Source: Paramacrobiotus metropolitanus
Taxonomy: Eukaryota > Tardigrada > Eutardigrada > Parachela > Macrobiotidae
Length of the DNA stretch: 64,000 bases
Direction: 5' to 3'
NCBI RefSeq assembly: GCF_019649055.1
Contig: NW_026570276.1
Location: 310,001-374,000 of the forward strand
Shown here piece after piece: positions 1-64,000 of the stretch. Both the position numbers and the translations under genes were made by a program. The notes under the pieces are model-generated. The model saw only the letters and a list, made by a program, of their open reading frames with translations. It made no database searches and had not been told where the DNA came from. Position 1 is the first letter of the stretch, and every line of letters starts with the position of its first letter.

Positions 1-201
1 AACGGCACCTTATGATTAAAGCCGAACTAGCCATGGCCTTAAGTAAATCGAACTCTCAGTGCCGCTTCTTATATGCGGAAATAAAAAACCGTTGGAACGG
101 TTGAATAATATGATTAATGTCGTATTATTAACCACAATTTTCCAACTTTCCTTCAACGTATCTGAATAGCAGGGCACAGATAATTAACTGCCTAGTTAAT
201 T

Positions 202-2164
202 ATGGCGGAAATATCGTTTTCTTTCACTAATCGCAAAGGCAAGGTGTTAAATTACAACGGTTTACATTATAGTATACAGTATATCGAATTCTGGAAGCGC
301 GCAGAAGACAGAACGGAAAACTGTCAGAATTGGCGTTGTCGAGAAAGGGAACTCTTCAAGGCTCGTTTATATTATGCTGATGGCAAAGCTGTTGAGCGGG
401 GCCAACATTCTCATGCCCCGGATGTCATTAAGGTTATGGCGAAATCAGCCAGGCAGGCATTAAAGGTTCGTGCAGCCAATACAGTGGAACGACCACGTCA
501 GATCATAGATGAAGTTCGCGCGGAGATGCCAGTGTATGCTGCAGTAAAGATGTCCTCTTACAATGCTCTTGCCAAAACCATTGGACGCCAAAGAAAAGCG
601 GAAGGTATCCCTACAGGTCGTGTAATTTGCTTGGCTGATATCGATGGCAGTTATTTTCTGAAGAGAACATCGCGCAATGAATCTGTGCTAATTGCCGATA
701 CTGGTGCAGAAGACATTCATCGGATTATTGTGTTCGGAGATCCAAAATGCTTTGTTTATCTGGACAGAACCAATATTTGGCTCGGTGATGGCACCTTTAG
801 CGTCAGCCCGCCTGTTTTTACGCAGTTGTACACGGTGCATGGGGATGTTTGTGGTGCAACGGCTCCGCTTATTTATGCGCTACTGCCAAATAAATGTGAA
901 CTCATTTATCGACGCTTTTTCACAATACTCCGAGAAGCGCTGGTGCAGAAAAGTGGATCTGAAGAAGTCGGACCCGAATACATGTTGATGGACTTCGAGC
1001 AGTCAGCAATCATCGCGTTCCGAAATGCTTTTACGACGTCAAAATTAAGAGGTGAATTTTAATCAGTATTTTTATTAATCCAATAAACTGTGTCATTTTT
1101 ACGAGGTAAAATTAAATATTAAAATATATGGATTTTATTGTTTACTACAGCTATTATTAATACTGCTGATTATTATTTCTGCTTCTATGATTAGTAATTA
1201 TTTATCAGCAACTGACATTAATTAGTGCTATTTGAGTCAAGTATTTATTTCACGATTTTCAAAGGTTAAACGACGGTATTACTGCTGTTTTGGAAAGCAG
1301 AAATGTTGTTAATAATTATTGATCATTAATAATTATTAATACTTTTTATTGGTTATTACGAGTATTATTAGCGTAATTATACGTATTCATTATTAATATT
1401 TATTATGCTATAGAAATTCTTTGTTGTGTTTAAAATATAATTTCTGGGTTTCTATAATAAAATCAAAAAATATTTCTAAAAACAATATTAAAATATAATT
1501 AAATTCAGAAAATCTGTAAACTTTCTTAAAATGTTTGCAGTAATTTATTCATAGGTTGCAACTTTCACTTCGGACAAAGCCTATATCGCAAACGTCTTGC
1601 CCTGGGACACGGACCCATTTATGCGACCAATGCTGAGTTCAACATTTCCTGTCGCATGCTTTTTGCACTCGCGTTCGTGCCGGTACAGGATTTAGAACGA
1701 GCCCTTGTTGAACTGCTGGACGCGCCGTTTTTTCCCTTCAAACACAACGATCTGTTCATCGGGTACTTGAAAACAACATACGTTGGTGAAACAACAACTA
1801 TGTTTCGAGTAACCGGATGTCGCATTAAACGGCCCCTATATCCTGTTGAATTTGGAGCTGTGTGGATAGACTTGAACAGGATATTCACCGTACGACCAAT
1901 CGCTTAGAAGCGTGGCATCGCACGTTTTCGGATGTCATTAACAAAGACCATCCCGGTATCTATCAGTTTTTTAACCTACTGTGTCGGGAAATTGTTCACC
2001 AGCAAACACAGGCCGCTGCACGCATGGCAGGTGAAATACCTAAACAGAGGAAGCAATACCTCGAGGTCACCAAGCGGCTTAAAAACGTCGCGTCCAGCTA
2101 CGGGCAAATGGATACTATCAGCTATCAGAGATCGGTTGCCATTAATCTGGAAATCATGTTGTAA
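202..2164 (+). pseudogene. FLYWCH/MULE-type transposase, two exons, one frameshift
   Basis: Exon 1 is 202-1051 and exon 2 is 1555-2164; the 503-bp AT-rich intron has a GTGAAT donor after 1051 and an ATAG acceptor ending at 1554, and the join keeps frame. The N-terminus looks like a FLYWCH zinc finger (F-T-N-R-K-G-K at the start, W-R-C, then H-S-H at about residues 74-76). The MULE transposase core follows: W-L-G-D-G-T-F (first catalytic Asp) and L-M-D-F-E (second Asp) in exon 1, and H-F-G-Q-S-L-Y-R-K opening exon 2, a block typical of MULE transposases. At about 1860-1866 the frame changes by one base (V-W is followed by D-R-L-E-Q-D-I-H-R-T only in the next frame), so this copy is probably dead or has a sequencing indel. 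The family assignment is from motif recognition. Confidence 0.75.
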
Positions 2165-2596
2165 AGTTCTCATGGACAGACCGCAGCGCAGCAGCTTGTC
2201 GTATAATTCGGACTTTACAAGTTAGCTTCACTCTCACAATCGCTTATTTACTAATATTAATATTATTAATTATAAGTCGTATTTGTACGATATTTATTAG
2301 AAGTAATCGCCTTTCAATACGTTTCTGCTGATTATTTAACCGGGCATGGCAGGTTGTCAGTAAAGGCATGAATGGGATGTTATTTGTTAGTTTGTCTGTT
2401 CTTCTTGTAATATCACACAGAATGCGATGCTGTACGTAATTATTTACTGATCAATAAAATAAAAATGCGTGTAAAATGTACTGCTATGGCCAGCGAAGTG
2501 TGAATCCTGATTTAACCTGCAGGCTAAAATAAATTTGATGTCCTGTACATCAGTACATATCATGTAAGGTCAGCCAGGCAACTGTAAAAACGAAAT

Positions 2597-2700
2597 GTCT
2601 GGTTGGCGAATTGTCTGGTTTCCGAAATGTCCCGTTGGCGAAATGGGTGGTTGGCGAATTGTCTGGTTGCCGAAATGTCCCGTTGGCGAAATGGGTGGTA
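2597..2700. repeat. Short tandem repeat, about 51-bp unit, two copies
   Basis: Two near-identical units built from alternating GTTGGCGAATTGTCTGG and CCGAAATGTCCCGTTGGCG pieces. It abuts the left end of the inverted-repeat element at 2703. No gene function is apparent. Confidence 0.7.
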
Positions 2701-2702
2701 GC

Positions 2703-3036
2703 CAAAATTTGAGCAAAACAAACTTTTCAAGCACTACCTTTGGAAGCTGTTGTAAGAACTTTAGATATACTGTAGCGGCAATCTCCCACTTCACAAAAAA
2801 ATCATGTCACATTATTTTCCCAACATGTTTGAGATTGGATGCATTATGGAACGTACTTACTTACAAACAACATGCAGTTCATTGTGTAATTAAGCACGCG
2901 AGCCAAGCGAGCTTTTCTTTTATCAAGGGGACGAGCGAAGCCCGCGTTTCCTCTTATAGGCTTATACCAGCAATAGGAAAAGAATCTGATAAATTATTAC
3001 ACCATCAGTTTTGATTATGATTTTGAAACTAAAACA
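2703..3036 (+). repeat. Left terminal inverted repeat
   Basis: Reverse complement of 6185-6517 with few mismatches; includes a GCGAGCCAAGCGAGC segment and a poly-A-like tract. Confidence 0.75.
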
Positions 3037-4506
3037 ATGCTCGAGAATTGTGCCGTGAATTCAAAAATTAATTTTTAGTGCAAAAATTAGAAAAGAAATA
3101 AGCAAGTAGACACAGGGTTTAAGAATGAAAAAATGATATTGAAATCAGATTTAGATTCAAAAACTAGTTGGAAATTATTTAAAAGTAATTTTCAAGTATT
3201 TTAAAAGACTTTTAAAATAACTTAAAAATTCATTATGCAAAATGATTAAAAATAAAAATCTGGGAAAAATTTAACAATGAGAGAAATAATTTGATATTCA
3301 TTTCACAACTTAGCAGGTATCTTTTAAGTGAACTAAATGAAAAGAAAAACAAATAAGTTGAAATAACTCGAAATTTTCAAATTTTATGCGCTTAAGCTCT
3401 ATTAAATTTTGCATTCCTAATTTTTTACCCACTAAGGAGGTTGTATTTCTAGGAAATAAGTATTTCCACACTGGGCTTCGGATAGAAGTAGAAGTCATAG
3501 AACTATATAAAATATGTTAACTTAAGTATACGAAATATAAAAAAAACTTCTAATTTGTCATTTGGGTTTCGCTTATAGAGCAAGCTGTTAAGAGATTTAT
3601 TTTGTTAGGATGCACTCGGTAGTAATTAGATTGTTAATTTGTTATTAATTTGATACCAAGCCTACCAGTTGCTTCGAAAATAGGCCATTCGAGACAATTA
3701 TATCTGCAGATTCACATATTTGGCCATTTAAATTTAATATCGGATATTTGCCTCTCTACGTAGGTATTTCGTTTTTTGCAGATTTAGTTATTTGGCTGTT
3801 TAATTTTTTTTCCTTAGGTTTATAACTGATTTAACCGGTTTATTTAATTAAAATTTCGCCTGTTACTTGTTTGGTTTTTAAGAATTTGGGTCTTTGGATA
3901 GTAGGGAGTTACAATCCTAACTTATTGGCAGATTCTTAAAACTTGAGAACCGGAAGCTCTTAAGTTATGAGCCAACCCCTCTGTACCCATTGGCGTACAA
4001 ATTTAAGAGCGAGCGATTTAAGAGCCGGATGTTCTGAAATTATAAGCTACTCGATCATGTCCTTTTTAAGTTTAAGAACGAGGAAAATGCGGAGCAAATC
4101 GGTAGACTTTCCTTTTTATTATCATTAATTATATATTATAAGCTAACCGAAGCAATACTTCTGGCCGCACAAACCATTTAATATTTACCTTTTGAGTTGA
4201 ATGCACCGTGTTGTCATAAAATGGAAACAAAAAAACGGTTTGGAAGATGTCCCAAAGCCATCAAAGAAAAAGAAACTTAAAGCAGTTTCAAAAAGCTTAT
4301 AAAGGCAGCTTTTAAACGACACTGAATCTTTGTGTAGCTAAATATGCAATTTCAGGAGTAGCGTTCAGGTGGCCTCAAACATATGGACGCCCTCATTTAT
4401 TCAGAGCTATCTGATTGGCCAGATGAATAATAAGAAGAACTGGCGCTTAAATTTTGAGAATCGCCAATAAGTTAAGATTGTAGCTCCTTAGTGAAGTGCA
4501 CAGATG
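3037..4506. other. AT-rich interior of the TIR element, no gene seen
   Basis: Frequent stops in all frames and no family-like open frame. Low-complexity AAATTT-rich text. Confidence 0.5.
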
Positions 4507-4566
4507 TGTGAGCGGAGAAGTGGCTCACGTAAAGCGACAAAATCTTTCAAAGGATTCCAGCGTATT

Positions 4567-4638
4567 GCGCCGTGGTGCAGTGGTACTGCCTACGCGGATC
4601 TAACGACGTAGCCGACGTTCGATTCCCCCATCGGCGCC
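4567..4638 (+). ncRNA. tRNA-like Pol III module in LTR 1
   Basis: 72-nt tRNA-like sequence with GCGCCG/CGGCGC acceptor-like stem, A box (TGGTGCAGTGG), B box (GTTCGATTCC) and a TTTTT run directly after it. The T-stem is damaged in this copy (GACG instead of GGGG). Confidence 0.7.
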
Positions 4639-4684
4639 TTTTTCAGCCGTTTCTCGGTTTCCCTCGGATTGCGCCCTGCTTAGA

Positions 4685-4694
4685 TGGTAGCAGA
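4685..4694 (+). other. Primer-binding site of the miniature element
   Basis: TGGTAGCAGA directly follows the LTR end CTTAGA. It is complementary to the 3' end expected for initiator tRNA-Met (acceptor plus CCA). A second copy is at 5048-5057 and reads on as GCGTGG. Confidence 0.75.
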
Positions 4695-4929
4695 TCGTGG
4701 TTCGGTACGTCCACTTCACCTATGAGACTGGTGTGCTAACCTCAAACGGGAGGAACAGAGCAAAAAAGAATAAACCGATAAAATGAATAGAGGATGCGGT
4801 GAGCCGGAGCCGCCGCTTAAAGGATCGCTTAGTCTCGCTACGAGGACGTAGCGAAAGCTGCAAAGGGGGTGTGAGCGGAGAAGCGGCTCACGTACAGCGA
4901 CAAAATCTTTCAAATGATTTCAACGTATT

Positions 4930-5001
4930 GCGCCGTGGTGCAGTGATACTGCCTACGCGGATCTAACGACGTAGCCGGGGTTCGATTCCCCCATCGGCGC
5001 C
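4930..5001 (+). ncRNA. tRNA-like Pol III module in LTR 2
   Basis: Well-preserved copy. Stems visible are GCGCCG/CGGCGC (acceptor), GCAG/CTGC (D), CTACG/CGTAG (anticodon) with a 12-nt loop instead of 7, and GGGG/CCCC (T) with loop TTCGATT. The oversized anticodon loop and non-standard spacing argue against a working tRNA. A and B boxes and the following T-run are intact. Confidence 0.75.
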
Positions 5002-5293
5002 TTTTTCAGCCGTTTCTCGGTTTCCCTCGGACTGCGCCCTGCTTAGATGGTAGCAGAGCGTGGTTCGGTACGTCCACTTCGCCTATGAGATTAGTGTGCT
5101 AACCTCGAACGGGAGGAACAGAGCAAAAACGAATAAAAAAGATAAAATGAATAGAGGATGCGGTGAGCCGGAGCCGCCGCTAAAAGGCTCGCTTAGTCTC
5201 GCTACGAGGACGTAGCGAAAGCTGCAAAGGAGGTGTGAGCGGAAAAGCGGCTCACGTAAAGCGACAAAATCTTTCAAAGGATTTCAACGTATT

Positions 5294-5365
5294 GCGCCGT
5301 GGTGCAGTGGTACTGCCTACGCGGATCTAACGACGTAGCCGGGGTTCGTTTCCCCCATCGGCGCC
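5294..5365 (+). ncRNA. tRNA-like Pol III module in LTR 3
   Basis: As the other two copies, with GTTCGTTTCC in place of the consensus B box (A to T change). Confidence 0.7.
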
Positions 5366-5619
5366 TTTTTCAGCCGTTTCTCGGTTTCCCTCGGATTGCG
5401 CCCTGCTTAGAGATGCTTACGCTTACATATTGTGTGCATTAAATGTGCTCAAATTTGGTAACTAGAATGCTGCATACTCAGCTAATTTAAGGTTCTTAAG
5501 TTTATTTAATAAGAAGTCTGCAGAGGCATCTAAAATGTTTATATATTTAGAAATAATAAAGAATATTTAGAAATATTTAGAAATGCTTAGAAAAATAATT
5601 TTAGAAATATTTAGAAATT

Positions 5620-5990
5620 CGACTTGGGGTTCAGATTCTGGTTGGCGCTTACGGTTGGACTCGGGTTTCCAAATATTTTAAAGTTCATAAGCGTAAGCGC
5701 AAACACAGATGTGAGGTTGAGATACCCGAGTTTGCGACCTCGATACCCAATTTCGAGGTTCCCGAGTGCCCTGGTTCGACTCAGTTCACTAAACTGTGCA
5801 TATACGGTACTTTTCGTGGTGACGACCTTGGGGACCAGGGTCTGAGGTCCCCAAGGACCTCAGTTAAACTCAGCGCGTCAAACAGTGCATTAACAGTATG
5901 TATCGTGGTATCGACCTCGGGAACCCGGGTTCAAGGTCCCAGAGTCCTTTAGTTCGACTGAGCATGTTGAGTTGTATATAACGAAAATCA
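5620..5990. repeat. Degenerate tandem repeat, about 90-bp unit
   Basis: Recurring TTCGACTCAG / CTCAGCGCG, ACAGTATGTATCGTGGT and GACCT(T/C)GGG(G/A)A blocks roughly every 90 bp within the right half of the TIR element. No gene is apparent. Confidence 0.4.
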
Positions 5991-6184
5991 TTGGCGGCCC
6001 GCAGGTCACTCGGCGACCGTAGGGTCACGGGTACTCCCCGAGCATCGAACCCTCAACATGTCTTGAATTAGAAACGCGGGCACGCTTCGCTCGTCCGCTT
6101 AATAAAAAAAAAGCTCTCTTCGCTCGCGTGCTTGATTACAAAATAAACTAAATGGAGTTGCAGGTATTAGTAAGTAAGTACTTA

Positions 6185-6517
6185 TGTTTTAGTTCCAAAA
6201 TCATTTTCAAAACTGATGGTGTAATAATTTATCAGATTCTTTTCCTATTGCTGGTATAAGCCTATAAGAGGAAACGCGGGCTTCGCTCGTCCCCTTGATA
6301 AAAAAAAGCTCGCTTGGCTCGTGTGCTTAATTACACAATGAACTGCATGGGGTTTGTAAGTAAGTACGTTCCATAATGCATCCAATCTCAAACATGCTGG
6401 GAAAATAATGTGACATGATTTTTTTGTGAAGTGGGAGATTGCCGCTACAGTATATCTAAAGTTCTTACAACAGCTTCCAAAGGTAGTGCTTGAAAAGTTT
6501 GTTTTGCTCAAATTTTG
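6185..6517 (-). repeat. Right terminal inverted repeat
   Basis: Matches 2703-3036 in inverted orientation. A partial tandem duplicate of its inner half lies just inside it (about 6070-6180). Confidence 0.75.
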
Positions 6518-6594
6518 CTCGCTCTGAACTTCTTCAAATTTTATGATCGCCCAAATTCCCTTCCTTTCCTGACCATAGAAATTCCCTCCCTCTT

Positions 6595-6735
6595 TTTGAC
6601 CAGTCAAAATCCCTTCCTTTAGTTTTCCCTTCCTATTTTCGACCAGTCAAAATCCCTCCCTTTGGTTTTCCCTCCCTCTTTTTGACCAAAGAAAATCCCT
6701 CCCTTTAATTTTCCTTCCCTCTTTTTGACCCTGGC
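6595..6735. repeat. Pyrimidine-rich degenerate tandem repeat
   Basis: Units of TTTTTGACCAGTCAAAAT plus CCCTCCCTTT recur about four times. A similar TTCCTTCCTCTTTTTGACC tract is at 43670-43710. Confidence 0.5.
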
Positions 6736-6807
6736 CGTGTTTAAAACACATTTATACGGCTTTTATTTCTTCGTGGCTGGTTCATCATTTTAAGGTTTTC
6801 TTTCCAG

Positions 6808-7133
6808 AAAATGAGCACGCTAGGCAACAGCAGCAGCCGCATCACTTGAGCGTACCGTTTCCAGTACAAAAAGGTCGCTGCGACACTAGTGAGAAACCAC
6901 GGCGGCACGGTACCAGCCTTGTGCTACTGACTATTCTCACCAGCAGCATCCTGGTATTCTGGACGCCAATGACAGTATACTATGCTCTAGTTCCCTTTAC
7001 CAACATTTACAATCAGACAACGGCGGAAGCAGTGACGTTTCTCTTCGGGGTCCAAACCGTCACCGATCCTATACTGTTCGCTCTGGCGCTAAAAGATATC
7101 CGACAGTCTCTCAAGAAATTTCTGTGTCGATAA
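6808..7133 (+). pseudogene. 3' exon of a rhodopsin-like GPCR (TM6-TM7); upstream exons not found
   Basis: A good acceptor (TTTCTTTCCAG) ends at 6807 and the frame is open to a TAA at 7131-7133. The product has a serine/arginine-rich third intracellular loop end, a sixth helix with F-W-T-P, and a seventh helix with T-D-P-I-L-F in the position of N-P-x-x-Y, followed by a basic tail. It resembles the minus-strand receptors at 44-48 kb. Upstream is transposon sequence, so the earlier exons have been displaced, deleted or separated by the TIR element. It could still be a real terminal exon; otherwise it is a relic. Confidence 0.6.
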
Positions 7134-7961
7134 ATGATCAATCCGGTATTATGTACAGAATTTTTAATGAAACCGAAAATTTTTAAATAAAATTTTTAAT
7201 GAAACCTCTGTATTTGATTGAAACCGAACGCGAATAACGACTTGCTGCACGTACTGTACAGATACACGTACTCGGTACATGCATTATTACATTAGCGAAT
7301 TTTAGATTTCACAAAACAAGTTCCGTCCAGTTCGACTTGCGGGTAGAAGTTGGCGTTACGGGTCGATTTACGTCCGTTCGCGACGTAAGGCGCCGTAACC
7401 TAACGTCGTTAGCTGACGCGTAAAAACTATCTGCCTTGCGTGGATCTGTGCAACGGCTCAGCCGTATGTCCGTGCAACGGCTCATTTTAAACGCTGTTCA
7501 ATCTGGTAACGTACTGTTTATGTGACGCAGTAGTTTCTAGTGGACGGAGCCTGAACCATGTGAAATCTAAAATTCCCTATTATGGGGAGCCACTGAGCCA
7601 CTCCATCGTAGACATGTACGGTAGCGGAATGCATGGGTACGGTACACATTTCTCAGATCAGCGGAAGTTTCCTTTTCTTTCTATCTGGACTGTAATTTGT
7701 AGATACAATTCTTTCTACTTATCACACTCACCGTATTTTATCGACGTGTCCCGTGGTTACGAAATCTTCGAATTTGGTTTTTAAGTCGGCAAAAAATGCA
7801 GGTGAATGAACCAGTAAATACACAGACAGCCATTATCAGAGCATCATCAATCAGTTTAAATTTCACCAAGTGCTATGTCTTTTGCTGAATAAATTTTTAT
7901 TAGATTGTATTTGTTTTACTGTTTTATCATTTCAGAATGATTTCTTATACAATTTTCGATA
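7134..7961. other. Intergenic, nothing supported
   Basis: Only short open frames. A GTGCAACGGCTCA phrase is repeated near 7450-7480. No family match recognised. Confidence 0.4.
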
Positions 7962-8064
7962 ATGAGTCATCGTCTCGTGGTTGCTGCCGTGGTTGTGCTG
8001 GCCTTCAGCGTGCAAAGCAGCTTTGGTTGTTCGACGCAGACCAAGGCCCTTCATGTGGACCGAA
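7962..8064 (+). CDS. Exon 1 of a small secreted protein gene (signal peptide)
   Basis: ATG at 7962 opens a textbook signal peptide: M-S-H-R, then a long V/A/L core, then S-S-F-G-C. The exon ends at a strong GTAAGT donor at 8065. The next candidate exon starts near 8148 after CTGTCTTTAG and contains a Lys/Cys-rich stretch (K-K-K-C-E-W) that is cut at 8257 by the giant LTR element. The reading frame continues after the second copy of the target site (32402) to a TAA at 32459-32461. The splice phase between exon 1 and the 8148 exon does not fit with the strong donor, so either a weaker donor (GTTTAG, at 8070) is used or an indel is present. Family unknown. Confidence 0.6.
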
Positions 8065-8147
8065 GTAAGTTTAGTAGTTAGAAGTTTTGGAAGGGCAATT
8101 TCGTTATCTCCTTGTCTCGCGGAAAATGCCGCACCAACTGTCTTTAG

Positions 8148-8257
8148 TATTGGAATGTACACCAAGTCGGCGTGGGGCTTACATCAGTCATATGTGAAGA
8201 ATTCGAAAAAGAAATGTGAATGGGACAGTTCTGACCCCATCGTTCGTTTCTTAGGTT
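8148..8257 (+). pseudogene. Candidate exon 2 of the secreted-protein gene, truncated by element insertion
   Basis: Open frame (I-G-M-Y-T-K...K-K-K-C-E-W...) running into the GGTT target site at 8254-8257. Across the element the frame resumes with a cysteine and reaches a stop at 32459-32461. The assignment is an inference from frame continuity over about 55 codons in total. Confidence 0.4.
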
Positions 8258-8582
8258 TGTGAGCGCAGGCGTACTCAGCGTACACCCTCGCTTGGCTGTT
8301 TGTTGTGTTTTGGTTGTGCGCCCGCCTACGCGAGGCAGCACCGTAGTGTTCTCAGCGCCACCGCATGGTGTGGCAGCTACGTGCGCTTGCTGTAATCAGC
8401 AATGCGGAGTTGCACATTTGGAATTTCTGTCGAAATTAGTCTGGATTAAAAATCTCTAGCAGTCAGGCCATTTTTCGCTTTTCCATAGCGTGTGTGCTGT
8501 AGCACTGCCAGATTTCTTTGGTAGACGAAGTTACGTCAACTCCGGTTCTACGACGTGAACCTTCCCAGGTTCCCGTCTTATA
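8258..8582 (+). repeat. 5' LTR of the giant element
   Basis: Starts TGTGAG and ends CTTATA, an imperfect terminal inverted pair. It contains no AAGGTCA motif, unlike the interior. Confidence 0.93.
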
Positions 8583-8592
8583 TGGTAGCAGA
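8583..8592 (+). other. Primer-binding site of the giant element
   Basis: TGGTAGCAGA starts at the first base after the LTR and matches the initiator tRNA-Met 3' end complement, the same site as in the miniature element at 4685 and 5048. Confidence 0.75.
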
Positions 8593-8728
8593 CGACGTGT
8601 TCTCCAGGATAATCCCTGAAGTTTCCCCGTCCATTTGACGGAGTGTGTGAAGTGTGCGAGGAAGGGCTCGCTGACGAAGCAGTCGGAGAAGGAGCTTGGA
8701 TCTCGACAGCAGATCTGACGAGGTGCAT

Positions 8729-8918
8729 CTCTACGGCAGTAGAGTGCGCTGAGGCTGATCTGACACGAGTGGGGCTACGGCAGTAGTTCTGCTCGGAGGG
8801 GCACAAGCGCCGAAAAAGATTGCCAGAAGAGGCAGAAGCCCGAAGGGGGGCACGAGTGGGCAAGCCACTTTTTGGTCTGTCGGCTGTGGAGCTCAGGTGC
8901 TACCCTACGGCAGTAGGG
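8729..8918 (+). promoter_or_regulatory. Three leader stem-loops with conserved GGCA loop
   Basis: Hairpins at 8729-8744 (CTCTAC-GGCA-GTAGAG), 8774-8787 (GCTAC-GGCA-GTAGT) and 8903-8918 (CCCTAC-GGCA-GTAGGG). Inner pairs and the loop are constant while outer pairs change together (CT/AG versus CC/GG), as in a conserved RNA structure. The position between primer-binding site and Gag is where packaging or dimerisation signals of LTR retroelements usually lie; that role is inferred. Confidence 0.6.
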
Positions 8919-9290
8919 CGCACACATCATACGCGCACACATCATACGATCATACGCTATTAATTTCGCCTTTGGCGCAGACGTAAAATTCTCAAATTTC
9001 ATTGGTCGGTGATGAGCTGAGCGAGAAAGTAGGCGGTACATTTGCGCACGGCGCGCTAGCGAAAATTTTCACATTTCCTTGTGACGTCACTCTGCCTTAG
9101 AATTTAAAAACAACGTCTCTGATTGGTCGGTTATTAACGCTGTGATTGGCGCAGCATTAAAGCTGAAGCAAGCTTAAGATTCAGCCAATTAGAAGCTGAG
9201 AATTTGAGACGAGGCGGAGAATTTGCGCACGGCGCACAAGAACGTGACGTAGCCAGCTGAAAAGTTTTTCTGAGTCGACCGATGAGATTG

Positions 9291-9672
9291 TGACCTTTAC
9301 CAAATTTTGACAAGAATGATGACCTTTAACGAAGATGGAAAGTTGATGATTTGACGCAAGTTTTAAGTTGAGTTCTGTTAATTCCTAAATAAAATCCAAA
9401 AATATCTCGAAGTTCGCAGTTTTGACAAAAAGTTTTGGTGACCTTTACCAGAAAAAGATCCTAAAATCAAAAAGTGACCTTTACTTATTCGGAGTAAGCG
9501 TTAAGCTGAAACAGCTGATGACCTTTACGAGTTAAGTTTTGCTGAAGGAAGTGACCTTTACGAGAACTCAGTCAAATTTCTGAAGTAAAAAGTGACCTTT
9601 AGAAAGGACTTAGAACTTTTAAAGGCAGAGTGACCTTTAGCAACTGAGCTCGTATAAAACGAAGTGACCTTT
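9291..9672 (+). repeat. Leader array of nine TGACCTT motifs
   Basis: TGACCTT(T) starts at 9291, 9320, 9439, 9475, 9519, 9552, 9593, 9631 and 9665, mostly 29-44 bases apart and all in the same orientation. It is the non-coding counterpart of the AAGGTCA motifs that fill the coding region. Confidence 0.9.
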
Positions 9673-9789
9673 TGGACAGCGCTAGTTTCTGTTCACGTGT
9701 AAAAAGTCACATAAACATAATCTAACACACGTGTGAGAAACCTTGACAGCATCGTCCAAGTTATCCGATCACCCAAATTAAGTAAAGAC

Positions 9790-12700
9790 ATGGACCAAGA
9801 TAGAGACGGTAATGAACCGATCTCCTCCGGTAGTTCCCAAGGAAAACGGTCCAGGGACACTGATAATCCTTATAAAGTGAAATTGAAGCCGTTCACACGG
9901 CCAGTGGAACACGATCGATCGACTCGAGCTCCGAAGGCCTTTGAGAGGAAGGACTCTAAAGGTTCAGAAGCCACCTATCAAAAGGCTCTGAAAGAAACGC
10001 AGAATATGGAGAGCTCGAGCGATGAGAATGGACACTCCGGACGTCAAGGCGGAGATAACACGGTAGACCAGTCAAAGGTTACCGACGGGAGAACGGCACC
10101 TGATGGACAGATTCAAGCAGACCTGATGGTCGAGACCGGAGGAATGTCACGGTCGGCCGAAAAGGTCAAGGAGGAAAACGCGGATCAGTTAAAGAAGGGC
10201 GAGAACGAAGTCAGTCAAAAGGTCACAGAAGGGGGCGACGAGGTCAACAGCAATCAGCTGTTAGACGCAGGAAAGGTCAAGCTGGATGACCTTTCGGATG
10301 AATTGATGACCTTTAAGGGGTTAGAAGAGAAGGGTACCAGCCCAGCATCAAGTGACGAAAGATACTTTACGGATGACGAAGACGAGACAATGCAGATGTC
10401 ATTTCACACCGCAATGAAAGAAGCTGACCTAACGGATGCAATTCTGCAGATGACCTTTAAGGAGAAATCGGAAGAAACCTTCGTGGGAAGGGCGTCAGGA
10501 AGGGCTGACAACGAAAGGTCATCGACTCCCAAACCTCCGGTATCGAGCGACTCAAAACGGAAGGTCAGAGAGCTGGAACAACAACTCGAGTCCAAGGGAG
10601 AGCAGGCATTTGCAGCATTACAAGAGCAACGAAATAGAACATTTGAGCTGGAAGCACGAGTATATGTGCTAGAGCAAGAAAGGTCAGCGCTCGAAGACGA
10701 ATCACAACAATGGAAGGTCAGATATGAAGTGCAGAAGCAAATGGCAGAAGAACAGAAGAAAATGGTTGACGATAAAGATTTGGAAGGCATACTCGCCGTG
10801 GAAGACCTCAACAACAGTCTCTCCGAAGAGTCAGCTGAAAGGTCACGGGAGATAGCGGAATTGAAGGAACAGTGTGACCTTTTGAAAGCAAAGGTCATGG
10901 AAGCTGAATTTCAGCGCGACGAATGTCTGTCGAATGCAACAAAGGTCACCGGAAAGGTTGCCAGCCTGACAGCAGACATCACGGAGCTAATGAAAGATCT
11001 CAAAACATATGAAGAAAATAACCAAAAGCTGCAGACGGAACTGTCAGAAAGGACGAAAAAACAGGGAGAGACAGAAAAACAGCGAGACCAAGCAGCTCAA
11101 AGGCTCCAGGAACTTACGGAAAAGACGAAAACCGAAGTGAAAAGATTGAGCGACGAAGTGGAAGGTCACAAGAAAGATGCTCATAAATGGCAGAAACAGG
11201 CACAATTGATTGACGAAAGAGTCACAGTGCTTGAAATCGAGAACAGAGAAGGGCAAGTTCTCAATAACAAGCAGAAGCAAGATATCGCCAAGCTTGGAAG
11301 TGACCTTTTGGGAATGACGACTTTAGTGATGGCGAGAGACGATGAATTGGCTACGGTGAAAGAGCAGCTAATCTCAGCTGGAAGGCAGTATGAGAAGCTT
11401 GAAAAAGCGATGCAGAAGTTGAAGGAAGATAAAGAAGCCTACGAGGAGGGCGAGAATGACCGAACCCTCTCAATCCATGGCGAGATGAAAAAGGTGGAGC
11501 ACATTAAGGCAGAGAATGTCAGCCTCAAGAAGGAAAGAGATGACCTTTCCGGAAAGGTCAAGAAGCTAGAAGATCAGAATAACGCTCTTCTAATATCATT
11601 GAAACATAAAGACGAGCAACTCAGCAAATACGAACCGCAAAAGCAGGGAAGGTCACCAACTCCTCCACCGAAGTACGGCGATGCAACCGAAATTCATACT
11701 CACGACTTCAGCGCAACCTTCCAGATGCCCGAAAAGACAGGAATGGGAAATGGAAGAGGCTCTGAACTTCCCAAAAAGGAATCTGAGAAAAGGTCAACCG
11801 AACGTACGAAGGGGTACTCGGGACCATTCTTTGGCGGATCATCACATCAGACAGGGCCAAGTTACAGCGATGATCCACGACAATTTGAAGAAACCACCGT
11901 CCACCGAGAACCGGAAAACACGGAAGGTCACCGTGATCAACAACCCGAGCAGGACGGTTTTGCACAACACGGAGAACGACGAGAAAGGGATGAACGTGCG
12001 CAACTCCGAGCCGAACAAGAACGTCTAAGACGAGAACAATATGAGTTCCGTGGAATAGTGAAGCAAATGGGTAGAAAGTCAAACCTGGTGGACTACAACG
12101 GCAACCGAGACAGTCTTCTCGGTTGGATCCGCCAAGTTAAGGAAACGAAAAGGGCATTCCGTATGAGTGACGAAGAGATCATACTCGAAGTCGCCAACGT
12201 GGTCAAGGGAGATGCAAAAGTTTGGTTCGACGGCGAACGAGAAATTCTCGGAGAAGAAAATGATGAGATGACGGTCGATGAATGGATGACCAAATTCAAG
12301 GAAGAGTTCGGCGATCGAGACGAAGGGGTCCTCGCCTTACGCGAAGCCATGGCTAGAAAGGTCAAAGTTGGTGAAGAGTCGCTGGATCAGTTCTATCAAG
12401 CGATGATGCGCTTCAAATCGAAGAAAACTATTACGGAAAAGCAGGCGATCGCTTTCTTGATCGACGGATGCAAGAGCGATAGTGACCTTTACAAAGCAAT
12501 GAGAGCTCGAACATTCGAGACTCCAGCAGACATCAAAGAATTCTTCCACACATGGTCGGCGGGAGAGGACAAATATAAGGTGACGAGAGGGAATCGGAAC
12601 CGAGACGACTACGTCGTTATTCGGTCAGGTCATGTGGCAGAAGTCGCGAATGGACGACAAAACCAACCTCCGCCGCCACAAGCACCGAGATATGATGTCG

Positions 12701-13632
12701 AATTCCCGGCAATGAACAACCAAGAGGTGACCTTTAGTAATGAACGGAACGAACGGAATGAAGGTCAGATATCGTACGCGACGATCGCGGCGATACAGAC
12801 AGCAGTACAAGAGGTCACTCGACCAACAATCGCAGCAGCGGTTCAAGCGGTCCAAGAAGTGACCAGGCCAACTATCGCGGCCATCCAAGCGGCAGCCCAG
12901 CAAGCGGCTAGACCAGCACAGAATGTGCAAGGAAATGCGCAAGGAAATGCCCTGAATGGAGGGTTCGGAGGTCAAGGAATGGCACAAGCGAATCCTGGCT
13001 TCGCCGGCCAAGGATTCAATGGTGGCGGCAGAGGTCAAGGAAATCGCGGACAACAAGGGAACCAAGTCACCCGATACGCGTCGCGAACGGAAAGACTCTT
13101 CACGATGATTGACGGATGGGTGGCAAACAACGCGCTGACATGCCAAAACTGCATGTACGGCAATCACCACACGCAAGGGTGCTCGTTCGCGGGACCACCG
13201 TGGAATCAGAATCCGAACAGGATCGTTTATGAAGAGTGGCTGCAGCTGCGCAACCAAGGCGGTTGGCGACAAGCTATGGCGAATGGTTACGTCCCTCAAG
13301 CACGGCAAGGCGGACGGTACGCTGGTCAAGGTGGCCAAGGAAATTTCGGAGGTCAAGGTGGCCAATGGAATAACGGAGGTCAAGGTGGCCAAGGGAACTT
13401 TGCCGGTCAAGGTGGCCAGGGCAATTATGGAAATCAAGGCGGTGGCCAAGGTAACTTCGCCGGTCAAGGTGGCCAGGGCAATTATAAAAATCAAGGCGGT
13501 GGCCAAGGTAATTTCGCCGGTCAAGGTGGCCAGGGCGGAGGATACGGCCCGGCTCGCGGAGGCTTCAGAGGAAGGGGCAGAGGCTTCGGCCGCGGAGGCA
13601 ACCGGGGTTACGGCTATGCCGGCCCGGGCTAA
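9790..13632 (+). CDS. Gag-like polyprotein (coiled coil, capsid-like, CCHC, GQGGQ repeats)
   Basis: The first ATG in the open frame is at 9790 (the frame itself is open from 9733), giving 1280 residues. Regions in order: an acidic, Lys/Glu-rich N-terminal part; a long coiled coil (about residues 255-630); an Arg/Glu-rich segment (about 740-770); a retrotransposon Gag capsid-like domain of about 200 residues (about 760-950: Y-N-G-N-R-D, K-V-W-F-D-G, W-M-T-K-F-K-E-E-F, E-S-L-D-Q-F-Y); a CCHC zinc knuckle of exact form C-x2-C-x4-H-x4-C at 13141-13182; then Gly-Gln-rich repeats (G-Q-G-G-Q-G-N) and an RGG-like tail. Coding starts after a leader of about 1.2 kb. The gene carries about 20 AAGGTCA and 9 TGACCTT motifs. 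The frame stops at TAA 13630-13632, but the repeat pattern continues in frame beyond it. Confidence 0.88.
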   Translation: MDQDRDGNEPISSGSSQGKRSRDTDNPYKVKLKPFTRPVEHDRSTRAPKAFERKDSKGSEATYQKALKETQNMESSSDENGHSGRQGGDNTVDQSKVTDGRTAPDGQIQADLMVETGGMSRSAEKVKEENADQLKKGENEVSQKVTEGGDEVNSNQLLDAGKVKLDDLSDELMTFKGLEEKGTSPASSDERYFTDDEDETMQMSFHTAMKEADLTDAILQMTFKEKSEETFVGRASGRADNERSSTPKPPVSSDSKRKVRELEQQLESKGEQAFAALQEQRNRTFELEARVYVLEQERSALEDESQQWKVRYEVQKQMAEEQKKMVDDKDLEGILAVEDLNNSLSEESAERSREIAELKEQCDLLKAKVMEAEFQRDECLSNATKVTGKVASLTADITELMKDLKTYEENNQKLQTELSERTKKQGETEKQRDQAAQRLQELTEKTKTEVKRLSDEVEGHKKDAHKWQKQAQLIDERVTVLEIENREGQVLNNKQKQDIAKLGSDLLGMTTLVMARDDELATVKEQLISAGRQYEKLEKAMQKLKEDKEAYEEGENDRTLSIHGEMKKVEHIKAENVSLKKERDDLSGKVKKLEDQNNALLISLKHKDEQLSKYEPQKQGRSPTPPPKYGDATEIHTHDFSATFQMPEKTGMGNGRGSELPKKESEKRSTERTKGYSGPFFGGSSHQTGPSYSDDPRQFEETTVHREPENTEGHRDQQPEQDGFAQHGERRERDERAQLRAEQERLRREQYEFRGIVKQMGRKSNLVDYNGNRDSLLGWIRQVKETKRAFRMSDEEIILEVANVVKGDAKVWFDGEREILGEENDEMTVDEWMTKFKEEFGDRDEGVLALREAMARKVKVGEESLDQFYQAMMRFKSKKTITEKQAIAFLIDGCKSDSDLYKAMRARTFETPADIKEFFHTWSAGEDKYKVTRGNRNRDDYVVIRSGHVAEVANGRQNQPPPPQAPRYDVEFPAMNNQEVTFSNERNERNEGQISYATIAAIQTAVQEVTRPTIAAAVQAVQEVTRPTIAAIQAAAQQAARPAQNVQGNAQGNALNGGFGGQGMAQANPGFAGQGFNGGGRGQGNRGQQGNQVTRYASRTERLFTMIDGWVANNALTCQNCMYGNHHTQGCSFAGPPWNQNPNRIVYEEWLQLRNQGGWRQAMANGYVPQARQGGRYAGQGGQGNFGGQGGQWNNGGQGGQGNFAGQGGQGNYGNQGGGQGNFAGQGGQGNYKNQGGGQGNFAGQGGQGGGYGPARGGFRGRGRGFGRGGNRGYGYAGPG

Positions 13633-13917
13633 GGAGGCGGTAACGGTAATTACGGAGGTCAAGGTGGCCAGGGTAATTACGGCGATCAAGGTGGCCAGAA
13701 TTACGGTGGCGGTCAAGGTGGCCAGTGGAACGGCGGTGGTCAAGGTGGATACCAGCAAGGAGGCTACGGCGGGCAGCAAGGCGGCTTTGCCGGTGGAGGC
13801 CGAAACGGCTTTGGTCAGCAAGGCGGAGGATTTAACTTCGCCCCGGCGAATGGTGCCGGCCAGGCGCAAGGTGCGCCGCAGCAAGGGATGAACCAGGGAA
13901 ACGTTCAAGGTCAGTAG
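13633..13917 (+). pseudogene. In-frame continuation of the Gag Gly-Gln tail after a TAA
   Basis: 94 codons in the Gag frame continue the same G-Q-G-G repeat after the TAA and end at TAG 13915-13917. The stop sits where the repeat would have a Gln codon, so a CAA to TAA change is the simplest explanation; stop readthrough is an alternative. The segment holds the frameshift signal used to enter the next frame, so it is needed if that signal works. Confidence 0.7.
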
Positions 13918-15527
13918 GCGCCGGTGAGCCTACTGATCGCCCGGAACCGAAACCACCGGACATAGGAGAGCAAGGTGCTCCGCCGCAGGGAAGAACCGCG
14001 GCGCAGAAAGAGAATGGTGAAAGGTCACCCAAGATACGGAAAAGAAATCCGAAGCTTCGAGAAAGTAACTCGAAAGCGAGCGAAGGGGCTCAGAAAGGTG
14101 ATGGCAAGGCTATCAAAAGATTACCGCAAGGACGGAAGAATTTGACCGAAAGGTCACCGCAGAAAGTAAATGCGGAACGTCAAGAAAGTAACTTGGCGCA
14201 GCCGGGGCTGACTCAAAGGTCACCGCAGAAAGTAACTGCGGGCAACAGGGTTGATGAAAGGGCATCAACTCTGCATCCGGATCAGCAGAAAGAAACTGCA
14301 AGGAGAGGTCACGAAAGTAACGTGACGCTGCAACAAGCGCAGCCGGGGCTGACCCAAAGGTCACCGCAGCAAGTAACTGCGGGCAACAGGGTTAATGAAA
14401 GGGCATCAACTCTGCATCCGGATCAGCAGAAAGAAACTGCAACGATAGGTCACGGAAGTAACTTGACGCTGCAACAAGTGCAGCCAGGGCTGACCCAAAG
14501 GTCACCGCAGAAAGTAACTGCGGGTAACAGGGTTGATGAAAGGGCATCAACTCTGCATCCGGATCAGCAGAAAAAAGCTGCAACGAAAGGTCACGGAAGT
14601 AACGTGACGCTGCAACAAGTGCAGCCGGGGCTGACCCAAAGGTCACCGCAGAAAGTAACTGCGGGTAACAGGGTTGATGAAAGGGCATCAACTCTGCATC
14701 CGGGACAGCAGAAAGTAACTGCAAATAAAGGTCACGAAAGTAACGTGGCGCCGTTGCAAATCCAGCAGACCCAAAGGTCACAGCAGAAAGTAACTGCGAC
14801 GAAAGGTCACGAAAGTAACGTGACGCTGCATGGACAGCAGACCGAAAGGTCACCGCCTCAAACTGAGGGCGAGACGACGAGGAAGTTCGTCGAAAAGAAG
14901 TTTGAAGAAGACGGAATAACCGTGATAGTGCGACGCACGCACGAAGACGGCCCAGATAGACCGAAATTCTTCGACCATATGAAAGAAACACTCCAGAAGA
15001 GAAAAGCTGCTGAGAAAGGTCACGAAAAGGTTGTGACAGCGCAAGGAGCGCAAAAGACCGAAAAGTCACTTCATGAAAGAGTTGAAGAAGTGAAAGGTCA
15101 CGAGAGACAGCCAGTGCAAGAGACGCAACAGTCACTGAAAGAGAAAGGTCACGGTGAAGTCGCCGTAGGACCGAAAGGTCAAGAAAGTAACTTGACTCTG
15201 CGAATGGCGCAGCAAACAGTGAAAGTTGGCGAAGGGGCACAGCAAGTTTCAGACGACTCTCTTGAATCAGCAAATAAGTTGCAGCAAAAGATGGAGTGGC
15301 AAAAGGTCACATATAGACGGCACGGTATGTGGAAACAAGTTTCTATACCGCAAAGGTCACCGCAAGATGCGAGAATTTCCAGAGAAGCTTACTGGGAAGA
15401 AAGAGAAAAACAAGATTGCCGAGCGAGAAAACATCTCGAGGAACTCGGTGAAAGCTTCCCAACCAAAGGTCAAGGAATACCGAGAAGCGAAAGAGAAAAT
15501 GGACGAAGAAAACCGTCAGTTTTATGA
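13836..15527 (+). CDS. -1 frame ORF with tandem repeats (entered by frameshift)
   Basis: Open in the -1 frame relative to Gag, overlapping the Gag tail by about 80 bases. It carries roughly five imperfect repeats of about 60 residues (14200-14760) built from Q-R-S-P-Q-K-V-T-A, R-A-S-T-L-H-P and K-G-H-x-S-N-V-T-L-Q, then a charged region with K-G-H and E-R-S at each motif copy. AAAGGTCAC encodes K-G-H or E-R-S depending on frame. No enzyme domain is seen; it may be a linker between Gag and protease. Near 15455-15470 the plausible frame passes to the +1 frame, which carries the protease further on, so an indel probably lies there. Confidence 0.6.
   Translation, partial: LRPGEWCRPGARCAAARDEPGKRSRSVGAGEPTDRPEPKPPDIGEQGAPPQGRTAAQKENGERSPKIRKRNPKLRESNSKASEGAQKGDGKAIKRLPQGRKNLTERSPQKVNAERQESNLAQPGLTQRSPQKVTAGNRVDERASTLHPDQQKETARRGHESNVTLQQAQPGLTQRSPQQVTAGNRVNERASTLHPDQQKETATIGHGSNLTLQQVQPGLTQRSPQKVTAGNRVDERASTLHPDQQKKAATKGHGSNVTLQQVQPGLTQRSPQKVTAGNRVDERASTLHPGQQKVTANKGHESNVAPLQIQQTQRSQQKVTATKGHESNVTLHGQQTERSPPQTEGETTRKFVEKKFEEDGITVIVRRTHEDGPDRPKFFDHMKETLQKRKAAEKGHEKVVTAQGAQKTEKSLHERVEEVKGHERQPVQETQQSLKEKGHGEVAVGPKGQESNLTLRMAQQTVKVGEGAQQVSDDSLESANKLQQKMEWQKVTYRRHGMWKQVSIPQRSPQDARISREAYWEEREKQDCRARKHLEELGESFPTKGQGIPRSERENGRRKPSVL
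13896..13936 (+). promoter_or_regulatory. Canonical -1 ribosomal frameshift signal
   Basis: The heptamer G-GGA-AAC at 13896-13902 is in the correct phase relative to the Gag frame. An 8-nt spacer is followed by a perfect 9-bp stem (TCAGTAGGC at 13911-13919 with GCCTACTGA at 13928-13936, 8-nt loop GCCGGTGA). CCGG in the loop can pair with CCGG at about 13941-13944, which would make an H-type pseudoknot. The 0-frame stop TAG is inside the stem (13915-13917). The -1 frame is open from 13836 to 15527. Confidence 0.82.
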
Positions 15528-15636
15528 GAGGACAGAGAAGGGAGAATTACAGCCGCAATACGGCGAGAAAGTGCCTTTACAAAGGTCACCAAATGGCGGA
15601 TTTTTCATGTCACGACCAGAAAGGTCACCGGACTGA

Positions 15637-17523
15637 GCGAAAACTACACAAAAGGAAAGGTCATACGACTTTGCGGAAGCACTCCGGAATGACAAAGAAA
15701 GGTCACCGCCCAAAACTGACGGATTGTCATCACAAGTTGATCCTACAGGGACAAATGAAGAAATTAATAAGAAATTCAGAGAGTGGATGAAAGAAAACGA
15801 TCACAAGATGATCGTCTACGAAAGGTCACCAGAGGAACTGGAAGACAAAGACGATGAGATGACCCTCGCGGATCGCATTACGCAAGAGATAATCGAGAAG
15901 TTGCGAGAAAAACCGTCCAAAGACGAAAGGTCACGATACGAAGTCATAAAAGAAGTGACGAAAGGTCACGAAAACGCACAAGCGAAGGAGAAAATGTGCG
16001 AAGCATCAAAGGTCACAAATAACGCTGCGAAGGGGCAGGCGTGTGACTGGCAACCTGAAAGACAAATTCGGGAATTTTATGATGCTAGGACTAACGTTCC
16101 GAAGAGGTTTGATCGGTTGAGTTCAAGAGACATCAACCAAAACGTGCAGGTGAAGGGGCAAACGCGCGAAGTTCCAAAGGTCACGGAAGATAATAACGCT
16201 GCGAAGGGGCAAGCGCGTGACGTTCCATCCGGAAAGAGAATCCGAGAATTTTACGACGTAAGACCGGATGTCCCAAAGAGGATTGACAAGTTGTCTCCGA
16301 TAAAGAATATGAACCCCCGATCAAATGATCCGATTCAAGTCCATTGCAGAATTAGAGTGTTGAAACTTCAAGATGGAAACACGCCCAAGCGAATCGAAGC
16401 GCTGACTCATAAAGTTAAAGCCGGAAATGTAAAGGTCATGGCAATGCTTGATACAGGCGCAGAGACGTCTCTGATCTGTCAACAGTTCTGCGAGAGGAAC
16501 GGCCTCCAGACTGTACCGCTACCGCCAAAGAGGACGGTGATGATCAAAGGAATCAGCGGAACTTCAGGTTTTCAAGTGACACACTATTGCGTAGCGCCAG
16601 TGACCTTACGAAAGAAAACAACTCAACACTCCTTCTACGTCAGACCAGCATCAGACGATGTTCAGGTTCTGCTTGGATTTGATTTCCTTGCAAAGAAGTT
16701 CGTCTTAATAGACGGAGATGAAACGGATGACGAAGACGCCGACGAAGATGAAGATAAGGAAAAAGATGATGAGCCGAAATCTACTGCGAAACTTAACGCG
16801 GGAAAGGTCACCGAACTTCAGCCAAGAAATGAAGCGGGGCAAACGGCTATCCCAGTACCAGAGGCACAGGGCAAAGAAAAGTTCAAAAAGGCTGAAAGGT
16901 CACCAAAGTTGAAAGGCAATAAAAGGTCACCAACCATGGAACAGATCAAGATTATGCAAGCTGAAGCACTGATTGCGAAGAGAGACGCATTAGTCCCTGG
17001 ACTGGAGTGGTCGAAGCTAATCTCAGTACCAGATGCACCGGGCACGGAAAAGGTTGAGCCCAGAAAAGAAACGGGACTGATGAACAGTGATGAAAGAGCG
17101 TTATTCAACGAATTACGGGAGAAAGCTATAGAGCAGTTGCAAAATACACGCTCCCGAAAAGATAAACCAGAGCGTAGTTCACAAGCTACTTTCGAACCAC
17201 GCTCTGCGGATAAAGAAATAGAAGTCAACGAATTGTCTTCAGACCACAGCGTGATTCCAATGGAATGTGATCGCGACTGGACGGATACAGAAGATGAAGA
17301 TGACCTTTGCGTCAACCGAAACCAATCGAATGGACAGCTGAACAAAGAGCAACAGCATGCAACCACGATTGGCACGATGACCTTTCGAAAGTACAGCCGC
17401 AGGAGAAGTGCATCCGGTGCTTACAAGAAGCAAGGCCAGATGACCTTTCGGAATGGCCGAAATGCAACGCCGCAATTGCAAGTCTCAAGAAAGGCGACTG
17501 GATCGAAACAAAATCAATCATGA
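15637..17523 (+). CDS. Aspartic protease ORF of the pol region
   Basis: Open frame after an in-frame TGA at 15634-15636; the same frame is open upstream of that TGA from about 15226 and reads similarly, so the TGA may be a CGA to TGA change. The retroviral-type protease is at about 16430-16720: M-L-D-T-G-A-E-T-S-L-I (catalytic Asp), G-I-S-G-T in the flap region, and L-L-G-F-D-F-L, matching the I/L-L-G-x-D/N-F-L motif. An acidic D/E stretch and repeated K-V, E-R-S and A-T-F-E-P-R-S-A segments follow. The frame ends at 17523 but a related open frame (-1) takes over at about 17310. Confidence 0.75.
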   Translation, partial: AKTTQKERSYDFAEALRNDKERSPPKTDGLSSQVDPTGTNEEINKKFREWMKENDHKMIVYERSPEELEDKDDEMTLADRITQEIIEKLREKPSKDERSRYEVIKEVTKGHENAQAKEKMCEASKVTNNAAKGQACDWQPERQIREFYDARTNVPKRFDRLSSRDINQNVQVKGQTREVPKVTEDNNAAKGQARDVPSGKRIREFYDVRPDVPKRIDKLSPIKNMNPRSNDPIQVHCRIRVLKLQDGNTPKRIEALTHKVKAGNVKVMAMLDTGAETSLICQQFCERNGLQTVPLPPKRTVMIKGISGTSGFQVTHYCVAPVTLRKKTTQHSFYVRPASDDVQVLLGFDFLAKKFVLIDGDETDDEDADEDEDKEKDDEPKSTAKLNAGKVTELQPRNEAGQTAIPVPEAQGKEKFKKAERSPKLKGNKRSPTMEQIKIMQAEALIAKRDALVPGLEWSKLISVPDAPGTEKVEPRKETGLMNSDERALFNELREKAIEQLQNTRSRKDKPERSSQATFEPRSADKEIEVNELSSDHSVIPMECDRDWTDTEDEDDLCVNRNQSNGQLNKEQQHATTIGTMTFRKYSRRRSASGAYKKQGQMTFRNGRNATPQLQVSRKATGSKQNQS

Positions 17524-18370
17524 GGACGCTTCCAATGGAGCAGTTGCCAAAAGCAACTTACCTCTGGCAAAGATATCGAGAATGGTTGTCCCTAGTGACT
17601 ACATCATCTCCAGAGGAAAATGGCTCCATCATTGGCAGCAGGAAATTGACAATCACATCCCAGGTCAAGTGGATGAAAGTGACCCTCATTACACAGACCC
17701 AGTACCCAAGCTCGATCAGGAACGCCGACGAGCTATGGAAGAAAATGAATTATGGGAAGCGGAAAGAATTGAGCTATTCTGGCAATTCCGAACGAATTAC
17801 CTATGGAAAGGTCAAGGACGAGTGGTGATCTTCCCAATTGGACTCGGCACACCAGTGTACGAGCTGTCCGGCCTTTACCAGGAATGCCTGAAGAAAGGAA
17901 GTTTGAAACCATTCAATAAACAATGGACGAAGATCATACAAGAAGTTCCGACGATCGTTGGCGACGTGCCCGAACTAAAGGTCATGAGAAAGAGACGCCC
18001 ACCAGGACCATTCGGTTATCCTGGAAAGAAGAAGGTGACCTTTGCACCAGACTCAGATGGAGTCGAGTACCCCGAACAAGAAGGTGATACATGGTGCATG
18101 TATGAAACAAAACCAAGCGACGACTGGGTCACCGAAGAGTTGATGGCAAATTGCGTCTTCGTCGGCGGTAAAAGACCTAAAGGTCACGGCACAAGCGCCG
18201 TCCAAGAAAACGGCACAAGCGTCGTAGAAGTCAAAGATAAAGAAATCGGCACAAGTGCCGAAGAAGAAGCGAAAGAGCAAGAAAACGGCACAAGTGCCGA
18301 AGAAGAAGCGAAAGAGCAAGAAAACGGCGCAGGTGCCGAAAAGAACAAGACAAAGAAGATGTCGGCATAA
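17307..18370 (+). pseudogene. Pol linker region in two overlapping frames
   Basis: From about 17307 to 17590 the protein-like frame has C-x2-C (K-C-I-R-C) and W-H-D-D-L-S; from about 17590 it continues in the next frame (V-P-S-D-Y-I-I-S-R-G-K-W) to 18370. The second part has a K-V-T-F motif copy and three near-identical G-T-S-A-E-E-E-A-K-E-Q-E-N repeats at its end. No known domain. Two one-base frame changes in this stretch imply damage or indel errors. Confidence 0.5.
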
Positions 18371-18432
18371 ACGCCGTTCAAGAAGACGCCCAAGAAGATG
18401 ACGACGGAGAAGGGTCACCGTCGGCATACAAA

Positions 18433-18792
18433 TTGTCCCAGATGATTAAGGAACTGAACCAAGCGTTTCGGGATCAAGAGGCACGAATCCCAGTAACAGA
18501 AGCAAAAAAGGCTCAAATGTCGCCAAACGAAAAGAATGCAGCAGCGCTAGTGGCTTCACTAAAAAGGTCACTCGATGATGGTGAGGAATGTCCACCAATC
18601 GAGAATGAAAGGTCACTCAACGAGTTGCTGGAAGAAAAAGAGCCAGAAAGTTCAGTTCCTAAAATCGACGAAAGGTCACGAGCAAGAATCCGTGCAACGC
18701 GAGCTCATCCAAGGATAGCAGCAAGAAACGGACGAAAGTCCAAAGAAACGGGCAAACCTCTGCGAAATCGAACAAAAGTTAGCTCGGGATGA
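18433..18792 (+). pseudogene. Charged pol linker fragment
   Basis: 120-codon frame, Glu/Arg/Lys-rich, with three E-R-S encoding AAAGGTCA copies. The frame differs from its neighbours on both sides. No domain recognised. Confidence 0.4.
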
Positions 18793-18817
18793 AAGCGATG
18801 ACCTTTCAACGTCAGTG

Positions 18818-19325
18818 AAGATGAAGGTGTGATGGAACATCGGAAGATGATCAAAGCAAAGGTCAAATGCTGCAAGAGAATGAGCGAGACTCGACGAACG
18901 AGTGGAGATTCAACTACTTCGGAAGATTCAGGGAGTAGATGACCTTTCGAACAAGAAGACGATGGATCGACGAAGACATGATAAGGACGAGACGAAGCAT
19001 CACTCATGCGATCAAGAACATGAGAAAACGAAAGCAGCGATCGAGAATGAAATCAGCAAAGATCAAGCACTTTCGAAACGTCAGAGAGAACGGAAAGGTC
19101 TGAAGAAAGCCAAAGACAGAAAGCAAGAAGAAGAGAGGACGATGAAGGTGTGATGGAAGATGAAAGCAAAAAGGTCAAATGCTGCAAGAGAATGGTAGCA
19201 GCGACTCCGACTCGGACTGGTCGAGTACGAGTGGAGATTCAACTACTTCGGAAGATTCAGGAGTAGATGACCTTTCTGAACAAGAAGACTTGATGGATCT
19301 CGACGAAGATGATGATAAGGATGAC
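18818..19325 (+). repeat. Direct duplication in pol linker
   Basis: A segment of about 170 bp at 18818-18990 (AAGGTGTGATGGAA..., TGCTGCAAGAGAATG, GTGGAGATTCAACTACTTCGG) recurs at about 19138-19325. The spacer between the copies (about 18990-19140) resembles the integrase C-terminal region near 22985-23140. Confidence 0.65.
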
Positions 19326-20310
19326 GAAAAAGAAAAAGAAATCGTAGTCAGAAGAATAAAAGTGCAGAGAGCAAGAATCCCTCAAGGGGCAATCAAGGTC
19401 TATAGCGACCAAAGAATCAAGATCAGACCTAATGTCTGCACACGTGTCAAAACTAAGATGGCGGAATACGCCCCAAGGACTCAAAAGCTGATGTTCACGG
19501 CGACACTACAGAAGGATGTAGACGTCCAGCCGTATACGGGAGTGACGGATCATAAAGGAAATCGATTTGAAATCGTTGTCGCTAACCGAAGTAAAAAGAG
19601 AATGGGAATTAGGAAGGGCCAATTCCTCGGTTACGTTGAACCGTATGAACACATAGAGAATGTAAAGGTCAACGCGGCAGTAATCGCCGATGCACTTAAT
19701 GATCCGAATGTCGACGCGAAAACGAAAGAAGAACTGAAAGACATCATCGAAAGACTTAAGTTAGGACCAGACCTAACCGAAGAACAAAAGAACGACGTGC
19801 GAAGTGCATTTTGGGAATTCTGGAAAGTCTTGCCGACGTCAAAGAAACCGTACGGCGATGTCAAGGGAGTAACGCACACCATTGACACAGCCGATGCAAG
19901 GCCAGTGAAATGCAACTCAGCACGAACTAGCTGGAAAGGTCGTGAATTTATCACGAAGCACATCGAAGAGATGCTGCAGCAAGATGTCATTGAACCGTCT
20001 GATGCAGATTGGAGTTTTCCGGTCGTATTGGCCGCAAAGAAGAATGGTGATGGCACCATGGGAACAAGGTTCTGCGTCAATTACATTCAGCTGAACAAGC
20101 TTACGAAGAAGAACAACTATCCACTGCCGAATCCAGATGAACTGCTCGACGCATGCGCAGGAAACAAGTATTACGGCAAGATGGATTTGCAAAGTGGCTT
20201 CTGGCAGATCCCAATGGATCCAGCCTCGAAAGACAAGACGACCTTTGTCACCCAAGATGGGATGTTCAGATTTAAAAGAATGCCCTTTGGAGTTTGTAAC
20301 GGGCCAGCTG
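19179..20310 (+). CDS. Reverse transcriptase, N-terminal part
   Basis: Frame 19179-20522 of which the part to about 20310 is RT-like. An acidic N-terminus is followed by the fingers/palm: D-V-I-E-P-S-D-A-D-W-S-F-P-V-V, F-C-V-N-Y-I-Q-L-N, K-M-D-L-Q-S-G-F-W-Q-I-P (first catalytic Asp) and F-K-R-M-P-F-G-V-C-N-G-P-A, all Ty3/Gypsy RT blocks. After G-P-A the correct sequence continues only in the +1 frame, so the RT is split by a small indel at about 20305-20312. Confidence 0.85.
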
Positions 20311-21894
20311 TGCATGGACAAAGTTCTGTCGAACGCAAAGCGAATGGGTTGCGTTTTCGGCTACATCGACGATGTCATCTTCGCAGGAAAGACCTGGGAG
20401 ATCTTCATGCAGAATATGAAGAACGTCCTTCAAAGCTTAGTCGATGCAGGCTTTACAATCAAGCCAACAAAGTGCGAATTCGGCATGCGCGAAATGGGAT
20501 TCTTGGGGCATATCCTCAGTGAGAATGGTATTAGAATGGATCCTGAAAAGGTCATGGCAGTTTACGATCAGAAGAAACCGACAACTGAACGGCAGTTGAG
20601 GTCATTCCTCGGATTAGCGAACTACTACAGGAAGTTCATCCTTGGATACGCGCAAAAGACTGCACATCTCTACGAACTGCTGAGACATGATAAGAATATC
20701 AAAAGAGATTGGTCAGAAGTCCACGACCAAGAATTCAATGACCTTAAAGAAGCATTGTGCAAGGATCCAGTGCTGAGGAAATTCGATCCATCAAAGCCGA
20801 CAGTGATCGAATGTGACGCATCTAAGGAAAGGATTGGTGCAGTCTTGTCCCAAGACGGACACCCAATTGCATACGCAAGTCGCGTTTTGCACGGAGCAGA
20901 AAAGAATTACGGAGTTACAGAATCGGAATGCCTGGCAGTAGTCTTCGCTGTCAGAAAGTTTAAGTCGTGCATCGACTACTCCGAATTCACCGTAAGGACG
21001 GATCATCAAGCGTTGACGAATCTCCTAAGGTCGGAGACGAACAAGTCGGGAATGATCCCAAGATTAACAAGATGGGCATTGGCGTTGCAAGGTCACCGCT
21101 TCAAGATCGAGTATAAGCCAGGCAAATACTGCGACAACGCAGATGCTCTGTCAAGAACGCCAATTGAAGGTCCCACTTGTAACGAAGAAGAATACGATGA
21201 AATTCCAAATTTCGAAGATTACAAGAATGAACTGAACAGAGAAGAGCCTCCGATTGAAGTTTGGCAACTCTTCGTGCAATTGGCAAAAGATAGAGAAGAG
21301 AGGCTTAAAGCCGACATCAGAAGGGCAATGTCGGAGGAAAAGAATCCTCAGCTCCTTAAAGAAGTCGCAGAGTGTAATTCAAAAGCTACTTTCGAACCCC
21401 GCTCTGCTACCAAGATAAAGGTCAATCGAGTGAGGAAAGAGACGTTGAAGCAAAAAGATACAAAGGTCACGAGAGTTGGTCAGAGAACGGCAGACCAGAA
21501 TGACCTTTCTGAAGCAGAATTTCTTTCCGAGTACATACCGGAGGAGTGTCCAATTAGACTGCTAAGATTTCCGAAAACGATCGAGAAAGGTCACAAGCCT
21601 CTTCCAAGATGCAAGGTCATCACAGATTGGAATCAACTCAGTACTGCGACAGTTCGCATCGTCAACCTTCAAGGAGACGAAGAAGAAGAGGATGACTCAA
21701 ACTTGCAACTTCGGAACAAGCAGTTGAAAGATCCTCATCTCGCGATGATTATCGACGAATTGGAGCATCTGCAAGACGCAGACAAAAGGTCAAAGTTCGA
21801 GACGCATTATCAGTTATGGAATGGCATACTGTATCGCGTGAAAGATAAGAACGGAAGACTTGAACGGACGTATGTCGTACCGCTGCCAATGTGA
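20311..21894 (+). CDS. Reverse transcriptase C-terminal part and RNase H
   Basis: The frame is open from 20137 but is RT-like from about 20310. Y-I-D-D supplies the two catalytic Asp, then F-L-G-H-I-L-S and the thumb (F-L-G-L-A-N-Y-Y-R-K-F). RNase H of the Ty3/Gypsy type: I-E-C-D-A-S-K-E-R-I-G-A-V-L-S, Y-G-V-T-E-S-E-C-L-A-V-V and R-T-D-H-Q-A-L. A tail with the A-T-F-E-P-R-S-A segment and several AAGGTCA copies precedes the integrase. It ends with TGA at 21892-21894, just before H-A-L-H-D-E of the integrase zinc finger, which lies in this frame past the stop. Confidence 0.85.
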   Translation, partial: CMDKVLSNAKRMGCVFGYIDDVIFAGKTWEIFMQNMKNVLQSLVDAGFTIKPTKCEFGMREMGFLGHILSENGIRMDPEKVMAVYDQKKPTTERQLRSFLGLANYYRKFILGYAQKTAHLYELLRHDKNIKRDWSEVHDQEFNDLKEALCKDPVLRKFDPSKPTVIECDASKERIGAVLSQDGHPIAYASRVLHGAEKNYGVTESECLAVVFAVRKFKSCIDYSEFTVRTDHQALTNLLRSETNKSGMIPRLTRWALALQGHRFKIEYKPGKYCDNADALSRTPIEGPTCNEEEYDEIPNFEDYKNELNREEPPIEVWQLFVQLAKDREERLKADIRRAMSEEKNPQLLKEVAECNSKATFEPRSATKIKVNRVRKETLKQKDTKVTRVGQRTADQNDLSEAEFLSEYIPEECPIRLLRFPKTIEKGHKPLPRCKVITDWNQLSTATVRIVNLQGDEEEEDDSNLQLRNKQLKDPHLAMIIDELEHLQDADKRSKFETHYQLWNGILYRVKDKNGRLERTYVVPLPM

Positions 21895-23755
21895 AGGGCA
21901 ATCATCCATGCACTGCATGATGAAAAGTGCAGCAGGTCATCTCGGCTTTGAAAAAACGTTGGCCGCAATCAGGCTCAGATACTACTGGGACCGAATGAGC
22001 ACGGATGTAAAGAACTACATTCTGGCCTGCCAAGGATGTCAATTCCGAAAGACGCCGAGAAAATGTCCGCCTGGAAAGCTCCAAGAAATCAAAGTCGGAC
22101 ATCCGTTCTTCAGAGTTTATGCGGATCTGAAAGGACCTTTACTTCCAACGAAGAAGAAGGGGTACAAGTATATCGCGGTCTTCATTGACCAGCTGACGAA
22201 GTACGTGATAGCGGAGCCAATGAAAACGGCTACGGCAAAAGAATTCGCAAAGGTCTTCGTGAAGAACGTGATTCTGGTGCACGGAGCGCCGCATATCCTC
22301 CATACCGATGGTGGAAGACACTTCACAGCTGAAGTCTTGAAAAAGGTCACCAACGTGTTCAAAATCAAACACACGTTTGGAACGGCGTATCATCCCGAAG
22401 GTCAAGGACAAGTCGAAAGACAGATGCAGACGATCAGCGATGGACTGTCTCAATACATGAAAGCCGGGAATGAAAGGAAGTTCAACAAATATCTTCCATA
22501 CGTCGTATCGGGAATGAACCGCGTTGTACATGCGACGACGGGATATTCAGCATATTTCATGCTGCACGGCAGAGAAATGACCATGCCGGAAGACGTCGTT
22601 ACAAAGACGAACGTTCCCGACGATTACGGTACTCCAGACGAATGGGTGGAGACCATGAAGAAGAACTTGACCTTTTCAGAGGAAGTTGCGAAGTGCAATA
22701 TCAAAGACGCCTATGAAAGGCATGCTGAAATTTACAATAAAAAGAAGTCGGAACCGGAATTCAAAGTCGGCGACCGCGTCTTGATCAGACTTCCAAAAGA
22801 TACGAAGCAAGGGAAGAAAGAGAATCAAGCGGACTTTAAGAATAAATACGATAAAGTCTGGAAAATCCTCAGCTTCCCGAGACCAAACGAAGTCGAAGTT
22901 ATCGAGATGGACGCAAAGAAAGAACCAGACGTGAGAGTTGTCTCAGTCGATCGACTGAAGCATTGGCATCCTCCATTGCCCGATCAAGAACATGAGAAAG
23001 GTCACGCTGAAAGGGCAGCGATCGAGAATGAAAGGTCAGCAAAGCACGACTCTCAAGCTACTTTCGAACCACGCTCAGCACCAGAGAACGAGAAAGGTCA
23101 CGAGGCAGAAGTGCCGAAAGAGGCAGAAGAGCCGAAAAAGAAGAAGAGAGGACGACCGAAGAAAGAAATCAAAGATTTTGAAACGCCGGTCACAATAAAA
23201 CTGAATCAAGAAGCAGGAAATCTTGCTACCGCAGATGAAAATGAAAGATCACAATCTGCCAAAGAAGTAGCAGAACGCAATTCGCAAGATACTGCTACCC
23301 AGGCAGCAGAGCATGGCTCTTCAGTTACTTTCGAACCACGCCCTGCTACTAAGGCTTTACTTCACGCAGACCGTGGATCTCAAAATACTTCCGAACCACG
23401 ATCAGCTACTGAAAAATATGACCTTTCAAAAACGGAGCAAATTAAAGCGGTCAAGGAAAGGGCAGACCGACTTGGCCAAGATATCGCCAAAGCGATCGAA
23501 GAACGAAAGGTCAAGAAACCTAAAAAGAATCCGAAGCCCACTCCGGAACAAATTCTGAGGGGTGAAGTCGATACAGAAGAGGAACCTGACAAAGAATTAC
23601 TTGATCGGATAACGAAAGGACGGAAAAACATAAATCCAAAAATCAGATTAATAGGAGTTTATGATATTATGACGGGAGATTGGGATGGCATAAAGGTCAT
23701 CAGGAATAAACCTGCTAATCGGAGTTATTTTCGTTCTCGTAGTAGGTTTCAGTAA
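21860..23755 (+). CDS. Integrase
   Basis: HHCC zinc region (first His pair in the previous frame, G-H-L-G-F-E, then C-Q-G-C at about 22030), a frame change near 21930, then the catalytic core with D in Y-A-D-L-K-G-P, D in H-T-D-G-G-R-H-F and E in G-Q-V-E-R-Q (D-D-35-E spacing). A C-terminal V-G-D-R-V-L-I-R segment and V-D-R-L-K-H-W-H follow, typical of Gypsy integrases. The last 250 codons are low-complexity with K-K-K-R-G-R-P-K-K (AT-hook-like and possibly nuclear-localising) and repeated A-T-F-E-P-R segments. Frame ends 15 bases before the next ORF. Confidence 0.85.
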   Translation: MNGRMSYRCQCEGQSSMHCMMKSAAGHLGFEKTLAAIRLRYYWDRMSTDVKNYILACQGCQFRKTPRKCPPGKLQEIKVGHPFFRVYADLKGPLLPTKKKGYKYIAVFIDQLTKYVIAEPMKTATAKEFAKVFVKNVILVHGAPHILHTDGGRHFTAEVLKKVTNVFKIKHTFGTAYHPEGQGQVERQMQTISDGLSQYMKAGNERKFNKYLPYVVSGMNRVVHATTGYSAYFMLHGREMTMPEDVVTKTNVPDDYGTPDEWVETMKKNLTFSEEVAKCNIKDAYERHAEIYNKKKSEPEFKVGDRVLIRLPKDTKQGKKENQADFKNKYDKVWKILSFPRPNEVEVIEMDAKKEPDVRVVSVDRLKHWHPPLPDQEHEKGHAERAAIENERSAKHDSQATFEPRSAPENEKGHEAEVPKEAEEPKKKKRGRPKKEIKDFETPVTIKLNQEAGNLATADENERSQSAKEVAERNSQDTATQAAEHGSSVTFEPRPATKALLHADRGSQNTSEPRSATEKYDLSKTEQIKAVKERADRLGQDIAKAIEERKVKKPKKNPKPTPEQILRGEVDTEEEPDKELLDRITKGRKNINPKIRLIGVYDIMTGDWDGIKVIRNKPANRSYFRSRSRFQ

Positions 23756-23769
23756 CGATAGATCGGAAG

Positions 23770-26700
23770 ATGGAAGGACAGGATCCCAACGCGTCATATT
23801 GGAATCCGGGCACGCCGTCATCGACGAGCGGAACGATACAAGACCCGGAAATGTACGATGACTCCATGAACACTGAAGGCGGATATGGCTACGACGGGGG
23901 ATACGACCCGAATTACGCGTATCAACAATCAGATACCGGATTGGGATCGAATAAATGGGGGACTTACGGCTCACAAGTCGGGCCCCAAGGACAAATGATG
24001 CCGAACCAGATGATGCCGAACCAAGGGATGATGGGTCAAAACTTCTCGTTTCAACAATTTCCCCAGAATATGTACGGTCAAAATATGCCGATGATGAACC
24101 AAGGCCAACCGATGCAAGGTCAGTTCGGTTATGGAGGAATGGCCCCATTTCCGAACCAGATGCAAGGTCAAGGGCAGTTTAGGACGCCAAATGCGGGGGG
24201 AATGACACCGCAGGCTCCGAGAAGGGGACGAGGAAATTCAGTGGAAGTTTTTACATCTCGAGGCCAAAGAAACCCGTGGAACAGGCAAAACACACCGCGA
24301 ATGGGCGGTCCGCCGTCCATCCCTCAGGCATCGACAAGTGGTCACAGACCAAGAATGGAAATTCCGTCATTAACGCCGGTTAGAATCCAATCGCCACATT
24401 CTACTGGAAGTATCCCATGGGCAGTAATCAATGCGCCGAGGTTTCAAGATCCAGTGACGGAAACGGCCCCGCAATACAACATTATCGTTGACCCAAAGGT
24501 CACTCTGACGGAAGAAGAAAAAAGGTCCATCGCGGAATTCAACGCGAAATGCCGCGAATTCGTTGAGACCCATAATGAAATCAACGAAAACCAGTTCCAG
24601 TACAGGACCGCAAGAAAGAGTCACAAGCTTGACAGAGGAGTGCACCTGGAACGGAAGCTCACTAAACATAAAGCAGAAGAACTAAGGAAAGAGTTGGGCG
24701 TGGAAATCAGAACACTTAAGTCTGTCACGCCAATATTGAAAGACAAAGAGTGGCCAAGCGCGGTCGAAACGATACTGGTTTTCCTAAATCTAATTCAAGG
24801 AAAACAGGAAGAAGAAGAAGAAAGAGGAGTTAAGACTCCGGCAGAGGAAAGTCCCACCGGTGAAGAGCGAAAGGTCAAGAAAACGAAGAACGAGCCTTTC
24901 GAACCTCCTAGTGACCCATTGACAGCAAGAGAAAGGGAGCTGTTGAGAGAACGAGCTAAACTCGACAGAGAGCTAATGAATATAAGGTCACGAGCGACGT
25001 CGGCGGTTCAATCTGGATCGTCTCGCGCAAGCCCGGCGAGAGAAAGTCAGCCAAAGCAGAAAGGTCATGCGACGGTGGGGGAAGGTCACACCGGTCAGCA
25101 AGTTCAGACGAAAGGTCATCCTGGTGGAAGCACGCGAAGGGGCGTAGCTCGGGTCGCAAAATGCCGATCGTACACCAGAGTCTTCCGCGTAAAGAACAAA
25201 TTCGAAGGAGTGGTCAGCGCCTTTTTGGTCCAAATGGACACGAATGAACCGATTCCATCGTCGGCAGAAGGAACTCAGCAAAAAGGATTCGTCGAGATGT
25301 GCATGATGGCGAATGAACAAGTCGAAGAGAAAATTGCGGAGATATTTCCTTCAGAACGAAACAACCCACATACGATCGGACGAATCCTCATGGAATTATT
25401 GATGGACACCGCATTCCACGAAAGGGCATACATTATGGTGACGATCGACTTCGACGGAAAAGTTGAGAAGAAACTTTATGACCCTCACGGAACAAAGATT
25501 GATATGCGATCACATAGCGCATATCCTGCATCAGGTGCGAAGGGGCACGAAGCAGGCGAAGAAGAAAACGCTTCAGAAGATAAAGGTCAAGAAGAGAGCC
25601 AAGCCCAACCTTTCAGAGAAACAATCTGCAGGACTTTGAAAGTGAGGTATTACTTGGCAAATGGGGACGAAGGATACGTCTATGGATATATTGTCGATTC
25701 AGTCACGATGATGCCGATTCCGACGGCAGGGACGAATGCTTCGCCTGAAGAAATCGAATGGCAGACGCAGAAAGCGTACACGGATCTGCAAAAGATGCTC
25801 AGTCTCATACCAGAAGAACAAAGGAACGATGTGGCTGAGAACGTCAGATGCGTATTAAGCATCCTGCAACAAAGAGCTGAGGAAGACAAGGCCAATATTC
25901 TGGTATTGATGAAAGATAATCAAGGGAAGTTCAAATCGTTGTTCAACTCGAAAGGTCAAGGACTTAACTTCCGGCCGCAGTATCAAGTTCATCCGGCGGA
26001 GGAAGGTCACGCCGAGCGGTATAATCAGCCCCCAGCAGAGGCTAGGAAAGAAGAAGAAGCACAAGAGCGAGAATCGCCTTGTAGAAGGCTGGATTACAAA
26101 TTCCTAACAGAAGATGGAAGAGAAGGGATACTTAAGATCGAAGTGGTAGATCCGGCCACTGGAAAGACGATGCCGAATGAAGATCTGACGCAAGAACAGG
26201 AGGATCATGAAACGGTATTACTTCTTCAGGAAATCGAGGAGGTATTACAAACTTTCCCGGACGAAGAAGAAAGAGATGAATTTGAAACATTGACGGAAAT
26301 CTTGGTCAACGTAATGATGCCCAGAGCAAGGCGGGATCAAGCATATATGCGCTTAACTCATGTTGATCCAATTCACGGAGAGGTGTATAAACAGCTTTAC
26401 ACCGCGAATGGCGAAGCGCTCAGTAACCTGGCGTCGGCGAAAAAGAATAAGAAAACCGCAGAGAAGGGTGAGCGGGAAACGGCAAAAGTAGAACCGAAAG
26501 GCCATGCCATCAAGAAACAGGTGACAGAAGAAGTCAAAGGTCACCAGGTGAAAACCGAAGAAGTACCGAAAGGTCATCAAGTCAAAACTGAAACGCAGGA
26601 CGACGTGAAAGGTCACGAATCGAAAGAGTTGACCCCGAGACGTAGCGCTGAAAGAGTGAGGCAGATCCTTGAAGGTGAAGTGACACCGCAATCATGTAAC

Positions 26701-28980
26701 GAACCGGGATGCGAACTTGAAGTCTTTGAAAAAGAAGAAGAAGAATCAGAGAAGAAAAAGAAACCAGTGAAAACTCCTAAGACTCCGGCACGAAAAGGTG
26801 GAGCCGTTGGTAAACAATCGAAGCTTTCGGGAGTTATGGCATCGAAAAGGCCAAAACCTGATTCGGACTCAGAATCTGAGAAGATGGTCATTGACGCACA
26901 GCCGGGTTCATCACAGCAAGATAGCGGCGACGAAAAAGATAAAGGTCAATCGCGTAACGTGATGGAAGAAGCGATGAGGATGCAGCCGATTTATGCATCA
27001 ACGATGAAAGAACGAAAAGAAAAGAGCGAGAAAGAGAAGAAGAAAAGGGATACTTCCGTCGAGTCAGCCAAATCCGAGGCAAGTGCAGTGTCAGCACCAT
27101 CCCCGAAGCCGAAGAAAGAAACGCTAAAGAAAGGTCAACAGAAGGTCATGCCAAAAGCAGATCCCAGCTTGGCCGAGTATATGGATGCACAAAAGAAACC
27201 AAAGGTCACGAAGAGGAACAGTCTAATCGGAAGAGTCGATCCGGCTGACATTGTCGATTGGCAACCGCCGGGAGGAGAAAGCGATCTGGATTACTCAGAC
27301 GACGAAAGCTTCTTCCTCGAGGACGACCACGAGAAATTGACGATCGAAGAAGTTGACGAGATAGTGCTGGGCGCTACTGCCGAATGGGGCAAAACGAAAC
27401 AATCCGTCACGTCAATGTTCAGGAGTGACCTCAGATCATATTGCAATGAGAATGAGATACGACTCACAAGGGAGAAGTATGACGTCCTACTGGAATACGC
27501 CAGAAGCACGGGGAAGATCCTGCAAAAATATCCAGGATATGGAGTTAAAGCGAAGTTGTTCGTCATGGGTAACAACAACGAACGAAAGCTGGCCACTGCA
27601 AACGCAGACGTAAGAGAACGGATTGATCGTGCCATTACCGGAATGTGCAGCCCAACTGGCACTACAAAGCACAGAATGGCTCAGTTCATCAACAGCGTCT
27701 GGAGCAAAGAGAAGGGAAATGCTTCAGAAATTGAAAGGTCACTTGAAGCGCCACTAACGCAGATGGTCAAAGAAGGGATACTCCACACTACGAATCCCCA
27801 CAAAGGAGTGCCCATCAGATACAGCTCAGTAAACGCTGTCATGGAAGAATTACGAAAGTACTCGAAAGAAGAGACCAGCGAAGACACGACCGTCATCGTG
27901 GATCCAAGGATCGATGCGGCAAGCCCCATCTTAAGTCAAATTCAGCTCATGAGCGGGCAAAAGCCAACCTCGTCGAAGAAAGAGGAAGTGGCGATTGAAG
28001 AGGCTGTGGTGGAGGTAGTTGACGAAGATGATTCGAAGTCAAATGCCCCGAAGTCAGCAGCAGAAGCCATTGCAATGGTGGGACCGAAAACGTCTTCAGT
28101 CCAAGAGGCTCTGGCGCTGGTGCGAAGCAAAAAGGTCACGGAGGCAGGTAGCGCCGAAAAGATGTTGCCAACAGCAAAGGATGTCCAGATTATCCATAAG
28201 ACGACATCAGCGTTGGTGCCGCTCAAAACTGCACACGAAAGATTAGTGCAAAGCCTGAAAGATCAACGTACGGCAGAAGCGACTAAAGGTCATCCGACTG
28301 TAGAAAGTCCAGCCGGGGCGGAAGGTCACCCGAGCTTGAGCCTAGAAAAGGCGCCAGCTGATTCAAGTTCAAGCGCAGCGGACCCGGCAAAGTTAATGCC
28401 ACCCCCTCAGAAGGAAGAAAAAGAGCCACCTTTTGAACTCTTAGAGGAAGAGATGGTTGAAGGCAAGCCGGCGTATATGACAATTGATGAACTGAACGAA
28501 AGCAATGAGGCATGGATGACAATCTACGCCGCAATCGGTGCTGCTCCGTCAAGGGAAATGAATAAAGCTGAGATCACGAAGGCCGTCAGCGATGCTGGGA
28601 TCAGCAGAGGCCAGGTCAACAAAATTTTGAAAAGGGCGTACAAAGAAGGACGAATTGGAGTACGTTACACCAATATGAACGTACCAGTTCATTACATCCC
28701 TCTTGCGGAGGAACAGCGGAAGCAAAGAGCGAAGCCGAATGGCCAGGCATGGAAAGACGTCCTAGTTAACGACGCTTTACAGAATATCGGAGGAACGAAT
28801 GGTGTGACAATTGAAGATATCGCAAACTACATGGCTGTCCAATATGATTCGGGCCTGGAAAATATGAGAGGCGACCGGATAAGGATCCAGAATGCACTGG
28901 ATAGCCTGGTCAAAGAAAAGACGATCAGAATCGAAAAGAGAAACGGAGTTGATCGTTATGACTGGATCGCAAAAGCTTAA
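23770..28980 (+). CDS. ORF3, 1736 codons, novel triple-repeat protein in the env position
   Basis: Intact, ATG at 23770. It has no signal peptide or membrane helix, so it is not an obvious envelope protein. N-terminal about 170 residues are Met/Gln/Asn/Gly-rich and prion-like. A Lys/Glu-rich region follows. Three tandem copies of an unrecognised domain of about 110 residues start near residues 465, 619 and 770; each opens with C-R, has a middle M-P or I-P turn, an I-F-P / L-I-P-E-E / F-P-D-E-E helix and ends with a D-G/N-Q-G/I-H-G strand pair. A basic/acidic linker with K-K-K-R and K-G-H repeats follows. The last 160 residues look like two winged-helix units (E-I-T-K-A-V-S-D-A-G-I-S-R-G-Q-V-N-K-I-L; V-T-I-E-D-I-A-N-Y-M-A). 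Function unknown; nucleic-acid binding is inferred. Confidence 0.85.
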   Translation: MEGQDPNASYWNPGTPSSTSGTIQDPEMYDDSMNTEGGYGYDGGYDPNYAYQQSDTGLGSNKWGTYGSQVGPQGQMMPNQMMPNQGMMGQNFSFQQFPQNMYGQNMPMMNQGQPMQGQFGYGGMAPFPNQMQGQGQFRTPNAGGMTPQAPRRGRGNSVEVFTSRGQRNPWNRQNTPRMGGPPSIPQASTSGHRPRMEIPSLTPVRIQSPHSTGSIPWAVINAPRFQDPVTETAPQYNIIVDPKVTLTEEEKRSIAEFNAKCREFVETHNEINENQFQYRTARKSHKLDRGVHLERKLTKHKAEELRKELGVEIRTLKSVTPILKDKEWPSAVETILVFLNLIQGKQEEEEERGVKTPAEESPTGEERKVKKTKNEPFEPPSDPLTARERELLRERAKLDRELMNIRSRATSAVQSGSSRASPARESQPKQKGHATVGEGHTGQQVQTKGHPGGSTRRGVARVAKCRSYTRVFRVKNKFEGVVSAFLVQMDTNEPIPSSAEGTQQKGFVEMCMMANEQVEEKIAEIFPSERNNPHTIGRILMELLMDTAFHERAYIMVTIDFDGKVEKKLYDPHGTKIDMRSHSAYPASGAKGHEAGEEENASEDKGQEESQAQPFRETICRTLKVRYYLANGDEGYVYGYIVDSVTMMPIPTAGTNASPEEIEWQTQKAYTDLQKMLSLIPEEQRNDVAENVRCVLSILQQRAEEDKANILVLMKDNQGKFKSLFNSKGQGLNFRPQYQVHPAEEGHAERYNQPPAEARKEEEAQERESPCRRLDYKFLTEDGREGILKIEVVDPATGKTMPNEDLTQEQEDHETVLLLQEIEEVLQTFPDEEERDEFETLTEILVNVMMPRARRDQAYMRLTHVDPIHGEVYKQLYTANGEALSNLASAKKNKKTAEKGERETAKVEPKGHAIKKQVTEEVKGHQVKTEEVPKGHQVKTETQDDVKGHESKELTPRRSAERVRQILEGEVTPQSCNEPGCELEVFEKEEEESEKKKKPVKTPKTPARKGGAVGKQSKLSGVMASKRPKPDSDSESEKMVIDAQPGSSQQDSGDEKDKGQSRNVMEEAMRMQPIYASTMKERKEKSEKEKKKRDTSVESAKSEASAVSAPSPKPKKETLKKGQQKVMPKADPSLAEYMDAQKKPKVTKRNSLIGRVDPADIVDWQPPGGESDLDYSDDESFFLEDDHEKLTIEEVDEIVLGATAEWGKTKQSVTSMFRSDLRSYCNENEIRLTREKYDVLLEYARSTGKILQKYPGYGVKAKLFVMGNNNERKLATANADVRERIDRAITGMCSPTGTTKHRMAQFINSVWSKEKGNASEIERSLEAPLTQMVKEGILHTTNPHKGVPIRYSSVNAVMEELRKYSKEETSEDTTVIVDPRIDAASPILSQIQLMSGQKPTSSKKEEVAIEEAVVEVVDEDDSKSNAPKSAAEAIAMVGPKTSSVQEALALVRSKKVTEAGSAEKMLPTAKDVQIIHKTTSALVPLKTAHERLVQSLKDQRTAEATKGHPTVESPAGAEGHPSLSLEKAPADSSSSAADPAKLMPPPQKEEKEPPFELLEEEMVEGKPAYMTIDELNESNEAWMTIYAAIGAAPSREMNKAEITKAVSDAGISRGQVNKILKRAYKEGRIGVRYTNMNVPVHYIPLAEEQRKQRAKPNGQAWKDVLVNDALQNIGGTNGVTIEDIANYMAVQYDSGLENMRGDRIRIQNALDSLVKEKTIRIEKRNGVDRYDWIAKA

Positions 28981-29293
28981 AGAGAAAGAGCAGTGTGGGA
29001 GGAATGTCCACCACATGAGAAAAAGCATTCAGAAGAAAAAGAAAACGAGCAGAGCACAGTTCTCAATTTACTTTCGAACCACACTCTGCAAGAAGAGTAG
29101 ATTTAGCGAATGGGCTAAAATGGGAAAGGTCACCCACAGTATTGAGAAAGGTCATCCAAAGGGCAACGAAAAAGTCTCAGCTCAGCACCAGAATAGCCTA
29201 ATTACTATAGGCGTAAAATAGGCGTTGAGAATGGTTACTCAGTAAAGGTCATAGGACTTACAGTGTTTGAGATTACAGATTGAAACTACAGAA

Positions 29294-29626
29294 ATGGCTG
29301 AACGGAGTCAACCCAGCCAAACGGCAAAGAAAGGTCAAAGACCACCGTTGAAAAAGGTGACGGGGGATCCGGCCACGAATTTCAATGAAACCTGCCCAGA
29401 TTGCAAACGCAATAACATCCTGGCTAATGAACGATATCCTTGCTGGGAATGTGTGTGCGCCGTGCCGAACCAGGCATTTGTCGTACCCGAGGAAGCAAAG
29501 CGGGGGAATATCGATGTGTTTCGACATTTGGTCACGGGACATACTTGGAAGAAACTTTCACCGGAAGATCGAATGATTCTTGAAGACAAATACCGCATGT
29601 GGGTAGGACGCAGAAACGGCGAGTAA
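29294..29626 (+). CDS. Small zinc-ribbon-like ORF of the giant element
   Basis: ATG at 29294, 110 residues. The centre has C-P-D-C and C-W-E-C separated by 12 residues between inner cysteines, a zinc-ribbon-like C-x2-C-x12-C-x2-C arrangement. A second half with H-L-V-T-G-H and K-L-S-P-E-D-R follows. It lies between ORF3 and the basic ORF with AAAGGTCA motifs on both sides. Family not recognised; an accessory nucleic-acid-binding protein is possible. Confidence 0.65.
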   Translation: MAERSQPSQTAKKGQRPPLKKVTGDPATNFNETCPDCKRNNILANERYPCWECVCAVPNQAFVVPEEAKRGNIDVFRHLVTGHTWKKLSPEDRMILEDKYRMWVGRRNGE

Positions 29627-29729
29627 CGCACCGCCGGAGTCAGAAGCAGAGAAAGGTCATTTGAAAGGTCAAGTCCAGACTCGGATCTCGCAGAGACAGC
29701 CTCTTCGTACAATTGAGCTGGTGTTTGAA

Positions 29730-30842
29730 ATGAACGACATTGCGGAACAGACCAGAGAGATCTGTCGTTCAGTGGGCATCGAGCCGGAAGATAAAGAAGA
29801 GACCGATAAAGTCTATTGGCTCCTTATGAATTTACGCCAAGTCATGGTGGATTGCGAATACGCGAAGGAGTACGAATACGGTCAATGGGAAGACCTCATC
29901 ATCACACAGGAGTCAGCAAGCCTGAACTACTTCCCAACGAGAGAAAGCGGACTTGTCAGTCTGATTGACCTTAGTCTCTTGGAAACTGCACTGGACACGC
30001 CAGACCCGACAGGCATGACGCAGTTCAATTATAGAGACATCAAAGAAAGAAGACTCCACGTAGCGCAGTTCGGGTTACGCCATGTGAATCCGGCATTGCG
30101 ACTCCTCGCAGGAAGGGCTGCGTTAGGATTGTCAGTTCAACCGGATTCCCCGCCGGACTATAAGGTCACGATCCAAAAGATCTTCGCAACAAGGTTGTGC
30201 CATTACGAGACGCATCACCAATTGAGAAAGAGCGCTCAGAGAGGAAATGAGATTCCGCCGGCATTAACCGCGCAGGTCATCAAGTTGGGGATGCCCATCG
30301 CAAACTTCAACTCCTCTGAGACGGTGAAAAGGCAGCTTAAGGACTACCAAAAAGCGATGGCTAATGACGAACAGCTGAAACGTCAGGCACAGCTTCATGC
30401 TCATCGGTGCGCAGAACGGATAAGACGCACAATGGGGACAAAGTTCATCCAGCCATCTGACTTCGTCTATGAGTTCATTCAAGAGATTAGCGTCAACAAG
30501 AGTAGTCACCGTCCAGAACTTGGAAAGCGACCCCAGAACAACGATATGGGAAAACGCGGACGGCGAAACCAACAGCTGCATATGGATTATGTTGACCTTT
30601 GTCAAAGGTTGGCAAACAATTCACATGATGAGAGATTGAAAGCGCAAACGATTGACGCCCGGGAACATTTGATACGCATTCAGCGTCGGCGCAATCGAAA
30701 CAGAAACAGTAGCGCTAGCAGCCGGAGCGAAGGAGACCAGCTGCAGGAGAGGCAAAGGGAACCTCGAGATCGGACGTCGGATCAGAACGAAAAACAACGA
30801 CGTTTCGATCGGAACCGCGATAATGGTTCAAGTGATCAGTGA
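29730..30842 (+). CDS. Basic C-terminal ORF of the giant element
   Basis: The first ATG in the frame is at 29730 (370 residues); the frame is open from 29661 with a TTG. The N-terminal half is mixed alpha-helical-looking without a known motif; the C-terminal 60 residues are Arg/Ser/Gln-rich (R-R-R-N-R-N-R-N-S-S-A-S-S-R-S), likely RNA-binding. The frame is intact although the nearby pol is broken. It is the last ORF before the 3' non-coding part. Unknown family. Confidence 0.7.
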   Translation: MNDIAEQTREICRSVGIEPEDKEETDKVYWLLMNLRQVMVDCEYAKEYEYGQWEDLIITQESASLNYFPTRESGLVSLIDLSLLETALDTPDPTGMTQFNYRDIKERRLHVAQFGLRHVNPALRLLAGRAALGLSVQPDSPPDYKVTIQKIFATRLCHYETHHQLRKSAQRGNEIPPALTAQVIKLGMPIANFNSSETVKRQLKDYQKAMANDEQLKRQAQLHAHRCAERIRRTMGTKFIQPSDFVYEFIQEISVNKSSHRPELGKRPQNNDMGKRGRRNQQLHMDYVDLCQRLANNSHDERLKAQTIDAREHLIRIQRRRNRNRNSSASSRSEGDQLQERQREPRDRTSDQNEKQRRFDRNRDNGSSDQ

Positions 30843-30864
30843 TGACTTTTAGGGCATCATTGAT

Positions 30865-31345
30865 GTGCTAGTTACGGCCATCAGTCGGCAGCACAGAGAA
30901 TGGTACTTAAGGTAACGTATCAGGGCGGAAGGAAGTAACTTATTAAACTGTCATATCGTTCGTGTCTTGTTGTTTGCAGAGTTTTGTTTCAGAGGATCAA
31001 TGAGATCTTACACTTGGGGAGTCACGGTGGTCAACCGGCCCTCAAAAGAGGAAGAGTAACGGCGATAACCGGCCTTTCTCATTTCAACTTAACGTCACTT
31101 AAGAGTGTAGTTGCGGCCAGCTGAGTCGGCACACTCTGGCGGAATGACAGAAGCCACAAGGGTGAAAAAGAGAAAGAGTTCAAGAAAAAGTGAAGAAATT
31201 GTCAGATAACGAGGTTACGGCGACAAAATATGTCTGCCTCAAGAGAGGAGTTACGGCAATCAACCGGCCTTCTAACCTGGTAAGGAAAGAAGAAGAAAAA
31301 GTGCGCGTCATTGGAAGGAGGTTACGGCGTCACACCGGCCATCTT
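30865..31345 (+). repeat. 3' non-coding repeats of TTACGGC...CCGGCC type
   Basis: Phrases of the form (G)TTACGGC-N3-7-CAACCGGCC or close variants recur near 30872, 31021, 31056, 31108, 31213, 31252 and 31320. Spacing is irregular (35-140 bases). Not coding; possibly structured RNA. Confidence 0.55.
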
Positions 31346-31399
31346 CTGCACTTATAAAAAGAATGGATGTGCGACCGAGATATAAAGAAAAGAAAATGA

Positions 31400-31852
31400 T
31401 GACCTTTACAAGGGAGGCAAGCAGAACTGCTTGAAAGCCAGAAACATCGGCTAAGTCCCTCCATGACCTTTAACGCTGATTTCATAATGGAAAAGGGATG
31501 ACCTTTTGGGATCGTCACTGCCCAAATGAGTCGCACATCGGAAACGAAATTGATGACCTTTGAGAATTTCACTGCTCAAAGAGTCTTATGAAATAAGAGA
31601 ATGACCTTACCAGGGAGGAAGCAAACAAGCTTGTCTTCAAGACGTCCCTCCATGACCTTTGATGAATCTCAGTATTATGAAAGACGTACGTTTGATACGC
31701 ACTCAATCCAAAGATGAAGAAGCAGTATTCGAAAGTCGTACAGTGATACGCACCTAATTCCTTAAAGCGGATCTCATTTGTGATGAAAAGATTGCTCATA
31801 GAGCGGAATGGGCCAAAGCGGATTACGGTTGACAGGACCCAGTGACCTTTAC
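31400..31852 (+). repeat. 3' array of seven TGACCTT motifs
   Basis: TGACCTT occurs near 31400, 31462, 31499, 31554, 31602, 31654 and 31842, all in the orientation of the leader array. The region also repeats CAAGGGAGGCAAGCA / CCAGGGAGGAAGCAA, GTCCCTCCATGACCTTT and CGTACGTTTGATACGCAC / CGTACAGTGATACGCAC phrases. Confidence 0.85.
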
Positions 31853-32076
31853 GAGTCGGAGGATCCTAGTCTTCTTGATTAAGAATTCTGTTGATATTTT
31901 TGTACTGTTTACTTTTGTTTGCGAGATCTCTTTATTCACATGTGAGATGGAAATTGTGATGTTAAAAGGAGAATGAATCTCGATGTTTTTTTTAAACCAC
32001 ACAAACAAGCCGTCGAAGGATCCCAAGGAATTGGAAGTGGAGCCTCGAACGGAGCTCGGCATCCCTCCCAGAGGCA

Positions 32077-32401
32077 TGTGAGCGCAGGCGTACTCAGCGT
32101 ACACCCTCGCTTGGCTGTTTGTTGTGTTTTGGTTGTGCGCCCGCCTCCGCGAGGCAGCACCGTAGTGTTCTCAGCGCCACCGCATGGTGTGGCAGCTACG
32201 TGCGCTTGCTGTAATCAGCAATGCGGAGTTGCACATTTGGAATTTCTGTCGAAATTAGTCTGGATTAAAAATCTCTAGCAGTCAGGCCATTTTTCGCTTT
32301 TCCATAGCGTGTGTGCTGTAGCACTGCCAGATTTCTTTGGTAGACGAAGTTACGTCAACTTCGGTTCTACGACGTGAACCTTCCCAGGTTCCCGTCTTAT
32401 A
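32077..32401 (+). repeat. 3' LTR of the giant element
   Basis: Same length as the 5' LTR and two mismatches to it. Followed by the second GGTT. Confidence 0.93.
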
Positions 32402-32461
32402 GGTTGTTCGGTTGCCATCAGATCACAGTTCAAACCAGTCACTTCTTCTGTAGAATTATAA
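32402..32461 (+). pseudogene. Possible remainder of the interrupted secreted-protein gene
   Basis: When the element and one GGTT are ignored, the frame from 8148 runs on here for 18 codons to TAA 32459-32461. The open stretch is short, so this is tentative. Confidence 0.35.
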
Positions 32462-32844
32462 ATCAAGGAGAGCGTCTAAGAATAGATAATTTCGGCAGCT
32501 TCGAAAGCCGGCGACTCGGCACTAACGTCTGCTAGGCAACGCAAGCACGCCGCTGACGTTTCAGCAGTCCCACTTTTCAGAGCCCTTCCTTCGCACTCTC
32601 AAATTGATTTGATCTTATTAAGTTACACTAAAAATGATCAGATTTCTTCGTAAAAAATTGTTGTGCTAGCTTGAAGGCGACGAAGTTTATTTGTAGCGAG
32701 AAAACTGCCGGAGACCCCACTCCCGTGGTGGCTGGAAATGGACCGCTGCCGACCACATGGTTATTGCTCATTATGACAGTACTAACCGCTAAGCGTAAAA
32801 GAATGGACCAATGGTGTGTATCCGTATACACACGAAATCTCTGC

Positions 32845-33680
32845 ACCGCTGCGCATAGGCCCGCGCTGAAGCTCGGACTTGGATTCGGAGTCGGATTACT
32901 CAAACTTGGACTTGGATTACTCAAACTTGGACTTGGATTCGGAGTCGGATTACTCAAACTTGGATTCAGATTACTCAAACTTGGACTTGGATCCCTTAAC
33001 TTGGATTTCATAAGTTGGATTATTTGACTTGGATTACTTAACTTGGACCTCCTAAACTGGACTACATATTTTTGGGCTTGGATTACGTTTTCTTATCCTA
33101 TTCTCTCGTCTTTAATATTTTCCTTTTCTCAGGGTATTCTTAGGCTCCACAGTTTTCTTAGGTTTCTTAGGTCTCTAAGGTTATTCTAAGGTTGTTCTTA
33201 GGTCACTAAGGTTATTCTTAGGTTTCTAAGGTTGTTCTTAGGTTTCTTAGGCTATTCTTAGGTTTCTTTGGTCTCTTATGTTTCTAATGTTTCTTAAAAT
33301 TACCTAAGAACCTAAGAATAGCCTAAGAATAACCTAAGACACCTAAGAACCTGAGAAACCTAAGAAACCTAAGAACCTGAGAAACCTAAGAATAACCTAA
33401 GAAACCTAATAACCTGAGAAACCTAAGGATAACCTAAGAAACCTTAGAATAATTTAAGAATTACCTTAGAAAAACAATTATTAGTCCAGTTTAGGAAAGC
33501 CAAGTTAAGTAATCCAGTTAATTAATCCAATTTATATAATTCAAGGTTAGTATTCCAAGTTAAGTAATCTAAGTTAAGTAATCCAACTTCTGTAATCCAA
33601 GTTGAGGGATCCAAGTCCAAGTTTGAGTAATCCGACTCCGAATCCAAGTCCGAGCTTCAGCGCGGGCCCTGCGCATAGCA
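32845..33680. repeat. Foldback element with nested tandem repeats
   Basis: The left arm (GCGCATAGGCCCGCGCTG, AAGCTCGGACTTGGATTC) and right arm (near 33600-33680) are reverse complements. Each arm carries tandem ACTTGGATTACTCAA units, and the centre holds TTCTTAGG-type repeats (33130-33280) followed by their complement, CCTAAGAA (33300-33460). The whole could fold into one long hairpin. The proline/serine-rich open frame on the minus strand at 32628-33011 is a by-product of the repeats. Confidence 0.75.
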
Positions 33681-34028
33681 GGTCATCGAATCATACATCT
33701 CACCGCTGAAGCGGCCGCGGTACCAGCCAACCAGGCGCGGGTCATGGCCGATGAACATTGGAGTATCCCCCATCATATAAGTTTATTCTCCTTGCAATGA
33801 GATGTTTGTCAGTGATATTTGCAAGAATTAATTTCCTACGCGAACCTTGTATTTCATTCGCGTTTTTGATACGAGATGATCGGTGTGTTATATGTGTAGT
33901 GTATGTGTAGTACCCTGCAATGGCCTACATAGTACATACAAAATATCACTGCACCCTCCATGAAGCACAAGGAACACTGAGCTGGGCCCTGTTGCTTTAC
34001 TTTCATTGAATCATATTTGTCTGCTTAG

Positions 34029-35010
34029 TGAATCAGCTTTTAAACGAAGCCAAAAAACTCAACGGCAACGGCATCATGCATTTGCACGGCTTTGGGAGCG
34101 GCCCGTCGATTCCAAATTATCCAATAGCGAAATGGCCGCCGCAGACGGAGATCATTCGAGCGCCAGAAGGCGGCACAATCTTCGTTCCTTGCAGCAACGC
34201 GAACAATAAGCAGGTATGCACTCGTACAAGTCTTTTTCATCAATCTGTGAATATCTACTCAAGTACATGTATCTTAGTATTCATATTGTTGTCGGTTTCA
34301 ATCAGACTATCCAATTGAACAACTGCCGGCTTCACACACAGGTGTCCCACATCGCGATTCCGCCGGCATTTAGACACAACGGAGAGCATTTCACTATCGA
34401 AAATGCGGCAATAATAAAAGAATCGTCCGAGGAAATGAAGTTTTGTTGCAACTGTACAAACGAAATTTGTACCGGTGAACACTGTGGGTCGAGGTTGCGG
34501 GTGTCCGGGTATGATCCGGAGACGGGTGCGTTTTCCATCGCGTTGGAGCACTTCACATACGCCCACACCGGTCTGTACGAGTGCCTGCACTCCAACGGGA
34601 GCCAGCTGGTGGTCACACGGCGCTACTGGGTGACTCCGAGACACATTCGCCACGACGTATTCGATTCGCCCATGCAGAACGTCACCGTCCGCTACGGCGA
34701 ATCAGCGGAAATGATCTGCCCGGTTCGCTTCAACTTCCTGCCCGGATACCTGATGACCCGCTTTTTGTGGCGCAAGGGAAGCTACTTTTTGGTGGTTAGG
34801 TCCATCCCGGAATTAGAAGAGAGCGCCAGGTCGCCGTATGGTTTCAGGGGGCACTTTGATTTCCGCAAAGGCGAACAGTGTCGATGCAGTTCCACAATGA
34901 AGATAGACAATGTCACTAGGGAACACGCCGGTCTGTACGAGTGTTGGTTTCGCATTAACGATCGTCTCGATGAATGGATTATGCAGGAAGCGTATCTGCA
35001 CGTCATCTGA
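34029..35010 (+). CDS. Secreted or membrane protein with two Ig-like domains (5' end not found)
   Basis: Exon 34029-34213 and exon 34342-35010, joined in phase 0 by a GTATGC donor and a CACACACAG acceptor; an acceptor-like CTGCTTAG precedes 34029, so at least one earlier exon (probably the signal peptide) is missing. The first Ig-like domain spans the intron: V-P-C-S at the first Cys and H-T-G-L-Y-E-C-L at the second. The second has E-M-I-C-P, F-L-W-R-K-G and T-R-E-H-A-G-L-Y-E-C-W-F. The D/H-x-G-x-Y-x-C signature is that of V/I-set Ig domains. N-glycosylation sites (N-V-T) are present. No membrane helix follows the stop at 35008-35010. Lineage-specific receptor or secreted adhesion protein. 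Confidence 0.75.
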
Positions 35011-35280
35011 TCCGAGCCACCATTTAGCTAATCGTTCCGAAGTTACGCGCAATCAGAGCAAGATAGCCCATATCCGGCTAGGAACCTGGCTGAACACCGA
35101 GAATCAAAATCAGGAGATCAGAATCGATTATCCAAGAATTTATTAAAAATTAGCAGAGAACCTAAAAAATTAGTGCAGAGATCTCGCATGCTCTGGATCT
35201 ATAGCACTTTACTGATCACTCCAATGTAGAAAGCATTTTTGTTCGGGTAGTATTAGTTTAAACTAAGAATCTTTCTCTGT

Positions 35281-35363
35281 ATCCAAACCGTCACCGATCC
35301 TATATTGTTCACTCTGGCCTGAAGAACATCCGGCAGTCGCGCAGGAAAGATTTAAGTCGATGA
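35281..35363 (+). pseudogene. GPCR TM7 relic
   Basis: CAAACCGTCACCGATCCTAT and the following sequence are nearly the same as the GPCR exon at 7051-7133 but contain stops (G-C-C-T-G-A after the seventh helix). A decayed copy of the terminal exon. Confidence 0.65.
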
Positions 35364-35417
35364 CTCCTTAGTTATGTTACGAGTATAAATGTGGCTCCGG
35401 GATGGCAGGCAGTAGTG

Positions 35418-35547
35418 GAAGATGGCAGTAATACTAGCCAACCATACTCGCAACAAAACAGCAGCTAGCGGCAACTCTTTACTGATGGAAAGTCCAAATG
35501 AACAGAGCGCATTTTCTGGCAGCATCGCAGTGCTGCTTATATACTCT
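35418..35547 (+). pseudogene. GPCR N-terminal relic
   Basis: ATG followed by A-N-H-T, then F-S-G-S-I-A-V-L-L-I and a stop. It matches the layout of the intact receptor start at 48422 (A-N-H-T ... G-T-G-A-I-I-L-L-I). Only the first exon-like piece survives. Confidence 0.5.
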
Positions 35548-36652
35548 TAGCATCAGGAACAGAATATCAAATCAGCATTAGAACAACGAAGAAAGATCTA
35601 GAGCGTCATCTAACAATGGGGTGTGGCTCGGGTGTGACAATAGAAGATAAGCATACAATGATGAATCATATGCAACTAGCGCATTGATCCTTATTGTCTG
35701 ATGGTAACAATTAAAGGGCGGCTATTAATAAGTCTAGTTGCTCTGCTTTAAACGTTTCGATGATCATATAATTATGCACCAATATTTTACCTATAACAAT
35801 TATCTCGTTTGGGCATAACGTGGCCATTTTGAAGGATATACTGTATTTTAACGAATGAGCCATCCCCGAGCCTTGATGTTAAAGGTTCTTTTCGCGCATA
35901 AGTACGTCACATCACCTAATTAGTACGTTCATTAAAGTACCTACTTTGATACGGCGAACCAGTGACGCCTTGGGTCTACATTCTGCAACTAGCTCTGACA
36001 CTATGGTGTATACAGTCTGTACTCGACAGCAGAGCTGGTCCGACAAGTCATCGGATACCACCGATATGACCGATAATTACAGTAGCTCCGCTCGAAAGTC
36101 TCTACGGGGTTGCTCATTCTAATCAATACGTATTTAAGAATCGAGCTGTAGTACTCCATTTCAGGTTACGGCCTGAATGTACTCGTATTGTGATGAGTGT
36201 ACTCTGTAGTGCAATTTGTAATCGTATAGTGTTTTGAACTGCACGCACGTCATAAATTCCAACTAAGATAACGATCCAGAACTTTTGTAACGGAAGATAA
36301 AAATTATAATGAACAATATTGGCTGTTCCAAGAAACATCTAATGTGCTCCTTTTTCAGTATACTCCGTACTAGCGCATATCGTGATGCTCAGATTACGGT
36401 TGTGTGTATTGTTTTATTGATAGAAGTTTCTGCATCGGCCCCTGACGGATTTTCTGGAATATGTCCAGCGTCCGTAGATTAGTGAGAGCCTCATGGATTA
36501 ATGCGACTGAAACTTTGCACAGTTAATGTGGAAATAAAGTACAGCACGGCAGAAGAATACACTACGGAGTAGTGGATCTGTGGATGTAATCTCTTGGTAA
36601 CAGTTATTATTCGACAGCAATCGTAGCGCCTTCCTTTCATTGAACAGTTATT
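35548..36652. other. Intergenic, nothing supported
   Basis: No open frame above background and no repeat recognised. Confidence 0.4.
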
Positions 36653-36985
36653 TTAGCGAGGCTCGCACTGCGTCTTCCCGCATTGGTTCTTACAGTATTT
36701 ATGGCTGGCGTCGCATTGATCTTGATAGTGTGTGGTATTCTCGCAAGTATCGCTCTGGCATTTTGGCGGATTCCTCAAACACCAAGTCCTGCCGGCACCT
36801 GTAAGATATTGACCGAACAGTGCAATTATCAAAAAGTGGGAAATCTGTACTTCGTTTACACTAGACTCTGCTTTCGTTAGCCTAGTTCCATAGAATCACA
36901 TTTTAGTAGAAACCTTACCTTCAGTTTCGCATACCATAATGGACGCTACTAGGAAAACGGTTGTGATTAACCGACCGTGATTCAT
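36653..36985 (-). CDS. Small secreted cysteine-rich peptide B (WAP-like, seven Cys)
   Basis: Two exons on the minus strand: 36985-36919 and 36798-36653 (GTAAGG donor, CTTACAG acceptor), 70 residues. Exon 1 encodes a signal peptide (M-N-H-G-R-L-I-T-T-V-F-L-V-A-S-I-M-V-C-E); exon 2 encodes a mature peptide with cysteines spaced C-x6-C-x4-C-x9-C-x6-C-x3-C-x4-C. It is a paralogue of the gene at 38166-38528: same intron position and phase, same T-Q-C-E near the end. A cysteine of the paralogue's Cys-Cys pair is Tyr here, leaving an odd number. The ending resembles four-disulphide-core (WAP) domains. It could be an antimicrobial, protease inhibitor or toxin-like peptide; not determined. Confidence 0.72.
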
Positions 36986-38165
36986 GGTAATCGTGGAATA
37001 CTGACAGTTTGAAATCAATTCTGCTTCTCTGAGAAAGAAAGTGGTGAATGCAACAACCCCAGACGATTTTGTGCGGTTTACTGTAAACGAGCCAACAGCT
37101 TCAAGTAAGGGACAACGATACTCATGTTATGGTTTGCTGTCTATAATTGTTTATTAAGAATTTTCCCGCAAATAGATTGATTGAAAACAATGGCTTAACC
37201 TAGTTGATTCTTAGCGAAGCTACATATGAACTGCACACACACACATAAACAGACAACTGTATTCACCGGTCGAGAAACAAGATTGCTGTTTGCCCGAATG
37301 TTGTAGTCAACAGTAAACACAATTACACAAAAACACGTTATTGCCTAACACATTTCAGAGCAGTGGTTTGTTAGGATTGAAAATCTGCAGCATTATCTGC
37401 ACATGGATGATATACCGTATTATTATTATGGATTTGCATAGTCCAGTCAGTCCAGTAGCCCAATAATACATTTCCTTTGAGCACAATGATTATCGTCATC
37501 GGTGATTTTATAGATACATACGCAGCTCATTTTACAGTTACAAAATGAATAAAATTTTGGACGATTTTTTCTGCTTTGGTACAGTGAATGGCGAAGTGTC
37601 ACGGAGCGTTTTGAAATGTTTTCTGATGCCCAATTAACTGCGACAATGAAGAGCCAAAAGCGTCTTGAGGTGTATTGCGGTTGCAGCAGTTAGTGCGAAG
37701 CTTTTCGTTAGGTGCATAAGTGTGCTGTACATATTACGGAATGCGTAAGGTTATCAGTTTCTGTGGTCTGTCTGTAAAGACGAATTTCAAACCTGTCATA
37801 TCCATACCATGAGAACGTTTCGAAGTAAATTCATTCGTCCAAATACTTCCATTCGAAAACAGCTTTATGCGGCTATTTACAATATCAGTTGGCATACGCG
37901 TTACCAGTGTGACAAAATTAACAATGTTACGACGTTGGCACTTCCGGTCTGCATTGCTGTCTGCCGAGGTTAGTATCAGTGTTTTAGCCGTTTAATTCTA
38001 CACCACAACACAAACAAGAATGATTTTTCTTGGTTCCAACATTCAGTGTAAAGCGAATTGTAACCGAGATGCAAATCAACAATTCCATGAGCAAATCAAG
38101 GACAGTTAGAGTTTTCTGCTATTGCTAGAAGATGAGTATCGCAACGCTGACATTTAGCACTCCAG
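36986..38165. other. Intergenic, nothing supported
   Basis: Contains a short CA microsatellite near 37238-37250. No gene recognised. Confidence 0.4.
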
Positions 38166-38528
38166 TTAAGGACCAGGAATCATCCACTCGCACTGTGTTC
38201 CTCCGCATTTACTCTTGCAGCATATGCTGCTGCCTCCGCAGTTGCTTCCGCCATGGTCGTTTCGTTTACACGTTTCACTCTTCTCACACTTTTTATTCTG
38301 CAAGCAGGCGCCCATTCCTGTTCCTGCAAGATATGATTTTTTTAAAAGACTACGCACAACTGTCAACATTCTAATGCAGTACATCACCAAGCTTTTACCA
38401 CAGACTAAACTTTAATATTGCTATCATACCGCATTCTGTACAGATACCGCAGCAAATAGCTTACCCTTAGTTTCGCATATCACAGTGAACGCTAGTAAGA
38501 AGATTGCTAAGGCCAATTGGCGCTTCAT
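38166..38528 (-). CDS. Small secreted cysteine-rich peptide A (WAP-like, eight Cys)
   Basis: Two exons on the minus strand: 38528-38465 and 38323-38166 (GTAAGC donor, CTTGCAG acceptor), 73 residues. Exon 1 is a signal peptide (M-K-R-Q-L-A-L-A-I-F-L-L-A-F-T-V-I-C-E). The mature part has eight cysteines: C-x5-C-x5-C-x9-C-x5-C-C-x3-C-x4-C. The C-x5-C-C-x3-C ending fits WAP four-disulphide-core domains, though the overall domain is short and the early spacing is not classical. Same gene structure as the copy 1.5 kb downstream on the same strand, so a tandem duplication. Confidence 0.75.
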
Positions 38529-40189
38529 ATTTGTTGTAGAGAATTAACGGTCGAATTACAGGAATTTGTGTACCAGTCAAAGCAGACATCCGAATCAATA
38601 TTTATAAGGATTAGTTCGCAGTAAATTAATGACATTAGCGATGATATGTCTCATTGTTTACACATGTTTCACTTGTTTGTGAAGAATTTTTCAGAAAACA
38701 GTTTAATTAACGATATGTACTTTAGCGAGCGGAAAGCTCTGTGCGCTAATTCGCTCTCAGTTCAGTTACTCGAAAATAAAGTTAATGCCTCGTCATGCTC
38801 GATAGCAGTTAGTAAGCATATTTAACAAGACATTACACGGCCTGCGGCACTGGCTTGTTTGCTAAAGCAGCAGTTTTGCCTTTTCCAATTTATTCAGTTT
38901 ACCACTTTTAAGTGTTTTTCTGTGAGAAAGACTTTTGAATGAAGTACTCGTAATAATGATCTCTTATGCAAGTACAGTGCATATGAAGAATCGTTTATGT
39001 AGGTACGCTGAGCGTTCGAGAAGGGTGCACAAAATAGATTACGAAAATTCTGCGTGACGGTTTTTATGGTTAGAAACGCAATAAAAGTTATGAAGAACAA
39101 GCTCTCTCGGCAAAGGGATGCTGCGCGCGCACAAAGAGAGTAATGTTTGCGGCGATATACGGTCGGATAAGTGCATACACGAAGTGGGCCGAATTGTTCT
39201 TATTTGAATGTGTTTTCGCATCCCGGATATTTTCACGGCACGAATTCGCGTACCGGTACACTAAAGATACAGTACTTGGATTTTTCTTATATTTCGGTCA
39301 CTTTACGTATACCGTACGATTTCTGATTTTTTGTCATCGGTCACTCACATCATCACCCCCCATGTGGCGCGCTACATGAATAGCTGCAGATCGCACCACG
39401 TGCTTTTTGATTTGTTTTTCAATCAAAACAAAACTAAAAATGTTGAAATACGAAATTTCTGAAATTCGTAAATGTGGAAGAACGGTTTTTTTACATTGCA
39501 GCCGGTCTAATTCGTGTTCTTCGTTTGGTTTTCTTGGGTGGTCGCCATTTTTATCATCATTACACGATTTTTTGACACGTTTCACAATGATAATGGTGCG
39601 TACAGATCCTTACGCCAAGTGCTTACAAACACCCGAAGAACTATGATTAATGATTAATTGTAAGTTTGTAACTACGACTCTACGAGGACGTCGAGCATGC
39701 GGCTAGCTGTGTTCTCGCAATCAAACGAACCGCAGAAGCATTTGATTTTACGCGTGTTTTAATTGTTTACTGCGCTGTTACAATATTTACGTATCAAGTA
39801 CGCACCAGTATGACTGATGATCATTGAAAAACAGTACTACGGTTTCTGAACTGCCACATTCATTTTGCACTGCAATACGGCATGGTCACCGGACGCTCGA
39901 CCGTGTACCGCCGCCGGTTACAATACACCACGTATCTGCAGTGTACGACCAACGCAGTAATCGATCGTTAAATGCCCGGATCTTACGGTTGTTTTTCAAT
40001 AGCCAGTTAAGCTTTTCTTATGCGCTCTTACAAATCTGTCTGCCAAAAATTTCTGACAACAATTTTGTCGAATTTCCTACGTCGCCGGAAATGGCAAAGC
40101 CGTTCGCTGCTTTTGCATGGGTTATCCTATTTAGTAAGCATTAAAAGACACTGACCATATAACTGTACTGTAGATAACAAATTATTGTA
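38529..40189. other. Intergenic, nothing supported
   Basis: Short open frames only; no family-like sequence recognised. Confidence 0.4.
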
Positions 40190-41507
40190 TTGCGTTGCAT
40201 TGTTCGTATTGCCAACACTGACTGGCATACGTTTATGATACTACTATCAGTACTATGTATTATAGTCCAACTGGCTCGTAGTCCGGCTCAAAAACAGAGA
40301 TGCTCAGCACAGTGGCCGGTCGCGATTCCGCCATCTGCAGATGTAAACGTTCCTGAAAAGGTAGTACTAGTACTATTTTATCCAATTGGCCTTTTTCCTA
40401 TTACTTTCAATTTAATTAGTTTAATTCCTAATGCATTGTATTACGTGATTATTGACTACTATGGTTGATTAATTCCGTTGTTGATTACAGATTGCCGGCA
40501 TCTGGTACATGTACCGCGAGAAATCTCGATTCGGCTCAACTAGTGTATTTAATCAACACGTTCAATGGGACATCATCACGCAGACTGTCGATACGTCAAC
40601 TAACCAGTCAGCGTGGGCTGTGACTGCCCAATTTGCAATGAACGATGCTGGGGGAAATCGCTCGTGTGAAAATCATTTCTGGACAGGATTGTACACGGTG
40701 GACGGGCGTATGAGGGGAACGATGGCCGCAACGGAGGATAATTTAATTATGAGTAAGAATGGAATCAGTAAATCCAAAAGCATAAACATCTGCTATAATG
40801 CGAGGCGTGAACGCAGGATACGTTTTTCTTTAATTTTTCGATCCATGCCAAAACGGTTCAGCGTTGCGCAAGTCTATGGACAGATAAGCGAAATGACCGG
40901 GTACCAACATACATGTGCCGTTTACATGGACCCAAATGTGTATTTGTAGGGGAGCTATTCGCTTTCGAGCACTACGAAACCCTTTTTGCACTATTTCATG
41001 TAAACTGTTAGTGTCTACTCGTACAACCCAATTCTATCACATCCGTTTGTGCTAATCACGTCCTTTTACACAGGAGAAGTTAATCTCAGCATTTTATATC
41101 ACGACTACAACAAGATGCTGGTAGCGTACGGTTGCATCGGTCCCAACCAAGACGGAAGTTGTACAACCCCACTTGTTATTGTCCAAGTCCGAGCGAATCT
41201 TTCCAGCCTGTCGGCCAGCGATATGGACGATCTCGACAGCACTCTGAATACGCTGTTTGCTGCGTACTGTATCACAGCTAACGACATCCCGCAACAGCGG
41301 TTTGATAGTCGTTCCCCGTGCCTACTGATTGATTCGCCAGATTGTACTGCCAAAGATATTCAAGGTCTTCGATTGTTAGGTAATCTGAACATCTCGGATC
41401 CTAGTACACCGAATTGTCGGCTACCCAACGCCATCGCTAGCGAAGCAGTGTTAGATCCGCAGCAGGTATGTGACAGTGATAAGAAGATAAAAAAAGCTAC
41501 TCTGTAG
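40190..41507 (+). CDS. ApoD-like lipocalin 1
   Basis: Exon 1 40190-40360 has a hydrophobic signal sequence (F-M-I-L-L-S-V-L-C-I-I-V) and ends in phase 0 at a GTAGTA donor. Exon 2 begins at 40491 with I-A-G-I-W-Y-M-Y, the lipocalin G-x-W-Y motif. Exon 3 (from 41074, after TTTACACAG) has Y-H-D-Y-N-K-M-L-V-A-Y-G-C, the lipocalin T-D-Y-x-x-Y / Y-x-C region, and two later cysteines (Y-C-I, S-P-C). The exon 2 to 3 junction is unresolved: exon 3 needs a codon split after one base, and no good donor in that phase was seen before the TAG at 40947-40949. At 41466 a GTATGT donor may lead to a further exon; otherwise the frame stops at 41507. Likely secreted small-ligand carrier. Confidence 0.7.
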
Positions 41508-42691
41508 TAATCGTAATTACTATTTAGTTGACACTAATCGTTTCACTTTATACATTGCTGCTCTGAATAAAAGTTTTGACTCCGAGGCGGCATTTTTAAT
41601 TGCGTCCAAAAGGACCACTACACAGTTATTTCACCGGGTTTGGCGCTCTTGGGCTTTGGCTCAAATGAAAATGTTATGCCATAGCTGCACTCCTTTAAGT
41701 ATCCATGAACAGCCGGTTTCTCTACATGGATAAGAAGTTGTTATACCAATGTGCAGAGATTAAAAGAGATTACACGAAACGGTTTTAAAATATGAATTCT
41801 CAAATTAATTTTGCACCCATGGCAAGCGCCTAGTGACCGGGTCGGCGTACCATTGTACATGCGCCCGGTAACTGCCGCGAAGTAATATGAGCAAACGCCA
41901 ATTGCCGAATGGTTTTTTTAATATAATTCTTATGTATCCGTCCGCCGCAAAGCTAACTCCACGTATGCTCGATATACCAGGTTCTCGTTACTCAACAAAA
42001 CGAAGATATTGTTGCTTTTTGAACACTCTGTTTTATACTGCAGTTTCGTTTACGTAATAAAAATATTCCATTGCTACAAACGTAGTGCAACCAGTGAAAA
42101 TGTGATGAAGGATCTTAGAAACAATAACTTCCGTTTCGCAGTGCAGTGTGTACAGGGTGGGCGGGCGCTCGAGCTTGTACTGCCGCCAATAAAAAGACGA
42201 ACACAGTGCATGAAATGGGCAGCAAGTCACACCAATATGCGCTGTGGCTTGGTGGTTGCGATCAAAGGTGTTTGGTCGTTATTTTTCAACAACTTGTAAG
42301 GGATTCTCCGGTAAACACCCGACCAATTCCAAAGAAATTTTTGAATTGTGTACCTTTGCTCTGCTATAGCGTTGCTCTGTCGGATACTACTTTCCGTCGA
42401 GTAAATCGTGGGTAAACAATTTAATTCATAAGCGCAGTATTTCACCAAGATATGATGTTCATTACGATTTCTGCCGAACTATGAGTTCGTACGCAAAAGT
42501 TTTTACCAGTTGTCGCTACAACATAATATAAACAAAGGTCATATAGAGAACGGTAAAAAATCTGCAGTATAGAGTTGTCGGCACCTGGACAATTCAATGC
42601 TTAGCTCAATGCTCAATGCTTAGCGCATGCTCGATCTGTTGATGGATTTTTGCTCTCTAAAAAGTCACAGTTCGGTGTTGCGAATTGCAGC

Positions 42692-43363
42692 TTACCGGTT
42701 CCTGGTCCGGATACACCGCTCACCTTTTAGGTGGCCCGCCTTATAGCTTAAGCATTAAATGGCACAGTATCGGGAGGAGTCCATCGACTTCTCCGAACAT
42801 TACGTCACAACTTATGTGGATGGAGTACTTCTATGCAAGCCCAGGATCCACCCACGAATTTAGATGCTCATACGGCTATTATATCGGCGAAGTTCGCAGC
42901 GATGGGCAACTTAACGGTCGGGTTTTTGAAAAATCACTTGGTGTGCCAGATGCAAGAAGTATGGTGGATATTTGAACGATTAAAATCGGTACTGTCATAA
43001 CTGTAAAATAAATAACTATTGATTGCAGGAGTTCTCAGTTTAAGTACTGTGTATCAGGACGCCAATATTACAGTGTTTTATGGCTGTTTAATTCCTAATC
43101 CGGTGACGGGAATCTGTAGCTCATGGTGGCTGCTGGCGGCAACGCGAACCTCTACATCAGATTTCACATTCCATCCGGTAATTGATGCGTTTCTGAGCAA
43201 GTATGGGGCGTGCGGTGACACCAGGACGTTGTTCGCTTCCGGAGTGATTGCCTCAACCTGCACCTCCGGATCGGCGAATGACACGTGCTTGCAGCAGTCT
43301 ATTCCAGGCCTACAAGAAGGGGTTGTGCGTAACCATTCCTCTACGTCGCCGGCGTCTTATTAA
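42692..43363 (+). CDS. ApoD-like lipocalin 2 (first exon not found)
   Basis: Exon 42692-42958 starts after GAATTGCAG with L-T-G-S-W-S-G-Y (G-x-W motif) at the same place as exon 2 of lipocalin 1. It ends at a GTATGG donor in phase 1, matching the acceptor phase of exon 3 (43029-43363, GATTGCAG), which has V-Y-Q-D-A-N-I-T-V-F-Y-G-C. The arrangement parallels lipocalin 1 and the two lie in tandem. No signal-peptide exon was found in 41508-42691, so it may be truncated. Exon 3 ends at TAA 43361-43363. Confidence 0.62.
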
Positions 43364-44284
43364 GCATATCGCAAGGGTTGTGCAACGCAGTTCTTCAACA
43401 CTGAAACGGTCTACTAGCAGTGGTAAACGCAGTAAATAACACACCCTGTGCCAACTGTGCGAGCTGGAAAATTAATACGTTACCGATTGGTTTTGCATTA
43501 GCAACTGTTCGCTGGTTTTTCGCCTGATTTTTATACAGTTTTCTTACAATTGGTTTTGTTTTCTTGAATCTAATGGTTTCCCAAAAGCCAGATGTTCAGT
43601 GCTACTGAATGACAGAGTACCTAGACATTTACGTAAAAGTCGTCTAAGGTCATAAAGAGGAAGGTGGAAAATTCCTTCCTTTTATATTGTTTCCTTCCTC
43701 TTTTTGACCTTGGCTATAAAGTTTGGTTTCGTATCGGGGCTTGTACCGGATACCGTAATTCATAATTTATTCACGCAACGCAGCTTCTGAACAGATAGGA
43801 GCACAGATGGAATACGTCGTCGCTTATACAACAGGGAACACAGGCAGAAAGCGCACAGTAGCCTTTTACAACATGATACCTCTTAGTCAGCAAAGTGAAA
43901 TTGCTGAAATTCATCCGCAGAATTCAGTGAAATTACTGAATGAAAAATGCTTAAAGAATATGTTCCATTACGTAATGGCGGTACTTATGCAGACATCGAA
44001 AGGTCCATACCATTCTGACTAAAGTCACTAAACCACAATGCGACAACACTAACATAACATGCATAACAACATTCGGTTTACAAAATCATCAGAATTATAA
44101 CTAGTTTCTGCTTTCTGGCAGAAATTAAAGCCCTCCGCAGAAGGCGCCTAATTAAAAAGTGTTGATCTACGTGTATAAACGCATGGCAGACATATCTGTA
44201 CACGCGGTATAACCAAAGAACAAGTTTTTTCAAATGCCACCTTCGCGCGAATCATGTTGGGATTGTTAAATCTTATTAAGGGTG
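43364..44284. other. Intergenic, nothing supported
   Basis: A TTCCTTCC-rich tract at 43670-43710 resembles the repeat at 6595-6735. No gene seen. Confidence 0.4.
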
Positions 44285-45269
44285 CTATTTACGTTCAATA
44301 TCTCCTGTATTAGAGCGTGCTGTATGGTTCTCCAGTGAAATGTCTGCAGTCTGGCATCTCGTAGAGCCGGGCGCAGTGGGCACGGTTATGAAAAAAAATG
44401 CAATCGGGTCACTTATGGCGGAAAAATAGAAAATATAGTATTTCCGAAAGCCGTTCGCGTGAAGAACCACGAATAAAACACAGAAGGCATCCATGTTACA
44501 AGGACGATCAGTGCCATCAAGAAAAACAGCAAAAATTTCCGAGATCGTCTTTGCCGGCGCTTGAGCACAGTTGGTCTGATCTGTAAGCCGGATGGATCAA
44601 TAACAATCGCAGGTATGATCGCTACATTTTTTTCTGATTGCAGACACGAAGCCACAATCAGCCAGGGCAGCGGCATCGCTGAATAATTCGCAAACTTGAA
44701 GTACAGCGGCAGTCGGCGCAATAAAAGCGTCCGGCTATCCTCACAGGAGGCGGCATCGCGGTAGCCGGACAATGCCACGACCACGCCCGGTACGCGCATT
44801 ACAACGTAAACGGTCGCGCTGGCCACACAAATCATGACAGCGACCCGATGGTTGTGATGTCGCCGGTACGCGATAGGCCACGTGACGGCCCAGATGCGAT
44901 TCAAAGCGATAAGCACGTGACTGGCCGTTGCTACGACCTGCACCATCCACTCTTGGGTCATTTTCAGGGCGCACAAAGATAGAGTGCCCGCGGGGTTACG
45001 GCCAACGGCCTCCAAACCTTTAATCGGTAGGATCAAAATGATGGAGACGGACTGCAGGAACAGCAGCTGTATGATATAAATGTTGAACGGTGTGCGTAAT
45101 GCCGGATGATAGAGATAATATGCCAACACCAAGAAGGAGAGAATTAAAGCTGTAATGTTTTGAATTAGTAACATAATTGTTCCTGTCACTTGAAATCAGA
45201 CGGACTGGAGAAACCAGGCGGGAACAATGCTGCCGAACCGTTACCATCTGCAGTATGGTTAACCGGCAT
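44285..45269 (-). pseudogene. Rhodopsin-like GPCR copy with two one-base deletions
   Basis: Minus strand. ATG at 45269 opens an N-terminus with N-H-T and N-G-S like the intact paralogue at 47415-48422, but the frame shifts near 45186-45195, where a T-run is one base shorter than in the paralogue. The main frame (45189-44413) covers TM1 to TM6 with N-R-I-W-A-V-T-W-P in the D-R-Y position. A second one-T loss near 44421-44427 moves the TM7 part (A-I-S-D-P-I-A-F-F-F) to another frame that ends at 44285. Either a pseudogene or homopolymer sequencing errors. Confidence 0.75.
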
Positions 45270-47414
45270 TTTCTTAGGATTTTTAAAAAGGGTTTGCATC
45301 TGCACCAAGCATTTGAAACGGTTCAGCAGCTGTGCTTCATGATGTAATAATTATTATTGCGCATAATTTTATTGCTCCATCCGGTTGCGTTGCGTTAGCG
45401 TGACAGCGTGAAGAATGTTAAACAGTATTGTACGTATACTCCCTCCCTTGGGTCAGTAATGAATAGTTGTACATATTGAAAACCGATGTGGCGCCAGAAT
45501 TACCTCTGGGAAAATACGGTATTCTGTGGTCACTGAACGTAAACAGTAACCGAGACCAAGAACTACGACAGGCGAACGACGGCTATTTCAGCAGATTGCC
45601 AGAATCGGCGTCAACCCCCGCTGGGAATTACAGAGGAGATGGGTGAATTATCATGTACGCACATGAGCAATCATGTGTTAATGCCGCTTCTGATATTCCT
45701 GATTATTTGGATTATCATAGTGAGTTTAGCGTTGCATTGCTGAGAATGTGGTTCACCTCGGGAAGAGAACGTATTTTTCCTTGCTGGAAAAAACTGACTG
45801 CAAGGCGCTGGATGCCGTATTCTTACCACCCATTGCGCGTGCGTAATTTTCGGTTTTATGTTTCTAACTGACACTTCCTCATGCACGTCGGCAGTGCAAC
45901 GGAAACGAACAAAATAATCATAAGAAACAGCGATTGACAGGTACATGGTGCTTGACGTTGCACTATTGCGTCTGAGACCGCTAGATCTATCTGTACTGTC
46001 AGTAAATGGTTTAACCGTTTTTGAAAGGAGAAATACGAAAATATCAAAACTGAGAACTGCAATCTGCGCTTTTGATAGGTGCACAAATGGCCGCCTCTTG
46101 GGCGTGGCAGGGTGTGATGTGGCTTTTCTGTGAAGTTTTTGCGAATATTGAACTTTTCAAACTCGCTTTACCAAATTTAATGAAAGCGGAGTACTTTCTG
46201 GGTGGATTTATATTAAAAACGAAGAATGAAGTGTCAAATTCTTGGCATCGTAGTCCAGACCGTTGGACAGCAGACTGTGCAAACCCATTGACTCCCGTTT
46301 TGTCACATGTACCTCTTTGACGCTTTTCGACACATTTTGGCTTATTGCGTTTTCCGTTTTAAAGTGCCACTCAGCTTGGCAAACTGAATAGCATCAAGCA
46401 GGATGTGCGTCAGGTGGACATTATTCCGGGGCACAAGTGACCGATTTTCTTCTTTGATTCTTAGAACCAGTTGCGTGTTAATTTCTTAATCACTGTTATT
46501 TTTAAGTCAGCATCCCGGCCTTTCTTCCTTCCTGTTATTAGCATTATGTAGCTGCCATAAAAGAAAGGAAACGATTTCTTGTTTTGATCAGTACGTGACT
46601 GTAACGAATGGATGGATTAATCGGTACTGAGAACAGCCTGGTTGTTATAGACGCAAGCAACACTTCATGATTAACGTTTCCTCCATCCTGAGAATCTGGT
46701 CCAGTTGAAAACCGACAGCGAAACTGATAAACCCAAGTTATCCAACAAGTTTCATTTTCCTATAAACTGTAGCCACAAGGCCTTCACAAACATGAATCTT
46801 GCGAAGAAACCAATTCTTTCAACCCCCAAAAAAATAGGTATACCGGAATTTGCAGCCATATTTTGCAACATAGCAGTGAGATTACACAGCAGCCGCGCTG
46901 ATTGGTGGGGCCATCATGGCCATGCACCTTACTTCACTGCATTGATGAATGACACTGTAATTGCAATATTTTTGGTTGCATCAATTTTGAGAAAACACGA
47001 ACTCTGACGAAAGGTCCGGGGCCAAAAGTTGTCTCCCGTAAAGTTTGTCCACTTAACTGTCTGCGCATTTTCAGTAAGGTTTGAAGCGTCAGAACATGCC
47101 AATCCGCACGCAAAATCTGAACGGTATTACATACAGGCTGATACAGCGCAGTACAGACTACTTGCCTACATCGCAGACAAATGCCTCATAGTGGCTCCAG
47201 TAAGCGTCCCAGCCATTTTTGCAAGAGATATTATATGATGATTTGCGTCTCTTAAAACTAAGCTATTCGACTTTATCTCGGCGTAGTTCTCGGGTTTTGG
47301 TATCGCCCAGGTGGCGTTTTAAATTCTTACCATAACCAGTTTCAAGGTACAAAAAACATGTCGAAATAATATATGACAACAGATTAGTATATTATATGAC
47401 AAATACCTATCTTG
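45270..47414. other. Intergenic, nothing supported
   Basis: Scattered short frames without recognisable content. Confidence 0.4.
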
Positions 47415-48422
47415 CTAGTTTCCTCCGACAGCGACTGTGTTTGAGCGAAATGTATAGCTCTCTGGCAGAACATTTGGACTTTTTAGCATTCTTCCACCGG
47501 AAGCAGGGATCCTGGCAATAAGGAAGAACACAATCGGATCGCTTATGGCAGAAAATGAAAAGATAATATTAACTATCGTACTCCCAAGAACCGTTCGTGT
47601 AAAGAACCACGAGTAAAACATGGAAGGCGTCCAGGTTACCAGGACGAATAATGCCATCAGAAAAAACAGCAAAAAGTTCCTTGATCGTCTAGAGTTTGCG
47701 CTTGCCCGTGATACAGCATGCCCAGCATCGTTTGCAGGAGTGACAGTATTCTTCGAGCGCTGCTTTTTCCACAGAACATACGGACATGCAGCAATAATCA
47801 GCCAGGGCAGCGTTACTGCCGAATAATTGGTAAACTTCATGTATAACGGCAGAAGGCGCCATAAGACAATCCGCGTATCTTCACAGAAGCTGGAATCGCG
47901 GTAGAAGGACAGCGCCAGAATTACACCCGGCATGCGCACCACCGTTATAACCACAGCGCTTGTAATACCGATTATGACAGCGAGGTTACGGTTGTGGTGT
48001 CGGCGATAGGACATCGGCCAGGTAACGGCCCAAATGCGATTCAGGGCGATGAGCACGTGGCCGGCCGTTGCCACGATCTGCACGACCCAATCTTGGGTCA
48101 TTTTCAGCGCACATAAAGCAAATGTCCCAGCGGGATGGCGACCAGCAGCCGCTAGGCTTTTACTTGGCAGAAACAAAATAATGGAGATTGATTGAAGAAA
48201 CATCAGTTGTATGATGTAGATGTTGAATGCCGTGCGTAATGCCGGATGATACAGGTAGTATCCCAACACCAAGACGGATAGAATTAAAGCGATACTGTTT
48301 TGGATTAGTAAGATAATGGCTCCTGTCCCTTGAAAATCAGAATGACTGGAGTAAATAGCTGGGGACAATGTAGCGGAACCGTTAACACCTAGGGTATGGT
48401 TTGCAACCATTTTGCCTGCCAA
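47415..48422 (-). CDS. Rhodopsin-like G protein-coupled receptor (orphan, intronless here)
   Basis: 335 residues on the minus strand with an uninterrupted seven-helix pattern. The N-terminus carries N-glycosylation sites (A-N-H-T, N-G-S-A). TM1 has Q-N-S-I-A-L-I-L-S, TM3 ends in N-R-I-W-A-V-T-W-P (in place of D-R-Y), TM6 has V-T-W-T-P, and TM7 has A-I-S-D-P-I-V-F-F (in place of N-P-x-x-Y). Cysteines in the TM3 start (A-L-C-A-L-K) and second loop (S-F-C-E-D) can form the usual disulphide. It lies 2.1 kb from a broken paralogue in the same orientation; relics lie at 6.8 and 35.3 kb. Probably a chemosensory or peptide receptor of a lineage-expanded family; ligand unknown. Confidence 0.88.
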   Translation of the reverse strand: MAGKMVANHTLGVNGSATLSPAIYSSHSDFQGTGAIILLIQNSIALILSVLVLGYYLYHPALRTAFNIYIIQLMFLQSISIILFLPSKSLAAAGRHPAGTFALCALKMTQDWVVQIVATAGHVLIALNRIWAVTWPMSYRRHHNRNLAVIIGITSAVVITVVRMPGVILALSFYRDSSFCEDTRIVLWRLLPLYMKFTNYSAVTLPWLIIAACPYVLWKKQRSKNTVTPANDAGHAVSRASANSRRSRNFLLFFLMALFVLVTWTPSMFYSWFFTRTVLGSTIVNIIFSFSAISDPIVFFLIARIPASGGRMLKSPNVLPESYTFRSNTVAVGGN

Positions 48423-51177
48423 TGGTCTCTTCGCGGCGCACGCTAATTAAAATTTTCAACTGCAAAATACCCAGTTACTGTTATACCTGAAGTGGTTTCC
48501 TGGTTCCGCTGTTTTCTGTTCACTGCACAACTTTTTCTTCTATCAAATAGTGTTCTGTGTATCACAACTGAACGATTCAACCAAGGAAAAATCTAGTGCA
48601 TTCTTGCAATTTCGCTCGTACATTCCCTCTTTGCCTTTAGTAATCGATTCATGTTGACCGCAAGGCGAGCATGATGGTGAAATTACTTCCGCAGGCCTTC
48701 TCCGTTTGGTAGTCGCTATAGTACATTCAGTAATTGCTGCCGTATCAATCAAGGCAATCAACGGATAGCTGAACTGATACCCAGAAGCGACATAAATGAC
48801 TGTGGGAGCTGTAAAGACCATAAGTTAATTACGCGTAAAAGCGTCTTGAACGTGTGCCACTAATTATTAATAGCGCTACAGTCAACCATAAATGTCAAGG
48901 GTTATTACTGCAGACTGAGTGTTGATGCACTGATGAGGACGCACCCGTCCCCGAAGGAAGCTTTTGTTGCTACTGATAATTTACCTGCGGAACGCTGGCA
49001 ACTGGCAGGCTGCTTAAAATGTATACTTCTATACTTTTCATACCGAGTAGAAATGCACAGACCCTGTTCAAAATAAGAGTGCTCTACCAGGCCATAAACA
49101 ACAATGTGCTACGCAAAACTTGCTACCGTCCCGTCACCGGCTATGAATTCAGAAAGCCTAATATTTCCCGGAAGACAGGCACACTGGAATAAGAATAGAA
49201 AAATCATTGCCCTCTGCCATGGCAAAAGGGCGTGACCTAAACAAAATTTAAAAGTAAGTTATCTACTGTGTTTTAGCCTGTGGGAAATCCACCGCATCAT
49301 ACAGTATGACATACAGCATAATGTTTCTGAACAACCTGTAGGAGGCTAGTTTACTCGTTCAGAAATTCTATTTATGCTGCTCGGTTATTGTAATCATAGT
49401 TCATAGTTTTACGTTTTTGGTAGGAATGGATCGGTACCTGCTCCTTATTTTAGTTTATTCTAGCAATTTCTCAAAGTTATATTAAGTGTGATTCATAACA
49501 GAAACAAGTGTTCACAATTCAGCCAAACGGGTTTATCTTTAGAGGTACGCAACGCACGCTTCGACTTGTTTCTGCCGAGATAGATCGGTACGCGCGTGTA
49601 ACTTCGATCTTGTACGAGTACAATGGTACTAATTTTTGAAAAATCCACATCAGTTAAAATCTGCATCCAAATCGAACTGCTAATACAAACCAAAGAAAGT
49701 AAGGCTAAAGGTTAGCCAGTTGAATGATGCACATTGCGGCAATTAGTAATCGTAGCAGTAAACAACGGAATGAAAGAAGGTAAGTCCTTTCCAGAATCCA
49801 ATTTTTAGAAAAATTTCCAGGTAAAATGCAAGGAGCAGATTTTGCTGTGGCAAGGAATAAAATCTACATGTAGGTTGTAAAGTGTTATTTGCGAATGGAG
49901 AGTACGAGCAGAACCGTGAGAGCAGCTTGTGGGGTACACACAGTCTTAGTGCCGTATACAGGCCAAAAAATGCCAGTAAAAATGCTTAAGTTTAAGTAAG
50001 AACAGGAGACGAGACAGTTGCACTAATCGTATGACGCATTGCGTCGCATAACCTTCGACGTTCAAAACAACGATAAAACACAAGCAAAGAGGTTCTTTCC
50101 CAGGCAGACTTCTTAAAAAAAGGTTTCTCATGCATCCATGACGTATTATCAGCGACGTACAACACGTGGTTCCCAGATGCCAGATGGGCTTCTCGTTAAA
50201 TACATAATAATTACGAGACCAGTAACGGGACTTGATGCCTTTGCAACAGCCAACAGGACATTTAAGTTTGGGGAAACAACCAAAAAGATATGGCACGAAT
50301 GAAAAGCTGAGCTATGTGGTATTCTGCAAAGAGAAAACGACACGCAAGTCTTTAGTCCACGCCTCCACGGCATCCAGGAACAAAGTAGGGTCTTACCAAA
50401 AACCAACCTTAAAAATTTTGAACGTCATACAGACAAACCAGGACGCAAAGGGCTTGCAAAAAAATGTTGTAGATTCATATTGGAACCTTCTTTAATCTTT
50501 CAAGCATCCGTCCAGTGCTGCAAAGGTCACATTGGACAAAGCGGAGATGTCCAGATGGCGGAGATCCATTGAGTCCCATCGCTGTGGATTGTCATCAGAA
50601 CCGAGATTGTTGAACCTAGGTGCGAAACCGTATGATGGCTATGTTCGATTTACGTTTATAGGCCGGTTGTATCAGTATTTTTAGCGGTTATAGTTCATAA
50701 TATAAACTTCTTATCCCTCTGCTACACAATGAAACTAATTTTATAAAGGTTTTTATGGATTTTCTTAGCAAAGCTTTGAGACGAACGTTATTCATATTAA
50801 GACCACAATCGTGGTTCACCGAATTCGAAACACCCCTTTTTTACCGACCTATTCACTGATGCAGGCGGATATGTATTTTAAATGCTTGGTATAAGGGATT
50901 TTTATACGAATGCATCTGTACGAGTACAATGTAACCGGTCAAACTGCGGGATAAAATGAGTGGATATCAAACTGGACAAATACAACCCATCCAAAAAAAG
51001 GTGGTGGACGCTATAACAGCGGACGAAGAAAAACCGTACTTGAAGTCATTTACAATATTACAGGCGCTCTACGTCACTGCGATAAGGTACGAGCCTCGCT
51101 CTTGGTGTTCCGTTTTGAAATGAGTTTGTACGTAGGTTCTCAGTTCCCAGTAACAAAAGAGGCCTAAAATATTATGC
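48423..51177. other. Intergenic, no supported gene
   Basis: The open frame at 48543-48821 (minus) begins with a hydrophobic stretch but has no recognisable family, and frames at 49946-50496 on both strands are unconvincing. Confidence 0.35.
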
Positions 51178-52179
51178 TTACATCTGAAGGAAGGTGCGAA
51201 TGGTAGTCCACTCCTCGGGGTACTTCAGCGTCTCCACCCAGCGCGCATGAATCGCTGTGACCTTTTCGCGCACACGCTGAGTAATAAGTGGACACTCGCC
51301 GTTGGCGGCGGCGAGGAAGCGTCTGCAGTGTGCAGCCGCCGTTTCCATGGAGCGGAAGCGCACGAACGGAATGCGTATATCCGACCGAATGTCATCATTG
51401 TCATCATCACGCAACAATTCCCTTTCGTGTTTCAGCAAGGGTGATTCGTCACTGTAGTACAATATTTCCCTAGCCGATTGGGCGATGGCCTTCGACGCCT
51501 TGTAATTGATCAGCACCAGTTCATCAACAAGAGACAGCAAATCCGACAAGTTGCTGCATTGGTATTCCTTCCTTGGTGTGCTTATTGTGGCTTATAAGCA
51601 GGAATGAGGAGGAAGGATGTTCAACCGTATCAGCGCAGTTCCTTACAATGATCAATGGTAAGCGAATGCCCTTGGTTTCTAGTAATATTCGGATTCCGTT
51701 CAGTTTATTTGTGATATCAAAAGCTGCGCTTGCGCGCTTGACGTCATCATCATCAGTCAATGCCAACGTTCGAGAATGCTGATCGATTGTACGGCGCAGG
51801 ATGGTCATGAATTTGAAGGCGTGAAAATACTTCTCCACTGTCAGATAATTGTCATACGATTTCCTTGGGCACATTTCGGAGCTGTCGAAGATGATGTCTC
51901 GATTGCTGACGTACTCCAGCAAAATTAGCCTCCATAATGCGCACACCCTGAATGGAAAGCAGCCGATTAAATCACAGATAATTATGTGCTAATTGCCGAA
52001 GACGGCGTTTTTGTTAAGAGAACGTGCTTAATATTTGAATTCTACATAGTATCTGCATCGCTGACATGATCAGTTAGAAACTCACCGGTGAGCCCGTAAC
52101 TGGGTGTCGATATCCAGTTGTAGCAGAATACATGCCAAGATCGGGTGTGGAAGATCGTTAATGGATGTCTCATCCAGAC
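51178..52179 (-). CDS. F-box protein, partial (5' exons missing, one internal frame change)
   Basis: Minus strand. Exon 52179-52086 (acceptor TTCGCAG, donor GTGAGT) encodes I-N-D-L-P-H-P-I-L-A-C-I-L-L-Q-L-D, the first half of an F-box; exon 51947-51178 (acceptor CATTCAG) continues it in phase with R-V-C-A-L-W-R-L-I-L. The remainder is helical without a known repeat. Near 51549 the frame must shift by one base from ...P-M-Q-Q to L-S-D-L-L-S-L-V-D-E-L, so there is an indel or a misread base. The end has K-Y-P-E-E-W. F-box proteins recruit substrates to SCF ubiquitin ligases. The first exon(s) are not visible. Confidence 0.65.
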
Positions 52180-52546
52180 CTGCGAAAAACTTAGTAAATT
52201 ACTCCAAATAAATACTCGTACTATTCGTTCGGTCGTTTAAGTGGACTACCTGAAACATTAAATTTACAACAAGTCAACAACTGACGATGAGTTAAATTAA
52301 TATGGCTGAATAAAAATAAAATACCGATTCACTACCCACTTCCACGTTTTTCTGCGACCGCTGAAAATACTAATTTTTAAGTACTGGTTTCGGAGTTACG
52401 GAATACACGAGTAATAACAAGATAAACATCGCCAATGACGAGATCATATGAACCGAATTCGTGCCGCTGTAAAGCCATGCGTCTACCCTGCATTACGTAC
52501 TTATATAGGGGACATATATAACTATATATGGGGGACATATATATAT

Positions 52547-52817
52547 AAACTAAGCGTGGTCCACCGTTTCCGGCTATTGCTGATGCCAGCCAGCTGGTGG
52601 TTCACGTTGTGGCTTGGTGGTGTTTCATGTAGAAGCGCTGCTAATTTAAGGTTGTCTGGCATTGATGATACATGTGGTGCTAGCTGCACTAAGCATACAG
52701 GTACGTGTTCACGTGATACACCTGTAATCTTTAGAGCAGCTGTTTAGCCACAACGTGAACCACCTGCTGGCTGATATCAGCAGTAGCCGGAAACGGTGGA
52801 TCACGTTTAGTTTCACC
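52547..52817. mobile_element. Small TIR element (MITE-like)
   Basis: About 67-bp inverted ends: left (52547-52613, AAACTAAGCGTGG..., GTTCACGTTGTGG) and right (52747-52817, CCACAACGTGAAC ...) with few mismatches. A non-coding centre of about 130 bp. Flanked on the left by TATATA-rich repeats. It sits between the F-box gene and the upstream gene. Confidence 0.65.
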
Positions 52818-52860
52818 CCTTATATAACCGCTGCAACGCACTAGGCAACCACCCTTTAAA

Positions 52861-53793
52861 CTAAGCACTTCTCTGGATTCGACACTGACCATGCTCAAGA
52901 AGAGCCTGTGGTGCAACCTGGACGATACCAGGCTGTTCGGCCAGTTGCTCGCTGAGATAGTTTTCGCAGGCAGCCTGTAAGGATTCCCCGCTCCAGAACA
53001 GACTGCAGTCGGCGTGCTCATTGTACCACACACTGTTCCGTCCGGCATCCTTGTGAACTTCGGCGCAAACGAATGTGAGGGTGTCGCCATCTGCTCGTAC
53101 AAACACCCGACAGCCGACATTAAAATCATAGTGCTCATCAAAGGGAGGCCGATGTACTGTTTTGCAATAGAAAACAAAATTGTCGGTTCGCACTTCCCGT
53201 GAATACTGACAGTTAGCAGTACACAAAGCTCCCGCATCCAACCCTAGTTGGCATGTGTCGGCCAGGAAAGTGGGCAGGAAATCTAGATCGCGCAGCTGGT
53301 GGGCCTTGGGGAAGTTGATGACGTGCTTTTTGTACAGAATCCATGTGGATCTCTCGAAGAAGTTGTCGCCGTACTTCGGACTGCGGGCAAACTGGGTAAA
53401 ATGCACGAGATGATCAACCGGCAGCAATGCACTATCTTCCCCAGTTCTTTTGTCATCCACACGTATGACATAAAGCATGGAGTCGAGAATGTGGACGATC
53501 GTTGCCAAGCGGAATACCATAGGACCGCCGTCTTCATCGCGGAGCGCCACCATCTCGGAACGGTCACGGTAAACTGGACACGTAAACTGATGGGGATACA
53601 GGTGGCGGGAGTGAACCCACTCAGCGCTGACCGTGCTGGCATCAAAGTCAACGAGGAAGTTGTCGCCGTCAATATCCTGCGCGTAGCCCAGCCACCATTG
53701 GCCGTTGTCACGCTGTACCACCACCGTGTTACCATAGTTGACTTCACGTGCACCGGAATACAGTTGGCGAAGGTATCGGGGCGTGGCGTTCAT
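52861..53793 (-). CDS. Conserved protein with W-W-L-G-Y / H-S-R-H-L domain (unknown function)
   Basis: Minus strand. The frame is open from 53919, but upstream of the ATG at 53793 it is an AT-rich hydrophobic translation that looks like 5' UTR; the likely protein is 310 residues. The N-terminus has V-V-V-Q-R-D-N-G-Q-W-W-L-G-Y, D-F-D-A-S-T-V and W-V-H-S-R-H-L-Y-P, a Tudor/agenet-like small beta domain. The rest is Cys/His-containing and otherwise unassigned. In organisms with this domain style it can be fused to F-box or BTB modules; the F-box gene lies 0.7 kb downstream on the same strand, so the two may have been one gene. That is inference. Confidence 0.65.
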   Translation of the reverse strand: MNATPRYLRQLYSGAREVNYGNTVVVQRDNGQWWLGYAQDIDGDNFLVDFDASTVSAEWVHSRHLYPHQFTCPVYRDRSEMVALRDEDGGPMVFRLATIVHILDSMLYVIRVDDKRTGEDSALLPVDHLVHFTQFARSPKYGDNFFERSTWILYKKHVINFPKAHQLRDLDFLPTFLADTCQLGLDAGALCTANCQYSREVRTDNFVFYCKTVHRPPFDEHYDFNVGCRVFVRADGDTLTFVCAEVHKDAGRNSVWYNEHADCSLFWSGESLQAACENYLSEQLAEQPGIVQVAPQALLEHGQCRIQRSA

Positions 53794-55980
53794 GATAATG
53801 ATAACGATGATAGGTGGAGATGCGAATATGATAATAAAAAGTATAATAAAAAAGTAAATACGATTTCCGGTAAATATTGTAATAAATACAATTATTACAA
53901 AGTCTGAAGACGCAAGCAAAAATATTCAAACAGTCGGGTGTGCGTGTCACTTGACTCACTTCGGACTTTGCTGTACGATTCTATGTAAGACACCCTAAAT
54001 AGCGAAACGGAAAAGCACTGGAGTAATTTTCCAGTTCTCATTATCTTGGGTTCAAAACAAATAGTACAAATTTGCTATCATCTGCTGCTTGAGACTGAAT
54101 TACAGCAATCTGCAGCAGTGTTTCATTTATCTAGGTCAGTTGGAAAAGAGGATGTCATACCGATCGTGGTTGTAAAAGTATGTACACAAGGAAGCGAAGC
54201 TAGTGCACCGCGATGGTAGCGCGCTAGTGCTGCTGTGCTCTTCCCTTGATCATGTACGTAAACGCATGAAAAATCGATAAGCTGGTATTGATTTGCCTCC
54301 TACCCCCGCTACTAAATGACCAGTGGACCAGGCCCAGCTGAATCAAAATTGAACTGTGTATGAGTTGTACAATATCCAAGCACGCCCGTCCACGCCGTCG
54401 TGGTCAGCAACGCTGCATGAGAATGATCGATCCGTGGTGATTTCGGCACGAGAAACTGCCCGCTACCGGATAATGTCTATGGTGTGTTAAAGCCAGCAGA
54501 ACATTATCCTTTAACGGCGCTGAAAGTTGCGGAAGAGGAATACAATAAGCGGGCATTCCCGACCAATGCCACTGTATCGAAGTTCAGCGGAACGTGTGTT
54601 GCGCTGTGGTATCATATCCTAACTCGTTACCACACTTCTCTCTGGCATTATAATTTCTACACGGTCGTTGTTGGCGATAAAACTTGGCTGTGAGTCGTGA
54701 ATATAATATATTATGTAGATTAGCAAGTTGCATTGCAGCCTTTACGTATATAATCACATTGGCATTTTTGATAATATAATATTGTGGAAAATAAAGCCGC
54801 GGTTGAAATTAAATGTAGGAATAAACATTGTTTTTCTCGCTCCCGTCAACCTGCAGATCCAGTCAATACGTCGTACGTGTCGAACGACATTGATGAAATC
54901 CGTATTCAGTGAACGTGATGTGCAATTTTACAAAATACGATTGTCACGAGCCGCCGCTCTTTTCGAGATAGTTACTGTATGCTGCTGCTACCTCGCCGGC
55001 ATGCCGATTCCATAAACACAACATTAAAAGTCGGAGCCAATTACTAGTAATTAATCGTAATTCCCGTTGTTTACCAGCGGGCGAAATGAAGCAAATGTGA
55101 ACCCTGCAGTTAAGAAAATCAGAAAGCTTCAGCTCTCGCCTCTCGTGGGGCCGGCCATTAATCGACATTGGTATGTCATCACTGCGATCTGCTACCAGTA
55201 GAACTTTGTGATGAAGAAGTCGATTGCGTCTCCTACGCACGGATTAATGCACTTCCCTCACCAAGAATACGGACAAGCTTGCCCGGATATCCAACACGTA
55301 AATTACGCTACAGTTTAAGTGTATAACTGTATACTGTACTTAGCATACTGTCAGCGCTTTTTGAACAATGGCCATTGGTCACTACACTACTACGAGTACT
55401 GTTACAATGGAAAGTAGAGCTCCGCAGTCAGATCGCCTCAAACTTCGCCGACACTCGTGTAACCACCATCCACCAGGCGATCACGGTTATTGCGACTGGT
55501 TGATACGAGTGTTCCTGGAGATCTGAGATGCACAAGCCATGCCAAATGCATGTAGCCCGTAAAATAATGTAGTAGTGTGGCGTGGCATGCCGTAGTCTGT
55601 AGCTTGGCGTAATCCATGAATTTTTCGTTTTTCGGTGTGTTTTTTGTGCTAATCATCCAGACAGGCTTGCGCTCTACAAAGGACGAAGAAGTCAGAATCT
55701 GTGTCACACTTTGAATTCTACAAGTGGTGTTAAGAGCACGCCTGTGTAAATCGTATAATAGTGCTTTGGGTAAGTATTAAGTAAACAGTCATCACGGTTA
55801 GCCATGCTTGCAAACCTGATGCTCGTACAGTAAGGAAAGATGAACATATCACATTGAGTTAAACATTACAAAGTTTGATGGGGCTGGGAAGCTACTGCCT
55901 CCTGCGTCAGAGCGAACCCCGGAACTGTCAAGCAGAGATAATCGTTAGAACTGGCTCAATCGGTACCAAACTTTTATCGC
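53794..55980. other. Intergenic, nothing supported
   Basis: Low-complexity ATAATGATAACG tract near 53790-53870. Open frames are short and unconvincing. Confidence 0.35.
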
Positions 55981-57290
55981 GCGACAGTCGCGGCAACGAT
56001 CGCGACGCTGTGAAGGCCGCGACGCCTGTATATAGCCGCAATGAACCGCGACACTGCCTACGCCGCAGTCAGGCACACTTCCCGCAATGGCCGCGACGCC
56101 TGCATATAGCCGCGACGCACCGCGACAATGCATATGCCGTAGGTGAGCAAAGCTGCTGCGACGCCGCGATGGCCGCGACCCCTTTATATAACCGCGATGC
56201 ACCGCGACACTGCAGATATCGCAGTCAGGCACACTTCCCGCGTCGCCGCGATGGCCGCGACGCCTGTATATAGCCGCGATGCAACGCGACACTGCAGATA
56301 CCGCAGGTAGGCACACTTTCCGCGACGCCGCGATGGCCGCGACGCCTGTATATAGCCGCGATGCACCGCGACACTGCAGATGCCGCAGCCAGGGTTATCT
56401 GCCGCGACGCCGCGATGGCCGCGACGCCTGTAAATAGCCGCGATGCAACGCGACACTGCAGATACCGCAGGTAGGCACACTTTCCGCGACGCCGCGATGG
56501 CCGCGACGCCTGTATATAGCCGCGATGCACCGCGACACTGCAGACACCGCAGCCAGGCTTACCTGCCGCGACGCCGCGACGCCGCGATGCAACGCGACAC
56601 TGCAGATACCGCAGGTAGGCACACTTTCCGCGACGCCGCGATGGCCGCGACGCCTGTATATAGCCGCGATGCACCGCGACACTGCAGATACCGCAGGCAG
56701 GCTTACCTGCCGCGACGCCGCGATGGCCGCGACGCCTGTATAATGCCGCGATGCAACGCGACACTGCAGATACCGCAGGTAGGCACACGTTCCGCGACGC
56801 CAAGATGTCCGCGACGCCTGTATATAGCCGCGATGCACCGCGACACTGCAGATACCGCAGCCAGGCTTACCTGCCGCGATGGCCGCGACGCCTGTATATA
56901 GCCGCGATGCACCGCGACACTGCAGATACCGCAGTCAGGCACACTTCCCGCGACGCCGCGATGGCCGTAACGCCTGTATATAGCCGCGACGCACCGCGAC
57001 AATGCATTAGCCGTAGGTGGGCATACCTGCCGCGACGCCTTTATATAACCGCGATGCAACGCGACACTGCAGATACCGCAGCCTGGTTTATCTGCCGCGA
57101 TTGCCGCGACGCCTGTATAGAGCCGCGATGCACCGCGACACTGCGTATGCCGTAGGCAAGCAAACCTGCCGCGACGCTGCGATTGCCATGGCACTAGTAT
57201 ACAGCCGAGATGCACTGCGACACGGCATATTTGCCGCGACGCCGCGATGGCCGCCATATCGGTATACAACCGCGACACTGCAGATATGGC
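55981..57290. repeat. GC-rich minisatellite, about 82-bp unit, ~16 copies
   Basis: Unit CGCGATGCACCGCGACACTG, CAGATACCGCAG, GCACACTT, CCGCGACGCCGCGATGG, CCGCGACGCCTGTATATAG recurs with small changes; one unit near 56580 is shorter. Because the period is near a multiple of three in places and the sequence is stop-poor, long frames appear on both strands (56225-56803 minus, 56443-56901 plus); these are by-products, not genes. Confidence 0.9.
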
Positions 57291-58644
57291 AAAAAAACAT
57301 ACGAATAGCTGGCAAAGTTTATAGTTCACTCAAGTATGTGCACGGGTACCCGTTGACATTCGAGGCTTCTTTTTGTCGGCAGGAGGTATTACTTACTTAA
57401 GCAGACAATTTTATTTGCAATGCGCTCCAAAAAAGATTTATTACGAAATGCGTGACATTCTGCACAAATCCGCTGGGCGAACAACCCGGAAAAAAGTAGA
57501 ACCGCATCATAAGTCTGCAAAAATCGAAAGAATGCGTAGTTCGTTTCATAAACTGATACCTAAGGATTAATATAACGCAATAAGTAATAAATTTGAACCG
57601 GTGAATACGTTTAACGGTTTCGCCCATTCGAGCATATTTTTGCTGCTAAAGACAGGCGATGAAAACCATGACGTTATGAATAACAAGAAAATTCCCGGTT
57701 TTCTGGATCCAGTGCCTCCAGCTTCCCAAGTTGGTCTCTTGCTGGCAAGCCATTTAATAGCCTTTCAGCTTTCTTTCGTCGACTCTACTTCATCCAGATC
57801 GCGCGACTCAGCATCTCTCGCTGTAATCTTCTCGGTAAACGGAAGAACCACAGAACGGGACATACCGCGCGCGCTAAGGAAAAAACATTTATTTTGCCAA
57901 GTTGTATAATTATTTTAATCAGCTTTAAATCATACTTGTTGAAGATGCGGAATTCGTCCAAAGCATCCGCGTTTGGTGTGATTATAGCTGGCGTCTGTGG
58001 TAAACGGCGTTCTCTGTGGTTTCTTAGAGGATTCTCCTTGTACGTATAATTTGCTGCCATTTTCGGAGTTGTTGGCCCAGAAGATCGTGGAAAACTGAAG
58101 GTTTAAAGGTGTTCCAAATCTCAGCAATGAAGGAGCAATCGTGGTTCATCTAAAGAACCAAAAATTACTGTCGTAAAATGTATGTTAATACGTAAGTGAA
58201 GGTCAAACATGCAAAAATTCCTTATTCACCGATAAATTTGTAAAAGATTGATTGAAATTTTACAAACGGAGAATGCACGTGGAATAATTAGGTTATTTGG
58301 ACTGTGCCCGGCCATAAACGATGCGCTATTGGCTGAACCAATGGTTGCCCCATGCTGAGGTATTGCACGCGTTGCATTATTAACCGAGAGAATAAGGTAT
58401 ATTTCGCCATGCACTGGATTATTTTTTAGAAAACTGAAGTGCGTCACGACGCGAAAACTCTGCAAAAGGCGATCCTTCCGGTGTATTCGACATTGCGGTC
58501 GGTATACGTAGCGAATTGCGGTGGAGTTGGCGCATGAGTGTAAATTAGCTGCCCAGGAAAGGTTTTTCTGTGGATGCAAAACACACCGACTGGGGCGCAG
58601 CAGAGCCATGAACGCTTGATGGTCAAAAATTTGTTCTGCAAGGG
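57291..58644. other. Intergenic, nothing clearly supported
   Basis: A minus-strand frame at 57785-58060 has a possible exon with P-Q-T-P-A-I-I-T-P-N-A-D but no family was recognised. Confidence 0.3.
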
Positions 58645-59917
58645 CGTTGGGGCATCATCCGGGAGGAGCATGAGATGATTATGGAATTGGCCCAGGAGAT
58701 GACGGAGTACAGAACGAAAAAAACGCTTCGTTATCGAATGCGCAGCTTGACTAATGACGAACAGTAAGTCGGTTATAAAACGATGTCGTCTGTGTGTGCT
58801 GGAAAAAGCCTTCACCGGTTACGATGATCTCATTTTCATTTTCCGAGCTGTGATCAATTTAATCGACGATGATGATGACGCCGAGCTGACCGGCCGACAA
58901 CGCAAACTTAAGGTATGCAGCAAGGGTTTGGAAGGTGAAGGACGCGAATCGAATCGAGCGGACAGTGTTCTCAAGAAATCTGCAAAACGACCTCCAAGTA
59001 TCTGCATCGGAAGCGCTCTTGAATGCCGATAAGAAACAGAAATAATGTATATAAAAATTGTTTTGAATGCGAAGCGGAATGGAAACATTTCCAGCAGGTT
59101 TTGGATCTGCTGAAGAAGAAGCAGATTTGCTGCTCGAGTCTGTATCAGTCGTTAGGCACCCAAATTAGCACCTGCGATTAACTGCGTCAAAGTCATATGT
59201 GACTGCGTTTTGCCACCGAAGATGAAATAATGGCTGTGTCCTCTAGCCTTAGGAAACCCAAGCAGAAAGAACTCATATATATCGTTCTATCCTAAATCCG
59301 TGCGATAAGAAACTGCAGCGCCATGTGGGGTCATTCCAAGCGATACCCAAAGCATGCTCCCGGCATCTCAGTGGTGACACCTTCCGATTCAATTACAGTC
59401 AAAATACGCACAATGGCTACGTCAACGAAGGCCAGGTACGAATGCTGTGTGTGTTATGATGCGGTGCGCAGCGATGGGACACGTCCGGGCTTGTTTACCT
59501 GCGCTCATTTTATCTGCCGGACTTGTCACAAAATGAAGGAAAAATAAAACTTTGTGTTATCATATGCAGCAAACGCAGTGTCGGAAAGTCGCCACAAAAC
59601 ATGAGGTTGTGAAGGCCAACGGCGTGCAAAGCCAATTTTCGCCAGAAAAAAAAAGAAAAATGGGCGGGGAATTCTCGATTATTCTGATTGTACGGAAAGT
59701 CTTAATGATTACGCGAAGGTCTTCATTTGCAAGGGGCCGACGGCTCTGTATGTCAAGAACAAAAAAATGCATTCAGGTTGCTATAGAGAAGCTGCGAAAA
59801 GGGCAAATTAAGATTCTTCTTACGTCGATTTCGTCGGGCGGCAAGGGTTTGACCATTATTGAGGCGACGCATTTGTTTTTCTTGGAGCCCGTTATGAATC
59901 ATGCAGTAAAATTGTAA
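58645..59917 (+). pseudogene. SHPRH-like RING/SNF2-helicase relic
   Basis: Pieces in shifting frames: 58645-58763 (R-E-E-H-E-M-I-M-E-L-A-Q-E-M-T-E), 58754-58945 (C-R-L-C-V-L-E-K-A-F-T-G-Y-D-D), 59090-59320 with stops, 59323-59547 ending in a RING finger (C-C-V-C ... C-A-H-F-I-C-R-T-C), and 59552-59917 with a helicase C-terminal remnant (I-L-L-T-S-I-S-S-G-G-K-G-L-T-I-I-E-A-T-H, motifs V/VI). The order helix-rich region, RING, helicase C-terminal half is that of SHPRH-type E3 ligases. In-frame stops, frameshifts and loss of the final arginine-finger block show decay. No upstream helicase N-terminal half is in the window. Confidence 0.65.
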
Positions 59918-60950
59918 ACCATTCCGAAAATGTGCGAATAAATACAGTACTCGTACATCAGTAAGAAACACGCGGGTAGCGCTAGGGAATATACAGTAAC
60001 GTGAGTTGAGTTGTGATTGGCTTTCTGTTGATGACGTTATCATTGCTATTCTTTTCGTCTCGCCAAATTTACTATATGACCGTAAAATTTTATGAGCTTT
60101 GCAAAATACTTTTCGGTAGTTTTCTGAACGACTTTTTATTTCGGATAAAGTTTTACCTTCCCCTAGCATAGCTAAAGGTAAGCTTACAGAAAACCTGCAG
60201 CATGAAGCGGGACGCTATTCTGGCACACTTACCTAACGTGAGGCATTTTTACCTAAACTGGACACCGAGGTGTCCAGTTTACCTAAACTGGACACCTCGA
60301 CACTTTGAATGCTCTGAGCAATGTACCGAAACAAAACAAAACAAATTTTAAACTAAACAAATTTTCGCACTGTTACTAAAAAATTATTGCAGCCTTGGTT
60401 GATAACGCCGCAACTTGATTTAGACGCCCTGGGGCGATAATTTCGGGCGGGGGGTGTTCTTTTATTTTCGTGGTGTACGGGAAGTGTTGCTCGCAACCGC
60501 ACGGAGCGCCAATTTAAGGAGTGGACATTTTACTGTCGGGTTTCACGGTAACTGTGGTTCTATAGAAGGTCACCATATTACTTGTACAGTTTCCCGTTCT
60601 GGCGCATCTGCCAAACGTGAGACATCCGGTGGACACCTCCACTTTGGGCAATGCTGTACACACCCAACTACCAACATCCTCGTACAGTACGAGTCGTACT
60701 GTTTTTTTTTTATTTTTTAGTTCAGAAGCTATACTGCACGCACGAATATTCATTTTCATGGATTTGACCAGAACTATTTAGCGCAGAAAAAGAAACAGCG
60801 TAAATCCGACATTCCATTCATCATTACATTCAGTAAAGAATAATGAGGCAAGCTGGAGATTAAGAAGCAATGAACGCACACGGCACATCCACCCACCATA
60901 TGCTAATCAAACATATCTACGTGGTGTGCGCTTAAAAGTGAGCAACGGCT
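59918..60950. other. Intergenic with one short palindrome
   Basis: A 26-bp hairpin-like palindrome (AAACTGGACACC-GA-GGTGTCCAGTTT) is near 60256-60281, followed at once by a third copy of its left half. No gene seen. Confidence 0.5.
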
Positions 60951-63790
60951 TCATTTGTCGGTAAATGTTCGCATTGTACCACCAACCGGCTGCTTATCCT
61001 CAGTCACACATTCTGCCAAGTAGGCATTCCGCCGTAATATCATTCGATACAGAAAGAAGATTTGCTTGGCCTTATTCATTGCGTTAAGCTGTTTCCGGAA
61101 TTTTGCCAACCACGCAAATGTTTGTTCAGCTGCCATCGTGTTCCGCTTTTCCGCCTCTGGATAGGTTGAGTAGAAATTATCCGGGTGATAATCCTTGCTG
61201 CATCTTGGGTCTTTGTGGTTTTGAATGTGCAATCCGTCGATAATTTTGCTGACTCGCAGCCACATCTCGTCAAATGGTTTAGGTAATGGAAGCCGTTCAC
61301 AAGCAGCTTTCAGCCGGTTCAATTGGCAAATGTTGTCGTAGCAGACAAATATCTTCTTCCACTCCTCAGGTGGCACATCTTGCAGCAGTTGATACAATCC
61401 GGTTATTAGAAAGAGGAATACTTGTCCCAGGCTTTCTGCCCTATTGAAGATAGCTCGAGAATAAATGAACCCCAAAACACGAGCTCAAACAAAATATTAT
61501 CGTGAAAGCTCAAACAAAATATTACCCTGCAAGATTACGAAGTACTTCGCAGTCAATGAAAATGCGTGCAAATATACAGTAGATCGGTAGCTGAAAATTA
61601 TTTATATTTTTATACGATTGCATACTATAGCCAAGCACGACGGTAAAAAAATTGAAAGTTTAAATTCTGCGTATAATTTCTGAGGGATAATTACGCATCT
61701 GGTATGGATTTGTCGATACGAACGTGCGGCTGTCAGGCATAATAAAGTTTTAACCTCCACTCACATACCGGCATATAAACAATTCCTTCGGCTGCGTGGC
61801 ACCAGAAAACGATTTACTGACTTTGGTAGCCATGAACTTGTCTATCGAACGATGCTAACCTGCTCACTGTACGATGAGTTGCGTGCGAGAAAAAACCAAA
61901 AGAGGAGAAGGGCATTTTATTTAGGCACTTGGTACGTCCGGTATGTTGTATTTCATGTACAGAGTACAGTATGTGGCTTATCCCATAATGCTTTGCATTC
62001 GTTTAGCGTTCTTACCTAAAAGATTAGTGAATCATGCCTTTTCTGGAACTGCTGGTTGTTCGGAATCATCGCCAGGCCCAGGAACAGTTAATTTGGACAA
62101 AGGCAGTACTGATACAATGCGCGTGAATGATTTAATACTGCTTCCGGAGTAAGCGTTGAACGAAAAAGTTCCTATAAAGCAATGTGCGCCGGTCCCGCGC
62201 GCACATCGACAAACATTGCTATCTGCAAGCAAGGCGCGCAGTGCAACCTCGAAGTCTCTAATAGTTGAATATAGTCCAGGTGGGGACTTTATTTTTGCTT
62301 AGATGTTAACCTGTTCCTTCCAATTGATATCAAAGTTATACCGCGGAGAACGTTTGCTCCTGTAGCTGAAGCAGCATGGGAGTTTTTATTTTTGTCACTT
62401 GTATTAGCGAGTCAAGATGTTGAGGCCCATTCTACAAAACTTATCTGCAAAGTGTAGGTCTACGGTGCTCTCGCCAGTGGTAACCAACGTCGGACAATTT
62501 TGAGACCGCTGATAACTGAAGGTCGCTTACGCCTGCTGCCCATTTGCTTGACGCGAAAAAATGTAAATAAATGAACTAGGTAGTTGACTCTGTGTGTTAC
62601 TTTACATAACTTAAGTTTTTGTAGTATGTGAAAACATGGTATGATCTTGACAAAAACGGGCAGTAAAGCATAGTATAGCCAGTAAATAAAATTTTCTAGT
62701 AAATTTCTGCATACGTCACAAGATTGTGCTGGCAGATAGCCCTTTTAAAACTGTCTATATGACAATGCATTGTTGTCTGAAAAGTTTTTGAATTTAGTTG
62801 TAGTGAAACGGAATGCCATTTGTCGTTAGTATCAGTCAGCCCGTTGGTGTCAGATTGATACTATTTCTGGGTTAACGATGTTACGATATCGTCTGGTAAA
62901 TTTAACACGGTTCCGCGACTATATTACTCATGCCAGGCTTTTGGTGGTCAAGCTTTGTTTGTCGAGCAGCGGTTAAGTTTTTGTACCTGTAAATTGGAGC
63001 AAAGCTATAGACGTGTCCCGTTGGTCCAACTAGAAATAAGTAGCCACGGCTATATAGGTGCCCTCGCTGATTTTGGCCCTTGTTCTTTCTGCAGCTGACT
63101 TGCGGATCAAATTTTCGGCAAGCAGTCTCCGGGGAAGCGTTATCCATTTCTCCACTTAGGAGGGCATTAATGTCCGACATTGCTTTAGATTTTAGCATAT
63201 TCGAGACCCCTGGAACGTATTCACCACTTGATTACAAAGAAGATTTTTGGTTAATTTGCCTAAAACGTACCTGCCATGTGAATGGTGATATGTTCACATT
63301 GTTCTTTTATGGCGGACTCCAGATGTTTATGTTTAACGCAGTGCAGACAGGTGCCGTCTGGTTCGTTTGTACATACATTCGGAAAGTTCAGCAATGGAAT
63401 ACTCTCCACAATATTCTGAAACAGTCCCAAGAAGATGTAATTGTACTTTACTGCCTCCTGAAGTTTTTTAAGTAAACGGGGTAGATGGTTAAGGTGTTTA
63501 AATAAAATAAATATTTGTTATCGTAGTAGCTGGTACTTCGCACCCACCAGAACCTCAGCGATGCAGTGTCTGAAACCAGCTTTCCATATTCCGTCCATGA
63601 TGATCACCCTTCCACACTGTCGCGCAATGCACGCAGGGGTGCATTTATGTCTGTACACGGTGGAAAATATCGCGTCCATTCTCTTGTGCAAGTACTGCAG
63701 AATACCCTTTTTCTCATCGAAGTTGAATAGCTGACTATCCTGTTCCCGAATGTCGCTTTCAATCTCGTGCCGCATGAAAGTGGCCGCCAC
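60951..63790 (-). CDS. KDZ-like transposase, four exons (5' end uncertain)
   Basis: Minus strand. Exons: 63790-63548, 63457-63271, 63209-62987 and 61440-60951, with donors GTGGGT, GTACGT and GTACAA and acceptors CTTCAG, TTCCAG and AATAG; all junctions keep frame. Catalytic features of a DDE-type KDZ (Kyakuja-Dileera-Zisupton) transposase: I-M-D-G-I-W-K in exon 1, C-Y-D-N-I-C in the last exon, and A-E-Q-T-F-A-W-L with the likely Glu; C-L-H-C and C-R-K-N-K-G form Cys blocks in between, and N-H-K-D-P-R-C follows. The assignment is from motif pattern. No disabling change was seen. ACAG-TGGCG at 63790 could be an acceptor, so further exons may lie upstream. Inverted ends were not found. Confidence 0.65.
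61441..62986. other. Third intron of the KDZ-like gene
   Basis: 1.5 kb, AT-rich, with no internal gene recognised. Its donor is at 62986-62985 and its acceptor at 61442-61441. Confidence 0.5.
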
Positions 63791-64000
63791 TGTCTTCCGA
63801 GAGAAAACTGTAAATTTTAATTATCTGTGTTTAATTGGAAAGCATTTCCAAAACGAAACTGAAATAACCATACAAAATAGGAGAAACTCTGCCGACTAAG
63901 CCGTTGGTTACCGGTACTTAATTTCACCGAATATATTTCGTATACTGAACGCCCTCCCTTAACCAATGACTGGAGTTGACTTTAAAATGCCAAATGCATG

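Follow-up and report, generated by a model that had tools for sequence, protein, structure and literature searches.

A giant Ty3-type retrotransposon of a tardigrade is filled with one short DNA word that may serve as a nuclear-receptor site

The window, that is the whole stretch of 64,000 nucleotides analysed here, contains a giant LTR retrotransposon of the Ty3 type in the genome of the tardigrade Paramacrobiotus metropolitanus. The element spans 24 kb (8258-32401; Table 1). An earlier note on this DNA had correctly recognised a giant retrotransposon but placed it at 9291-31852, bounds that are too narrow since both LTRs lie outside them. The 4-bp sequence GGTT at 8254-8257, found again at 32402-32405, forms a short target duplication around the LTRs. 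Flanking duplications were also seen by eye in two other copies, C36 (GCCG) and C169 (GCAA), and none was clear in C160; because those of the window, C36 and C169 differ from the word described below, an insertion preference for that word is rejected. Directly after the LTR, TGGTAGCA is present in the window, C160 and C36, and C169 departs from it after TGGT; we take the start of the putative primer binding site to resemble initiator-methionine tRNA sites. Protease, reverse transcriptase, RNase H and integrase follow in this order, all with Pfam matches above the cut-off, the reverse transcriptase match being divided over two frames in the window copy. By eye, the gag-like frame has a coiled-coil-like stretch, glycine-rich repeats and a zinc-knuckle-like CxxCx4Hx4C motif. 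Pfam matches of the 110-aa frame were all under the cut-off, and the 393-aa frame had no Pfam match.

Table 1. Features of the element in the window (forward word, AAGGTCA; reverse word, TGACCTT)
Feature	Position	Strand	Remarks
5' LTR	8258..8582	+	TGTGAG...TTATA; 0 AAGGTCA
Putative primer binding site	8583..8600	+	TGGTAGCAGACGACG...
Proximal leader without the word	8583..9290	+	
Leader array	9291..9671	-	9 TGACCTT per 381 bp; start-to-start gaps 29-119; TA after most
Gag-like frame	9733..13632	+	1299 codons as listed; 17 forward and 8 reverse words
Dense stretch	14142..15723	+	Frame 14142-15527 rich in KGH/ERS/KVT (17 forward words) and the gap behind it (4 more)
Frame with retroviral-type aspartyl protease	15724..17523	+	Pfam
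Reverse transcriptase and RNase H, two overlapping frames	19179..21894	+	Pfam
Integrase, H2C2 zinc binding and rve core	21860..23755	+	Pfam
Third large frame	23770..28980	+	1736 aa; 22 forward words
110-aa frame	29294..29626	+	CxxC...CxxC zinc-ribbon-like motif (by eye)
393-aa frame	29661..30842	+	
3' tail array	31400..31849	-	7 TGACCTT, single orientation
3' LTR	32077..32401	+	2 mismatches to the 5' LTR within these bounds

The interior of the element is crowded with the 7-mer AAGGTCA and its complement TGACCTT. Between 9291 and 31852, where about 100 and about 37 copies had been claimed, the exact count is 101 and 38; the rest of the window, said to hold about five, has few as well, albeit slightly more (6 AAGGTCA and 2 TGACCTT in about 41 kb). 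The whole window holds 147 words, compared with 7.9 ± 2.9 and at most 15 in 100 dinucleotide shuffles. An A precedes the 7-mer in 117 of the 139 words of the element, giving the octamer AAAGGTCA, which occurs 42,562 times in the host genome against 15,522 times for a reversed control. The 21 one-base variants of the word stay near background (mean 4.8, largest 14). Receptor sites are as a rule less sharply defined than this word, for which no variant is tolerated, and such exactness counts against the receptor reading discussed below. The words are spread across 22 kb but are missing from both LTRs (0 copies in either) and from the approximately 700 bp behind the 5' LTR. An ordinary activator would be expected precisely at the LTR or in the proximal leader, and this absence also counts against a receptor.

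Codon controls, conservation and a related family strongly support the earlier view that the constraint lies on nucleotides and not on protein. Over ten frames, each of the three codon phases contains the forward word (29, 36 and 21 times, as KV-, -GH/GQ and -RS); the reverse word occupies two phases (8 and 12 times, as -TF/TL and -DL). The use of the motif in every frame on both strands, as had been proposed, is true with the exception of the third reverse phase, which is impossible since it would make a TGA stop. The earlier note had named two tests that could refute its claim, codon shuffling and independent copies, and the excess persisted in both. The frames hold 106 words against about 21 after shuffling: 86 forward words against a mean of 18.7 and a maximum of 32, and 20 reverse words against a mean of 2.1 and a maximum of 8, in 2000 codon shuffles of the ten frames. 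Where the peptide permits the word, it occupies 86/140 forward and 20/37 reverse sites in the window, and 70/98 and 15/38 in copy C36. In family B, a related Ty3 family of the same genome without the word excess, only 8/143 forward and 1/56 reverse permitted sites are occupied (each locus represented by its longest frame, with 300 codons as the minimum). Comparisons between the families rest on eight loci of the element's own family A, including the window's own copy (L001), and the loci of both families are homologous copies, so that Fisher values do not come from independent sites. The pooled table of family A covers 17 of 18 stretches; L017 was omitted because most of its words are inverted, seemingly from another nearby element. 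Across 20 loci of family B, nothing comparable to a saturating word of its own was found. That family B manages without the word counts against the receptor reading.

The excess recurs in 6/6 further copies, one of them, C36, just about 77% identical; these copy numbers are lower bounds, the best 40 of 427 and 60 of 2279 candidates having been scored. Word positions are also conserved across copies: C36 keeps 19 of 27 aligned words, compared with 16.1% for any 7-mer. In the comparison with C36, third codon positions are kept in 33/40 cases within the word and in 719/1389 outside it (codon-position counts drew on four of the six copies), and noncoding positions in 74/76 and 825/1002 cases, respectively. 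The column profile, drawn from all six copies, is raised at columns -1 to +6, about eight columns, although it is noisy, column -8 also being high in C36 (0.97) and column +5 low in C29 (0.82). Selection at the nucleotide level almost certainly holds the word in place.

The orientation of the words is a separate matter. As claimed earlier, leader and 3' copies are all TGACCTT (9/9 in the leader, 7/7 in the tail). Among five copies assessed, the window, C97 and C36 have leader arrays of 9, 8 and 13 words, each one-way, and the array is missing in C160 and C169; in C36, TGACCTT accounts for 13/13 leader words and 5/6 tail words. This uniform orientation is real and lies outside what a receptor explains. 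It is not predicted by orientation-free binding and counts against the receptor reading. In the body, the skew arises largely because the proteins of the window permit 140 forward but 37 reverse sites. In the coding parts of C36, forward permitted sites are filled more than reverse ones (Fisher p 8e-4, calculated on homologous copies whose sites are not independent), and this forward-over-reverse usage likewise counts against orientation-free receptor binding.

From the pattern of the words, we infer that the word is probably recognised as double-stranded DNA by a protein. The known NBRE is AAAGGTCA and is bound by NR4A monomers or homodimers (PMC6912296), and the same 117 of 139 words of the element are exact NBRE octamers. 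Of the two ideas put forward in the earlier note, transcription-factor loading has fared better, the approximately eight conserved columns matching the NR4A/NBRE word, and RNA pairing is disfavoured. The chances that the reader is a nuclear receptor appear about even. In the proposed mechanism, the interior of a Ty3-type family, genes included, would carry more than 100 exact 8-bp copies of AAAGGTCA, likely kept by selection, and each would be a separate monomer site, bound as double-stranded DNA by a host NR4A (NBRE-binding) receptor. Spacing is consistent with this: gaps of at most 20 bp are scarce (6 observed against 16.0 expected) and gaps of 21-66 bp are frequent (54 against 30), the smallest start-to-start distance being 11, as separate monomer sites would give. 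The array might keep the integrated element, long as it is, accessible to transcription, as anti-silencing or insulation along its body, and a length-dependent function is suggested because the word spans 22 kb yet is absent at the LTR promoter region; this licensing or insulating effect is tentative. The host genome has 63 nuclear-receptor DNA-binding-domain matches, counted exon by exon. Three neighbouring stretches at one locus (C45) match an approximate query for an insect-type NR4A domain at 83, 76 and 67%, which makes the locus a candidate NR4A-like DNA-binding domain. We put the whole reading, an array of NR4A-type monomer sites that keeps the element open, at a probability of roughly 0.4. 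Two other kinds of receptor site were considered. Direct-repeat dimer sites are disfavoured by the word spacing. The extension TCAAGGTCA, which is of the type of ERR/SF-1/FTZ-F1 sites, is disfavoured as well, with C at -1 in 5/101 forward and 0/38 reverse words.

A protein of the element itself might instead read the word. The third frame would then bind it through tandem winged helices as a self-tag, serving to coat or compact the 24-kb cDNA and to aid its transport or a preference for its own kind. An array along the whole length suits coating. In a model of the C-terminal approximately 160 aa, most pLDDT block means lie at 72-90 (with 59 in one block), and the secondary structure can be read as a pair of tandem winged helices. 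Foldseek matched TFIIIC TauB (probability 0.99, E 3.4e-3), RPC62 (0.77, E 0.038) and, at rank 30, the DNA-bound KAT6A winged helix (TMt 0.66, E 0.19), but gave no hit at E 0.001 or better, and pLDDT is below 50 for 351/542 modelled residues. Pfam matches the frame weakly to linker histones (E 5.8e-5; 23.7 bits, the cut-off being 22.4), and parts of the frame are present in C36 at 24-51%. A protein search with its residues 500-1736 found one relative, in the same species (7974 candidates scored). In tblastn at E 1e-8, the third frame matched 0/20 family-B loci, which extend just about 1.5 kb beyond the match. However, the five loci inspected in family B, where the word is absent, contain a long frame behind the integrase as well, so that a link between word and frame is not established, and the octamer is identical to a host receptor site. 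We therefore regard a reader encoded by the element as rather unlikely.

It is also fairly unlikely that another host DNA-binding protein, architectural or of insulator type and unrelated to nuclear receptors, reads the word and that the NBRE match is coincidental. The one-way clustered leader array does resemble the gypsy insulator (PMC2374998), but the conserved columns cover the full NBRE octamer, including the A at -1. A function in RNA appears improbable. AAGGUCA and UGACCUU would pair within or between element RNAs, for packaging, circularisation or condensation, or would meet a small RNA, and it is true that, in the window, every leader and tail word is the complement of the form most common in the body, as is almost every one in the diverged C36. 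Pairing would, however, permit many word pairs and not one exact word, and the coding parts of one transcript use both forms. G-U wobble variants show no clear excess, forward (GAGGTCA 9, AGGGTCA 1, AAGGTTA 1, AAGGTCG 2) or reverse (TGATCTT 1, TGACTTT 1). Recognition of double-stranded DNA fits better, given that wobble variants have no clear excess and that the word runs in both directions wherever the protein leaves room for it. Finally, the absence of any nucleotide function, the count being produced by tandem duplication, codon bias or peptide repeats, is highly implausible and is refuted for most copies, given that codon shuffles and family B reject the last two, that conservation opposes it for the body overall, that flanks show no common sequence outside the octamer and the positions next to it, and that duplication, rejected for the body, is partly true for the word-bearing 141-bp tandem repeats at 14196-14751 and several near-identical 29-bp units in the C36 leader.

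If this is correct, selection for a single DNA word would take precedence over codon choice across 22 kb of an LTR retrotransposon. With a host receptor as reader, a transposon family would have converted a receptor of the hormone or stress type into a licence for its whole body, and the host genome would be loaded with thousands of the receptor's sites; with the element's own protein as reader, a eukaryotic mobile element would carry a self-tag. In both cases, direct tests become possible of how very long retroelements remain expressed or transportable, since a short, exact word can be counted and the word-less related family offers a natural control. Among titles and the beginnings of abstracts, a body of literature that leaves subscription papers and bioRxiv preprints largely outside, no such element is described.

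Several known systems share part of these properties. Like the NBRE of NR4A (Nur77/Nurr1/HR38), the array has the identical octamer with close spacing scarce; we know of no NBRE in such number inside coding DNA. Known NBRE sites are located in target-gene promoters (PMC6912296). Alu and other repeats are reported to have spread nuclear-receptor sites (PMC1785376, PMC3252374). The present element is likewise mobile with AGGTCA-type sites, but keeps more than 100 of them by selection within a single element. Alu-type repeats have one or a few receptor sites per element, by descent. The USS/DUS of Haemophilus and Neisseria occur in both orientations and in coding DNA. These DNA uptake sequences consist of one short word repeated hundreds to thousands of times, and an orientation bias has been reported for their intragenic copies (PMC2346458). 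The element resembles them in the massive repetition of a single short word, although they are whole-genome tags of bacteria for transformation and the present word belongs to one eukaryotic element family, for which no uptake process is known. By analogy, the element might have filled its entire genome, including the genes, with a word for recognising itself, as a eukaryotic counterpart of uptake sequences, an idea that we consider somewhat doubtful; with each added AAAGGTCA, binding, shielding or onward carriage of the element's DNA would become more probable, and the word would spread at the cost of codon choice and become common across the host genome. The Su(Hw) array of Drosophila gypsy, also a cluster of short sites in the transcribed 5' leader of a Ty3/gypsy-kind LTR element, is of similar size: a zinc-finger protein binds 12 sites with a TGCATA core within 340 bp of 5' untranslated sequence (PMC2374998), compared with 9 sites in 381 bp here. 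Unlike gypsy, the word of the present element is AAAGGTCA instead of the TGCATA core, and it continues through the genes and the tail over 22 kb. Under the preferred reading, the array of the P. metropolitanus element would be akin in kind to the gypsy insulator, but over-extended.

The window contains a Ty3-type retrotransposon in which Pfam matches to protease, RT, RNase H and integrase follow each other in the Ty3 order, the RT match of this copy being divided between two frames. AAGGTCA (forward) or TGACCTT (reverse) occurs 147 times in the window, against a mean of 7.9 and a maximum of 15 in 100 dinucleotide shuffles. The earlier note had counted by hand about 100 and about 37 between 9291 and 31852, and we found 101 and 38; the excess is indeed confined to the element, although the remainder of the window has eight words (6 forward, 2 reverse) and not about five. 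No word was found in either LTR, in the first ~700 bp past the 5' LTR or in the last ~230 bp ahead of the 3' LTR. One-base variants, which the note had suggested counting along the element, stay close to background (21 variants, mean 4.8, top count 14, against 139 for the word itself), so that the signal is a single exact word with a sharp edge. An A precedes 83 of the 101 forward and 34 of the 38 reverse copies, so that the octamer AAAGGTCA is present 117 times, and G is rare directly after the word (7/101 and 0/38). Beyond the immediately neighbouring bases, the flanks of the 139 words have no strong consensus in common.

Features of the window element, of its surroundings and of the C36 copy
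Feature	Position	Remarks
LTRs	8258-8582; 32077-32401	near-identical; GGTT flanking each side
Further frames of the element		gag-like; 1736-aa after integrase; 110-aa zinc-ribbon-like; 393-aa
Tail before its word array	30843-31399	without word; repeated TTACGG...CCGGCC-like pieces (by eye)
MULE-transposase-like fragment	202-1062	E 2.5e-4, under Pfam cut-off
364-bp tandem repeat	4506-5411	2.5 copies; unit tRNA-derived-looking by eye; no tRNA called by ARAGORN
Large imperfect inverted repeat	32858-33668	just beyond 3' LTR; TTAGG-rich short repeats inside
Immunoglobulin-domain frame	34216-35010
Two rhodopsin-type receptor-like frames	44413-48422, minus strand	domain scan covered 47415-48422 only
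GC-rich tandem array	56001-57177	period 82/164 bp
LTRs of the C36 copy	L024:1302-1655; L026:5760-6113	100% identical over 354 bp

The constraint was proposed to act on nucleotides, and codon shuffles and third-position conservation agree on this. Synonymous-codon shuffles of ten frames (n=2000), named in the earlier note as a possible refutation, gave means of 18.7 forward and 2.1 reverse words (maxima 32 and 8), against 86 and 20 present. Likewise, the peptides permit 140 forward and 37 reverse sites, of which 86 and 20 are used, where codon usage predicts 16.6 and 1.8. Third codon positions are identical between the window element and the copy on contig C36 at 33/40 sites inside the word and 719/1389 outside; for the copy on C160 the figures are 234/245 and 4521/5667. 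Noncoding positions follow the same pattern in C36 (74/76 inside, 825/1002 outside). Conservation is raised over eight columns, -1 to +6, single columns being noisy because of small samples (in C36 column -8 is raised too, and the C29 copy has a low +5).

Absence of the excess from independent copies was the other refutation put forward; all six further copies fetched are enriched. The observation as a whole is confirmed and is stronger than first stated. Of 18 stretches, 16 have the word as their most frequent 7-mer, alone or tied, or show it no more than three counts under AAAGGTC, with which it overlaps; the remaining stretches are mostly flank (L018, 2 words; L023, 7 words). C36 is the most diverged copy (74% and 79% identity over two long aligned stretches, mean 77.4%). 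It keeps 19 of 27 aligned words, compared with 16.1% for any 7-mer and 25/155 for flanking 7-mers. Only 23% of the element is alignable with C36, yet the 27 kb fetched hold 112 words, which indicates that word number is maintained where sequence is not. LTR pairs are 98.8% identical in C160, 99.7% in C169 and 100% in C36 (325-354 columns); none was found in the C97, C56b and C29 stretches. Since C36 has identical LTRs despite its divergence, it represents a deep branch that was recently active, and recent activity of the copies agrees with the success of the element.

Family B, a related Ty3 family of the same genome with 39% identity in the integrase frame, is a natural control for word enrichment. 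Its 20 loci (4.4-5.3 kb) have 0 or 1 word each and use 8/143 forward and 1/56 reverse permitted sites; eight loci of the window's family, its own included (4.5 kb each), have 8-22 words and use 59/86 and 14/26. The genome also harbors families C and D, and these three related Ty3 families (L027-L046 and listed places) have open frames of up to 2626 codons; in the copies checked, either the word or its clusters are missing. Integrase-frame relatives of at least 61% identity are the annotated P. metropolitanus genes P0001, P0002, P0004 and, over a short part, P0017; P0003, also annotated, has 39% identity and is present in the genome at 100% over 747 aa, which identifies this tardigrade as the host. 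All five and P0062, one of them annotated as trichohyalin-like, are frames of the window family or of related retroelement families.

Runs of three TGACCTT separated by gaps of 3-33 number 1124 in the whole genome; the reversed control gives 21. When the two position lists were read against each other, six of six copies of the window's family overlapped clusters at the expected offsets among the places listed (C1 to part of C7), and none of nine copies of families B, C and D listed on C1, C3, C4, C5 and C6 had a cluster within 15 kb. Some clusters lie away from any listed copy and may belong to other carriers. The genome contains 42,562 copies of AAAGGTCA, compared with 15,522 of the reversed word; at 117 per element the difference corresponds, as an estimate only, to roughly 230 element equivalents.

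AAAGGTCA is the NBRE, which NR4A receptors bind as monomers or homodimers (PMC6912296). The host genome has 63 receptor DNA-binding domain matches, counted exon by exon. An approximate HR38/NR4A-type query matched three neighbouring stretches of contig C45 on one strand and in order (83, 76 and 67% identity over 30, 49 and 32 query residues); its remaining 36 matches reach at most 66%. This sequence similarity favours the presence of an NR4A orthologue in the host without proving it. The reader might instead be the element's own protein from the 1736-aa frame, whose C-terminal ~160 residues, modelled with fair to good confidence, look like two winged helices with weak structural matches to DNA-binding ones. 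Family B likewise has a frame after integrase, and this candidate is therefore not specifically supported.

Action through RNA pairing would predict tolerance of G-U variants, which have no clear excess. Moreover, gaps of at most 20 bp between words are scarce (6 observed versus 16 expected in the window; 2, 0 and 0 versus 7.2, 3.0 and 1.4 in three C36 stretches) and those of 21-66 bp are more numerous than expected. Such mutual avoidance is consistent with separate proteins on DNA. Both orientations are in use at permitted sites, with comparable rates in the window (61% forward versus 54% reverse, Fisher p 0.45) but not in C36 (71% versus 39%, p 8e-4). The ends of the element speak against separate proteins. 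The leader and 3' end, described as TGACCTT only, are so in 9/9 and 7/7 words; leaders are also one-way in C97 (8/8) and C36 (13/13), as is the final kilobase ahead of the 3' LTR in C160 (6/6), C169 (7/7) and, nearly, C36 (5/6). Local duplication of 29-bp units accounts for part of the C36 leader uniformity, not for the tails. In C160 the interval from the 5' LTR to the first long frame is free of words; in C169 the leader and gag region have been lost.

Our preferred reading, a reasoned choice to which we give a probability of about 0.4, is that a host NR4A-type or similar protein would occupy scattered monomer sites across the integrated element and might thereby keep it transcribed or insulated. 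Such a role would need sites over the whole length and may be most useful to an element of 24 kb. Saturation with a single exact word, genes included, is not described in the titles and abstract openings from our literature searches. The leader array, for its part, is similar in location and size to the gypsy insulator (PMC2374998).
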